Positions 1-64,000 of a stretch of 64,000 nt of DNA are shown here, piece by piece (the first letter of the stretch is position 1; the number at the start of each line of letters is the position of its first letter). The position numbers were made by a program, and so were the translations under genes. The notes under the pieces were generated by a model, which made no database searches, was not told the origin of the DNA, and saw only the letters and a list, made by a program, of their open reading frames with translations. This DNA is from Closterium sp. NIES-65 (lineage: Eukaryota > Streptophyta > Zygnematophyceae > Desmidiales > Closteriaceae): NCBI GenBank assembly GCA_948144175.1, contig CANXME010000511.1:997001-1061000 (forward strand). The letters run 5' to 3'.

Positions 1-361
1 TCAGCCCAACACGCTTCGGGACTAGCCCGAGCCTCGCTGCCAGCATAGCACTAGCTAGCTCGCACGCACCGCGTTACCGTTTGCATGTTTCGCGTATAAG
101 GGTGCGTTCCTTTGGAGACACTTGTGTCTCAATCCTTTTGTGACGCGTAAAACCAGCTTATAACGTACAATGTCACAAACGCGTGTCGCCCTTGTGCGAC
201 TTTTAATGTATTTTTCATTTGTCAGCGTGAAACGCGCTGATGTCGCGGACGAGTTGCGTATCGACCCGTCATTGTCAGCAACTCTGTACCAGGGCTGACG
301 TTTCAAATCTAGGTACCCTGATGTCCACCAAAAAAAAAAAAATTTACCCTGAAGGCATATT
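1..361. other. AT-rich sequence left of element A; no gene seen
   Basis: No convincing coding region. It holds a 37-bp block at 99-135 that recurs inverted at 7955-7991, and a run of 13 A at 330-342. The last five bases (357-361, ATATT) are the left target-site duplication of element A. Confidence 0.6.
99..135 (+). repeat. 37-bp block, inverted partner at 7955-7991
   Basis: The block starts AGGGTGCGTTCC and contains GAGACAC-TT-GTGTCTC, itself a small hairpin. Its reverse complement is at 7955-7991 with one mismatch in 37. The outward AGGGTGCG ends resemble terminal inverted repeats of small DNA transposons, but I found no matching target duplication outside them. Confidence 0.6.
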
Positions 362-490
362 TGTCAGATTTATATGACATAGTTGTTGTAGGCTATAGTG
401 GGGTAGCACATATGGGGTACAGGGTTTCTAGGGTTGTATTTGTACCCATCTTTCCTTAGTCATTTCCATCCCTGTTCGTTTATTCTCACA
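362..490 (+). repeat. 5' LTR of element A (129 bp)
   Basis: Starts TGTCAGATT and ends TTCTCACA. Identical to 6946-7074 as I read it. It shares a core (AGTGGGGTA ... TAGGGTTT/TAGGGTTG ... TGTACCCA) with the LTRs of elements B, D1 and D2. Confidence 0.95.
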
Positions 491-501
491 TGGTATAGAG
501 C
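491..501 (+). promoter_or_regulatory. Primer-binding site, initiator tRNA-Met type
   Basis: TGGTATAGAGC lies directly after the 5' LTR. It differs by one base from TGGTATCAGAGC, the usual Copia site complementary to initiator tRNA-Met. Confidence 0.85.
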
Positions 502-1401
502 GGGTCCTTCTACGGACCGGTTTTTTTTTGGGCCCACCGAAGCGCCCCCCCGAGGCGCGATCCTTTTTTTTTTAGCGACCCCTCGGGTCGCCATTTCCCC
601 TGCGGCCCCGCCGCCTTCACTGACGCGGCCCCGCCGCCCTCTCTGTCGCGGCTCCGCCGCCTGCTCTCACGCGGCCCCGCCCCGGCTCCTTCGCGGCCCC
701 GCCGCCTGCTCTCACGCGGCCCCGCCCCGGCTTCTACGCGGCCCCGCCCCGGCTTTCACGCGGCCCCGCCGACGGCTTCGTCGCGGCCCCGCCCAGGCCC
801 TTACGCGGCCCCGCCGCCTGCCCCCGTCGCGGCCCGGTCTCCTCCTGACGGCTCCTGCCGTCCCCCCTTCTACCGGCCCCGCAACTGCATCTGCTGGCCC
901 CGCCGCTGCACCTACCGGCCCCCCACCACCCACCCCCCCTTTTCCCGTCGCCTGTCGAGGCGACCTGAGGGGGCCGCTCGCAGAGGGGTGGCAGGTGTGT
1001 GGCCTCCCCTGCTTCTCCTCCTCCTTCATCTCCCACTGCAGCAGCCGGGCCGCTCACCTGCAGCAGCCGAGCCGCCCCACAGCCGAGCCGCCGGGTCGCT
1101 TAGCTGCTGAGCTGCAGTTGCTGCCGAGCCGCCCTGCCGCCGAGCCGCCGAGTCCCCGAGCTGCTGAGCTGCAGTTGCTGCAGAGCCGCCTTGCCGCCGA
1201 GCCGCCCGAGTCGCCCGAGCCGCCGAGCCGCCGAGCTGCCGAGCCGCTGAGTCGCCGAGCCTACTCTTCCCACCACTGGTGAGCTCTTGCCCTGCTAGCA
1301 CACTGCGCGTCGCCTGCTTGCCTGCCTGCCTGCCTTTTGGCTTGCCTGGCTGCCTGCCTCCCTGCTGCTAGTCCTGCTCCTGCTTCTACTTGCGGAGCCA
1401 A
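502..1401 (+). other. GC-rich leader of element A with conserved hairpin
   Basis: Just after the primer site, GGTCC (503-507) can pair with GGACC (514-518), followed by GGGCCCACC at 530-538. These are shared with B and B2, and the last motif also with D2. From about 540 to 1260 the DNA is a low-complexity run of CGCGGCCCCGCC-like units. A frame is open at 434-1282, but it is Pro/Ala/Arg repeat and looks like a composition artefact. Near 944-975 is GTCGCC...GGCGAC, a small hairpin; related sequence occurs in C and D2. Confidence 0.6.
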
Positions 1402-4400
1402 ATGCAGCCCCAGCGACGCCGGCGTGAGTCCCTCACGCCGCAGCAGCTGCGTGAGTGGTACGCTGGTTGGGGCTGTAGGGGTGGCGACGCTACTCCTACT
1501 ACCACTCCTGCTGCTTCTACTCGTGGTGGCGGCCAGATGCAGCTCCCGCGACCCTCTCCCGTGTCTCTCACGCCTCGCCAGCTTCGTGAGTGGTACGCTC
1601 AGAGTGGAGGGTCTCTCAGTTCTGTTCGCTGCTCGTACGTGATTCGCACTGGTACTCGGACTGGTCAGCCTTGTGGGACACGTAGTCATACACCGTCCCG
1701 CTGCTTCGCCCGTCTGAGCGACGCCTGGCGTACCGTGTTTGGCGACGAGGCTGAGCTTCCCGACTGGGTGGAGTTGCTTAGGCAGAGGGTAGATATATAT
1801 GCTCTTGACTATGATGCTATTCTCACTGCCATGTATGCATTGCCTACTAGTACTGACCGTGCCGGTCACCTGTGCGTCCCGCCTGACCCAGGTATAGGAC
1901 CTGCTGCTCTAGCTACTGGTGAGGCTGCTGCTCTGGGTGCTAGTGAGTCTCCTGCTCCAGGTACAGGTACGGCTGCTGCTCTAGGTGCTAGTGAGTCTGC
2001 TTCCTCAGGTGCGGGTGAGGCTGCGCTCTCAGGTACCGCGTTGGCTTCGGCCTCCCTCACCTTTACACTTGACTCTGGGGCTTCTCGCTCCTTCTTTCGG
2101 GACCGCACCACACTCACGCCGCTTGGTCGGCCGGTTGCAGTCTCCCTGGCTGACCCCTCTGGGGGTCCTGTCCTCGCTCACTTCTCCACTGTCCTCCCGT
2201 GTCCGGCTGCCCCCTCGGGCACCCTGTCTGGCCTGTACCTCCCCTCGTTCTCGACGAACTTGGTGAGTGGTGCAGACCTACAGGATGCGGGGGTTCACCA
2301 GTTCACTCCTGCGAGTCAGCGGGTGACCCACTGCACGGACGCACGCACAGGCCGGCACCTGGCCACGTTCTCGCGTCGGCCGGGGTCGAGCCTCTACACC
2401 CTGACCACTGAGTCTCCTCCTGTCCCCGCGTCCGGTCAGGTAGCAGCGTCGGGTCAGGTGTTTGCTGCTGCGTCCAGGTCTGGTCCTGAGTCTGCCCCCT
2501 GTACTTGTCGCCTCCTGTCTCACGAGACTCTCCTGTGGCACCACCGTCTTGGCCACCCCTCCTTGCCCCGTCTTCGGAGCATGGCTTCCCGTGTCCTTGT
2601 CTCTGGTCTTCCCCAGTCTCTCCCTCCTCTCCCCTCCGGGCCAGGACCTTCCTGTGTCCCTTGTGTCGAGGGTCGCCTCCGGGCTACTCCTCACTCCTCC
2701 CACTTCCCCCCGACAGAGGCTCCCCTGCAGACGCTTCACATGGATGTGTGGGGCCCAGCCCCCGTCCGTGGGCAGGGTTACGAGCGCTACTTCCTGTTGG
2801 TGGTTGACGACTACTCGCGTTACACCACAGTCTTCCCCTTGCGCAGCAAGGGTGAGGTCACTGTGGTGCTGATCGACTGGATCCGCGAGGCTCGTCTCCA
2901 GCTCAGGAAGAGCTTTGGCTCGGACTTTCCTGTTCTGCGTCTGCACTCTGACAGAGGCGGAGAGTTCTCTTCCCGCCTTCTGCGAGACTACTGTCGTGCA
3001 CGGGGGATCCGCCAGACCTTCACGCTTCCGGACTCACCACAGCAAAATGGGATTGCTGAGCGCCGCATTGGCATGGTCATGGATGTCGCTCGTACGTCCA
3101 TGATGCATGCGGCTGCCCCCCATTTTCTGTGGCCGTTTGCGGTGAGGTACGCGGCGCATCAGCTCAACCTTCACCCCCGGGTCTCTCGGCCTGCGATGTC
3201 CCCAGTCTTGCTGTGGACGGGGAAGGTTGGCGATGCGTCTGTGTTCCGTGTCTGGGGATCTCGGGCGTTTGTCCGCGACTTGTCTGCGGACAAGCTGTCC
3301 CCTCGTGCTGCTCCCTGTGTCTTCCTTGGCTTCCCCACTGACGCCCCAGGGTGGCAGTTTTACCACCCCTCCTCTCGTCGTGTTCTGTCCTCCCAGGACG
3401 TCACGTTCGATGAGTCAGTCCCCTTCTACCGTCTCTTCCCCTACCGCACTCCTTCCCTCCCCCCTCCCCCGGACTTCCTTGTGCCGGTTCCCCCCCCGGT
3501 AGACCCCCTCCCCCCTCAGGTTCCTGCCCCCTCAGGTGTGTCCCAGGTAGACGCCGTTGACCCGGTCGAGGTTACTGGTGACTCTGGTGCTGCTGCGGGT
3601 GCTGAGCCTGGGGGTGCTGACTCTGGGGGTACTGTGCGCGGGGGTGCTGAGCCTGGGGGTGCTACTGCTGGGGGTGCTGGGCCTGAGGGTGCTACTGCGG
3701 TGGGTGCGGAGCCTGGGGTTGCTGAGCCGGGGGGTGCTGTGCCTGGAGGTACTGGGTCTGGGGGTGCTGGGTCGGTAGCTGCTGAGCCTGGGGGTGCTGA
3801 GCTGGGAGCTGCTGAGCCTGGGGGTGCTGCGTCTGGAGCTGCTGAACCTGGGGTTTCTCCTGCTGCTGCGTCTCGCCGGGAGCCCCTCTCTCCACAGGAG
3901 CTGCGCGAGTGGTACGCTCGCCGCTGCAGGCGTGCTGCTGAGTCTGGAGGTGCTGCTGGAGCTGGAGCTGGAGCTTCTTCGACCGTCGAGGGTGCGGGTG
4001 CTGCCGGTCCTGGAGCTGCTGGACCTGCGGGTCCTCCTGGAGCTGGAGGTGCTGAGGGCGTTGGTGCTGAGCCTAGTGCTGTTGGTCCTGCCGCTGGAGG
4101 TGTGGGTGGCGCTGGTGCTGTCGCTGAGGGTGCTGGTGCTGTCCCTGCTGCGTCTGGAGCTGCTGAGCCTGGGGTTTCTCCTGCTGCTGCGTCTCGCCGG
4201 GAGCCCCTCTCTCCACAGGAGCTGCGCGAGTGGTACGCTCGCCGCTGGAGGCGTGCTGCTGAGTTTGGAGGTGCTGCTGGAGCTGGAGCTGGAGCTTCTT
4301 CGACCGTCGAGGGTGCGGGTGCTGCCGGTCCCGGAGCTGCTGGACCTGAGGGTCCTCCTGCAGCTGGAGGTGCTGAGGGCGTTGGTGCTGAGCCTACTGC

Positions 4401-6735
4401 TGTTGGTCCTGCCGCTGGAGGTGTGGGTGGCGCTGGTGCTGTCGCTGAGGGTGCTGGTGCTGTCCCTACTGAGTCTGGAGCTGCCGCGCGGCCTCGGCCG
4501 TACTTCGTTCCGCTCCTACAGCAGGTTCTTGGTCTTTCTCCTTCGGTAGAGTGTCCACAGCCTGTCCAGTCGCAGTCACTGTTGGAGCCTTCCTCTCCTC
4601 TGCCTGCTCCCTCTCCTTACACTGGTCCTACTGGAGGTCTTGCTGAGCGTCGTGAGCCTGCGTCTCGTCCCGCGTCGCCTGTTCGTGCTGCTCGCGCTAG
4701 TGGTCGCGGTTCGCGTCAGCGTCCTCCTCCTGTCCCTGGCACGCACCGGATGTCTCTGCGTCCGTCCACTGCTCCTCTGCGTGCCCCTCTGCCTTCTCCT
4801 CCTGAGTCCTCTCTTCCTGCGCTTGCCGACCCTGAGTCAGACTCTCTTCGCGCTGCCAGTCCTACTGTCACGCGTCTGCTTGCTACTGTCGTCACTGACC
4901 CCTCTTTTGAGTCCACTGCTGCGTCTGCTCTAGTCGCTGAGCTCGTTGACTTTGCTGCTCGCTGTCGTCTCGACTACGCTGCTGGTCTTGTTGCTGAGTC
5001 TGCGTCTGTCTGTCCTCCGTCCGTCGGGGGTGAGTGTGCTCTTGGCACGGACGTCCTAGAGGACAGACAGGAGGAGTTACAGTGTCTAGCGGCTGCTTCA
5101 CCTCATCTCGCGTCTGTACTACTTGCCCCTGAGGGAGACCCGGATGCATTAGACATCCCGACTCCGCGTTCTTACGCGGAGGCCGTAGAGGGTCCCTACT
5201 CCTCTCAGTGGCAGGCAGCTATGGATGCAGAGATGGCTTCCTGGAAGTCCACAGGCACCTACGTTGACGCAGTTCCCCCTCCTGGGGCGAACATCGTCAG
5301 TGGCATGTGGATCTTCAGGGTGAAGCGGCCGCCGGGCTCTCCACCTGTCTTCAAGGCGCGGTACGTTGCTCGTGGCTTCAGTCAGCGGCAGGGAGTTGAC
5401 TACTTTCAGACCTTCTCTCCCACCCCGAAGATGACCACTCTTCGGGTGCTGCTGCACATAGCCGCTCAGCGCGACTACGAGCTTCACTCTCTTGACTTCA
5501 GCACTGCGTTCCTGCAGGGTAGCCTGCACGAGGAGATCTGGCTGCGCCGTCCACCTGGCTTCACTGGGACTTTCCCTCCTGGCACCCAGTGGAGCCTCAG
5601 ACGGCCAGTCTACGGTCTCCGCCAGGCACCGCGTGAGTGGCACGACACACTGAGGACTACGCTTGCGGCTCTTGGGTTTGCTCCTTCTACTGCTGACCCG
5701 TCGCTGTTTCTGCGCACCGACACCTCGCTGCCGCCGTTCTACATCCTCGTGTACGTCGACGACTTGGTCTTTGCCACAGCGGACACTGCTGGACTCGCCT
5801 ACGTGAAGTCCGAGCTGCTGAAGAGACACACGTGCACAGACCTGGGTGAACTGCGCAGCTACCTTGGCTTGCAGATCACTCGGGACAGAGCACGCCGCAC
5901 CATTACCTTGACTCAGTCACACATGGTGCAGCAGGTCCTTCAGCGCTTCGGCTTCACGTACTCCTCGCCTCAGGCCACTCCTCTACCTACTCGCCACTCA
6001 CTCTCAGCTCTGCCTTCGGATGAGTCCGTAGAGTCGAGTGGTCCGTATGCAGAGCTTGTTGGCTGCCTCATGTACCTGATGACCTGCACACGACCTGACC
6101 TTGCATACCCTCTGAGCATTCTTGCACGCTATGTTGCTCCTGGGAGACACAGACCGGAGCACATGGCTGCAGCGAAGAGGGTATTGCGCTACCTGTGCAG
6201 CACGTCGGGCATGGGGCTAGTGCTTGGAGGGCGGAGTCCAGTGGTCCTTACCGGCCACGCGGACGCTTCTTGGGCTGACGACCAGGCTACGCAGCGGTCG
6301 TCACAGGGTTACACCTTCAGCCTTGGTTCCGGCTCTGTCTCGTGGCGGTCTACTCGCTCGTCTTCGGTTCTCGGCTCCAGTTGTGAGGCTGAGATCTACG
6401 CCGGGGCCATGGCTGCACAGGAGCTTCGCTGGCTCACCTACCTGCTGACTGACCTTGGAGAGCCGCCTCGTTCTCCTCCAGTGCTGTACGTAGACAACAA
6501 GGCTATGCTGGCCTTGTGTCGAGAGCAGCGCTTGGAGCACAGAACGAAGCACATTGCTCTCCGCTACTTCCTTGCTCGTGAGCTGCAGCAGCGTGGTCAG
6601 TTGCGACTTGCGTACGTGGCCTCTGAGGCCAACACTGCTGATGTGTTCACCAAGGCACTTGCGCCTTGTGATCATCAGCGCTTCTGCACGCAGCTGGGTC
6701 TTGTGCCTGTCTTGCCTCACTTGCTCACCTCTTGA
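1402..6735 (+). CDS. Copia Pol polyprotein of element A (PR-IN-RT-RNase H)
   Basis: Open for 1777 codons from the first ATG at 1402; the frame is open a few codons upstream but has no earlier ATG. In order: a basic start; two SLTPxQLREWYA motifs (about 10-21 and 55-66); a Cys/His segment of form C-x13-C-x4-H-x4-C; protease LDSGAS (Asp224); the GAG-pre-integrase motif WHHRLGH with CVPC; integrase triad Asp448, Asp517, Glu553 (35 residues between the last two); a Gly/Ala-rich linker with AEPGG-type repeats and a 321-bp tandem duplication carrying two more LSPQELREWYA motifs (829-839, 936-946); reverse transcriptase with YVDD (Asp1453-1454); RNase H with HADASW and YVDNKA. It lacks the UBN2-like Gag domain that begins element B. 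No stops or frameshifts, so probably functional Pol. Confidence 0.95.
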   Translation: MQPQRRRRESLTPQQLREWYAGWGCRGGDATPTTTPAASTRGGGQMQLPRPSPVSLTPRQLREWYAQSGGSLSSVRCSYVIRTGTRTGQPCGTRSHTPSRCFARLSDAWRTVFGDEAELPDWVELLRQRVDIYALDYDAILTAMYALPTSTDRAGHLCVPPDPGIGPAALATGEAAALGASESPAPGTGTAAALGASESASSGAGEAALSGTALASASLTFTLDSGASRSFFRDRTTLTPLGRPVAVSLADPSGGPVLAHFSTVLPCPAAPSGTLSGLYLPSFSTNLVSGADLQDAGVHQFTPASQRVTHCTDARTGRHLATFSRRPGSSLYTLTTESPPVPASGQVAASGQVFAAASRSGPESAPCTCRLLSHETLLWHHRLGHPSLPRLRSMASRVLVSGLPQSLPPLPSGPGPSCVPCVEGRLRATPHSSHFPPTEAPLQTLHMDVWGPAPVRGQGYERYFLLVVDDYSRYTTVFPLRSKGEVTVVLIDWIREARLQLRKSFGSDFPVLRLHSDRGGEFSSRLLRDYCRARGIRQTFTLPDSPQQNGIAERRIGMVMDVARTSMMHAAAPHFLWPFAVRYAAHQLNLHPRVSRPAMSPVLLWTGKVGDASVFRVWGSRAFVRDLSADKLSPRAAPCVFLGFPTDAPGWQFYHPSSRRVLSSQDVTFDESVPFYRLFPYRTPSLPPPPDFLVPVPPPVDPLPPQVPAPSGVSQVDAVDPVEVTGDSGAAAGAEPGGADSGGTVRGGAEPGGATAGGAGPEGATAVGAEPGVAEPGGAVPGGTGSGGAGSVAAEPGGAELGAAEPGGAASGAAEPGVSPAAASRREPLSPQELREWYARRCRRAAESGGAAGAGAGASSTVEGAGAAGPGAAGPAGPPGAGGAEGVGAEPSAVGPAAGGVGGAGAVAEGAGAVPAASGAAEPGVSPAAASRREPLSPQELREWYARRWRRAAEFGGAAGAGAGASSTVEGAGAAGPGAAGPEGPPAAGGAEGVGAEPTAVGPAAGGVGGAGAVAEGAGAVPTESGAAARPRPYFVPLLQQVLGLSPSVECPQPVQSQSLLEPSSPLPAPSPYTGPTGGLAERREPASRPASPVRAARASGRGSRQRPPPVPGTHRMSLRPSTAPLRAPLPSPPESSLPALADPESDSLRAASPTVTRLLATVVTDPSFESTAASALVAELVDFAARCRLDYAAGLVAESASVCPPSVGGECALGTDVLEDRQEELQCLAAASPHLASVLLAPEGDPDALDIPTPRSYAEAVEGPYSSQWQAAMDAEMASWKSTGTYVDAVPPPGANIVSGMWIFRVKRPPGSPPVFKARYVARGFSQRQGVDYFQTFSPTPKMTTLRVLLHIAAQRDYELHSLDFSTAFLQGSLHEEIWLRRPPGFTGTFPPGTQWSLRRPVYGLRQAPREWHDTLRTTLAALGFAPSTADPSLFLRTDTSLPPFYILVYVDDLVFATADTAGLAYVKSELLKRHTCTDLGELRSYLGLQITRDRARRTITLTQSHMVQQVLQRFGFTYSSPQATPLPTRHSLSALPSDESVESSGPYAELVGCLMYLMTCTRPDLAYPLSILARYVAPGRHRPEHMAAAKRVLRYLCSTSGMGLVLGGRSPVVLTGHADASWADDQATQRSSQGYTFSLGSGSVSWRSTRSSSVLGSSCEAEIYAGAMAAQELRWLTYLLTDLGEPPRSPPVLYVDNKAMLALCREQRLEHRTKHIALRYFLARELQQRGQLRLAYVASEANTADVFTKALAPCDHQRFCTQLGLVPVLPHLLTS

Positions 6736-6945
6736 CCTTGCTTGTACTGTTGCATATATATACACCTGCTCTTGCTTGTCTAGTCCTTTATATATATGTA
6801 CTCTTGCATGTGAACTGGCCTTGTGGCCTTGAACTTGTGCTCAGAATGTGTGGTGACTTTTTGATCCACCCTGAGCTTGCTTTGCTTTGCTTTGCTTGAC
6901 TGGTCTTGTGACCCCTTGTTCTCCCCCACTGTGCCTATGGGGGTG
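6736..6945 (+). other. 3' untranslated region of element A with PPT hairpin
   Basis: Contains TTGTGCTCAGAATGTGTGG (about 6835-6853), shared nearly base for base with D2 and closely with B. CCCCC (6923-6927) can pair with GGGGG (6939-6943), so the polypurine tract next to the LTR lies in a hairpin stem. The same arrangement is present in B and D2. Confidence 0.65.
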
Positions 6946-7074
6946 TGTCAGATTTATATGACATAGTTGTTGTAGGCTATAGTGGGGTAGCACATATGGG
7001 GTACAGGGTTTCTAGGGTTGTATTTGTACCCATCTTTCCTTAGTCATTTCCATCCCTGTTCGTTTATTCTCACA
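6946..7074 (+). repeat. 3' LTR of element A (129 bp)
   Basis: Identical to 362-490 by eye. Followed by the ATATT target duplication at 7075-7079. Confidence 0.95.
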
Positions 7075-7079
7075 ATATT

Positions 7080-8342
7080 TTCCAGAAAAGCAGCACCCTG
7101 ATTGCTCAGTGTTGGGAAGTTATACAGTCTGAGTGTTCAGGGTCGAGAAGTCACGATCAGGGTACGTGTAGTAACGCGCTGTGCATTATCGAAACTGAAC
7201 TTTGATGGCGAATCTGTTCTGTGAAAGGGCGAATGTGCAATGTCAGATACATTTTACTGTGATTGGTCAAGACCTTTGTGCTCTGACAGCTCAAATCTGT
7301 TGTGTCGGGGCCATTTCGCTGTGATTGGGCAAATTCGTTGCTCCGTACGGCGCGAATTCGCTTTGTCAACGCGATTTTTTAATGACGCTGGTGCTGTGAC
7401 CAGTCAAGACGGGTTTGACTCACCAGTTTGACCCTCACTAGTGAACCTCGGAGTATCGAAAGGAAATTTCGAGGAAGCTTCCTCCCGATAAACTAGCATG
7501 CAGGGTCCACAGAACGCATACTCTGTAGTGACAGACTCCAGAAATGACTTACACTGAGGCCTATTACACTGAATCAGGGGCCATAAAACAATAACTCTGA
7601 GGCTCTCAGTGATGAAAATTTGACTACTCTGGAATTCCATTTTTCACAAACTCGATGGTCTGATCCGTCAGACTAATCAGACTATTTACTCTGATAGCGT
7701 CAGCCCTGCTCTGTACGCGGTTCGAAATGTCAATGCACCTGGACATTCCACAGTAAAAATCTCGCGCGGGAAAAAGTTCCGCTCGTCAAAACCCCACCCG
7801 AACCAGACAGTTGAAGAAGCAGGTGTTCAGTCAAGTTTGAAATCCAATCAAATGAGCACAGCTGTAAATTTCGCCTGGTCGCACAGTTTCGTGATACACT
7901 CATTTTTTGTGACGCGAGATTGCAAAAATGTGTAGACGCGACTCGGAAAAAAGGGGATTGAGACACAAGTGTCTCCACAGGAACGCACCCTAAATGTTTG
8001 CTCATGCATTCGCTCACATCTTTGTACTCGTTTGACACCTTAGTGCAATCCTCGCTACTTAGATTCATTGCACCCGTAGAAGTAAGATTATCTCTATGCT
8101 ACCTACACTCTTGCATATGAATTCAAACTCCTTCGCCGACACGGTGTAGACGAAGAATTGTCACGGTTTGAGACGTCTGTTTGGTTGCAACAAGGATGCT
8201 CGATGAAAAATAATAGTTGATCGGTTAGTCATGGCTTCCCAGTGGCTCATTTATCTGTCTGTTAAATACAAACTCTTGGTCCGAGTGATAGTTAGAAAAC
8301 GGGTTAGTAGAGTTATATAACAGCCAAGACATTAGCACTAAA
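7080..8342. other. Intergenic between element A and H2B; no gene seen
   Basis: About 1.26 kb with only short open frames lacking recognisable motifs. CTGTGATTGG(T/G)CAA occurs twice near 7257 and 7318. The inverted partner of the 99-135 block is at 7955-7991. The 3' end of the H2B transcript should lie in the right part, but I see no clear terminator. Confidence 0.5.
7955..7991 (-). repeat. Inverted partner of the 99-135 block
   Basis: Reverse complement of 99-135 with one mismatch. If the pair are terminal inverted repeats, the enclosed element would be about 1.2 kb once Copia element A is removed. Confidence 0.6.
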
Positions 8343-8756
8343 CTAGGCACTTGTGAACTTCGTCACAGCTTTTGTTCCCTCAGACACGGCGTGCTTGGCC
8401 AGCTCTCCGGGCAGCGTCAACCGAACAGCCGTCTGGATCTCGCGAGACGTGATCGTCGGCTTCTTGTTGTACCGCGCAAGCTTCGACGCCTCCGTCGCAA
8501 GCTTCTCGAAGATATCATTGATGAACGAGTTCATGATCGACATGGCCTTGGACGAAATACCCGTGTCTGGATGCACTTGCTTCAAGACCTTGTAGATGTA
8601 AATCTTGTAAGTTTCCGTAACGGCCTTGCGAGCCTTTTTCTTCTCTTTCTTCTCCCCGATGGGCTTCTTTCCTGCAGGAACTGCTTTCTTAGCAGCGGGC
8701 TCCTTCTTAGGGCCCTTCTTGGCAGCCTTCTGCTCTCCCTCAACCTTAGGAGCCAT
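8343..8756 (-). CDS. H2B: Histone H2B
   Basis: 137 residues, intronless. H2B pairs with H2A in the nucleosome core. The first ~45 residues are a Lys/Ala/Pro-rich tail as in plant H2Bs. The fold follows with [52 protein letters not shown] and the terminal block ending [14 protein letters not shown], which contains the conserved C-terminal Lys ubiquitinated in plant H2B. Length and ends match a complete gene. It is divergent to H4, with 1387 bp between start codons. I saw no histone-type 3' stem-loop; land-plant histone mRNAs are polyadenylated. Confidence 0.98.
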
Positions 8757-10455
<1,699 letters not shown>

Positions 10456-10880
10456 CCGGTCACCATGAACTAGCTTAGACATGTAGAAGTTGTAGCCTTT
10501 ACCGTAGTTAACCATTGTCATTGATTTTGATGTTATTGATCATGATTGTACAAAGAATCTTTTATTCTTACCTCTCTGCGCCTTGTGCAGACGACTTCAC
10601 ATTTCAAATGGACAGCCCTATCTGTCCATCCATGTTTCAATGGTCACCATCTTACCATATTTCAAGCAAGTGACCACAGCGGTAGTCAATTCAATAGGAG
10701 GAAAATGGACAGCTTCCATGCTACATGTAGCCAGTATTCATTGGAGAAACACTACATCTATCCACCAGTGGACTAATCTTGAAACTACCAAAATGGAACA
10801 GCAGAGCAACTACTGTATCATCGTTTCAAGTTGCTCCTCCACTTTTGGTAGTGTTACTTGCTGCTGCTACTGCATCAGGA
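10456..10880. other. Intergenic between H4 and TOM20 3' end
   Basis: Convergent 3' ends. H4 3' UTR is expected at the left. No gene, RNA or repeat recognised in this stretch. Confidence 0.5.
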
Positions 10881-10885
10881 TCACT

Positions 10886-10985
10886 TGACAGCGGCAAGAG
10901 GCGGCACTCCAGCACTGAGAATGCTGAGCTAAGCCAACACACCCACACTTAAAATCACCCTGCTGCAGCAGCATACCTAGAATTA
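10886..10985 (-). repeat. Echo of the last TOM20 exon
   Basis: On the minus strand this reads like the anchor and C-terminus of TOM20 exon 6 (VILSVGV ... LSILSA ... PP) but with an internal stop, and it lies past the real stop codon. It is a decayed partial copy of the 3' part of the last exon. Confidence 0.75.
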
Positions 10986-11040
10986 TCCTCCCAATAGGCC
11001 GCAGCAGCAGCAGCATAACTACCTACCATTATCCTCCCAA

Positions 11041-14000
11041 TTACTTGGCAGCGGCAGGGGGCGGCGCTCGGGCACTGAGGATGCTGAGCCACGCCACCAC
11101 ACCCACACTCAAAATCACCCACCCTGCCACGTCATACCACAGATCGCTGCTCTTCTTTTTCTTCTGGACCTGCAGATGGGGAAGCAGTCACAGCCATACA
11201 GTGAGGTGCGACACTTCAAATCACCACTCTGCAGCTCGAAATCAGAAAACAGGCCCGTTCAGATCGACTGACATGGCGAAGGTGGATAGATGGACAGCCG
11301 CCCCCAATGACTGCTGCTGCCCCAGCCGCCCCCAGCAACGGATGTTACCAAGAGCCCACGAAAATCAGGATAAGTGGGTCATTAAAGGATCGTCATACCT
11401 TGGGAGCATCCATGGACGATGGGTGCACAGCCGCCCCCAGCGCCTGCTGTAGTGCCATCTGCTTCAGCACCTCTTGATGCAACTCAGGTTCAAGTGCACT
11501 AGACAACATTGAAAGTGCATTGATGAGAGTACAGTACCTTGGGAGCATCCATGGACGATGGATGCACTGCCGCTCCCAGCGCCTGCTGTAGTGCCATCTG
11601 CTTCTGCACCTCTTGATGCAACTCCGGGCCCTGCAACCGGTTCAAGAAAACTTGTTAGTAATAAAATACTACTCAATATCAGCCAAACATAACCAGGGAA
11701 GTAGAACACTTTACGAGGTATCTGCGTCTCTCCACCTCCTGATGCATCTCAACAGAAACACCGGAATTGAAACGCCAAGAGGATTTGGCATCAGGCGGGG
11801 AAAACACAGCAAAGCACACCCAAACGGGACTCACCTTCAGAGAGATCTCCAGTGACTTGCGGTAGGCGTCGTTGCTCGGGTCCTGCCAGCCAGTGAGGCA
11901 CACAAGCAGTGAAACGAAGGGGGGGTGTGCGGTAAAGATTAGGGTTGAAGGTGAAGGGGTAAGGGAGACCGCCCCTCCAGTGACTTGCGGTAGGCGTCGT
12001 TGCTCGGGTCCTGCCATGCCATGGGGGGGAGAAGGTTTACAAGTTGAAAGGTTGAAGGTTTGAATGTTTGAAGGGGTGCGATCTCAAAGCTGACGTTGGC
12101 CATTGTGGCATCGGGTGTCTGGAACCCCCTCGTGGTGTGCGCGTTGACAACTAAACCACGGAGAACCGCACTGAACCACACCTACCGCGTTGGCCAGGGT
12201 GGCATCGGGCGTCTGGAATCCCCTCGTGGTGTGCGCATTGCCAATCCGTACAGAAGAACCATACCCCAACATGCTAAAGAGCCGCGCTGAACCGCACTGA
12301 ACCACATTGAACCATGACGTACCGCATCCAGCGCCTTCCTGAAGCAGTCGGAGGCCTTTTCAAAGCTGACGTTCGCAAGAGTAGCGTCAGGTGTCTGGAA
12401 TCCCCTCGTGGTGTGCGCGTTGCCGAGCCACCACAGCGTGTCCGGGCGAGATGGGGCGATCTTGAGAGCTTCGTCAAATTTCGAGACAGCATCTGGAAAA
12501 GGAAAGAACGAAAGAAGAGGGGTGGAACATTGGGCGTCAGGCGTCTGAAAGCCCCTCGTGGTGTGCGCATTGCCGAGCCACCACAGCGTGTCGGGGCGAG
12601 ATGGGGCGATCTTCAAGGCTTGGTCAAATTTTGATACGGCATCTGAGGACAGGGCGCGGCAAGGAAGGAAGGGAACTCATTTGGAAAGGAGATGAAAGGA
12701 GGAGTGGAGAGGGGAGGAGAAGAGGGAGATTTTTGGGACGTCTTAAAGCCCACGGAGTGTGCCCTAGCCCAAAAGAGCCTGAAATGAAAACCCCTGGTGG
12801 TGTGCGCGTTGCCATCTTTTGTGCGCCTTCACCACAGAGTGTCAGGCCGAGAAGGGGAGATCTTGAGAGCCTCATCAAACTTCGACAGGGCATTTGAAGG
12901 CAGAGGATGGGGAGAATCGGGGACGGGATGGAAAGGGAGGAGCACGTTTGAGTGAGACCCCTCATAGCTACCGGCACGCCGCAGGCCAGAGGGTGTTGGG
13001 GCGAGACAGGGAGAAGGTCAGGGATTCATCGAACTGAGACGACTCTTGAGGCGCCTCAAAAGTAGCCAGAGGGTGTTGGGGCGAGACAGGGAGACGGTCA
13101 GGGATTCATCGAACTGAGACGACTTTTGAGGCGCCTCAAAAGTAGTCAGAGGGTGTTGGGGCGAGACAGGGAGACGGTCAGGGATTCATCGAACTGAGAC
13201 GACTTTTGAGGCGCCTCAAAAGTAGTCAGAGGGTGTTGGGGCGAGACAGGGAGATGGTCACGGACTCATCGAACTGACAAGGCATCTGACGATAGAGTGT
13301 GGGGAAGGGGAGGAGAAGAACATTTGGAAGAGGGGAGGGGAGGGGAGGGGAGGGGAGGGGAGGGGAGGGGATGGAGGGAAGCGGAGGGAAGTGGAGGGAA
13401 GCGTTGTAACACTCACCATCCAACAACTCAATGGACTCTTGCCCCTGAATTAGCTGCGGCAGCCAACTTGCAGTTATCAACAGCCTTTTGACTCGTTAAG
13501 AGCATCCCCGTTACACTCACTGTCCAGCATCTCGTTCGACTCCTGCCCCCGAATGAACCGCGCAAGTCCATTTTATCAACAGCCTTTTGACTCGTTATGA
13601 GCAGACCCGTTACACTCACCGTCCAGCATCTCGTTCGACTCCTGCCCTTAAATGAGCTGCGCCAGCTCCACCAGCAAGTATAGTTATTTTGGTTATAGGC
13701 AACCTCAGACCCCGTTACAAGTCAAGTCGTCTAGTTACAAACTCGTTATAAGCCCTCTGTTACACTCACCATCCAGCATCTCATTCGACTCCTGCCCCTG
13801 AATGAATTGCGCCAGCTCCACGAGTGTTCGGCCGAGCTTGGTCAGATTCTGAGTGGCACAGATGGGGACAATGAAAGGAGAGGAGCAGATGAGCAGAAAA
13901 GTAGAGAAGCGGTGAAGCAGGGAATCAGGGAAGCAGGGAAGCAGAAAATATGCGACGCGAAGAGGCAGAGAAGCAGAGAAGCAGAAACGCAAGGACCAAA

Positions 14001-14966
14001 CCTCGCCGGATTTTGCAAGGGTTCTACGATAACAGCGCCTGACACCTGGGCGACTCACTTTCGAGTCGATCGACACACCTCTGAGTCGACTCAAAGGTTC
14101 CCTCGCAAGAACCAAACCTCGGCTGGTTCTAAAAGAGCTCTCGACGATAACAGCGCCTGACACCTGGACGACTCACTTTCGAGTCGATCGATTCACCTCT
14201 GAGTCGACTCAAAGGTCACCTCGCAAGGAAAAAACCTCGCCGGATTTTACAAGGGATAACAGCGCCTGACACCTGGACGACTCAACCCCGCCACGTGCTA
14301 CGGGTCTGCGCTCTGCGACCGCACCTGCGACTGTACCTGCGATCGAACCAGCGACCGTACCTGCGACTGTACCTGCGACTGTACCTGCGGCTGAACTTGC
14401 AACCGTACCTGCGATCGCACCAGCGACCGTACCTGCGACAGCACTTGGAACCATACCTGCGGTCAACCTGCGACAGTACCTGCGACCGCAGCTGCGACGA
14501 TACTTGCGACAGTCTCTGCGACTATACCTGCGACCATGTCTATATATGTTGCTGAATTCTCAGCACACCTACATGTGCTCCCTCGTTTGCTCGGAAAACA
14601 TGCTTCGCAATTCAAGCAGGCCCAACTTGAACCAACAGCCCCCGTGAAAGTACTCACATCGGCGTCATGTGGGTTCTGGACTCTACCATCTCCTGCTCTT
14701 GAAGCGTACACCGCTTGAACCAACAATCCACCATCAAACTACTCACATCGGCATCATGCGAGTTCCTCTAGCATTCTGCCATGGCCTGCTCCCTCGTCTG
14801 CTCGAAGAACATGATTCGCATTTCAAGCGGGCCAAACAGCAGTCCCCGTGAGATTACTCTTACTCACATCGGCGTCATGTGGGTTCTTCTTGAACTCTGC
14901 CATCGCCTGCTCCCTCGTCTGCTCGAAGAACATGATTCGCTCAAAGTCTTCCCTCGGGATCTCCAT
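11041..14966 (-). CDS. TOM20: Plant-type TOM20, mitochondrial import receptor subunit
   Basis: TOM20 of the outer-membrane TOM complex binds mitochondrial presequences. Six exons join in frame to 205 residues: 14868-14966 (1-33), 13770-13848 (34-59), 12323-12492 (through 116), 11835-11882 (117-132), 11538-11630 (133-163), 11041-11169 (164-205 and stop). All introns are GT-AG. Exon 1 carries FERIMFFEQTREQA and NPHDAD; exon 3 holds LWWLGNAHTTRGFQTPD, matching the plant motif LWCLGNAHTS; exon 4 has DPSNDAYRKSLE; exon 5 PELHQEVQKQ. Exon 6 has a Lys cluster, WYDVAGWV, a single membrane span (about 177-196) and a PPP tail, as in plant TOM20, which is C-terminally anchored, opposite to animal/fungal TOM20. 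Length fits (about 200). Every intron carries partial copies of neighbouring exons. Confidence 0.93.
11397..11488 (-). repeat. Near-complete second copy of TOM20 exon 5
   Basis: Minus strand reads LHQEV, then MALQQALGAAVHPSSMDAPK, almost the same as exon 5 (11538-11630). It ends in a usable donor (AAG|GTATGA) and is preceded by ..CTGAG. If spliced in after exon 5 it would keep frame and repeat about 29 residues. It could be a cassette, a mutually exclusive alternative, or an unused echo. Confidence 0.75.
11975..12018 (-). repeat. Echo of TOM20 exon 4 acceptor side
   Basis: Minus strand contains an AG acceptor followed by a copy of DPSNDAYRKSLE, then diverges into intron. It lies upstream (in transcript order) of the true exon 4 at 11835-11882. 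Confidence 0.75.
12060..12250 (-). repeat. Two downstream echoes of TOM20 exon 3
   Basis: Two partial copies (about 12090-12160 and 12186-12245) read NAHTTRGFQTPDA followed by ANVSFE or similar on the minus strand. They lie in the intron after exon 3. Confidence 0.75.
12530..12900 (-). repeat. Two upstream echoes of TOM20 exon 3
   Basis: Copies near 12530-12645 and 12785-12895 contain the FDEALKIAPSRPDTLW or FDEALKISPSRPDTLW part, with an acceptor-like context before it. The second is split by unrelated sequence. Both lie in the intron before exon 3. Confidence 0.75.
12975..13285 (-). repeat. 80-bp tandem array: exon 3 acceptor echo plus palindrome
   Basis: Four copies of the exon 3 start (AG acceptor, FDESLT, SLSRPNTLW) on the minus strand, with an 80-bp period between units beginning at 13061, 13141 and 13221. 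Each junction carries TTTTGAG-GCGC-CTCAAAA; the arms are perfect at 13122-13143 and 13202-13223 and have one mismatch at 13042-13063. Confidence 0.85.
13320..13395 (+). repeat. GGGGA/GGGAA simple repeat in TOM20 intron 2
   Basis: Runs of AGGGG followed by degenerate GGAGGGAAG units. Simple-sequence expansion with no coding meaning. Confidence 0.8.
13410..13670 (-). repeat. Three donor-side echoes of TOM20 exon 2
   Basis: Minus-strand copies of GQESNEMLD-type sequence followed by GTGAGT occur near 13412-13455, 13515-13560 and 13614-13665. They lie downstream of the true exon 2 (13770-13848). Each keeps the exon's 3' end and its donor. Confidence 0.85.
13985..14285 (+). repeat. About 117-bp tandem repeat with GAGTCGACTC palindrome
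   Basis: The unit (AACCTCG.CGG ... ATAACAGCGCCTGACACCTGG.CGACTCA) occurs two and a half times in TOM20 intron 1. Each complete unit contains CTGAGTCGACTCAAAGG, a one-mismatch member of the palindrome family. Confidence 0.75.
14316..14533 (+). repeat. Degenerate 12-bp tandem repeat in TOM20 intron 1
   Basis: Units of the form ACCTGCGACYGT are repeated about 18 times with point changes. Open frames in it (GTVAG.. or TCD..) are artefacts of the 12-bp period. Confidence 0.85.
14570..14860 (-). repeat. Donor-side echoes of TOM20 exon 1
   Basis: Partial copies of exon 1 (FEQTREQAMAEF.. and NPHDAD followed by GTGAGT) occur near 14579-14700 and 14739-14840, in the intron just after the true exon 1. 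Several keep the donor site. Confidence 0.8.
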
Positions 14967-14979
14967 GCTCCCTCGCTGT

Positions 14980-15165
14980 CCGTTAACGTCTGGTCCTTGA
15001 CTGTTAACGTCAGATCCTTGACGGCGAACGTCTGACTCTGACCGTGACCGTTTGATTCTCAACCGTTACCGCTAGACTTCAGTCGATCACGTCTGATCCT
15101 TTACGTTTAGCGTCTAATCTGAAATGCTCGTCCAATCCTTGACAGTTAACGTCTGATCCTCGTCC
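14980..15165. promoter_or_regulatory. TOM20 upstream region with AACGTCTGATCCTTGAC repeats
   Basis: Directly upstream of the TOM20 start codon, a unit of about 20 bp (GTTAACGTCTGATCCTTGAC on the + strand) recurs with decay at least five times. The ACGT core is typical of plant bZIP-type sites, but a regulatory role is inference. Confidence 0.45.
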
Positions 15166-15744
15166 GTAATATCGGCGAATTAAGTCAACTACAATCTGAT
15201 CGACGCGCGATGACGTCCCTTTTACTTTCACCTCGAAACCATATATCTCAAAAAGCGAACGGCAAAAGCGCGAACGAGGCGTCGACGCGTCCTAGCCTGC
15301 CGCGAATCCAGCAAGGTTCAAGCGAGCAGACTAGCGAGCAGTCTATAAACTTCAGGAGGAGATTAGGGAGGGGTGGGTAACAAGCGAGGGGGAAAACAGA
15401 TGGGAGGGCGGAGGGGAAAGGTGGGGTGGGGTGGGACAGGCAGGGTATACAGTGGTTACCCCACAAGGCTTCTGCGACAGGCGAAATCTGCTACGAATCG
15501 GTACACAACCGAAGCATGACATGTTACGTGCAGTACGCCAAACCTGCGATCAAGCCTAAATCCCATCAACGCCGAACCTGCGTTCGAACCTCCGCAGGCT
15601 CGCTTTTTTGGCGTGGTTCAATCAGGCTCTCAAGTTTTGAATGCAATATACGGGATTCTAGTGAGGTGAAAGATCCATACAGTACGCGGTATCAGCAATT
15701 CATTAGAGGTTCTCAGCTCATACAGTAATATACCATATACAAAA
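15166..15744. other. Intergenic between TOM20 promoter and the next minus-strand gene
   Basis: No convincing gene. Contains purine-rich low-complexity sequence near 15340-15440. Confidence 0.45.
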
Positions 15745-17029
15745 CTAGGTACATCTCGAATCATCAAACACCCAGGGCTCGTGGATAAACAGCTCTCTTC
15801 CATTCATAGGCACTCGCCCCGCTGCTATGTCCTCTGCTCTTTTCCTGGCTGCCTCCTCTTTCCTTGCACTTTCCTCTTGGTCCTAAGTCATAAGAGACAA
15901 GGACGGGATAAGACAAAACCAAAATCAGATCGGCAAGGGGATAAATCCCGAAAGAACTTAGGTCGAGGACAATGGGGAGGAAAATAAACAGCTAATCACT
16001 GACAAGTCTACAGCCACAACAGAAACAGTCAACTGACCCACGCCGGATGATGGATTCAGGCCAACCGGGCAGCCATGGCCCCCCACACACTGGAAGGAAA
16101 TTCAACTTCACACATACAACGAAAACATCCTTGTTCACATCCTTCACATACACTGGAAGCTCACTTTCAAACTCACCTTCCTGGCCTTCCACACACGGAA
16201 CTGCTCCAGAGTCATTGGCACAAGCCTGGCCCTCGGCTGCTGGCTTTGCAGGCAGATGCCCATCCACAGGTGCATCTACTGCTGGTTCCTTGTATTATAT
16301 GGCCAGAGCACGGCTTTCTAGCACACCTGACGCTCACCTTCCTGGCCTTCCATTCACGGTACAGCTCTAGAGTCATTGGCGTGCAGTTGCTGGCTCTACT
16401 GGCAGGTTCTCACCCACAGGTGCATCGACTGCTGGTTCCTTGTATTATCTGGCCAGAGCACGGCTTTCTAGCACACCTGACGCTCACCTTCCTGGCCTTC
16501 CATTCACCGTACTGCTCCAGAGTCATTGGCGTGCGGTTGCTGGCTCTACTGGCAGGTTCTCACCCACAGGTGCATCGACTGCTGGTTCCTTGTATTATCT
16601 GGCCAGAGCACGGCTTTCTAGCACACCTGGCGCTCACCTTCCTGGCCTTCCATTCACCGTACTGCTCCAGAGTCATTCGCGTGCGCCCTCAGTTGCTGGC
16701 TCCCCTGGCAGATGAGACTCTAACCCGGCTTTCAGTCACAGCACACCCTTCAAACACAACACACCTTCCTCGCCTTCCACGTGCGGTACTGCTCCAGAGT
16801 CATTGGCGTGCGCCCCTCAGCGGCTGGCTCTGCTAGCAGGTCCCCTAGTAGGTCCCCATACACATACAAGCTCACCTTCCTCGCCTTCCATTCACGGTAC
16901 TGTTCCAGAGTCATTGGCGTGCGCCCCTCAGCGGCTGGCTCTGCTGACAGACGCTCATCCACAGAAACTTCCACTGCTGCTTCCGCTCGCTCCCCTGCGT
17001 CTAGATACTCCGCTCCCATGGTGCGATGT
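15745..17029 (-). CDS. Last two exons of a possible DFRP1/ZC3H15-like protein (partial)
   Basis: Two minus-strand exons join in frame: 16876-17029 (51 codons plus one base) and 15745-15882 (45 codons and stop). The first reads MGAEYLDAGERAE, then an acidic stretch and TPMTLEQYREWKARK, ending at a GTGAGC donor. The second is a Lys/Arg/Glu-rich helix, then VPMNGRELFIHEPWVFDD. The order TPMT-x-WK, charged helix, M-(S/N)-GREL-F resembles the C-terminal half of plant C3H11/C3H21 and ZC3H15 (DRG-family regulatory protein 1), which stabilises translation GTPases of the DRG family. That is family knowledge; the CCCH fingers are not in view. Upstream exons could not be resolved: an exon-like piece ending GAA|GTGAGT near 18513 does not fit the phase. 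Confidence 0.45.
16165..16870 (-). repeat. Donor-side echoes of the 16876-17029 exon (150-bp array)
   Basis: At least five partial copies containing PMTLEQYR-WKARK and the GTGAG donor start near 16171, 16333, 16483, 16633 and 16763. Three of them are in tandem with a period of 150 bp. All lie downstream of the true exon. Confidence 0.85.
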
Positions 17030-17034
17030 CTGCT

Positions 17035-18345
17035 GGGTTGCATGGGGTGAGAGGAGATAAAGAGTGGATGGAGGGACTTGGAGTTGAGTCGCCTGAGACT
17101 TCATCCACACGCACATCTACTGCTGGTTCCGCTCGCTCCCCTGCGTCTAGATACTCCGCTCCCATGTCGCCTGCGGGACAATGGAAGAGGAATTGGGAGT
17201 GGATGGGGGGATCGAAGGTCACCCACAGGCACATCCACTGCTGCTTCCGCTCGTTCCCCTGCGTCTAGATACTCCGCTCCCATGGTGCGATGTCTGCTGG
17301 GTTGCATGGGGTGAGAGGAGATAAAGAGTGGATGGAGGGACTTGGAGTTGAGTCGCCTGAGACTTCATCCACACGCACATCTACTGCTGGCTCCGCTCGC
17401 TCCCCTGCGCCTAGATACCCTGCTCCCATGGTGTGATGTCTGCTGGGTTGTATGATGAAAGAGAGGAGAGGATAAGGGGTGGAAGGGAGGGGTATAAGGC
17501 GTCTTCAAAGCTCACCCACAGGCGCATCGACTGCTCGTTCCCCTGCGTCTAGATACTCTGCTCCCATGGCGCCTGCTGGGTGGCATGAGGTGAGAGGAGA
17601 TCATGAGTGGAAGGGGTGGATTTGAGGCGTAGAAACTCGGTTCCGCTTGCTCCACTGCGTCTAGATACTCGGCTCCCATGGTGCCTGCTGGGTGGCATGA
17701 GGAAAGAGAGGAGAGGATAGGGGGTGGAAGGGAGGGGAAACAGACGCCTTCAAAGCCCATCCACAGGCAGGCAGCAGACTGACTGCTGGTTCCGCTCGCT
17801 CCCCTGCGTCCAGATACCATGCTCCCATGGCGCCTGCTGGGTTGCATGGGGTGAGAGGAGATCGAGAGTGGGAGAGAGGAGTTTGAAACGCGTCAGAATT
17901 CATCCACTCCACTCCACTCCACTCCACTCCACTCCACTCCACTCCACTCCACAGGCGGATCGGCTGCTGCTGGTTCCGCTTCTTTCCCTAGAGTGTTTAA
18001 ATACTCTACTCCCATGGCGCCTGCTGGGTTGCATGGAGTGAAAGGTTCGGGAATGAAAGGCGAGTCAAAGCGCATTGCACAGGCGGATAAACTGCTGCTT
18101 CCGCTCGCTCCCCTGCGTCCAGATACTCTGCTCCCATGGCGCCTGCTGGGTTGCATGGGGTGAGAGGAGATCGAGAGTGGACGGGGGGGATTTCGGGGCG
18201 AATCAAAGCTCATCCACAGGTGCATCGAGCGCTGGACCCCTGCGCCTAGACACGCCGCTCCCATAGTGGCGCCTGCTGGTTCCGCCGGTTCCCCTGCGCT
18301 TAGATCCTCCGCTTGTTCTGCTCCCATGGCGCCTGATGGGTTGCA
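17035..18345 (-). repeat. Acceptor-side echoes of the 16876-17029 exon, about ten copies
   Basis: Roughly ten copies of CAG followed by MGAEYLDAGERAE-like sequence lie upstream of the true exon, with intron sequence between them. A 265-bp segment is duplicated (17036 and 17301). Reading phases differ between copies, so they could not all be exons. One copy near 18230-18340 is itself scrambled. Confidence 0.8.
17904..17952 (+). repeat. (ACTCC)n microsatellite
   Basis: Nine to ten perfect ACTCC units inside one acceptor-side echo. Confidence 0.95.
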
Positions 18346-18417
18346 TGAGTTGAGACAGAGGAGATCGAGAATTCATCCACAGGCACATCCACTGCCGGCA
18401 TGCGAGGGGATGAGGTG

Positions 18418-18437
18418 ACTTTTGAGTCGACTCAAGA
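18418..18437. repeat. TTTTGAG-TCGA-CTCAA palindrome
   Basis: Member of the palindrome family with one arm slightly decayed. It lies between two copies of GAATTCATCCACAGGCACA (about 18370 and 18453). Confidence 0.8.
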
Positions 18438-18676
18438 GACAGAGGAGATGGAGAATTCATCCACAGGCACAAACACTGCCGGCATGGGAGGGGATGGGGC
18501 GCGGACTCACTTCTATAGCAAGGTGATCCAACGGCTGACATTCACGATGACTTTTGGAATGATTACAAGGCAGGCGAGGGAGGAATCACATCAAAGGCAA
18601 GCGACGGGTGAATCGCGAAACGCACCTCTACCGCAAGATGATTCGCGACTCGCGAGGATGAACAGCGCCTTGGATG

Positions 18677-18739
18677 CGGACGGACGGACGGACGGACGCG
18701 ACGGACGGACGGACGGACGGACGGACGGACGGACGGACG
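18677..18739 (+). repeat. (GGAC)n microsatellite
   Basis: About 15 GGAC units with one interruption (CGCGA). Confidence 0.95.
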
Positions 18740-18744
18740 GGCGC

Positions 18745-19954
18745 CCGTGTACGGATGAAAGGGTGTGCCTGATTCGTGAAGACGCGCGAGCGCGACGGCG
18801 GCAGGCGCTGGCGAAGCTACGCGAACGAGTGCGAAGCTATGCGAGGAGCTACCAGGAGTGGCGAAGCTATGCGACAAGGTGTTATGAGAGTGGCGATGCG
18901 ATGCGACATACTGGAAGTGGAGGACGTAGCTGATGGAGATAGAACTAATTGGCGTGTGTGGTGTAGTGGGATTTAATATGGTGCAGTATGTTTTGGTGTG
19001 GTGTGGGATTGTGTGGTGTGCTGCTGCATCATATCATCCTTACCAAAAGCAGTTCTGGTTGCAAACAACCCACAGCTTGACACTGAACACAAACACAGTT
19101 TTGTTATTCGTGCTTCCGTTTACTGCATTAAAATGAGAATTGTGTTTACTTCCGTCCCTTAGAACCAGTTGAGTATCTGTTTTGAACATTATGGATGAGC
19201 AGAAGTTGGGAAAGTTGTTGCTGTTGTTTGAAACGTTAGCGAAGCAAACGCTGGTGTTGTAAAATATCGAAGCTCTCTATAACCATACAGTTCTCGGGTC
19301 AACGGAAACTTTAAGCCTTGAACAGCCCTGACGCAGTCAGCCGACTGAATATTTTCTCTGTTCCCTGATAAGCCCGCAATTATGTTCCGGACCGTAGAAA
19401 AACGGTTTTGAACCTTCCGAGACCATACGGCTGTGTGATCAGAAAAAGTGGACCACGACTCCAGCTTTTGACCAGCAGCGCAGCGCCACGATGAAAAGTG
19501 CCCTGCCAGAGACACCACACCACCACCACCCCCATCAGTCTCCCTCACACCACGCCACGCGGGAAAAATGCCTCACATCCCATTCCATTCGCCGCCACAT
19601 GACATTGCGCGCTTCGCAGAACGCTGTTTTCAGAAATCCTGATTTCAACCGCCAACAGAATTTCATCACCACCCAACCCCAGCCTCTGCACCGCACCAGC
19701 TCCTTTCTTTCCCCCATAGTCTTGACATCACCTGCTATCATCGTGGCGATCTGGATTCATGCTGCCTAAAACGCGATCAGCATAAGCACCGGACTGATCC
19801 CAATAGCTTATCAGTCAAATCAACTTCTTTGCCGATCAGTCCAGCAACTTATCCGTGAGACTCAATTAGCTAAAACATCTCCTACTCGCATCCGCCCGGA
19901 AGCCCCTAAACCGAGTCAAACCGCTCGACCAAGTCTGTTCGCGCCGCGATCACA
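18745..19954. other. Intergenic / promoter of the Cys-rich gene
   Basis: No supported gene. A minus-strand frame of 119 codons at 19189-19548 has no recognisable motif and may be chance. Sequence just before 19955 should contain the promoter of the next gene; no clear TATA box. Confidence 0.4.
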
Positions 19955-21166
19955 ATGACTTCCAGCTCTCGTTACCTCCTCCTGGCGGTCGTCACGACCG
20001 CTATCGTCGTCCTCTCCTCCGAACCACTCTTACTGCGAGCAGCAGCCGCTTCTGAAACCGACTCTGGCGCCACTTCCGAAGAGCTCACCGCGTCGCGTCC
20101 GTTTAGCGCCACCAACGGCGATCGCACCGACGCATCGGGGAGCAATGGCAGGCGCGAGCTCAAATCCTCTAGCGATTCTCACTCCTCCTCCTCCTCCTCT
20201 TCTAGCCACACTAGCAAGTCTAGCGAGGCCACCAAGAGTCGCAGCGAAAACTCCAAAAAACACAAGTCTAGTAGAAACACCAGCAGCGGCAGCGGCAGCG
20301 GCAGCAGCAGCGGAAGCGGCGGTAGCGGGGCATACCAGACAAGGAAGCATGGGAAGCGGAGCGCGACGAGCAGCGCAGGAGGCGGCGAGGGCTACTGCCC
20401 CTACGCGGGCCGCCCGGGGAATTCTCCGCCCAGCATCTTCTGCGGCGGCGCCTGCTGCATCGTACGTCCCCCTACCCCCTCCCAAAATCCCCCCTACCCT
20501 CCCCCCCCCCTCGCCCCCCCTTCTTCTGCCCCTATTCCTCCCCTTCCGCCCAGAACCTTCTGCGGCGGCACCTGCTGCATTGTACGTCCCCAATTCTCCC
20601 AACTTCCCCGTTTCTCTCCCTTCCCCACCCCCCCCCTTCCCCCCCCATCCCCCCTCTTCTGCCCCTTTTCCTCCCCTTCCTCTCACTATCTGCAGTGGCG
20701 CCTGCTAAATCGTACGTTACCCATTCCATCTCTGCCGCCATCCCTCCCACTCACCCATCTCTTTTTCTCCTTTCCCCTTTCCCCGTTTCCAGTCCTTCCA
20801 CCCGATTCATCCCTTTCCTGTAAGATTATTTCCGTGTTCTACCTTTTCCCTCTAGCCCCGTTCACCCTTCTTCCCTTTACTTGCTCCCCACTTTCACCGT
20901 TCTCCCTTGTCCTCTTTTTTCCCGTAACTTTCACAGGACTCGAAGTACCCGTGTTGAGGGGGGCAGATGAGCTGCAAGAGGGGAGGCTATTGCTCCTTGA
21001 GTGCAGAAAAAATATTCACTGTTTTTGTGTGCCAATCCACTGTTTTTCTTCACTGATTCTTTTTCGGGTAATCCCACAGGACTCGGAGTACCCGTGCTGT
21101 GGAGGCAAGATGTGCTGCAAGAGGGGAGGGTGCTGTTCCAGCAACGGGAGGTCCCACTGCTGTTGA
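19955..21166 (+). CDS. Secreted Ser-rich, Cys-rich protein of unknown function
   Basis: Two exons, 19955-20461 (169 codons) and 21080-21166 (28 codons and stop), GT-AG, phase 0, give 197 residues. The start has a basic N-terminus and a hydrophobic stretch (YLLLAVVTTAIVVL) followed by small residues, so a secretory signal peptide is likely. Residues ~70-125 are almost all Ser, Gly, Lys, Arg: a disordered cationic linker. The last ~55 residues hold 12 Cys, many in pairs (YCPY, FCGGACC, PCCGGKMCCKRGGCC, HCC). Paired Cys with spacings of four resemble granulin-like or metal-binding peptides, but no family is certain. The unspliced frame is also open to 21166, yet the intron is Pro/Phe/Ser-rich junk holding echoes of both exon edges, so splicing is favoured. 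Confidence 0.7.
   Translation: MTSSSRYLLLAVVTTAIVVLSSEPLLLRAAAASETDSGATSEELTASRPFSATNGDRTDASGSNGRRELKSSSDSHSSSSSSSSHTSKSSEATKSRSENSKKHKSSRNTSSGSGSGSSSGSGGSGAYQTRKHGKRSATSSAGGGEGYCPYAGRPGNSPPSIFCGGACCIVRPPTPSQNPPYPPPPLAPPSSAPIPPLPPRTFCGGTCCIVRPQFSQLPRFSPFPTPPLPPPSPLFCPFSSPSSHYLQWRLLNRTLPIPSLPPSLPLTHLFFSFPLSPFPVLPPDSSLSCKIISVFYLFPLAPFTLLPFTCSPLSPFSLVLFFPVTFTGLEVPVLRGADELQEGRLLLLECRKNIHCFCVPIHCFSSLILFRVIPQDSEYPCCGGKMCCKRGGCCSSNGRSHCC
20545..20716 (+). repeat. Donor-side echoes of the Cys-rich gene's exon 1
   Basis: Two copies of TTCTGCGGCGG-ACCTGCTGCAT|GTACGT-type sequence (near 20558 and 20690), downstream of the real exon 1 end (20461). The second is decayed. Confidence 0.8.
20930..21003 (+). 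repeat. Acceptor-side echo of the Cys-rich gene's exon 2
   Basis: CACAG followed by a copy of the GACTCGGAGTACCCGTG... exon start, with an early stop, about 140 bp before the true exon 2. Confidence 0.85.
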
Positions 21167-21779
21167 GGGCGTGTTCAGTGTCATTTCTCCCAAGGCAATT
21201 CCATCCTGGGTGCCAACTAGATTACAGTAATTAGGATGTATGTCAATTACCATAGTATTAGATCACGCGCATGCTGCAGAGGCTGATTTTAATAATGCAA
21301 GGAGAGGCCATGCATATTACCCCCTTTTGCGTGGTCAGCTCTCAGCTCGAAACTGGGAAACCAGTGGATGCTGCTTGCAAAGATTCTGATGAGGGGGAGC
21401 AAGCAACCATTGTTGTTTCTGGTCGTTTGGCTCTGCTGTGGTATTGCTGCAAGGTCAAAAGCACACAGCGGCGAGAATCTCGTTATGATTATTTCTTTAT
21501 AGGTAGTTGTCAATCAGAAAGTTTCAAGTTGTCAATCAACTGAAACCTTCTAAGATATGTTCAATAAGATTTGTTTAGATATGCTAGGAAATGGCTTAAA
21601 GCAACAGCGGAACAAAGCAGTAACGGATACGTAAATCCGCCCTCGTCCACCATCACCACCGCACCCACACAGACCGAAACGTACCTCCGACGCCGCGAAT
21701 CCCGCGAAAAAAATGTATTCAGACGGCGCGCGCTTGCACACTTCCCCCCAGACGCGCCATTCCACGTGTCGGTCCGCGA
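21167..21779. other. Intergenic before the hydrolase gene
   Basis: 3' UTR of the Cys-rich gene and upstream region of the next gene. Nothing else recognised. Confidence 0.45.
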
Positions 21780-22082
21780 GTGGGCCATGGGCGTTCCATG
21801 GGCTCGTTAGGGTTGACCTCGTTTTGGCCAATCCAGATTCAGTCGGCTCGACGGATTCCGTCTTGTCTAGGGAACTCCGCGAATCTCGGATTCTCTGCTA
21901 GTAATTCCCCGATAGGACGCCTTGGGAATATCGTGCTGCCTGGTTTTTGGCGAGAATTCACAAGCAGCCGGCGGAAAGGCGGAAAATTTCGGCGAAAGGC
22001 GATTTGCCGGTCGTGTAGCGCCGGCGGGGTTTCGCGATTCGCTGTTGGAAGCGCCGTGATAAGCGGCGGTGAAAGCGGGACA

Positions 22083-24307
22083 ATGGCGAGCGGCGGTATA
22101 ATCGAGGAGGCGGAAAACGTGGATGGCGGAGCGGGGGGCGTGGGGATGGAGATGCGCGGGGTGCTGTTCCGGTGGGGGGAGATGGGCGTTAAGGTGCGTC
22201 ATCGCTTTAGTGTTTACTCATTATAAGCATACACCTCGCACTGATTTCCCCACCAATCCCTGCGCGCCTCGCTCATCCCAGGTCGCCCTCCGCTCGTCCG
22301 GCTTCCCCCGCCACGTCATCATCCTAGGTGGAGGCGGGGGAGAAGGGGAGGGGAAAGCGGGGAATTGGGAGGAGAGAGTGGGGAGGGGGAAGCAGAGAAC
22401 GGGGAAGGAAGAGGGGAGAAGGGGGGAGGGGGAAAGGGACTCAACAGATAACTTGTTTCTCCCTGTGATCTGTGGAAGACGCAGGGACCCCTCGTGTGTC
22501 TCTCTCCTTCCTTCCTTCCAGGTGGCCTTCCGTGATAAAAGTTGAGTTTTGAGACGTCTCAGAAGCTGCAGGGTGTTTTTAAGAATTCTCAAAAACACCC
22601 TGAAGTTGAACTTTGAGACGTCTCAGAACTCAACTTTTATCACGGAAGGCCACCTGGAAGGAAGGAAGGAGAGAGACACACGAGGGGTCCCTCCTCGTGT
22701 CTAACCCTCTCTGGGTCTCTCGCCTTTCCCCCACGTCGCCTTCCGTCCGTCCGACTTCCCCCTCCACGTCACAGAGGTGAATTATGAGTCGGCTCTTGAG
22801 TTGACTTTTGAGTCGACTCTTGAGTTGACTTTTGAGTCGACTCTTGAGTTGACTTTTGAGTCGACTCTTGAGTTGACTTTTGAGTCAACTCAAAACAAGG
22901 TGACTTTTGAGTCGACTCAAAAGTCTTCCGTCCGTCCGACTTCCCCCTCCACGTCACAGATAACAACCTCCCTCCCCTCCCCCCCCCTCCCCTCCGCGCA
23001 CCCCCTATTCCCCCCCTTCCCCTCCCACCGTCTCTCTCTCGCCTTCCCCCAGGTTGCTCTTCGCTCGTCCGATTTCCCTGCCACGTCATCATCCTAGGTG
23101 GAGATGGGGGAGAGGAGGGGGGGGTGGAATGATATCACAGGTCGTGTCCCACATCATTTTTTTTAAATTCTCAGAAGCATGGAAAGCGCTTTCGAGAATT
23201 CTCAAAAGGATCTCACAGGTCGTGTCTCTCACATCACATCATCCTGACTTGTTTCTCTCCGCCCCTCTTCCCCCCCCCCCACCCTCTCCTCGTGACTTCC
23301 GCCTTACCTCCAGGTCGCCTTCCGCTCATACACAAGTCATCTCTTCCTCCTGTCTTCTCTCCCACGTTCCTCCAGGTTATTTATGAGAATTCACAAAAAT
23401 ACCATGCAGCGGTGGGGGGAAGGGGGGGTCTCATACACAAGTCATCTCCTCCTCCTGTCTTCTCTCCCACTTGCCCCTCTCAGGTCGCCTTCCGCTCAAA
23501 CGACTTCCCCTGCCACGTCATCATCCTAGGAAAGGGGCAGGATCACATAGGACAATCCTTCCCCCCCATCCCCTCCCCTCCTCCACCCTCCACCTCCCAG
23601 GTTGCATTCCGGTCATACGACTTCCCCTGCCACGTCATCATCCTAGGGAAGGAGAAAGTTAACACTCTCTTTCCTTTGCCATGCCACCATCTTAGGTGGA
23701 GGAAGGTGGGGGGGAAGGGGGGTCTCATACATAAGTCATCTCTTCCTCCTGTCTTCTCTCCCACTTTCCCCTCTCAGGTCGCCTTCCGCTCGTCCGATTT
23801 CCCCCGCCACGTCATCATCCTTGGTGGCCTCACGGACGGGCTGCTGCCGACGCAGTACACCGCCAGGCTGGCGTCCGAGCTGGCAGCCGTCCATTGGTCG
23901 CTGCTGCAGACTCAGCTTTCATCGTCTTACTTTGGATACGGCGCTGCGTCATTAGAGCAGGTATGGCAAGTGGGGATATCCCAGGAGGTGAGAGTGCATT
24001 GTATACAGTGCCATTGTAACGAGGTGACTTTTGAGTCGACTCAAAAGTCACCTGGATATCACAGGAGGTGTGCACATATCCAGCGGCCGTGTTTTGAGAC
24101 GTCTCAAAACACTTCTTCATACACGGGGATATCCCAGGAGGTGAGTGCACTGTGTACAAATCCAGCGGCCCTCAGCCGCTCGTTGGTCGCTGCTGCAGGC
24201 GCAGCTGTCGTCATCTTACTTTGGATACGGCACCGCGTCGTTAGAGCAGGCATGGAGTTGGCGGAGGAAGGATGGGGACTGGCAGTGCAATGTGCCTCAC
24301 TCACCTC

Positions 24308-24341
<34 letters not shown>

Positions 24342-27300
24342 AGGCGCAGCTGTCGTCATCCTACTTTGGTTACGGAGCAGCGTCGTTAGAGCAGGTAGGG
24401 CGGAGAGCGGACGGAGGAATGGGGTGATACATGGCGGTGCAATGTGCCTCACCCACCTCAATGTGCCTCACTCACCTCAATGTGCCTCACTCACCTCAAT
24501 GTGCCTCACTCACCTCAATGTGCCTCACTCACCTCAATGTGTTAGAGACTAAGGATCGAGTCTGTGAAGATTAGGAGCCTAAATTTCTCAAAATCGTTGG
24601 CTTGAAATTCTGGACAGAAACCGCAACTTCACAAGAAACGTTGTCGACGAAAAGTGCACCGTTAGAATCGTCTCAAACTCGAGTATGTTATAGCCCTTGT
24701 TTGTGGCTATCATTCCCAATTTGAATCGTATCGAAAGGTGGAGTAAATCTCGAGTTATGCTTCTCAGCGCACCAGGGGGTATGCTGCCACATAGAAATTA
24801 AATTCACTCACAATAGTTTCACAAGTTCACAAGAGTTGCACACAAGAGAGTTAGAGTAGCACTAAACCAGATAGGAGGAAAGAGGAGGACGAGAGGGAAG
24901 GTCCCAAGGAGTCCCCAACCAAAGAAAACTCCATGCCACACAATTCCCTTCCCCATAGGCAACCCAACTTTGACCTTTGTCACTATCCCAACCTCCACAA
25001 TCCACCTCAACCCAACTTGGCCACACTTGCCAACCTGGTTTGGTTTCTCCCAACCAATTGGCAGCAACTACAGTAGTAGTGACGAGTTTCCCAACCCCCA
25101 AAAGTCTGTACCCCATATTGACTCAACCCCACAACTCTCCATGGTCACCACAACCAAATATCAAAAGCATACGAACTCCAACGTTCGTAACTTTCTTGTT
25201 CGTGCTCCGATTGAAGTGATTCTTGGTTCGTCGGAAAGCTCTTGAGCAGTGGAGTCACTTCAGATATCTGCTCAAGCCAAATAACATTCACACACACTCA
25301 GAAAATCCAAACCACAGAAAAACACAAATTCTTGCGCACGCTCATTTCACACATGCAACGCACGAACACATGATGGGAGGCAGACAGACGTGAATGCAAA
25401 TGATAGCATCACATAACACAATGTGCCTCACTCACCTCAATGTGCCTCACTCACCTCAATGTGCCTCACTCACTTCAATGTGCCTCACTCACCTCTTGCT
25501 GCTGCTGCAGCAGCAGACTCAGCTGTCGCCATCAGTCGCTCCCACATGCTCCATCCTCCTGCAGTGCAATGTGCCTCACTCACCTCTTGCTGCTGCTGCT
25601 GCAGCAGACGCAGCTGGCGCCATCAGTCGCTCTCACATGCTCCATCCTCCTTCCCCTGCCGCCCCTCCCCGTCCCTCTCTGTCTTTATATGCCCATTCCC
25701 ATACCCCACGTCCCACGTCCCCACGTCGACTCAAAAACAGACTCAATGCTGCCCCTCCCCGTCCCTCTCTGTCTTACTATGCCCATTCCCATACCCCATG
25801 TCCCGTGCACTCCGCCCCCTATTAGGATGCTACCGAAATAGATGACCTCATCGCTTACATCATCAAGCGGTACCAGGCCTCGGAGGTCGTCCTGGTCGGC
25901 CACAGCACAGGCTGTCAGGTGAATAAAACAGAGGACCTGCGTGTCAGGTGAATGCAACAGAGGGCCTGCGTGTCAGGTGAGTACAACAGAGAATACTGCA
26001 CGCCAGATTAATCAAGGAAAATGACATACCAGGTGAATTCAATAGAACTCCTTGTCAGGAGATTGCAACAGAAGGCGATGGTTCGTCAGGTGCACACAAC
26101 AGAGGGCAATGGCATGCCAGGTGAATTTAGCAGAGGACAACGTCACGTTGCCCCATACCCACCATGCCCCATACCCACCATGCCCCATACCATACCCACC
26201 ATGCCCCATACCATACCCACCATGCCCCATACCATACCCACCATGCCCCATACCATACCCACCATGCCCCATACCCACCATGCCCCATACCCACCATGCC
26301 CCATACCCACCATGCCCCATACCCACCATGTTCCATACCCACCATGCCCCATACCCACCATGCCCCATACCCACCATGCCCCATACCCAGCATACCCCAT
26401 ACCCAGCATACCCCATACCCACCATGCCCCATATTCTCTGCCCCATACATTTTTCCCAGAAATGTCTCATCCCTTATAGGTGCCCCACAGTTCCTTAAAG
26501 GTGCCCCGCGGCTCCCAGCTCCCTATCAGCCTCCTGCCAGTGTGTCTTCTCAGAATCGCCTCCTTCCTTTCAATAAAACAAGTGTTTTGAAACGTCTCAA
26601 AACGCTTCTTGTATCACGTGGCTACTCCTGCCAGTGTGTCTTCTCAGAATCGCCTCCTTCCTTTTGGCCACCCGCTTTGCCCAGTTTCATCCCCCCAACA
26701 TGGCTACTCTCTCCCCTGCCTCCTGCCAGTGGGTCTTGTCAGAATCACCTCCTTCCTTTCGATAAAAGAAATGTTTGAAACATCTTAAAGAAGTGTTTGA
26801 AACATCTCAAAGAAGTGTTTGAAACGTCTCAAAGAAGTGTTTGAAACGTCTCAAAGAAGTGTTTGAAACGTCTCAAAGAAGTGTTTGAAACGTCTCAAAG
26901 AAGTGTTTTAAGCATCTCAAAGAAGTGTTTTAAAAGAAGCAGTTCCCGCTTCGCCCAGTTTCATCCCCCCAACATCTCTACCCTCTCCCCTGCCTCCTCC
27001 CAACATATCTCCCCCCTCCCCACATGCCTCCCATTTCCCTCTCCCCACAACCTTCCCCCTTCTCCTTTATCAGCACATAGTGGCATATCTCAAGAGCAAA
27101 AGATGCACCCACCTCGCCACTGATGTTAGCGGGGTGCAGTACGGTGCGGTGCGGTATATCTCTCCCACTCCCCCGTCTCCCTTTTTCCTTCCCTCGCCTC
27201 CTCCTTTATCAGGACATAGTGGCATTTCTCAAGAGCCAAAGATGCACCCACCGCAGCATTGGCCTCAGAAGGGTGCAGTGCGGTGCAGTGTGGTATATAT

Positions 27301-30300
27301 CTCCCTCTTCCCCCTCGTCTCTCCCTTCATAGTGGCATTTCTCAAGAGCCAAAGATGCACCCACCGCAGCATTGGCCTCAGAAGGGTGCAGTGCGGTGCA
27401 GTGTGGTATATATCTCCCTCTTCCCCCTCGTCTCTCCCTTCATAGTGGCATTTCTCAAGAGCCAAAGATGCACCCACCGCAGCATTGGCCTCAGAAGGGT
27501 GCAGTGCGGTGCTGTGCAGGCATGCAGTGCGGTACAGTGTGGTATATATCTCCCTCCCCCCCAACGAGTCTCCCTTTATATAGTGACATATCTCAAGAGC
27601 CCTAACTGCACCCACCACAGCTTTGGCCTCAGAAGGGTGCAGTGCGGTGCAGTGCAGTGTGGTATACCTCTCCCACTCCCCCCCCCCCCCCCCCCACCTT
27701 TCCCCTCTCCCATCAGGACATAGTGGCGTATCTCAAGAGCACTAAAGCTATCCATCGCAGCGCAGTCAAAGCCGCCATTCTTCAGGTGCCGCCATTCTTC
27801 AGGTGCCGCCAGGTGGTTTTCCAGGTGATGCCATATTGTTTCCACGGCTTGTTCTTAGATGCATTCTGTGGTTTTCCAGGTGCTTTCAGGTAGTTCTCCA
27901 AGTGCCATAAATTTTGATTGCAGGTTATGTTTTTCAGGTGGTTTTTCAGGTGTTCTGAGCAGAGATCCTAGTTTCCAGTCCTGATCCCAGCTAGCTGACA
28001 AGCCACAGTCATTGAAACCCGTTCAGCACATCTTAGTCTCGCTTCCTTCCGTTTCGCCTAAGAATAGGCACCAACGAGTGACAGGGAGTGCATGGAGCAG
28101 CAGGGGATGGAGGGAGGGGAGGAGTCTGAGGAGTGACAGGTTATGAATCAGGTGGCACAGGCTATGATCACTCACATACCGTATTCCTTTTTTCCCTTCC
28201 TTCCCCCCCACCAGGCCCCAACGAGTGACAGGGAGTGCATGGAGCAGTGGGCGAGGGAAGGGGGGGAGGGAAGCTGAGGAGGCATTTGAGGAGATGAAAC
28301 GAGAAGCACATGCCATGCTCACTCCCATTCTCCCATACCACATCCCATCCCTCCCTGCCTTCCCCCCCGCCAGGCCCCAACGAGTGACAGGGAGTGCATG
28401 GAGCAGCGGGCGAGGGAAGGGGGGGAGGGAAGCTGAGGAGGCATTTGAGGAGATGAAACGAGAAGCACATGCCATGCTCACTCCCATTCTCCCATACCAC
28501 ATCCCATCCCTCCCTGCCTTCCCCCCCGCCAGGCCCCAACGAGTGACAGGGAGTGCATGGAGCAGCGGGCGAGGGAAGGGGGGGAGGGAAGCTGAGGAGG
28601 CATTTGAGGAGATGAAACGAGAAGCACATGCCATGCTCACTCCCATTCTCCCATACCACATCCCATCCCTCCCTGCCTTCCCCCCCGCCAGGCCCCAACG
28701 AGTGACAGGGAGTGCATGGAGCAGCAGTCGAGGGAAGGGGGGGAGGGAAGCTGAGGAGGCATTCGAAGAGATGAAGCGGGTGGCACTAGCAATGATTCCC
28801 CATCTCACTCACATTCCCTTTCACCTGAAAGAAGGAGTGTTTTGAGACGTCTCAAAACACTCCTTCTTTCATGAAGCGGGTGGCACTAGCCGTGATTTCC
28901 CCATCTCCCCCACATTCCCTTTCACCCCCCACCAGGCCCCAACGAGTGACAGGGAGTGCATGCAGCAGCAGGCGAGGGAAGGGGGGAAGGACACAGAGGA
29001 TGCCTTTGAGGAGATGAAACGGGCGGCGCAGGCCATGATTGCGGGCGGCAGAGGCGCCGAGATGATGCCGAGAAGTGCCGACCCGCTCGCACCTATCACA
29101 GCGTACAGGTGGGTCTAGCAAGCCAGTCACTGCCCTCTGTGTTGAGGACAGTTTTGAGAACTTTTTAGTCAATTGATAGATGGGTCTAGCATGCCAGCCA
29201 AGGAACCTGCAACACGGGCAGAGATAACTGCCTTTCGTGGTGAAGATACTTTTGGGAATCCTCCTGAGAACCCTCCTGAGAACCCTCCTGAGAACCCTCC
29301 TGAGAACCCTCCTGAGAATCCTTGTAAAAATCCTCTTTTGAAGATACTTTTGAAGGCACTCAAAAGTAACTCCGGCATGCGCCACGTCTGCCCTCCCTGC
29401 AGGTTCCATTCCCCTGCTGGCAGGCATGCACGGGAGGGGACGATGCCATGATGCTCGGCTCATAATGTTCGCCTCCTCTACTGACATGTTTTGAGACGTC
29501 TCAAAACACACGACAGCTCCCCTACTGACATGATGCTCAGCTCATACTGTTCGCCTCCTCCGGTGCACATAACCCGTCCGCTCCCCCTCCCCCACCTACA
29601 CATTTCTGCCCTCCTACATACCCTTCCTGCAGGTTCGCTTCCCACCATGGGTGGTGCTTCATTGTGCCCTCCCATGCTCACTCTCCCCATGCCCATACTT
29701 CACCTCCCTCCTGCAGGTTCCACTCCCTGGCGTGCACGGGAGGGGACGATGACATGTTCAGCTCTGAGTTTTCAAAGTTTGCCCTTTATACCTGCGTGTG
29801 CCCCTCATGCTCCTTCTATTTGCCCTCTCATCCACCCTCTCACCTCTCAGGTTCCACTCCCTGGCGAGCATGGGAGGGGAGGATGACTTGTTCAGCTCGG
29901 ACTTTTCAAAGTTTGCCCTTTATACCTGCGTGTGCCCCTCATGCTCCTTATATTTTCCCTCTCATCCACCCTCTCACCTCTCAGGTTCCACTCCCTGGCG
30001 AGCATGGGAGGGGACGATGACATGTTCAGCTCTGACTTTTCAGACGAGGAGTTGAAGGAGCGGCTGGGGCACATGGGTGCATGGCCGTGCCTGGTGAGAG
30101 TGTTAGCTTGTGGTGACTTGTGGGGAGTTGGATGGGTGCATGGGTGGGCGCATGGGTGCATGGGTGCATGGGTGCATGGGCGCATGGGTGCATGGCAATG
30201 ATGGTCAGATCAGGGAATATATATGTGTACCCAATCTTATTTATACCATACCATGCTCCCCCATCCATGAAATCACCTTGTGATTTTCCACGCAGGTGAT

Positions 30301-31487
30301 TCTATCAGGGGAGGATCAATACGTGCCAAGAGCTATAGACAAGGAAAAGCTGCTACAGAGGTAAAGGCTCCCTCTTTCTTCCATTCCTTCTCTTTTGAGA
30401 TTTCTCAAAACAAGCCAAGAATCATCGACAAGGGAAAGCTGTTACAGAGGTAAGTTTTGTAGTTTCTTTCATTCCTTCCCTCGACTGTGCAAATTTCATC
30501 CCCTGTTCTCTTGCTGCCCCTGTCCTCTCCACCCTTGAACCATGTCCCTCTCTTCTTTCATCTCTTTCTTTTTGTCTCTTCCTTGGCTTTTCCTCTCTTC
30601 CTTTTCTTCTCTTCCCTCTCCTCTCTTCCCTCTCTTCTCTTCTGTTTCCTCTCTCCCCTCTCCTCTCTCCCCTCTCCTCTCTCCCCTCTCCCTTCGTCCC
30701 TCTACTCTTTTACCTTCCTTCGCTTTTGTTGCCTCTGCTTCATACCTTTCCTCTTCTCGCCCTTTCACTCATCGTGCTTTTTCCTCTGACTCTCCATTAA
30801 TCATGATGATCCCACTCACTTAGTTTCATCACTCACAAGTAACAGGCCTCTTTCAGTTGCTAGCTTAGCTTATTCCCTTTTCCCTGTTTTGCACCTTTTC
30901 AACTTTCATCACATGCATTTGTTTATTACATTACCCTGTTGTTTCCTCATTACTGTTCTCGTTTTCTTCTGTATTGGTGCTGTTGCATCAAAACACCACC
31001 TTTTCATGCCACTGCTGATCCCACCTTCCGTCAAACTCTGTTCTCTGCTGCTATGGCTGGTGCCACCCATGCTATGAATGCTACAGCCAACAAACTCCCT
31101 CACTAACACTCTTGAGTCGACTGAGAGGCGACTCTCTGAGTACCGTAACACAGTCGATAATAACCCAACCATTCTATCCCACTGTTAATCCCACCACCCT
31201 TCCTTCGGGCTCTGTGCTGCTATGGGAAATGCTACCCCTGTCCTAATTCCTGGAGCCGACCACTCCCTGCGTAACACAGTGGGCGACAACACATCCGTTT
31301 CATGCCCCCAATTAAGGCTCTGTCTGTGCTGCCACCCTTCATCCCATCACCCACCCTTCCTCCCTTCAGGCTCTGTGCTGCTATGGGTGGTGCCACCGCT
31401 GCCCTAATTCCTGGAGCCGACCACTCCTTGAGTAACACAGTGGACGAAGCGGTTACCACGATAACGGATTTCATTAAGGAGCTTTAA
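22083..31487 (+). CDS. DUF1749-family alpha/beta hydrolase
   Basis: Eight exons join in frame to 306 residues: 22083-22193, 23778-23960, 25826-25918, 27717-27785, 28936-29108, 29985-30093, 30296-30360, 31370-31487. All introns are GT-AG. Landmarks: GVLFRWG; HVIILGGLTDGLL (oxyanion region); SSSYFGYGAASLEQD; nucleophile elbow GHSTG with Ser125; DIVAYLK; APTSDRE; MPRSADPLAPITAYR; DDDMFSSDFSDEEL; SGEDQYVP with Asp253, the likely acid; GADHSLSN with His286, the likely base. This order matches plant and fungal DUF1749 proteins, the family that includes the fungal siderophore esterase SidJ; the plant substrate is unknown. The frame is open upstream to an ATG at 21780, adding 101 Ser/Arg-rich, acid-poor residues that could be an organelle transit peptide. 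Introns are long because they hold exon echoes and a solo LTR. Confidence 0.92.
22483..22692. repeat. 210-bp near-perfect palindrome
   Basis: Left arm from AGGGACCCCTCG (22483) and right arm ending CGAGGGGTCCCT (22692), with no spacer and centred on GAATTC near 22583-22588. Each arm contains an exon 2 echo and a copy of GAGACGTCTC. Confidence 0.9.
22787..22925. repeat. 24-bp tandem array built from the palindrome
   Basis: Four 24-bp units (TTGAGTTGACTTTTGAGTCG + ACTC), then a complete ACTTTTGAG-TCGA-CTCAAAAGT palindrome. It reads LELTFEST repeatedly in one frame, which is an artefact of the period. Confidence 0.9.
24022..24053. repeat. 32-bp perfect palindrome, centre TCGA
   Basis: Arms AGGTGACTTTTGAG / CTCAAAAGTCACCT around TCGA. 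Confidence 0.97.
24089..24112. repeat. 24-bp perfect palindrome, centre ACGT
   Basis: Arms GTGTTTTGAG / CTCAAAACAC around ACGT. Confidence 0.97.
24440..25505 (+). repeat. 19-bp tandem repeat AATGTGCCTCACTCACCTC, split by a solo LTR
   Basis: Six or so units before 24540 and four or so after 25418, with one more near 25566. The array was interrupted by the solo LTR insertion. Confidence 0.92.
24540..25418. mobile_element. Solo LTR of the B1 Copia family, in hydrolase intron 2
   Basis: 879 bp, starts TGTTAGAGAC and ends ATAACA, flanked by CAATG at 24535-24539 and 25419-25423. Closely similar along its length to the two B1 LTRs (33093-33959, 37264-38130). No internal region, so probably produced by LTR-LTR recombination. 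Confidence 0.93.
25660..25820. repeat. Duplication with palindrome half at the junction, before exon 3
   Basis: GCCCCTCCCCGTCCCTCTCTG ... CATTCCCATACCCCA occurs twice (about 25665 and 25749). Between the copies is ACGTCGACTCAAAAACAGACTC, a decayed palindrome-family member near 25726. Confidence 0.75.
25919..26145 (+). repeat. Donor-side micro-echoes of hydrolase exon 3
   Basis: About seven units of roughly 30 bp, each ending GTCAGGTGA or CCAGGTGA, repeat the last bases of exon 3 (GCTGTCAG) plus its GTGAAT donor. Confidence 0.85.
26150..26440 (+). repeat. CCATGCCCCATACC minisatellite
   Basis: About 18 units of 15-20 bp. It is open in several frames on both strands, which is a period artefact. 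Confidence 0.95.
26580..26945. repeat. 22-bp array derived from the ACGT-centre palindrome
   Basis: A decayed palindrome at about 26583-26603, then eight or so tandem units GAAGTGTTTGAAACGTCTCA+AA from about 26768 to 26935. Flanks contain the duplicated block TGCCAGTG(T/G)GTCTT(C/G)TCAGAATC. Confidence 0.88.
27070..27716 (+). repeat. Acceptor-side echoes of hydrolase exon 4 (113-bp array)
   Basis: Copies of ATAGTGGC(A/G)T(A/T)TCTCAAGAGC start near 27078, 27217, 27330, 27443 and 27584, before the real exon at 27717. The middle three are in tandem with a 113-bp period and include the GGTGCAGTGCGGTGCAGTG tail. Confidence 0.9.
27786..27960 (+). repeat. Donor-side echoes of hydrolase exon 4
   Basis: The end of exon 4 plus donor (GCCGCCATTCTTCAG|GTGCC) is repeated 17 bp later, and decayed CCAGGTG/TCAGGTG units continue to about 27950. 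Using the second donor would shift the frame. Confidence 0.75.
28060..28935 (+). repeat. Acceptor-side echoes of hydrolase exon 5 (160-bp array)
   Basis: Copies of CCAACGAGTGACAGGGAGTG begin near 28070, 28217, 28377, 28537 and 28697, then the true exon at 28936. The middle copies form a near-perfect 160-bp tandem array carrying AG plus about 75 bp of exon sequence. Long frames here on both strands are artefacts. Confidence 0.93.
28827..28870. repeat. 44-bp perfect palindrome, centre ACGT
   Basis: Arms begin GAAAGAAGGAGTGTTTTGAG. The copy lies exactly between two direct repeats of about 60 bp (from GAAGCGGGTGGCACTAGC to CATTCCCTTTCACC). Confidence 0.97.
29255..29322 (+). repeat. 12-bp tandem repeat CCTGAGAACCCT
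   Basis: Five to six units in hydrolase intron 5. Confidence 0.92.
29398..29984 (+). repeat. Acceptor-side echoes of hydrolase exon 6
   Basis: Copies starting at AGGTTCCA(T/C)TCCC near 29400, 29631, 29716 and 29851 precede the real exon at 29985. The last two extend through DDDMFSS-F before diverging to the same sequence (AAAGTTTGCCCTTTATACC). Confidence 0.9.
29487..29508. repeat. 22-bp perfect palindrome, centre ACGT
   Basis: TGTTTTGAG / CTCAAAACA around ACGT. It is placed between two copies of a block containing CTACTGACATG and ATGCTC(G/A)GCTCATA. Confidence 0.96.
30120..30195 (+). repeat. GCATGGGT 8-bp repeat
   Basis: About eight units in hydrolase intron 6. Confidence 0.9.
30361..30460 (+). 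repeat. Donor-side echo of hydrolase exon 7 with palindrome
   Basis: The last ~40 bp of exon 7 and its GTAA donor recur at about 30411-30455. Between exon and echo is TTTTGAGA-TT-TCTCAAAA (30393-30410). Confidence 0.88.
31020..31290 (+). repeat. Acceptor-side echoes of hydrolase exon 8
   Basis: Copies of the CTCTGTGCTGCTATGGG exon start near 31035 and 31209 precede the true exon at 31370. The second extends through IPGADHSL. A decayed GAGTCGACT palindrome lies between them near 31112-31130. Confidence 0.85.
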
Positions 31488-32200
31488 AGCCAGCAGCTAA
31501 AATAGTGACCCCCCCCTTCTAGTTGGGTCCACTTGAAAACCAACTCACTACAAATATTTGTTTTCGCCTTCAGAGGATTTTCAAAGTGAACGGGGAACAG
31601 TTGGAATTATTTTTCGGGTTCTGATTGGTGGAAACATTCTCCCGCATGCATGTGCGAATTTGTCGCAGAGTAGCGCGAGCAATGCTAGTACTCCTGTAAT
31701 CAACACTTCACTAAATCCACATCGAGCACTACCGGTAGCACTTGCACCATAGCACACACACAGGCAGCATTTGTGCATAGCAGAGCTGTGACAAAACTGT
31801 TTCCTTGGAGTTGCCGCCTGAGAGGTGCAATAACTAGGGGTGATAAACGAGAACGATATAGGAAATGAGAGCGGGAAAGGTAATGGGAAGCGCTGGCGGC
31901 GGCGGCGGCGGCGACTGAGAATTCGCGCTGGCGTGATGGGTGGAGTGGGAGGGGCGAGCGAGAGATGGGATGGAAGGGAGGGGGGAGGGAGGACAGTGAA
32001 GGCGACGAAAAGGGAACGGGGACAGCGAAGGCGACGGGCGGGGAGAGAGAGGAAGAACGACGGGAGAGGAGTAAATTACGGACAAAATCATGCTTCATTT
32101 ATAGAGAATTAATGGACGAATTACCTGGCAGCGGAAGTAAGTAGCACCTGGTGATCAAGCCAATTCCATCTCGAGAGAAGAAGGGCAACGGGATTGAGAC
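31488..32200. other. Intergenic after the hydrolase gene; no gene seen
   Basis: 3' UTR expected at the left. No supported coding region; short GGC-repeat and purine-rich stretches near 31895-32060. Confidence 0.45.
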
Positions 32201-32214
32201 GAAGGGTGCCGAGA

Positions 32215-32355
32215 GGTCGTTTCGCGGAGAGCGCGAGGGTGATGGAAAGGGTGATGGGAGGGGAGGGAGGAAAGGCATGGGGAGGACGTTTCAGAGCAAG
32301 AGCGAAGGCGGCGAAGTGGGTGATGGGAGGGGAGAGAAGAAGGGAGAGCGCGAGG
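32215..32355 (+). repeat. GGGAGAGCGCGAGGGTGATG minisatellite, left of element B
   Basis: Degenerate units of about 20-25 bp. The same family continues at 52976-53290, so element B inserted inside one minisatellite. Confidence 0.8.
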
Positions 32356-32488
32356 TGTCAAATTATATATATGATATATATGTGTAGGCTGTAGTTGGGT
32401 AGTTACTATGGGGTATAGCCCCTTAGGGTTTCATATTTGTACCCAACTCTCATCTAGTCAATCAATTCCTGGCTAGTATTTTCAGACA
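32356..32488 (+). repeat. 5' LTR of element B
   Basis: Starts TGTCAAATTATATATATG and ends TTTCAGACA. About 98 % identical to 52843-52975 by eye. Confidence 0.93.
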
Positions 32489-33067
32489 TGGTATAGAGCA
32501 GTAGGTCCGTAGGACCGTCTTACTTCGGGCCCACCTACCGTTGCGGTTACCACGCTGCCCCGCCTGCCTTGCCTGCGCTGCGCCTCACGCGCGCGCCCTG
32601 CCTTGCCTGCGCTGCGCTGCCCGCGCGCGCTACCTTATTTTTTTTCGCGCACGCCACGCTAGCGGCTTGCGCAGCCCGCTGCTGCCCCGCGCGTCGCCTC
32701 TACCGGTCGCGCAGCCCGCAGCTGCTCCGCGCGCGGCCTTAGGAGACAGCGCGCGGCCTGCTGCTGCCCCGCGCGCCGCCTTAGGAGGCCGCGCGTCGCC
32801 CGCTGCAGCCTGCGCGCAGCTCCGTGACGCCCGCGCGCAGCCCCCTGCAGCCCCGCGCAGCCCTCACGCAGTCCGCTGCAACCCCGCGCGGCGCCTCCGC
32901 CGCCCCAGCGCGGCCTGCTTTAGCCCCGTGCGCCGTCTTACCTGCCCGCGCGCCGCCTTGCCGCCCTTACCGCTTGAGTACCGCCTCAGCAGCTAGTGCG
33001 CCGCACCTGCGGCCCTGCGAGCAGCTTCTCTCGGCCTTAGCTCTGCTTTGCCACCTGCGCTGACGTC
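32489..33067 (+). other. Primer site and GC-rich leader of element B
   Basis: TGGTATAGAGC, then GGTCC (32504-32508) pairing with GGACC (32512-32516), then GGGCCCACC at 32527-32535. The remainder is a CGCGC-rich low-complexity leader up to the Gag ATG at 33068. Confidence 0.7.
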
Positions 33068-33092
33068 ATGGCATCCCTTAATGTCCTCGCTT
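33068..33092 (+). pseudogene. First codons of element B Gag, cut by B1
   Basis: ATG at 33068 starts MASLNVLA; the frame resumes in FDPDGRPIEF right after the B1 insertion at 38131. The junction repeats GCTT on both sides of B1. Confidence 0.85.
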
Positions 33093-33959
33093 TGTTAAAG
33101 ACTAAGGACGGAGTCTATGAAGATTAGGTGCCCAAATTTCTCAAAATCGTTGGTCTCAATTTCTGGACAGAAACGTCGACTTCACAAGAAACGCTGTCGA
33201 CGAAAGGTGCATCGTTAGAATCCCACAAAATTCGAATATGTTGTAGCCCTAGACCGTGGCTACATTTTCCAATTTGAATCGTATCAAAAAATGAAGCATA
33301 TCTCGAGTTATGCTTTTCGGCGCACTAAGGGGTATGCTGCCACAGAAATTTAACTCAATCACAATTAACTCACAAGTCCCACAAAAGAACATTAGAGTAG
33401 CACTAAACCAGGTAGGAGGGGAAGAAGAGGACGAGAGGGAAGGTCCCAAGAAAGTCCCCAACCAAGGAAACCCCATGCCACACAATTCCCTTCCCCATAG
33501 GCAACCCAACTTTGACATTTGTCACTATCCCAACCTCCACAATCCACCTCAACCCAACTTGGCCACACTTGCCAACCTGGTTTGGTTTTTCCAAACCATT
33601 TGGCAGCAACTACAATAGAAAATACGAATTTCCCAACCCCCAAAAATCTGTACCCCATATTGAGTCAACCCCACAACTTCCCACAGTTGCTACAACCAAA
33701 TATGAAAAGCATACGAACTCCAACGTTCGTAACTTTCTTGTTCGTGCTCCGATTGAAGTGATACTTGGTTCGTTGGAAAGCTCTTGAGCAGAGGAGTCAC
33801 TTCAGATATCTGCTCAAGCCAAATAACATTCAGACACACTCAGAGAAACCAAACCACATCAAACACAAATTCTTGCACACGCTCACACCACGCATGCAAC
33901 GCACGAACATATGATGGGAGGCAGACAGACGTGAATGCAAGTGATAGCATCACACAACA
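33093..33959 (-). repeat. B1 LTR (3' LTR in element orientation)
   Basis: 867 bp; pairs with 37264-38130. Confidence 0.92.
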
Positions 33960-34157
33960 AACTCCCCCTCTGGCTGCCAACCATCATCCCACATGCCATA
34001 GCTCAAGCATGCATCCTCAATGCATACTCATCCCAGCAAGTTCCATTCACTTCCAACACTCATCCCAATGGACAATCATCTCCTTCCAACATCCCACTTC
34101 CAACATCTCCTCTTTGCTCAAATCTGCAGCACCCTCTGCAGCCTCTATTTCAAAACA

Positions 34158-37026
34158 CTATCCACCAAACCATCTCATTGCAGCTCCATAGCAATACGCT
34201 ATCTCATCCTCATCCATCTGTTCAGCCACACTTCCAGCCGGTACCACACTTGGCGTGCCACGGCTCGCATAGGTCAGCCGGTTAGGAGGGCGCACATTCC
34301 TCCTGGGACGGTCAGCCGGACGTGCGGCACCTTGTGGAGCATCTTGCTGCTGCTGCTGCGGCTGCTGCTGCTGCTGCTCCTCCACCTCAGGTTCTCCCCC
34401 ATCCTCAATCACCCCAGAGATCTCCTCCTCTGAGACAGTCACCTGCACTTGTCTTGAAGGCCGCTGCACCTCATCGGCCTCAATGATCAGCGATGTAGTA
34501 GGAAGCTTCTGCTGCTGCTGCTTCCACTCCATGTAGTACAAGGACTCAAGGAACTTCACATCCCTTGACACAGTGAGCTGCTGGCTGGTCAAGTCCCAAA
34601 TCAGCCAGCCCTTGTGATCCTTAGCAAGCCCCAAGTGCACACCCCATCTTCCAGAAGCCTCCAACTTTCCCCTCTTCTCCTTAGGTACATGAAACACCAC
34701 CATGCACCCAAAGGCTCTCAGCATGTTGACTGCTGATGCACTCCCATACCACTTGGTGTAGGGGACCCATTGCTTGTCCCCCACTGTCGCCAGCACCCGG
34801 TTCTTCATAACAGCGACCTGCCGCAGTGCTGTCACCCAAAACGGATCCGGCAGCCCTGCACGCCCAAGGAGAGTGCGAGCACCTTCCTGCAGGGTCCGAT
34901 TGAACCGCTCAGCCACGCCGTTCTGCTGAGGGTTGTAGGGCACCGTGAGCTGATGCTGGATCCCCTTCTTCTTCAGCACCGCCTCAAAATCAGCGCCAAT
35001 AAACTCTCCCCCATTGTCGGTGCGGATCACCTTGACCTTGTGTCCGCTCTCCCTTTGTGCTCTCGGCATCCACTCCTTAAGAACAGCCGCTGCCACCTCC
35101 CCCTTCGTCTTGAGAGGGTACACCCACACCGCACGCGTGTGGTCGTCCACAATTGTCAAGAAGTAGCGGCTGCCCGAGAGAGAAAGAGCCCTTATGGGGC
35201 CCACCACATCCATGTGCACAAGCGCGAGTGGAACCTTGGCTGGTCCCGTGTTGCTGCTGAAAGGGAACTTGGTGAACTTTGTCTCAAGGCATGTAGGGCA
35301 GCTCCCAATCTCCTTCGCTACCCCCTTCACCTCCAATCCCTTCAAGCTCCCATCCTTCACCAACTTCTACAGCATAGGAATGTTGATGTGGCATAGCCTC
35401 TCATGCCACGTCTCCCAATCGGCCTCACCAATCCCAGACGAAGCCTTTGCCCATGCAGCCGTTGCATCCACACCAGCAAGCACCTCACCATGTGATTGCT
35501 GTGGCTGCTGCACCTTCTTGACTGCATCCAGGGCCCCAGCAGTTGGTGCAGTCTCCTCTCCTCCCGCAGTTGCCTTAGCCGCTGCCGCTGCCTTTGCCGT
35601 TGCTGGAGGTTTCCCATTCCAAGGGATGATGGGCAGCTGCCACAGGTCCTTGATGCAGCTGCTCTTCTCCTCCAAATCCCACAGCAGCAACTTCCCAAGC
35701 TTTGCACGGCAGCTGGTTGGGCCGAAGGTAACTTCAGCCTTGCTCTTCTGCAGCCGACGCACAGAAAGAAGGTTAGCGGACAAACCTTCAACCAACAGCA
35801 CATTCCCAAGCCCCACAAGCTCTCCATTGGCTCCCATCACCTTGGCATTCCCAACACCAAGCACAGGGAGCAAAGCACCTGAAGCGGCAGCCACAAACTT
35901 GATCTTCCCAGGAGGTTTTACCTCATCAAGCAAATCTGCCCGTGGAGTCATGTGACTCGTGCAACCTGAATCGATCACCCAGTGAGTGAGGGGGTGCATC
36001 ACAACCTTCCCAACTGAACCCACATCACCCCCACTCCCTTGCACATCCTCAACAATGAGGAACATCCTAGGGTCGGCTTTACCTTGTGCACCATCACCTT
36101 GTGCACCTGAACCTTGCACAGCACCACCTCGTGCACGTTCACCACTTGGCAGCTTCATGCCTGGAGGCGCCCATCCTTCAGACCGGCTGAAACACTTGAA
36201 CCACGGGTGTCCAGCCTTCTTGCAGTACCAGCACGCACCCTCCATTCAGGTGCTCCCCCTGCCACCAGAGCTCTCATGCCCCTCGTTGTAGTCACCTCGG
36301 CCTCTTCCTCTCCCAAAGCCTCTCCCACGGCCTCGGCCTCTCCCTCCCCCTCTCCCCTGCTGCCTCCTGCAGCTCCGTACCCCTCAGCAGTTTTGTTGGC
36401 AGCACCACCTCCCGTGTGGCGCCTGCGGAAGTCCTCCTGCAGGATCTGCTGCCGTAGCCACTCAGGTGTCCACTTGTCCTGCTGAGCGTTGAGGGTGGGG
36501 ATAAGGTTGTCCCACGAGTTGTCGAGCACCGAGATGATTTTGGTGCACTGCTGCATTTCCGACACCTTGCTGCCCGCCGCTGCCATCCTCGCATAGGTGT
36601 CCTTGATCTTGTTAAGGGCCGGCTTCACATCATCTCCCGGCCGCATGGAGAGGGCACCCATCTCCTTCTCCAATACGATCACCATCGGCAGCGTGTTGGG
36701 TTGAACCACGTCGCGTAGCAGCTTCCACGCCTTCGGTCCCGAGTCATCGAGCTCCACCAAATCCTTGATGTGCTGGAACATGTCGTTTTTGACCAACTGT
36801 AGAATCAAGTCGTATAGCACCGCGCTCCGCTCAATCCACCGATCGCGGGCATCTCCGTCCTCGGGCATCTTCTCCTCTCCCATAGCCAATTTCAGCAGCT
36901 TGTAGCGCTTGAAGGCGCTCCTTACCGCCCACTCCATTCTTCATAGTTGGAGCCATCCAATGCCTCAATCTTGGATGGTGGCGGCTCACTCTTCTTCTCA
37001 GCTCCTTCTCCACTCCCTTGACTCAT
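34158..37026 (-). pseudogene. B1 Gag-PR-IN remnant
   Basis: Gag begins at ATG 37026 and has a 1-base frameshift near EEW (about 36940). The UBN2-like capsid runs to LQQDFRRR-type sequence, followed by a second frameshift near 36260-36300. The zinc knuckle CWYCKKAGHPWFKC (CX2CX4HX4C) is intact, as is the protease motif VIDSGCTSHM. One in-frame TAG (about 35364) follows HINIPML. GAG-pre-integrase (CPTC) and integrase (HMDVVGP, RTDNGGEF, NGVAERFN) continue to a stop at 34158 after the linker. No reverse transcriptase or RNase H is present between there and the LTR, only about 200 bp. Confidence 0.88.
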
Positions 37027-37263
37027 CTCCTCTGCTCCCAATCAGAAGTTTCAGCTCCCCCCCTTTGCTGGTCACAATGTAGATCCACACAATCTTCACA
37101 AATGTCGACGCCAACGAAATTTCGGCAGCGTTTCCCCTTAGCGGAAGTCACATCCAACCTCCAGAACTCCACTTAGGCACGCCCACAGGCCATGGTGGGT
37201 CTAGGAGGGTCTTCACACTTCAATATACTCTCCACAAAGTCCTTAATCAGCTCTGATACCACT

Positions 37264-38130
37264 TGTTAAAGACTAAGGACGGAGTCTATGAAGATTAGGT
37301 GCCCAAATTTCTCAAAATCGTTGGTCTCAATTTCTGGACAGAAACGTCGACTTCACAAGAAACGTTGTCGACGAAAGGTGCACTGTTAGAATCCCACGAA
37401 ATTCGAATATGTTGTAGCTCTAGACCGTGGCTACATTTCCCAATTTGAATCGTATCAAAATATGAAGCATATCTCGAGTTATGCTTTTCGGCGCACTAGG
37501 GGGTATGCTGCCACAGAAATTTAACTCAATCACAATTAACTCACAAGTCCCACAAAAGAACATTAGAGTAGCACTAAACCAGGTAGGAGGGGAAGAAGAG
37601 GACGAGAGGGAAGGTCCCAAGAGAGTCCCCAACCAAGGAAACCCCATGCCACACAATTCCCTTCCCCATAGGCAACCCAACTTTGACATTTGTCACTATC
37701 CTAACCTCCACAATCCACCTCAACCCAACTTGGCCACACTTGCCAACCTGGTTTGGTTTTTCCCAACCATTTGGCAGCAACTATAGTAGAAAATACGAAT
37801 TTCCCAACCCCCAAAAGTCTGTACCCCATATTGAGTCAACCCCACAACTTCCCACAGTTGCCACAACCAAATATGAAAAGCATACGAACTCCAACGTTCT
37901 TAACTTTCTTGTTCATGCTCCGATTGAAGTGATACTTGGTTTGTTGGAAAGCTCTTGAGCAGATGAGTCACTTCAGATATCTGCTCAAGCCAAATAACAT
38001 TCACACACACTCAGAGAAACCAAACCACATCAAACACAAATTCTTGCACACGCTCACACCACGCATGCAACGCACGAACATATGATGGGAGGCAGACAGA
38101 CGTGAATGCAAGTGATAGCATCACACAACA
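37264..38130 (-). repeat. B1 LTR (5' LTR in element orientation)
   Basis: 867 bp, bounded on its inner side by the primer site TGGTATCAGAGC (minus strand, about 37250). Confidence 0.92.
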
Positions 38131-41100
38131 GCTTTCGATCCTGACGGTCGCCCGATAGAATTTGCCGTTTGGCTTGACGACCTGCAACTGTTTCTTATGA
38201 CAGACGCTAAAGACAGAGTTTCACTGTTCGATCAGGCGTCTGGCACATCCGTTGCTCCTGCTGACACTGCTACCGCTCTCGACCGCTCTCAGTGGCAGAC
38301 TAGAGATGCTGCAGCGCGCCTAGCTATTCGCAATCATCTGCCGATCACTGAGCGCGCGCACTTTAGTCAGCACAAGACTGCAAAGGCACTATACGAGGTT
38401 GTTGTTGCCCGTTACTCTTCCCCTGCCACTGCACCCATAGGTCGTCTCATGCTACCCTACATGTTCCCCGACTTGTCCTCGTTTACCACCGCCGAGGACC
38501 TCATCTCTCACCTGCGCGCTAGTGACGCTCGCTTTCATGCCGCACTCTCCGACGAGTTCCTCGCAGAGCAACCCCCCCCCCCCTTGATGTACTTTACTCT
38601 CTACTTCCTCATCACCCGCCTCCCTGACACCCTTCGCTCAGTCAGGGACCACTTTCTCGCCCTAGACCCTCCCTCTATCACTATCGCCGACCTAGAGAAG
38701 CACCTCCTCGCAGCCGAAAAGAACATTCCCGCTGTAGGTGCTGCTCGTGGCACTCATCGCACTCCCCTATTTGAGGGGTGCTCCCCCTCCCCTCTTGCAC
38801 CCTCCTACGCCTCTGCTGCAGCAGCTCTCGACTACCTTGGTGCCGAGGAGGTCGGGGCTGCTTCCGCTCCTAGTGGGAAGCGCCGCAGCGGCAGGGGCAG
38901 CAGGGGTGGCAGGGGAGGTGGGGGTGGCGGTGGAGGGGGCGGTGGTGGAGGAGGTGGGGGAGGTGGAGGTGGTGGGGGTGGTAGTGGGGGTGGTGGTGGG
39001 GGTGGCGGTGGCACTGGGAGCGGTGGAGGTGGCAACGGCGGCAGTGGGGGAGGAGGGAGCGGTGGTGGCTGTGGGGTGGGGGCGGGAGTGGAACCGGCCA
39101 GAAGGGGGGTTCCAGTGGTGGCCAGGGACAGCAGCAGCAGCAGCAGCAGCGTCAGCAGCAGACCCCCTCCCCTCAGCAGCTTCATGACTGGTATGCTCAG
39201 CGTGGGGTGTCTGGGGGTCCTGTTTGCTGCCCTTATATCATTCGCACAGGCCCCCGCACTGGTCGTCCATGCGGTGGGTCTCACACCGAGCACCGCTGCT
39301 TCGCTCGGCTTAGTGACGCCTGGCGCGCCAAGTTTCCTGAGGCTACTGAGTTTTCCCACTGGGCAGACCTATTTAGGCGTGGTGTTCCTATCTTTGATCT
39401 TGACTATGATGCGATTCTTGCTGCCATGTATGCATTGACTGTTAGTGCTAAGGGTGACTATTACTTGTGTGTGCCGCCTGACCCTGATATAGAGTCTCCG
39501 GCCCTAGGTGCTAGTGAGTCTGCTCTCCCTGGTACTGCGTCCGCTCAGGCCTTGCACACCTTCACACTTGACTCTGGTGCTTCCCGCTGTTTCTTTCGCG
39601 ACTGTACCACAGTCACTCCCCTCCCTGCACCTGTCCCTGTCTCACTGGCTGACCCCTCTGGGGGCCCAGTGCTAGCACGGTCCACTACTGTGCTTCCGTG
39701 TCCGGCAGTCCTGTCTGGTGAGCTGTCTGGTCTCCACCTCCCCTCGTTCTCTACGAACCTGGTGAGCAACGCTGTCCTTCAGGATCATTGGGTTGACACC
39801 TTTACTTCTGGAGGACAGCGTGTGGCGATCTGCACGTGCTCTCGGACTGGCCGCCACCTGGCCACATTCACACGTGCGCCTGGGTCCAGTCTGTACACCC
39901 TCACCACTGTGTCGCGCTCCTCCCCTTTGTCTCCTGAGCTGCACGCGTCCGCTCAGGTAGCTACCCAGTGTGAGTGTCGCCGCCTGTCGCACCAGACTCT
40001 CCTTTGGCACCACCGCCTTGGTCACCCCTCCTTGCCTCGCCTTCGTGGCATGCACTCTCGCTCCCTGGTCTCTGGTCTTCCCATGTCTCTGCCCTCCCTC
40101 CCTCCCTCGCCTGCGGCGCCCTGCATTCCTTGCGTCGAGGGGCGGCAGCGCGCCGCTCCTCACTCCTCCTCGTTCCCTCCCATAGAGGCTCCACTGCAGA
40201 CTCTCCACCTGGACGTGTGGGGCCAGCCCGTGTCCGTGGACAAGGCCTCGAGCGGTACTTCCCACTAGTAGTCGACGACTACACGCGTTACACCTCGGTC
40301 GTCCCCTTGCAGTGCAAGGGGGACGTCCCTGATGTTTTGATCCCCTGGATCCGCGCTGTTCGTTTCCAGCTCCGTGAGCGGTTCCAGTCGGACTTTCCTG
40401 TCCTGCGTCTGCACTCTGACAGAGGTGGTGAGTTCTCCTTTGACCTCTTGTGAGCCTACTATGAGGAGCACAGCATCCGCCAGACGTTCACGCTTCTGGC
40501 CTCTCCGCAGCAGAATGGGGTTGCTGAGCGCCGCATTGGCTTAGTCATGGAGTTCGCTCGTACCTCCATGATCCATGCGGCTGCCCCCCATTTTCTGTGG
40601 CCGTTTGCGGTCTGGTACGCCGCGCATCAGCTCAACCTCTGGCCCCGTGTCTCTGTGCCGGAGACCTCGCCCACACTGCGTTGGACGGGGGAGGTTGGCG
40701 ATGCGTCGCGGTTCCGGGTCTGGGGTGCTCGTACCTTTGTCCGCGATTCCACTGCGGACAAGCTCTCCCCTCGCGCCATTCCCTGCGTCTTCCTTGGCTT
40801 TGTCCCTGACGCGCCTGGCTGGCTGTTTTACGACCCCGCCTCGCGCCGTGTCTTTGCGTCTCAGGACGTCACCTTTGACGAGTCGTTACCCTTTTACCGT
40901 CTCTTTCCCTACCGCACTGCCCCTCTCCCCCCCCCGCCGCTCTTTCTCACTCCAGGTCCTCCCCAGGTAGACCCCCTCCCCGCTCCAGGTCCCGTTCGTT
41001 CAGGTGTGTCTCAGGTAGACCCTCCTCCCTTGACTGAGCCGGTTGAGGTCACTGGTGACTCAGGTCCTACTGGGGTTGGTCCTGCTCGGGGTGTTGCTTC

Positions 41101-41541
41101 TGGGGGTGCTGAGCCTGGGGGTGCTGAGACTTGGGGTGCGGAGCCTGGGGGTGCTGAGCCTCGGAGTGCGGAGTCTGGGGGTGCTGAGCCTGAGGCTATT
41201 GAGTCTGGGGGTGCTGCGCCTGGGGGCACTGAGGTGCCTCGTGAGCAGTCTCTCCTTGGAGTGGCCGCCTTCGTAGTCGCTCTGCTGGTGCCTCGCCGCA
41301 GCCCTCTCGTTGGCATGTCCCTCTCTCCCCACAGTAGCTGCGTGAGTGGTACGTTAGCCGTTAGCGTCGCGCTGCTGGAGTTGGGAGCCCTCCTACTGGA
41401 GGTCCTAGCACTGGAGGTTCTGGACCTGCTGGATGTGCTTGTGCTGGAGGTTCTGGTGCTGGAGCTGGAGGTACTGGCGCTGGAGGTTCTGGAGCTGCTG
41501 GAGGTGCTGGTGCTGGGGGTATTGGCGCTGGAGGTTCTGGA
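38131..41541 (+). pseudogene. Element B Gag-PR-IN, degenerate
   Basis: Continues Gag after B1: a UBN2-like capsid (to about residue 180), then a long poly-Gly tract and a poly-Gln/Ser stretch. A frameshift falls in or near that low-complexity region (39080-39200). Next come QQLHDWYAQRG, the Cys/His segment C-x13-C-x3-H-x4-C, protease LDSGASR, GAG-pre-integrase WHHRLGH, and a 1-base loss near 40222. Integrase carries a TGA at 40450-40452 where A has CGA. The linker carries GGAEPGGAE repeats and a decayed LREWY motif with TAG near 41336. It ends at the B2 insertion point. Confidence 0.88.
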
Positions 41542-41804
41542 TGTTACGAAACGAACTTAGTCTAGGAACCGGAGTTTACTAAGGGCCTAGGCTTAGTAGC
41601 CTAGGCCAAGCAAGTGTCGAGGTCAAGGCCAAGGGAGGATCGAGAGAGTTGACCAAACAAGTTAGCTTCACTAAAAGCAAAGCATACAAGATATAGTCAA
41701 GAAACACAAACAAGAGGTGCACCACCCAACAGCAAGGAAGCATAACTACACTAAAGCTAAAGCTACAGGCAGCTATTAACATATGTAAAATATATATCGC
41801 GTCA
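41542..41804 (-). repeat. B2 LTR with 10-bp stem hairpin
   Basis: Contains GGCCTAGGCT-TAGT-AGCCTAGGCC (41584-41607), a perfect 10-bp stem and 4-nt loop, conserved in the other LTR at 43719-43742. Confidence 0.88.
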
Positions 41805-42239
41805 CACCCCCTTAAATACCTGCAGCACATAACTCGAGCAAGTCACACCCCCTGAACCTGGGCAAGAGGTAGGAGAAGCAGAGGAAACAGCAACACAGAT
41901 CAGCCATGATAAATGCAACGGCAGGTGCAGGACCCGAGAGGTGGGTGTGAGAGCAAGTGCCATGGCTGCAACGAACAGTTGGACAGCGTGGCTCAGCACC
42001 TCCAGGGGCGTGCCTGCTACAGGCAGCAGGTGCAGTGATGGCAGTCAGGGCCACAGTGACCTTAGCCACGGCAGATGCAGCAGGGACAGGTGCAGGACCC
42101 GGCAGGTGGGCGTGAGAGCAGGCGCTGTGGCTGCAACGAGCAGCTGGACAGCACCGCTCAGCACCTCCGGGGGTGTGCCTACTACAGGCAACGGCTGCAA
42201 ATTCCCGACTTACTTCTTCCACCCCCTTACCCGCCCACT

Positions 42240-42725
42240 CAACCCCTCTGGTGCTGGCGCTGGCGCTGGCGCTAGTTCCTGGTGCTGGCGGCTAGCACTG
42301 GTGCTGGTGCTGGCGGCTGGCCCTGGAGCTGGTGGTGGTGCTGGCGGCTGGCCCTGGTGCTGGTGCTGGCGGCTAGCCGTGGTGCTGGCGCAGGTGCTGG
42401 CGGCTGGCCCTGGAGCTGGTGCTGGCGGCTGGCCCTGGTGCTGGTGCTGGTGCTGGCGGCTGGCCCTGGTGCTGGTGCTGGCGTTGGCGGCTGGCCCTGG
42501 TGCTGGTGCCTGGTGCTGGCGGCTGGCCCTGGAGCTGGTGCCTCGTGCTGGCGGCTGACCCTGGTGCTGGTGCTGGTGCTGGCGGCTGGCCCTGGTGCTG
42601 GTGCTGGTGCTGGCGGCTGGCCCTGGTGCTGGTGCTGGCGCTGGCGGCTGGCCCTGGTGCTGGTGCTGGCGGCTGGCCCTGGTGCTGGTGCTGGCGGCTG
42701 GCCCTAGTGCTGGTGCCTGGTGCCG
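42240..42725 (-). repeat. Gly/Ala/Pro-coding minisatellite inside B2
   Basis: About 20 units built from CTGGTGCTGGTGCTGGCGGC+TGGCCC. Open on several frames of both strands, which is a period artefact. Confidence 0.88.
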
Positions 42726-43676
42726 GGGCCTGGTGCTGGCGTGACGGCGCTGGTTCCGGTGGTGGCGCTGGTGACTGGCGTCGGTGCTGGTGCTGGTGCT
42801 GGCAGCTGGCGGGGTCTCTCTGCTGGCGGGGTCTCTCTGCTGGCGGTGTAGTTGCTGGCGGGGTCTCTGCTGTCGGTGTAGCTGCTGGCGGGGTCTCTGA
42901 TGGCGGGGGTCTCTGCTGGCGAGGTCTCTGCTAGCGGTGTAGCTGCTGGCGGGGTCGTCGGTGGCGTTCCGCCGCCACTCCCTTCCCCTTTTCCCTCTCC
43001 CCCCCAACAGCGTTCCGCCGCCACTCCCTTCCCCTGCTCCCTCTCCTCCCCACAGTGACCGCCGCTGCACATGCGAATAGTCGCGACGGAGGGGGGGTGA
43101 CGGGCAGGGGGCGGGGGGAATGCGAAGGGCAGAGCGACAGCGGGCAAAGAAGCGGCTGGGGCGACGGGAAGCAGGGCGACGGGCAACGGTGCAGGTGATG
43201 TCGGTTGGCTGGTGGTCCGCCGCCACGCCCTTCCCCCTTCCCTCTCTCCCCCCATATCGCGACCGTCGCTGCACACGCGTACAGCCGCGACCAGGAGCCG
43301 CGGGGCCTTCGATCGAGCGAGACGCATAAGGCGGGAAGCGAACTGGCGGCGGCTTGCGTACGGACAACAGGGTGTGCGCGGAACGCAGGGCGAAGGGCGA
43401 ACGGGCGGCGCGCAGACGAGGCGACGGACGGCAGCGAGATAGGGGCGGGCGACGATCGACGAGGCAGGTGACGCGACGTGGGCGCGACAGGACGGGCGAC
43501 AGGCTGCAGCAGCAGGTAGCGCGGGGCGACGAGCTGCACCAGGGCAGCGCGACGAGCTGGTCGTCGTTGCGCTCACGATGCGCACTACGGGCTGCGCGAC
43601 GGGATGCGCCACGACGAGGGCTAGTGGTGGGCCCATGTAAAGCGAACGGTCCTAAATCGGACCTAGCTCTATACCA

Positions 43677-43929
43677 TGTTACGAAACAAACTTAGTCTAG
43701 GAACCGGAGTTTACTAAGGGCCTAGGCTTAGTAGCCTAGGCCAAGCAAGTGTCGAGGTCAAGGCCAAGGGAGGATCGAGAGAGTTGACCAAACAAGTTAG
43801 CTTCACAAAAAGCAAAGCATACAAGATATAGTCGAGAAACACAAACAAGAGGTGCATCACCCAATAGCAAGGAAGCATAAATACACTAAAGCTAAAGCTA
43901 AAGGCAGTTGTAAAATATGTATCGCGACA
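43677..43929 (-). repeat. B2 LTR (5' in element orientation)
   Basis: 253 bp; followed on the minus strand by TGGTATAGAGC. Confidence 0.9.
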
Positions 43930-43934
43930 CTGGA

Positions 43935-46081
43935 GGTGCTGGCGCTGGAGGTTCTGGAGCTGCTGGAGGCGCTGGTCCTGGAGGTGCTGGTGCGTCGTGA
44001 GCCTGCGTCTCATCCTGTCTCGCCTGTTCGCACTGTCCGCACTAGTCGTACTGGTCGTCGTCTCCCTCGTGAGCGTCCGCCGGCTGTCCTCGGCACACAC
44101 CTCATGGCCTTGCGTCCTTCCACTGCTCCACAGCGTGTCCCTCTACCGTCCCCTCCTGCGTCTTCTCTACCTGAGAGTGTGGACCCTGAGTCTGACCGCG
44201 CTCGTGCTGCTTCCTCTACTATCACGCGTCTGCTTGCCACTGTTGTCACTGACCCGTCGTTTGAGTCCACTACTGCGTCTGCTTTGGTCGCTGAGCTTGT
44301 TGACTTCGCTACTACCTGTCGCCTAGACTACGCTGCTAGTCTTCTTGCTGAGTTTGCGTCTGTTTGTCCTCCGTCCGTCGGGGGTGAGTGTGCTTTTGGC
44401 AAAGACGTCCTTGAGGACAGGTAGGACGACCTTGAGTGTCTTGCGGCTGCTGTACCTCATCTCGTGGCCATGCTGCTTGCCCCTGAGGGAGACCCGGATG
44501 CACCAGACATCCCGACTCCGTGATCTTATGCTGAGGCGATCGCGGGTCCTTACTCCTCTCAATGGCAGACAGCCATGGACGGAGAGATGGCATCCTGGAA
44601 GTCCACATGCATTTACGTCGATGAGGTTCCCCCTCCAGGGGCGAACATCGTCGATGGCATGTGAATCTTCAGGGTGAAGCGGCCGCCGGGTTCTCCGCCT
44701 GTCTTCAAGGCTCGCTAGGTTGCTCGAGGTTTCAGTCAGCGGGAGGGAGTTGACTTCTTCCAGACCTTCTCCCCGACCCCGAAGATGACCACTCTTCGGG
44801 TGCTGCTGCACGTTGCCACTCAGCGTAACTGCGAGCTTCACTCTCTAGACTTCAGCACAACCTTCTTACAGGGCAGCCTGCACGAGGAGATCTGGCTGCG
44901 CCGCCCACCTGGCTTCACAGGGTCGTTCCCTCCAGGTACCCAGTGGAGCCTCCGGCGGCTGGTCCACGGTCTCCGCCAGGCGCCTCGTGAGTGGCACGAC
45001 ACAATAAGAACGACACTTGCTGCTCTTGGGTTTGCTCCATCGACTGCTGACCCGTCGCTGTTTCTGCGCACCGACACTTCATTGCCGCCGTTCTACATCC
45101 TCGTGTACGTCGACGACTTGGTCTTTGCCACTACTGACACTGAGGCTCTCGTCCTAGTGAAGTCAGAGCTCCAGAAGAGACACACGTGCACAGAGTTGGG
45201 TGAGCTGCGCAGCTGTCTTGGCTTGTAGATCACTCGGGACAGAGCACGCCGCACCATCACACTGACTCAGTCACACATGGTGCAGTAGGTCCTTCAGCGC
45301 TTCGGCTTCACCTGGTCCTCGGCACAGTCCACTCCTCTGGCTACAGGTCACTCGTTCTCAGCTCCACCTTCGGACGAGTCCGTAGAGCCGAGTGGTCCTT
45401 ACCCAGAGCTAGTGGGCTGCCTCATGTACCTGATGACCTGCACTAGACCTGACCTTGCGTACCCTCTTGGCCTTCTGGCTCGCTACATGGCTCCTGGTCA
45501 GCACCGAAAGGTGCACATGGATGCTGCTAAGAGGATACTTCGCTACTTGTGCAGTACATCGGGCATGGTGCTCGTGCTTGGAGGACGGGGCAACGTTGTC
45601 CTCAGCGGGCACTCGGACGCTTCTTGGGTTGACGACCTGGCTACGCAGCGGTCGTCACAGGGTTACACCTTCAGTCTTGGCTCCGGCTCTGCTTCTTGGT
45701 GGTCTACCCGCTCGTCTTCTGTTCTCAGCTCCAGTTGTGAGGCTGTGATCTACGCCACAGCCATGGCTGCACAGGAGCTACGCTGGCTCACCTACCTGCT
45801 GACCGACTTGGGAGAGCGGCCTCGTTCTCCTCCAGTTCTGTGCGTAGACAACAAGGCAGCCATTGCCTTGTGACAAGAGCACAGACTGGAGCACAGAACA
45901 AAGCACATCGCTCTGCGTTACTTCCTTGCTCGAGAGTTGCAGCAGCGGGGTCAGCTTTGTCTTGCTCACGTGGCCACTCAAGCCAACACTGTTGATATAT
46001 TCACCAAGGCACTTCCGCCTGGTGATCATCATCTTTTTTGTACTTTGTTAGGCCTGGTGCCTACGTTTCCCCACTTGCTTT
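43935..46081 (+). pseudogene. Element B RT and RNase H, with stops
   Basis: Continues the B linker after B2. Reverse transcriptase motifs are clear (SLDFSTTFLQGSLHEEIWLR, VYVDDLVFATTD), as are the RNase H motifs HSDASW, SCEAVIYATA and CVDNKA. In-frame stops near 44424, 44522, 44664, 44717, 45228, 45287 and 45872. Compared with intact element A, those at 44424, 45228 and 45287 are CAG to TAG. It ends in GLVPTFPHLL at the B3 insertion point. Confidence 0.9.
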
Positions 46082-46910
46082 TGCTGGTGCAACCCTACGG
46101 TTTGCACTCGGCTTGTTGTCCGTGTGCGTGCATGTGTGTGTGTATGAAATGGTATGAGGGCATGGGATAATATATATTTCATGCTTATAATTGTGTGTGA
46201 ATGTTGAGTCATGATGTCGAGTGTGTGTGTCGAGTCAATAGCGAGTTATCGCTAGACGCGTGTTACGCGGTCGTTTGTGTCTAGCACGCGGTTTCTATTT
46301 TGTCGTGCGCGGTTTCTATTTTGTCCTGTGTCGAACGTTCGGCGTGTCGCAGGTGTGTGCAGAAGACCCATCAAGAACTCAAGGATGAGTTTGTGATGAA
46401 GAGCCCGAGCCTTGGTGTCAAGCCTCAAGTGATTTCGAAGCTCGCCAAAAGGGTACACCTCAAGATATTGAAGATAGTTACATTACTTTGTGTAGTGTAA
46501 CATTTCACTTGGTGTAGGCCCTAGTGAAGGGTAGTTTCGAGACCCTTCGTGGTTGGGGACAGTGTGGCACTGTTCCATATCACTGTACCTCGGCTCTTGG
46601 GGTTTGTAGGAGCTGGGAGTCATTCCCAACTCGTAACTCTTCCTAACTCTTCCTATCTTGTGTTCTAAGACTATAGTGGCTGCCATAGTGCCGTTCGTTC
46701 AAACCGACACTGTGTCGTCAATACTTGGTGAAATTGTGCGATCTAAATTGCCTATTGTAGGCGAGAATAAGACGCTCCAGATCCAAGTTGAATCAGGTCA
46801 TTTGATGTTGGGACCAGAACGCTATGAACGTTTGAAGCCGCTGTGCAGAAATCCGGCTGTGCACTCTATCTTTCGTTTTAGGCATATTGGAGCCTACTGT
46901 GACTATAACA
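46082..46910 (+). repeat. 5' LTR of B3 (829 bp)
   Basis: Starts TGCTGGTGCAACC; the 3' copy starts TGTTGGTGCAACC. Ends GACTATAACA. Confidence 0.93.
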
Positions 46911-46944
46911 AGTGGTATCAGAGCCCCTTGGAGCAGTTTCGACA

Positions 46945-49900
46945 ATGGCTGGACCTGAGGAAAGGGGTGGCAGAGGTGCTGGTGGCAGTGGAGAAGCCCA
47001 ATCTCAAGGCCAACCCCGTGACTCAGCCATGGCGCCCGTGCAACCAAGTGTTGGCCCATCTAGGGACGAGCCTAGAGTGTTTGGCCTTGACAAGTTCAAC
47101 GGTGACAACTTTGCTGAGTGGTCCTTCAGAATGGAGAACGTGTTTGATCACTATAACCTGCTGGAGGTGATGGAAGGAACGGAGAAGCGCCCCGAGAAGG
47201 ACCCGGAGAAGAGCCCGTGGGTGCAGAAGAGCGCACAAGGCTACCTCCTACTAGGGCAAGCGTTGGGGAGCAGCCAAATCCGTCACATCAAACCTTTCCA
47301 GCGTGAACCAGAGAAGGGACCAAAGGCATGGGTTGCTCTCAAGGGTGTACACGCTCCTGCAACAGCGGCGGTAGCTGTGGTGTTGGAACGGCAAATGGTG
47401 ACACTACGAATTGAAGAGGATGAAGCGGTTGAAGAAGGGGTGCAGAAATTCTTTGACTTGTTGACGCGGCTTGAGGGAGCTGATTTGAACTATAGTGAGC
47501 TCCAAAAGAAGACCAAGTTGCTGGCCCTACTCCCTCAGTCATGGTCCTCGCTCATCATCAACCTTAATCGCGACTTGCCCCGCCTCTCGCTTGAAGACGT
47601 GAAGCGAGCTATCCTTCAAGAGGATTTCCGCCGCCGTGAGTTGGCGAGTGCGGATGGCGCTGGGGCAGCGAGCATCGGCCGTGGATATGGTCGAGGAAGA
47701 GGTAGAGGACGAGGGGGAGGAAGGTTTGGTGGCAGCAACTTTGGCGGAGGCCGCGGGAGTGGCGGTTACGGCAGCGACGACAAGAGCTACGGACGCGGTC
47801 GCGGCCGATTCGACGGCGAGTGTCACTATTGCTACAAGAGCGGACACATGTGGCGCGACTGCTACAAACTCCCTGATGGTTGGACCCCTGCTCAAGGCCA
47901 AGAGGGTAGAGGAGCAGGAGGAGGGAGAGGAAGAGGCCGTGGAGGCCGTGGCGGTCGCGGTGGCAGAGCTGCAAACATGAAGAGCGGAGACAACGACAAG
48001 GACCCGAGCAACGATCGGTACCCGGGTCTATTCTACTTCGTGTCGACGCAAGTACCGACTGGTCCAGAGAAGGATGAAGGCTTTGAGGAGCCAGCAGCTG
48101 TGGGGAAGGTGACTCTACACCCTCTGGACTATTGGGTGATCGATAGTGGCGCTACCTATAGCATGACACCTCGCCCGGACTTGCTCACCGAACTCGAACC
48201 GTCACCGGTGAAGCATGTCACATCAGCTTTGGGGCAGCGAGCGGAGGTGAAAGGCATGGGCTAGGCCATGTTTAAGGGTGCTGATGGGAAGATGGCGGGC
48301 CTCAAGAATGTGCTTTGGGTGCCCAGCCTTGCTGCCAACCTGATTTCCGTGCGGCGGTTGGCAAAGGCCGGCATGGACACGAACTCAAAGGGAGCCAAGA
48401 CCTACACCGCAAGGCTTGGCGATCGGATTCTTTGGGACCTTCATGAGGACAGAGATGTCTACAACGAGATGTGGCAGATCCCTGTGGTCCCAATGCCTAA
48501 GGAGAGGCAAGTGGCAGCAAGCGTCAGCACCAAAGGTGGAGCGGTTGGTAGCGGCGATTGCGCGGACGGTCGCGCTAAGGAGAAGGAGTCCAAGAAGTGC
48601 AAACTTGGAGGGACCAGCAAGCTTGGTGAACCTATGGAGAGAGGTGCAGCAGCCAAGGAGTAGCAAAAGGGTGAGAAGAATCCCGAGGCAGCAGCGGAGG
48701 AGGACTACGGAGAGAGTATGTGGGGCGCTATTGCGAGCGCGGCATTCTCCAATCCAACTTCGGCTACGGGGGAGTGTGATTGGCTCACCTTGCATCGGCG
48801 CATGGGGCATGTGGCCCTGCCCATCTTGCAGCAGCTAGTAAAGAATGAGATGGTTGCTGGCATACGTGTGAAGGGGGAGCCCGATGAGGTACTTGGCTGC
48901 CCGACGTGCATGCAAGCCAAGTTCACCCGTTTCCCATTCTCTAGTTCGGAGGCAACGGCTAAGGCACCACTTGATGAGGTGGTGATGGACGTGGTGGGCC
49001 CCCTGAAGCTTGGAGCTGATGGAGCTGAGTACTTCCTCACTATTGTGGACGTCTACACCCGTATGACTTGGGTGTACGTGCTGGCCAAGAAGAGCGACGT
49101 GGCTGAAACGTTGAAGGCGGATTGGTTCCCGATGGTGGAGCGGCAACAAGACCGTCTAGTCAAGTCAATCCGCACCGATCGAGGGGGAGAGTTCCTGAGC
49201 AAGGAGTTTGGGTTGTGGCTGAAGAAGAATGGTATTCGGCACTCCCTCACCATGCCATACTCCCCTGCAATGAACGGCATCGCCGAGCGAGCGAACCGAA
49301 CAATCACGGAGGCGGCACGCGGGTTGCTCATTGAAGCCGGGCTACCCGACTATTTATGGCCTGATGCGGTGCGGAGCGCGTGTGTGGCCAAGAACCGAGC
49401 CTTGACTCATGTGGGAGCAGACAAATGGGTGCCCTATGTGGAGTGGCTAGGAAGGAAGCCAAAGTTGGATATGCTTCGGGTGTTCGGGTGCATGTGCATG
49501 GCGCTCGTGCCCAAGCATCTTCGGCACAACAAGCTTGGTGCCAAGGCGGTGTGGGCCGTGCACTTGGGCATGGCTCAAAACAGCAAGGGATGGCTTCTTT
49601 GGGACCCATTCACCAAGAAGTTCTTGGTGAGCAGGGACTGCAAGTTCATGGAGAACTTCATGTACAAAGATTGGAAGGCGGAGAATGAGGCGAAGATAGG
49701 CGTGCGGTTTGGGGAGGTGAAGAGTTCCGGTTTGGAGCATGTGGAGCTGCCTTTGGAGCTGAGCAGCGGCAGCACAACCACAAGGCAATCCTCCCTTGTA
49801 AATGGGGGAGAGGAGGCCAATGATGCAGAGGAAGAAGAGGAGGAGGTGCAGCAAGTGAGCGAGCGTGCACCGTCACTCCCTTCCCGTACTACGAGTGCTC

Positions 49901-51714
49901 CACGGATTCGAACCACACCGCAGCAACGCCAAGGCCTTCAAGTCCCTGCAGCTGAGGAGGAAGGAAGGGGCAAGAGGAGAGTTCAACCCCCTAATAGGCT
50001 GACCTATGATGCGCTGGGAAAGCAGGGCAAGACAGCCCTGGCCGGAGCGGCAATGATGGTCGGAGACGACGAGGAGAGTGACTACGAGGAGTGTGCCTTC
50101 GCGTTCTTCTCTCCGGTGGAGATGCCGGGAGAACCAGCAACTCTCAAGGAGGCTTTGGAGAGTAGTGATGCTGAGGAGTGGAAGAAGGCCATGGAGAGTG
50201 AGCTGAAGAGCATCAAGGAGAATGACACGTTTGAATTGGTGGAGCTACCGGAGGGGCGTACGGCGATAACGTCCAAGTGGCTCTTCAAAATCAAGTCGGA
50301 TGCCGACGACAAGATCGAGCGCTACAAGTCTAGGCTTGTAGCCAAGTGGTACCAGCAGAAGGAGAAGGTGGACTTCAAGGAGCTGTTTGCCCCTGTGGTG
50401 AAGCCGACGACGCTGCGAACCCTATTCGCGGGAGCCGCCATCAAAGGATGGGTAGTAAAACAAATGGACATCGTAACGGCATTCCTTAACGGCATCCTTG
50501 AGGAGGAGATTTTTATGGCGCAGCCAGAGGGGTTTGATGATGGTAGTGGCAGAGTGTGGAAGCTGAAGAAGGCCCTCTATGGGCTGAAGCAGGCCCCTAG
50601 GCAATGGTACATGAAGCTGCGCGAAGTGTTGGAGGGGATCGGCTTCACTCCCTCAACGGCCGATCACTCCTTGTTCATGCTTGGCGAGGGGGAGCAGAGG
50701 AGCTTCATGGTGGTTTATGTGGATGACATTCTTATATTCTCACCTTCCTCTGACCTTGTGAAGGAGGTGATGCTGAAGCTGCATGATAAGTTCAAGTGCA
50801 AGTCCCTTGGTGACGTGAACTTCTACCTTGGGCTCCACATCGAACGAGACGTGGAGAAGCGGAGCATGCGAGTGCACCAACGGAAGTACCAGGAGGCGTT
50901 GGCTGCCAACTTTGGTCAGAGTGAAGGTCATATGGCTACTCCCTTTCCCTCTGGGTTCAAGTGTGTGAAGGGACCAGAGGAGGAGAGCGTTTGTGAAGAG
51001 GAGAGGCGCCGTTTTCACTCGTTGGTGGGCAGCCTCATGTATGCGGCGGTAAATACCCGACCGGACGTCGCGTTTGCTACCGGGCAGCTGGCTAGGGTTG
51101 TGCAATGCCCTAATGAGGAGCAGGTAGCAGCTGGAATGAGGGTGGCCAAGTATCTTGGCCAAACACCGACCGTTGGGCTGCAATACTTGGCGGCGGCACA
51201 AAGGCGCCAAAAGGGCGCGGATGGTGTTGAACCCGGGCGTTTGTTCCTCACCGCCTACTCGGATGCGTCATATGCATCGGAACCAGAGGACATGACAAGT
51301 GTGGGAGGCTTCATATGCTGTGTTGGTGGAGGCCCAACTGCTTGGGAGAGCAAGAAGCAGGTTGACCAAGCTTTGAGCTCGGTGGAGTCCGAGTACATGG
51401 CACTCTTCCGTGCCGTACGGGAGATTGTGTGGCAGCGGCGTTTGTTGGCTGAATTGGGGGAGGAGCAGCATGGACCTACCCCACTCTACTGTGACAGCCA
51501 GGGTGCCATTGCTCTTGCTAAGAACCCTGTGTTGCATGGACTCACAAAGCACATGAGGGTGAAGTGGCATTGGACGAGGAGCATGGTGACCGCGGGTGAA
51601 GTTGAGCTGCGGTACGTGAAGACCACGGGGAAGCCGGCTGACATGATGACTAAGAGGCTGGTGGAGCAGCAGCATTGGAAGTGTTGCAAGCTGGCTGGGA
51701 TGGCTCTGAACTGA
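46945..51714 (+). pseudogene. B3 Gag-Pol polyprotein with two in-frame TAG codons
   Basis: First ATG at 46945. UBN2-type Gag (FNGDNFAEWSFRMENV, ending ILQEDFRRRE), Gly/Arg-rich stretch, zinc knuckle CHYCYKSGHMWRDC, second GR-rich stretch, protease VIDSGATYSM. TAG at 48262-48264 and 48661-48663; reading frame is otherwise unbroken to 51714. Then GAG-pre-integrase (CPTC), integrase (VVMDVVGP, RTDRGGEF, NGIAERAN), the PPNRLTYD linker, reverse transcriptase (DIVTAFLNG, YVDDILIF) and RNase H (YSDASYAS, ESEYMALF, YCDSQGAIAL). All catalytic residues are visible. The two stops make it formally a pseudogene unless suppressed. Confidence 0.92.
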
Positions 51715-51755
51715 GAGAGCAACATATCCTAAGGCCAACAATCCGAGGGGGAGTT

Positions 51756-52584
51756 TGTTGGTGCAACCCTACGGTTTGCACTCGGCTTGTTGTCCGTGTG
51801 CGTGCATGTGTGTGTGTATGAAATGGTATGAGGGCATGGGATAATATATATTTCATGCTTATAATTGTGTGTGAATGTTGAGTCATGATGTCGAGTGTGT
51901 GTGTCGAGTCAATAGCGAGTTATCGCTAGACGCGTGTTACGCGGTCGTTTGTGTCTAGCACGCGGTTTCTATTTTGTCGTGCGCGGTTTCTATTTTGTCA
52001 TGTGTCGAACGTTCGGCGTGTCGCAGGTGTGTGCAGAAGACCCATCAAGAACTCAAGGATGAGTTTGTGATGAAGAGCCCGAGCCTTGGTGTCAAGCCTC
52101 AAGTGATTTCGAAGCTCGCCAAAAGGGTACACCTCAAGATATTGAAGATAGTTACATTACTTTGTGTAGTGTAACATTTCACTTGGTGTAGGCCCTAGTG
52201 AAGGGTAGTTTCGAGACCCTTCGTGGTTGGGGACAGTGTGGCACTGTTCCATATCACTGTACCTCGGCTCTTGGGGTTTGTAGGAGCTGGGAGTCATTCC
52301 CAACTCGTAACTCTTCCTAACTCTTCCTATCTTGTGTTCTAAGACTATAGTGGCTGCCATAGTGCCGTTCGTTCAAACCGACACTGTGTCGTCAATACTT
52401 GGTGAAATTGTGCGATCTAAATTGCCTATTGTAGACGACGTTCAGACGCTCCAGATCCAAGTTGAATCAGGTCATTTGAAGTTGTGACCAGAACGCTATG
52501 AACGTTTGAAGCCGCTGTGCAGAAATCCGGCTGTGCACTCTATCTTTCGTTTTAGGCACATTGGAGCCTACTGTGACTATAACA
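51756..52584 (+). repeat. 3' LTR of B3
   Basis: 829 bp, pairs with 46082-46910. Confidence 0.93.
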
Positions 52585-52607
52585 GCTGTAGACTTGCTTG
52601 TACTGTG

Positions 52608-52643
<36 letters not shown>

Positions 52644-52842
52644 CACCTGCATGTTTACTCTTGCTAGGTAGAGATCAATGTGCTGTTGTTGTTGCATATA
52701 TACCTCTGCATGTGAACTAGCCTTGTGGCCCTTTGCTTGTGCTCAGTGCGTGTGGTGACTTTGTGAGCTACCCTGAGCTTGCTTTGCTTCTCTTGACTGG
52801 TCTTGTGATCCCTTGCTCTCCCCCACTTTGCCTATGGGGGTG
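52585..52842 (+). other. 3' untranslated end of element B with PPT hairpin
   Basis: Contains an (AT)n run near 52607-52640, the block GTGCTCAG.G.GTGTGGTGAC shared with A and D2, and CCCCC (52820-52824) that can pair with GGGGG (52836-52840) next to the 3' LTR. Confidence 0.7.
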
Positions 52843-52975
52843 TGTCAAATTATATATATGATATATATGTGTAGGGTGTAGTGGGGTAGTTACTATGGGG
52901 TATAGCCCCTTAGGGTTTCATATTTGTACCCAACTCTCATCTAGTCAATCAATTCCTGTCTAGTATTTTCAGACA
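52843..52975 (+). repeat. 3' LTR of element B
   Basis: 133 bp; followed by CGAGG target duplication. Confidence 0.93.
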
Positions 52976-53290
52976 CGAGGGTGATGGGACGGAAGGGAGA
53001 GCACGAGGGTGATGGGACGGACGGGAGAGAGCGAGGGTGACAGGACGGAAGGGAGAGCGCGAGGGTGATGGGACGGAAGGGAGAGCAGCGCGAGGGTGAC
53101 GGGATAGAAGGGAGAGCGCGAGGGTGATGGGACGGAAGGGAGAGCAGTGCGAGGGTGACGGGATGGAAGGGAGAGCGCGAGGGTGATGGGACGGAAGGGA
53201 GGGCGCGAGGGTGATGGGACGGAAGGGAGAGCACGAGGGTGATGGAACGGAAGGGAGAGCAGCGTGAGGGTGACGGGATGGAAGGGAGAG
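52976..53290 (+). repeat. GAGGGTGATGGGACGGAAGG minisatellite, right of element B
   Basis: About twelve degenerate units of 21-27 bp, continuing the array at 32215-32355. Element C is inserted further along in the same array, since the unit reappears at 54570-54600. Confidence 0.88.
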
Positions 53291-53399
53291 CGAGATGTCA
53301 GAAGGGAGAGAGGAGAGAGAGAGGAGAGGAGGTGGTAGGCTCTGGATTGGTCACCCCCTACATCTCCTCAACCTCCCCCTCCCCCTCCCCATCCCCCTC

Positions 53400-53790
53400 A
53401 CACTGCTGCAGGAGCAGCAGAGGGGGGGGGGGGGGGGGGGGGGGGTAAACGGAGGAGAATGGGGCCGTAGGACCAAGGGACCACACATCACCCATCACCC
53501 CCACACCCGCCACCCCCAGTCCCTCCCCGGGCTCCCCCACACTCCCACACCCTCCCCCCCAGCGGCAGCTGCAGCAGAGGGAACAAAAGGAGGAGGAGAA
53601 GAGGGGGGGGGGGGGGGGGCGACGCACGGCCTCCCCGGGCGCCAAAGCAAGCGGCAGAGGGGGCGACGACTGCCCCCCCCTTTCAGATCACCCCTCCCGT
53701 CACCTGTCAAGGCGACCTGAGGGGGCAGCGTGCGGCCCCCGAAGGAGCCGCGAAAGGTGACGGGAAGAAGGGGGGGGGGGGGGGTGCACG
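53400..53790. repeat. G-rich runs inside element C
   Basis: Several runs of 14-20 G (near 53420, 53607 and 53768) separated by leader sequence. Long homopolymers like these are also assembly-error prone. Confidence 0.8.
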
Positions 53791-53859
53791 TGCCCCCGGT
53801 GTGCCGTAGCTGGTGACGAGGCATGGCCGGGACGGGGTCGGGACCGCAGGTGTAGGAGA

Positions 53860-54230
53860 CGGGCGGCTCACGGGCGGTGGCTCGCGGACGGGCGGCTCAG
53901 AGGCGGCGGCTCACGGGCGGGCGGCGCACGGGCGGGCGGCCCACGGGTGGCGCCGGCTCACGGGCGGGCGGCTCACGGGCGGGCGGCGCACGGGCGGGCG
54001 GCTCACGGACGGGTGGCGCACGGGCGGCGCCAGCGGCTCACGGGCAGGCTGGTGGCGCACGGGCGGGCGGCTCACGGGCGGCGCCGGCTCACGGTCGGGC
54101 TGCGCGCGGGTGGCGTCGGCTCACGGACGGGCGGCGCACAGGCGGTCGGCGCACGGGCGGGCCACTGGCGGCTCACGGGCGGCGGCTCACGGGCGGCGGC
54201 TTCGCAGACGTCGGCGCACGGGCGGCGAGG
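53860..54230 (+). repeat. GGCGGCTCACGGGCG minisatellite in element C
   Basis: About 25 degenerate 15-bp units. Confidence 0.9.
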
Positions 54231-54428
54231 CCGCAGTGAAGGGCGGCGAGACCGCGACGTAGGGCGGCGGGGCCGCGACAGTAGAGAGGCGGCGAGGCCG
54301 CGACAGTAGGGCGGCGGGGCCGCTTAAGAAGGGCGGCGGGGCCGCGAGAGTAGGGCACACCACGGGGCATGCAGAACACTTAGTAGCAGCGGAAGGAGGA
54401 GTCCAGGAGCGTTACGTGCTCTGTACCA

Positions 54429-54569
54429 TGTCAGAATCCCAGCCACTAGACCACTGGGATAAAAGGGCTTGTTTCAGTAGCGGGTCAGTGCGCCCATAAC
54501 CCCCCAGGCGAACGAGCCTGTAACCCTCTCCGGGATCAATCGGGCATCCACAGTGCAGATCTACTGACA
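54429..54569 (-). repeat. LTR of element C, with tRNA-Glu-like end
   Basis: 141 bp. On the minus strand its last 30 bases (TCCCAGTGGTCTAGTGG then CTGGGATTC) closely resemble the acceptor/D-arm half of a tRNA-Glu, including a box A-like GGTCTAGTGG. No matching 3' half follows, so it is not a tRNA gene. Confidence 0.6.
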
Positions 54570-54574
54570 CGAGA

Positions 54575-55349
54575 GGGTGATGGGATGGAAGGGTGAGCGC
54601 GAGGGCGTCAGGAAGGGACTGATTGTGCGAGTGTGAAGGCCACGGTACGGGAGGGGAGCGCGAGAAGGCGAGGGGACGGGAAAGGGAGAGATGAGGGCGA
54701 CGGGAAGGGAAGGATGGGGAGAGATCGAAGGCAACGGGACGGGAAGGGAGAGCCCAGAGGCAACGGGACAGGAGGGGAGAGCGCGATGGCGTGGGAGGGG
54801 AAGGGAAAAACGAGGTGGGCGACGATAAAGTTTCGAGGCAAGCGCAATTACGACGAGTTGGGTAATGGGCAGGGACGGAATAAGGTCATCGCAAGAGCAT
54901 TCGCGCGCGAACGTGAAGGTGGCGAGGTGGGTGATCGGTGGAGCGATAAGAGGGCGTTTCAGGGCGAGCGCGTTCACTAAAAAAATGTCGTGGCAAAAAT
55001 CGCTTCGAGACAAGAAAGATCACTTGCCATTAGGCCACAACTAGACGCGTCCAAATGAAATCTAGTAACGGCATTAGCCTGAGCAAAATCGCCTACGTTT
55101 TTCGCTATTCTAAGCTTGGCAACACTAGAGACTAGAAGAGAGAAAGGAGGTAGTGAACCCAGGCCCAACTTGAAGTTGGAAGTTGGGCCCAACGATCAAA
55201 ACGATCGCCATGCAGACGTCGTGCGGGTGCACCACGTCGAAGGCGACTCCTTTGAGTAGGATGCAACTTTTTTCGTTTTTGGCGGGAGACAATCAAATGA
55301 ATTTGATCTGCACACTCGGAAAGTTTGAAACAGTGTCTTGCAAACCCAC
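54575..55349. other. Intergenic between elements C and D; no gene seen
   Basis: Minisatellite-like GGGACGGGAAGGGAGAG sequence to about 54800, then unique sequence. GGCCCAACTT (55162-55171) and AAGTTGGGCC (55180-55189) form a 10-bp stem with an 8-nt loop. No supported coding region. Confidence 0.5.
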
Positions 55350-55354
55350 TCCGC

Positions 55355-55810
55355 TGTTGGGCTGAGAAAAGCCCTTATGATCTTTGCAAGGCTAAACTCT
55401 GGGTAGGACTTGTTGTAAATGCGGAAGCGTATAATGATAAGTCTTGAACCACCTTGCGCTGGTATGTGAGGGCAAAGTAGATTGATTAATCAAAGAGATA
55501 CAAGGCTTTTATAAGAGTACAAGGAATATGAAAAGATGCAACTAATAAATGTTTTACTGCTGCTGTTGCGGTTCGATACACTGACGACTCGGGCAACTGC
55601 TCAATAACGATTCAGTTGTTTGTCCTTGCTGTCGCGCAGTACTTGTCAGGTCAAAGGTCGCTGACCTTTGACTTTCGCATAACCTCCAGCGGTTTCTTCA
55701 CTTCTCAAGCTCCAAGTGTTGACTCGCCGATTGCTTCGCTGTGCTTCGCCTCGTTTACGACTTAGTGTTTCGACACACAACAGAAGCGTTCAAATTACTT
55801 GTTTCCAACA
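55355..55810 (-). repeat. 3' LTR of element D
   Basis: 456 bp, ends TTTCCAACA on the + strand; pairs with 62800-63258. Confidence 0.93.
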
Positions 55811-55842
55811 CTCCCCTTCGCTTCTGGAGTGTCGCTGCTGGT

Positions 55843-55974
55843 TGTCAGAATGTTATAATTGTCTAGCCTGCAGTGGGGTACTCTATAGCGAGTACAACCC
55901 AATTAGGGTTTCCTATATGTACGCCAACTGCTGCTAATGCAAGCCCTCCTCTTCTTCATTCCTCAATTCTCACA
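55843..55974 (+). mobile_element. Solo short LTR D1, nested in D
   Basis: 132 bp, TGTCAGAATGTT ... AATTCTCACA, flanked by CTGGT (55838-55842, 55975-55979). Shares the short-LTR core with D2 and A (CAGTGGGGTACTCTATA, TTAGGGTTTCC, TATATGTA). Confidence 0.92.
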
Positions 55975-55984
55975 CTGGTGACGT

Positions 55985-56258
55985 GGCTTTGTCCAGTCAG
56001 CAGCATGCAGTACTCGAACTTCTGTTTTCCGAGTTTCTTGGTCAAGTAATCAGCTGCCATCTCAGACGTGGGGCAGTATGACAACTCAAGTCTCCCCTTC
56101 TCGATTTCGTCCTTCACGAAGAAATATCGTAGTGCGATGTGATTAGTCCTGTTCGCGAATCCGCTCTTGTTCGCTATGCGGATTGCTGACTGATTATCGC
56201 AGAGCAGGGAGAAGCTGGCTAACTGGGCCAGCTTCGCCTCCTCCATCAGTTCGCGAAG
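55985..56258 (-). pseudogene. Element D RNase H, C-terminal part
   Basis: Reads YLRELMEEAK, SLLCDNQSAIRIA, RTNHIALRYFFVKD and MAADYLTKKLGK. It is the continuation of the 57894-58941 fragment after D2 split it at a TAC/CTT junction. Confidence 0.9.
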
Positions 56259-56263
56259 GTACA

Positions 56264-57888
56264 TGTTAGAATATTATGTTTCTCTAGTCTGCAGTGGGGT
56301 ACTCTATATTAAGTACAACCCTTTTAGGGTTTGCTATATGTATCCCAATGTTTGCTAGTGAACCCCCCTCTCCTCTCTTCTTTCATTCCTTATTTCTTCA
56401 CATGCTATCAGAGCATCTACGCTCCTGGCCTGTGGGCCCACCTAACTGCTTCCGCTGCTACACTGTGTTCGGCACGCCCCGTGGCGTGCCCCTCGCGCTA
56501 CTCTTAGCGGCCCCGTTGCCGCCCTTCCAGGCCCCTCGCGGCCCCTTCGCGGCCCCGTTGCCGCCCTTCCAGGCCCCTCGCGGCCCCTTCGCGGCCCCGT
56601 CGCCGACCCTAGCGGCCCCGTCGCCGCTCCTATCGGCCCCGTCGCCGCCGCCAGCGGCCCCGTCCCCGCCGCCAGCGGCCCCGTCGCCGACCCTAGCGAC
56701 CCCGTCGCCGCTCCTATCGGCCCCGTCGCCGCCGCCAGCGGCCCCGTCATCGCCGCGAGCGGCCCCGTCGCCGCCTCCAGCGGCCCCATTGCCGCCACTT
56801 GCGGCCCCGGCCCCGCCCCGGCCATGCCCCGTCACCAGCCGCGGCGCACCGGGGGCACGTGCACCGCCCCACCCCCCCCCCCCCCCCCCCTTTTCCCGTC
56901 GCCCGTCGCGGCTCCTTCGGGGGCCGCGACCTGGGGGGGGGGGGGGGGGGGGGGGCGAGCGTCGCCCCTTCTGCCGCCTGCTTTGGCGCCCTGGGAGGCC
57001 GCGCGTCGCCCCCCCCCCCCCCCCTTCCCCCCCCCTGTAACCTCCCTACCTGCCATCCCGCCCTGCCCTGTGTTAGGGTTTGGGGGTGGCGAGTAGGGGG
57101 TGGTGGGTGTGTGGTCTCCCCTGCTCCTCCTCCTCCTCTGTCTCCCACTGCTGCAGCTGCCGCTGAGGGGGGTGGGTGTCTAGGAGTCGACAGAGTGGTG
57201 CTAGGGGGTGGGGTGTGAGTGAACCTAGGGGTGCAGTAGGGGGTGTGTGAAATGGGGGTGGGATAGTTTGGGGAGGTTGAAGGGGGTGGCCGCCGTGAAG
57301 CCCGCAGCTCCAGTCGCCCGTGAGACGCTTGCGCCAGTCGCCCGTGAGCCCGTTGCGCCAGTCGCCCGTGAGCCCGTTGCTCCAGTCGCCCGTGAGTCCG
57401 TTGCTCCTTCCGCTCAGAATAAGCCGCGGAGCCAGATACTCCAGTAGCTCGTGTGCCAGTTGCTCCAGTTGCCAGTGTGCCAGTTGCTCTAGTTGCCCGT
57501 GTGCCAGTTGCTCCAGTTGCGCCGTGTGCCAGCAGCTTCAGCTGCCGCCCACTACCTCCTCTCCTCTCATAGTCCCTCCTCCTCCACACTTGCCCTCTGC
57601 GATAGCCTCTAGCTGTGCTTACATTTGTGAACTTTAAACTGTTGCTTCTTCTACTTGTGCTCAGAATGTGTGGTGACATTGTGATCCACCCTGAGCTTGT
57701 TCTGCTTTGCTTGTTGTGCTGATTACACCCCACTTTGACTATGGGGGTGTGTCAGAATATTATGTTTCTCTAGTCTGCAATGGGGTACTCTATAGTGAGT
57801 ACAACCCTTTTAGGGTTTGCTATATGTATCCCAATGTTTGCTAGTGAACCCCCCTCTCCTCTCTTCTTTCATTCCTCATTTCTTCATA
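56264..57888 (+). mobile_element. Non-autonomous LTR element D2, nested in D
   Basis: LTRs of 139 bp at 56264-56402 and 57750-57888, target duplication GTACA (56259-56263, 57889-57893). TGCTATCAGAGC primer site at 56403, GGGCCCACC at 56434-56442, GC-rich leader of GGCCCCGTCGCCG units, long C and G runs near 56867 and 56935, then the same 3' block (GTGCTCAGAATGTGTGGTG) and ATGGGGGTG tract as A. No protein domain inside. The 3' LTR ends TA instead of CA, one transition. Confidence 0.93.
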
Positions 57889-57893
57889 GTACA

Positions 57894-58941
57894 GTCCTTC
57901 CTTGGTAGCTGAGCAGAGTGCGATATATTCTGCTTCAGCTGAGGAGAGGGCGATTAGCTCCTGCTTGCTCGACTGCCATGAGATGGGTCCGATAGGTTCA
58001 AGTCGATAGACGTAGCCGGTGCGCGAGCGCCTGTTGTCAGAGTCTCCAGCGTGGTCGGCGTCGACGTAGCCGATTAACTTAGGCGTTGTATTTCCGTTCT
58101 TGTGGTAGGTTAGGCCGATCGTCGGGGTGCTGACGAGGTAGTGAAGAGCGCGGTCGAGCTCCGCCATGTGCTCGGCTTCAGGTTTCTTGAGGTAGGTAGC
58201 AAGTTGACTTGCAGAGTACGATAGATCCGATCGACAGGTGACGGCCGCGAAGAGAAGGCATCCTAGCTTTCTCTGGTAGTCGCGTATCCTGGCGGGTTTG
58301 AGCGGAACAGAGCCTTCCTTGTGGTTTCTGGTGGTGTAGCGGTATGGCGTGGAGATGGTGGATGGGGTGAGTCCTAAGCGCTTGGCGATGGTGTCGGCGT
58401 ATTTCGTAGTGCTGAGGTAGATCGCGCTTTCCTCTTCCTGAATGTTGAGGCCGAGGAATTGCGTGACGGTGGATGAGACCGTAAGAGTGAGGTCTTTCTG
58501 CAGCTCCCCTTCGAACCAGGTGGTGACGTCGTCGGTCGAGCCGATGTAGAGGAGATTGTCCACGTAGACGATGAGTAGAATGTAGTCGTTGTCCTTCGTG
58601 AGTCGGTACATGCCCTGGTCGTGCGGTAGCTGGCGGAATCCGATGCGGATGAGTCGAGCATGTAGATACTGTTGCCACAGTCTCGGGGCCTGTTTGATAC
58701 CGTATAAAGACTTTAGCAGTTGGCAAACTTGGTTAGGATCTTCGTTGGAACCGTGAGTAAGTTCGACGAAGATTTCGGCGTCAACAGGTGCGTAGAGAAA
58801 TGCATTGGCGACGTCGATTTGCCGCAACTTTTTCTTCTTCATGGCGGCTATTGCAAGGAGAATTTGCAATGAGGTATGTCGGCTGACCGGGGCGAATGTT
58901 TCGGTGAAGTTGCGTCCGTGCTCTTGGTCGAAACCGCACAC
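57894..58941 (-). pseudogene. Element D reverse transcriptase and RNase H (N-part)
   Basis: RT motifs QIDVANAFLYAPVDAEIFVE and SLYGIKQAPRLWQQ. The catalytic box reads YVDN instead of YVDD (Asn codon at 58555-58557), which should abolish polymerase activity. RNase H has YVDADHAGD and SSAEAEYIAL. A TAG lies just upstream in KAR-stop-VV (about 58945), where element B also has a TAG. Confidence 0.92.
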
Positions 58942-58949
58942 GACCTAAC

Positions 58950-60460
58950 GCGCCTTAAACTTGTCAATGGTGTCGTCTGCCTTTGTTTTTACACGAAAAA
59001 ACCCATTTTCCGGTGAGTACCGTTTGGTTGCGTGCTACGCCGATGGGAACGACTTTCTAGATGTTCGGTTCTTCCAGTGCTTTCAGCTCCTTGTCCATGG
59101 CTTCGCGCCATTTTTCCCTATGCCCCCCCCCCAGAGCCTGCTGAACTGTGGCAGGCTCCTTAGGAGGCGTCGTGCCGTGGACCGCGGTGACGAGGCCAAG
59201 TATCTGGAGTCCACTCTGTGTGTAGCGGGGAAGTGTCGTGTCCTCGGGATAAGCTGTTTTGTCTCCTGCTTCTGGGTCAGGTATGAAATTGGGTCCTATG
59301 CGTTCCGCTTCGTTGTGTTGACCCTTGCAGGTGTAACGTAATCGGTGTCGGCGAAGTGGTAATATACTTCGGCGTTGACGCTTTCGCGAGGATTTTCGTC
59401 ATCCATTGGGGTGTCGACGGAGCAGTAAGGAAGAGGTCCGGCTTCCTCCGAGGCTTCATCCACGTTCTGCTCGTCCCAGTCAGCTTTGTCTGCTACCAAG
59501 GCGAAGGCTCGGTCACCACGAAAACCACCTGTGGGGTCGCGGTCTTCTTCCAGGTTGGCAAGGTACGTCGGAAGTGTGAGTCGCTCGTAGAAAATGACAT
59601 CACGTGCTGCTACTATTTCCTTTTAGTGGACGTCGAAAATCTTCCACGCGTTGTAATTCTTTTCAATGCCCAGGTGTAGGCCCCACTGTGCACGTTGGGA
59701 GAATCGGCTTGCTCGTGCAGCTGGGGGTCGGTACTGTACCATGCAGCCGAAAACTCTCAACATTTTTGTGCTGCCCTGTTTTCCTGTCCACAGCAGGTGC
59801 GGTGACGCGTTGTTCGGGAGGGATGATGACGAGAGCAAGTTGTGCAGCATAACAGCGTGGTCCGTTGCTTCGGGCCATTGGTGGTTGGGTAGCTGCATGC
59901 CACGTAGCAGCTTGCGCATGGTGTTCTGGAGAGTCCCGTTCATCCTTTCTGTTGCGCCTTGCTGTTGGTGGGCGTAAGGAAGAGAGATGAGCCGCTTGAT
60001 TCCTCTCTCTGCCAAGTACTGCTTGAACCTCTGTGAGGTGTATTCTCCTACCCCGTCAGACTGAAAGCTCTTTAGCTTAACTCCCGATTCCCGTTCTGCT
60101 ACTGGGAGCCAGGCAACGAAGGCTTCGAAGGCTGTGTCGCGGCTTGGAAGGTTGAGGTGTCAGATATAGTGAGTGGCGGCGTCGATGAACGTGATGGTGT
60201 AGCTGTATGCTCCTTGTCCAGGTTTGCGATTGTACAGGATGTCGCTGTACACTTTCTCCAGAGGCGCGTAAGTTGGAGCACTAGGATTGTGATGAGATTC
60301 AAACGGCCGATGTGGTAAGTCGGCTTCGGGGCAGGTAAAGCACGTTCCGCGAGCTCGTCGAAGTTCGCTTCCGTCGGTTAGAAGCAGTGAGTCTTTGTCG
60401 AGCACGCCTGCTCCGATTGTGTTGTTTAACACCGTGTTGCTTGGATGTCCCATTCGTGTA
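58950..60460 (-). pseudogene. Element D integrase and RT N-terminal region, broken
   Basis: GAG-pre-integrase MGHPSNTVL with CFTC; integrase VYSDILYN, FQSDGVGEY and GATERMNGT give an intact D-D-E set. TGA near 60163 interrupts after THYI, in a context where CGA would fit; TAA near 59624 follows KIFDVH, where CAA would fit. 59296-59499 is part of the linker before RT. The N-terminus of RT near 59000-59150 is too decayed to read. Confidence 0.82.
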
Positions 60461-60639
60461 TGCCAAACATCTTCGTCAACTCGATGTCCGGGTGAGCGAC
60501 GGTATAAGTCGGAGTTGGAGTAGAAGCTTGCGGTGAAGTTTGCGCTTCGATGGACTTCTCGTGGTGTTGGATTCAGTTGCTGCGCAGGAGTCGGTGGAAT
60601 GTCGTTGTCGATTGGGGCTGGTGCAGTTGAAGGACCCGC

Positions 60640-60800
60640 GATTGGTGCCGATGTTGTCTCTGCTGCTGGTGGTGTTGTCTCTGCTGCTGCCGATGTTGTC
60701 TCTGTTGCTGCCGATGTTGTCTCTGCTGCTGCCGATGTTGTCTCTGCTGCTGCCGATGTTGTCTCTACTGCTGCCGATGTTGTCTCTGCTGCTGCCGAGT
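60640..60800 (-). repeat. 21-bp tandem repeat in element D (SSRDNIG)
   Basis: About seven units coding SSRDNIG on the minus strand, between protease and integrase. Confidence 0.9.
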
Positions 60801-60819
60801 GTTGAATCGTTGCTAATGC

Positions 60820-62738
60820 TCATGTTCGTTCTGCCTCAGGAATAGTGTGCGAATACCAGAAGCCTTCGGGGCTGAAGTCGGGATCAATATCCGGTGGGTA
60901 CATCCAGGAGGTGAAGGTGACGATTCCGTCGCTGTCGGCGGTGCCTAAATCTGGAACGAAGTCGAGGACGAAGACGTTATTCTTCAAGACCACCTTCCCG
61001 ATGTAAAGTCCGCCTCTCCCGTGGTACAACTTGAACTCCTGAGTGGTGCTGTCTGCTTCGAGATGGATGCCTTTCGCCATCAGTTGACTGACGCTCAGTA
61101 AGTTGTAGCCGAGTCTTTCGTCTCGCGTGACTGAAGTTGAACCACGCCTTGTCGTCGTGTGCGCAGGTTCTGGTTGTTGGCGACGGTGATGACAACTTCC
61201 CATTGAAGTTGATATTCTCGTTGAACGAAACGACCCAAAGAGCACATATGCTGCCCGCAGCAGCTGTCTAAGAACCAAGTGTCCTTTCCGGACGGCTCGC
61301 TTTGAGCGATGGCTGCATACGTCGGGTTCGGTTGAAGTGACTCGCGGCGAGGGGTACTGTTGTCGAGTTGCTCTTCTGGTGAGTAATGCGGTGATGACTC
61401 GGTGATGCAGGAGTCGGTCAATCTCGCCATGCAGCTGACGATGTTTCTTGCTCCTTGTGCAGGTTGTGTCGAAGAAGTAGTTGAAGATTGCGTCTGACTG
61501 GCAGGGTGCGCTTGTGTGGACGCTACTTGGCTGCTTGAAGGGCGAAGTTGACGTGGTGGCGTTGGCTGCTGTCGGTTCGGGCAGTGTGTACGGGGGTGTC
61601 CGGACGTCTTACAGAGATGACAGAATGGAGGTACGGGTTTTGGTTGATGCCGGATGTTGTTGTTGTTGTAGCGCTGTTGAGTGTGGAATGCGAATTCGGG
61701 TACTGATTTCTTCTTGTGCCGCTCCTCTTGCAGGTCCATGTCTTGCTGCTCAGCGTGAATCTCGGCGCAGAGTGCTGCTTTGGAGATTTTCCCGTTGGCT
61801 CGAAGGATGGCTCGAGTGGAGCGCCATTGAGGACCGAGGCCTCCGATGATGACTGTCACGAAGGCGTCTTCAGATATTGAGCCTCCGCATCGAAGAAGTT
61901 TGTCGCGAATTGCGCGACAACGGCTGATATACGCCATTCCCTTTTCGCCAGGCTTCATTTCCACTGTTGTCTGTTGTGCCATTAACCGACTCTGGTTGAC
62001 GCTGTCTGTTGCCTGATACAAGTTCTTCAAGTGGTTGTACGCGAGCTCGGCGGAGTTCCTGTATCCCCGGTAAGACCGAATGTTCTGCTGCTGGTTTGGA
62101 GTTATATTCCTTAGTAGGATCATATATGCCATCATTGACTGATATGTGTACTGCTGCTTGTCGTATTGCGTCCTGTGTGTTGGGTATGGCAGGGACCCGT
62201 CGAAGAACCCAAGGATCCGCGCGCCTTTCATCATCCGCTCGAATTCAAAGGACTAGGTAAAGAAGTCCTTTCCATCGAATGGTCTTGACGTCTGCAACTT
62301 TAAGACGTGCGCGAATCGTGACTGAACTTGAAGTGCATCCAATGTCTTCTCTTGCTCAGGTCAAGGCTGCTGGCACGACATGAAGCTGACGGAACCACGC
62401 TGGGGTTCGTACGGGGCGAAGGTAGGTTGCTGTTGCTGATTTCCTCGCGCGTAGGATGAACCGTCGAGGCTCATTGGTGTCACTTCGTTGTTATTGTTGC
62501 TGTTGTTTGACTGCGCAGGTGCCCCTTGCTGGTGTTGTTCGTAGAAGGACATGAAGGAGAAGAACTTCTCCATCATGTTTGGGTCGAAGCCCGCGGCTTG
62601 ATTTGCGGGAGTTTCAGTAGACCCGGCTGCTGGTCTTGTTGCCGTGCCCTCCTCTGTCTGTAGGCCAGAGGCAGGAGGTGGAGTAGGAGTAGTACCGGGA
62701 GAGCCGTTAGAGGAGCTTCTCTCTTTCTGTGTTGCCAT
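60820..62738 (-). pseudogene. Element D Gag and protease, with stops
   Basis: Likely start at ATG 62738 (MATQKERSSS). A Gln/Asn-rich N-part ends at TGA near 62363, and TAG near 62255 follows KDFFT. UBN2-type Gag then runs from FDGSLPYPTH to AEIHAEQQDM, with zinc knuckle CHLCKTSGHPRTHC. The protease site reads LDSCCGQHM where DSGA is expected, so the catalytic Gly is lost. A frame change occurs near 61200 before VTRDERLGYNLLSVSQL. Confidence 0.88.
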
Positions 62739-62799
62739 GCCTTCTGATGTTGTAGGTGTCTTTGAAATAGTTGAGTTTGCCTTGATAGCTCTCATACCA

Positions 62800-63258
62800 T
62801 GTTGGGCTGAGAAAAGCCCTTCGGATCTTTGCAAGGCTAAACTCTGGGTAAGACTTGTTGTAAATGCGGAAGCGTATAATGATAAGTCTTGAACCACCTT
62901 GCGTTGGTATGTGAGGGCAAGTAGATTGATTAATCAAAGAGATACGAGGCTTTTATAAGAGTACGGTACAAGGAATATGAAAAGATGCAACTAATAACTG
63001 TTTTACTGTTGGTGTTGCGGTTCGATACAGTGACGAATCGGGCAACTGCTCAATAACGAGTCAGTTGTTTGTCCTTTCTGTTGCGCTGTACTTGTCAGGT
63101 CAAAGGTCGCTGACCTTTGACTTTCGCGTAACCTCCAGCGATTTCTTCACTTCTCAAGCTCCAAGTGTTGACTCGCCGATGCTTTGCTATGCTTCGCTTC
63201 GTTTACGACTTAGTGTTTCGACACACAACAGAAGCGTTCAAATTACTTGTTTCCAACA
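62800..63258 (-). repeat. 5' LTR of element D
   Basis: 459 bp; adjoining TGGTATGAGAGC primer site on the minus strand. Confidence 0.93.
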
Positions 63259-63263
63259 TCCGC

Positions 63264-64000
63264 AACACCCTTTCAAGCTGGGACGGGGTTCATTATTCTA
63301 TATTTCGGTTTTAAGTTCAGCCCCAGAAGCAAGAGCGTACCAAGTAGGTTGCCCCTGGAACCCTGTTGGTTCCAAAAGCACGCACCAAAGCCCATAAAGG
63401 CACCAAGGTTGAGCCAAATCTCAATGTATTCTACTGTTGTGGGTTCAACCCAAGCACTCAAATTTGCTCGATGTCCTACCCCGAACCAAAAGTTCAGTCG
63501 GTAGAAATTATTTGGCTGCCCTAGCATTTGAAACAGCTCCAGCAAGCACCAAAATTCCACACTGGCTGGAAAATTATTGATTCCCACATTGAATGTAATT
63601 CAGCACAACGTAAATATCCAACACCTGCAGATGAGCATCTATGATCCCATTTCTTCTTCACTACACAGGGAACCACTGGGCGTATTCCTACAACGTAGGC
63701 TCACCTTCTACCAGACTCTACTGTTTAGAGTGTCCAACACAAGCCAAGTCTGAGGTGCAGAAATACGCCCATGGTTTCCTTCCACACCCCATTGCCAAAA
63801 CAACTTAGTCTGCAAAATACAGAAATAAGATTTAGTAGCGTTTCTGGCGTTGCTGGCCAACACCTTCTGCAACCGATCCCATCCCATAGGGCGTACAGGA
63901 GGATCCTGGCAGAAGCCCTAGCCAGCACGCCGCAAGACTGGAAACCCTCGCTACAAGCACAAATGGTTCAGCATCTGGCGGGTAGTTGCCTCCGCCGCTG
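63264..64000. other. Right end of window; no gene recognised
   Basis: Host sequence beyond element D. Only short frames on either strand without recognisable motifs. Confidence 0.45.

Follow-up and report, generated by a model that had tools for sequence, protein, structure and literature searches.

Short palindromes between duplicated flanks in the nuclear genome of Closterium sp. NIES-65: a candidate for a very small insertion unit

Short palindromes are known from the organelle genomes of Volvox carteri, where they lie in introns and spacers, form hairpins with loops of 3-5 nt and are thought to be selfish, and copies of them in the Volvox nuclear genome were judged inert (PMC2670323, in the passages compared). 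Among the systems considered here, these organelle palindromes are the nearest in form to the palindromes of Closterium sp. NIES-65. The Closterium units are, however, nuclear, carry four main centres and lie between two copies of their flank (F-P-F, with F for the flank and P for the palindrome), and a long flank duplication is not mentioned in the same passages of PMC2670323. The nearest in process are small fill-in tandem duplications, in which the flank is doubled at a break. Such duplications have been attributed to offset nicks and overhang fill-in (Vaughn and Bennetzen 2014, via PMC7407515; PMC8355091), with inserts of varied origin, taken from neighbouring or ectopic sequence (PMC7407515). 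In Closterium a flank is likewise doubled at a formerly single site, as found at two loci with paralogous empty sites; in contrast to the offset-nick inserts, the same four palindromes recur genome-wide, and a recurrent palindromic insert is not described in the portions of these papers that were compared. Symmetrical stwintrons and introner-like elements are whole introns with terminal repeats of 45-55 nt and lack a flanking duplication, as far as the relevant passages of PMC8469720 go. The stwintrons share with the Closterium units a nuclear location, an inverted-repeat structure and proliferation, and are associated with introns, whereas here the flanks are duplicated. Bacterial REP/REPIN sequences, with their RAYT enzymes, are likewise dispersed palindromes, of 20-40 nt, and have been proposed to be non-autonomous elements; unlike the present units they are bacterial, and the descriptions compared make no mention of flank duplication. 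MITEs and foldback elements are non-coding, inverted-repeat elements of high copy number that duplicate their target. The terminal inverted repeats are found here too, the 18-nt unit being an inverted repeat throughout, but a fixed, family-specific target duplication is not, as the duplicated flank, measured at 40 of 54 loci, has a median of 31 bp and a spread of 11-99 bp; the unit also differs from MITEs in comprising just 18-46 nt and in being a palindrome over its whole length. No earlier description of F-P-F palindromes was found in the open-access literature, among the matches listed.

The window, i.e. the whole stretch of DNA analysed, comprises 64 kb (C511:997001-1061000) of an assembly of 874,075,685 bp in 2,400 contigs. 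The initial annotation of this stretch had described a family of palindromes of the form TTTTGAG-N4-CTCAAAA, located in putative introns. The family is confirmed and extends far beyond the window, with TTTTGAGNNNNCTCAAAA found at 30,327 places in the 874-Mb genome as compared with 4 for the reversed-pattern control. Within the window, 16 sites with at most one arm mismatch were observed versus 0.05 on average in 20 first-order Markov controls, and the 18 sites found when two mismatches are allowed are all confined to the interval 13.0-30.4 kb. The perfect palindromes with a half-length of at least 11 in the 64 kb belong to the family in seven of seven cases, one AT run excepted, and a palindromic centre is present in seven of the nine perfect-arm sites. 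Every perfect copy named earlier was recovered, at or no more than one base from its original position (13122-13143, 13202-13223, 24022-24053, 24089-24112, 28826-28871 and 29487-29508), the palindrome at 28826-28871 being 46 nt long and exceeding the previous 28827-28870 by one base on each side. Perfect copies absent from that annotation are located at 22902-22925 (TCGA) and 22878-22895 (perfect arms, centre TCAA). Its group of decayed copies stands in part: the copies at 14079 and 14197 carry three mismatches each and that at 31110 four, and those at 18420 and 26585 deviate from the motif by one base, as does the copy at 23190 (previously placed near 23205), whereas the arms at 30393 are perfect around an ATTT centre and at 25725 only the right half of the palindrome is present. 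The motif had also been reported missing from the retroelements and the histone locus, in agreement with its absence from the long open reading frames bearing copia-type motifs, and from the open frame at about 10150-10450 (approx. 10.2 kb), which is presumably histone H4-like by its motifs and looks to be of plant type. The sites and their surroundings are collected in Table 1.

Table 1. Palindromes of the family and associated duplications in the 64-kb window (window coordinates; F, duplicated flank; P, palindrome)
Position	Strand	Feature	Details
12985..13277	.	80-bp tandem array, about 3.7 units, with GCGC palindromes	Copies at 13044 (one mismatch), 13122-13143 and 13202-13223
14026..14239	.	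118-bp tandem duplication	Two decayed TCGA copies (14079, 14197)
18352..18496	.	F-P-F around AGGTGACTTTTGAGTCGACTCAA	F 18352-18412 and 18436-18496, 57/61 identical
22483..22692	.	Inverted duplication around AATT palindrome	79-nt arms, 78/79 alike; ACGT copies inside at 22547 and 22611; left arm like native intron end (by-eye reading)
22740..22960	.	36-bp direct repeat, copies identical (22740-22775, 22925-22960)	Between the copies, 24-bp array (22774-22891) and TCGA palindrome 22902-22925
23131..23236	.	AATT copy, one mismatch (23190)	Two gapped flank copies, 26 and 28 bp
23325..23470	.	AATT copy, two mismatches (23381)	Enclosed by flank copies (about 41 bp each; spacing 105 bp)
23974..24143	.	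17-bp flank present three times (23974, 24054, 24127)	Spacers hold TCGA palindrome 24022-24053 and ACGT palindrome 24089-24112
25661..25804	.	54-bp F duplication (51/54)	Right half-palindrome only, GTCGACTCAAAA at 25725
26531..26664	.	F-P-F, 40-bp F identical	ACGT copy 26585; C1951 paralog F-P-F-P'-F
26765..26934	.	22-bp array	Units like ACGT-type halves
28770..28926	.	F-P-F; gapped alignment of F (about 56 bp) with 51 identities	46-nt perfect palindrome 28826-28871
29447..29560	.	F-P-F, F 32 bp (30/32)	ACGT palindrome 29487-29508; palindrome missing in C1951
30338..30453	.	F-P-F, F 27 bp (25/27)	Perfect arms, centre ATTT at 30393

Four palindromic centres account for 26,579 of the 30,327 sites (87.6%), namely TCGA (13,080), GCGC (5,851), ACGT (5,047) and AATT (2,601), and all C..G centres together occupy 8 places genome-wide, four of them CCGG; the typing covered the four main palindromes and the C..G class, which leaves 3,740 places. 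These counts include redundant contigs and are inflated, as one locus (C6:109169, C1658:28518 and C347:82736) is present in three copies of 100% identity and the assembly or the genome is therefore redundant. Variation of the centre between copies is not free-ranging, C..G centres being nearly absent. Among 74 context-distinct fetched sites 68 carry one of the four main centres, and the six others (TCAA twice, ATTT, TTGA, AATC and ACAT) are each one substitution away; consequently, the centre is best read as a family label that marks discrete families. At the loci examined the outer arms partly follow the centre family: a TGAC outer arm is frequent in TCGA copies, with CGTTACGAGGTGAC as the longest case, and an AGTG outer arm is found in several ACGT copies, whereas no common arm was seen across seven GCGC loci. 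Single-strand folding predicts simple hairpins with a four-base loop, at -3.7 kcal/mol for 18 nt, -12.4 kcal/mol for 30 nt and -22.1 kcal/mol for 46 nt. Outside the genome, the ACGT 18-mer was matched by 11 stretches in a prokaryote genome collection versus approximately 4 expected by chance, a number near chance by our own estimate (257 Gb), and the general pattern was found in at least 120 stretches of viral contigs.

The main feature, missed in the initial annotation, is that most copies examined sit between direct copies of their flank. The locus set used here consists of 54 loci, taken from the first-listed places on a few contigs, from C511 and from the window, a non-random sample that includes two near-copies (L193 and L194), and the analyses of flank score, arm length and F length made on it cover perfect-arm copies, so that truncated copies are under-seen. 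A flank-to-flank score of at least 12 was obtained at 46 of 52 perfect-arm loci (two of the 54 were dropped, as the next palindrome lies less than 12 nt away), as compared with 4 of 1,434 cross-paired controls; the remaining 6 loci scored below 12, and 14 of 54 failed a closer test of the F boundaries. Similarly, 27 of the 40 sites of an earlier set, which admitted up to two mismatches, reached a score of at least 10; among cross-paired flanks 7 of 587 did so, and among random positions of this DNA 75 of 564, the latter control already containing the background level of duplication. In 40 of the 54 loci the flank copies come to within 14 nt of the core on the left and 36 nt on the right, and the ends of the F length range at these loci (about 11-99 bp) are soft, with array-internal matches at 13124 and 22878 of the window and at L136, L183 and L194. 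No target consensus was seen at the F boundaries of the 40 loci, and a bias in the downstream bases stems, at least in part, from arrays, in which another palindrome comes next. Inserts go down to the bare 18-nt core in array loci (L192 and L193), the smallest at a single site being 19 nt (L159). A motif-independent scan for F-x-F structures over 264 kb, ungapped and hence missing sites such as 28840, returned 203 duplications, of which 12 have a palindromic spacer, 9 of these belonging to the TTTTGAG-N4-CTCAAAA family. Duplications without a palindrome are thus common in this genome (191 of 203); as tandem duplications arise here so readily, the palindrome is to be seen as a special kind of filler, and some of the machinery may operate independently of P.

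Paralogous sites offer a view of such loci without the palindrome. The F-(46-nt palindrome)-F structure at 28840 corresponds to a single F lacking the palindrome on the paralogous contig C1951, where the aligned right side is 93.6% identical (140 bp) and the left side 87% (86 bp). The flank doubled at C6:109169 spans an apparent exon end and a donor-like site, and three nearby exon copies, 73-78% identical and two of them alike over the aligned stretch, contain a single flank and lack the palindrome. The reading frame would be preserved here if the upstream donor were used, so that an exonic insertion could be tolerated. The two remaining comparisons are less simple. At 26585 the number of units differs between the paralogs, with F-P-F in the window and F-P-F-P'-F on C1951; at 29489 C1951 is devoid of the palindrome, and a single clean insertion does not account for the complexity of the local structure. 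Given the F-P-F flanks and the empty paralogous sites at two loci, the copies resemble insertions of a palindrome of 18-46 nt, accompanied by target duplications of considerable and variable length. The suggestion of a small element unfamiliar to the initial annotator is thereby supported, by the insertion behaviour, the duplicated flanks and the paralogous empty sites.

We consider it somewhat better than an even bet that a break with staggered ends has its overhangs filled in and captures a preformed palindromic piece. This reading draws on the flank repeats, the empty sites, the differing unit numbers of paralogs, the prevalence of four centres, the unequal arm lengths and the one-arm decay described below. 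P would then be a very small repeated insertion unit, composed of the 18-nt core TTTTGAG-N4-CTCAAAA and partly family-specific outer arms, and it is perfect over up to 46 nt among the copies seen. The target would be opened by a pair of offset nicks at a distance of about 11 to 99 bp, fill-in of the overhangs would leave F on both ends, and a self-complementary piece already formed as a hairpin or short duplex would be captured between the F copies, its outer ends having been trimmed; the resulting F-P units could afterwards multiply into tandem arrays. The arms bear on the trimming step. Their lengths are unequal between the two sides at 15 of 26 TCGA loci and equal at 11 of 26, as compared with 4.2 in permutations (p 0.0006), and the left and right lengths are correlated (Spearman 0.66 over 32 TCGA loci). 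This correlation and the excess of equal arms argue that trimming is not fully independent; it is neither fully shared nor fully independent, and sub-types confound the comparison. Against the capture of a preformed piece it must be said that neither a donor molecule nor a master locus or an enzyme came to light, that equal and correlated arm lengths exceed what fully independent trimming would give (with sub-types again confounding), that the structure at 22483-22692 joins its flank inverted and not direct, that the structure at 29489 is too complex for a single clean insertion, that F-x-F duplications lacking a palindrome are common, and that 6 of 52 loci fell short of the score of 12 and 14 of 54 failed the closer test. 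If upheld, the unit would be among the smallest repeated insertion units known to us in a nuclear genome, at tens of thousands of copies, and from its sites one could read, as in a natural archive, in what way breaks with long overhangs open, are filled in and close. They could also reveal how minisatellites originate (F-P-F, then F-P-F-P-F) and show how an exonic insertion is tolerated where the duplicated flank includes a splice site.

The palindromic centre itself is best explained by a different process, in which both filled-in ends of a break gain the same tail (TTTTGAG followed by four bases), for which an RNA or DNA may have served as template, and the tails pair through these terminal four bases. 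Only a self-complementary tetranucleotide would close the break, and the centre would be palindromic by necessity. Such cohesive tails account for a centre that is nearly always palindromic between constant arms, for the frequently unequal starting points of the left and right arms, for the one-sided case at 25725 and for half-sites that number 1,683 genome-wide versus 165 in the control. However, these half-sites are few relative to the 13,080 full sites, more half inserts being predicted than are seen, and some of them are full copies decayed by point mutation, as they recur among the places of the one-arm mutants discussed below. Moreover, only four palindromic centres are used in number, and the template was not found. 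As an account of the insertions, cohesive tailing is in our judgement unlikely. The broader possibility, that the palindrome represents a new class of nuclear mobile DNA, a bodiless 18-nt joint formed where identical tails close through a self-complementary four-base end, is advanced tentatively, as one that we rather doubt; if it were true, the spread of the motif would be the by-product of a dedicated end-tailing repair activity, with target duplications, pseudo-exons and minisatellites as its products. A four-base centre also resembles the rejoined overhang left after a larger transposon with TTTTGAG..CTCAAAA ends had inserted, duplicated its target and departed, the rejoined ends making up the palindrome, and transposon scars do retain target duplications. 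Target duplications made by a transposase characteristically have a fixed length, whereas those found here vary from 11 to 99 bp; furthermore, the ten half-sites listed from 264 kb give no indication of a larger element, and half-sites are rare genome-wide (1,683 versus 13,080 full sites), making an excision scar quite improbable. The converse order of events, in which an older P stalls replication and its neighbour is duplicated, finds some backing in the F-P arrays that exist in the window (periods of 24 and 80 bp) and elsewhere. It should double P, though, while a lone P is flanked by two F at most of the single loci inspected, and the empty paralogous sites have neither P nor a second F; we regard it as very unlikely.

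The initial annotation had also suggested hairpin-templated synthesis, taken here as a correction by which resident copies are kept palindromic as their centre drifts. This was addressed at one position of one family, using the G-to-A change beside the centre of TCGA copies. The one-arm form occurs at 127 + 105 = 232 places, whereas the symmetric two-arm form was found at 0 places in the same genome count. By our own arithmetic, independent mutation predicts approximately one double, and correction predicts about as many doubles as there are one-arm forms. At this position resident copies thus simply decay, one arm at a time, and the symmetric changes by which quasi-palindrome correction would be recognised did not occur (0 versus 232). 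Correction also fits poorly with the near lack of C..G centres. What speaks for it is the structure at 22483-22692, where an AATT centre had been noted before and is indeed present, as an inverted duplication with 79-nt arms. An apparent native intron end has been copied inverted around the AATT palindrome, with 78 of 79 positions alike, so that fold-back synthesis also occurs locally. Hence, of the earlier interpretation the small element is retained, while hairpin-templated upkeep of resident copies is left unsupported and appears to us highly improbable. Nuclear capture of organelle palindromes would have a precedent in Volvox, the nuclear DNA of which contains copies of organelle palindromes according to the passages of PMC2670323 compared. 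We searched 5 kb of plastid-like sequence and 2.5 kb of another rRNA-bearing contig, a small sample, and found 0 copies with at most two mismatches; an organelle origin is considered extremely unlikely. The 202-kb contig C2218 contains two inverted small-subunit rRNA matches approximately 8 kb apart (128425-138171), has a GC content of 42-44% in two sampled stretches and is probably plastid.

Several other repeats were noted in the course of the analysis. Another repeated palindrome, CAAACTGTGCACAGTTTG, occurs at L149:4207-4224 and L151:3888-3911, and L142 holds two palindromes (7353-7374 and 7422-7439) that have a common arm, ATAAGCGC, and different centres. GC-rich imperfect hairpins of the CCGCCG..CGGCGG type serve as spacers of direct repeats at L146:521, L155:8014 and one more place, among the matches listed. 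A 91-bp unit present in about 1.9 copies at 25476-25651 of the window fills most of 4 kb on C1951 (L207), and C1951 also carries a tandem array with a spacing of approximately 98 bp (L208, about 1900-4500), as compared with a 134-bp unit at 29714-30042 of the window. Finally, the window contains six partial repeats of one exon-like stretch with an acceptor-like site (22276-23827), beside a DUF1749 match at 23133-24389 (Pfam E 1.2e-11), and these repeats are possibly pseudo-exons left by duplications.
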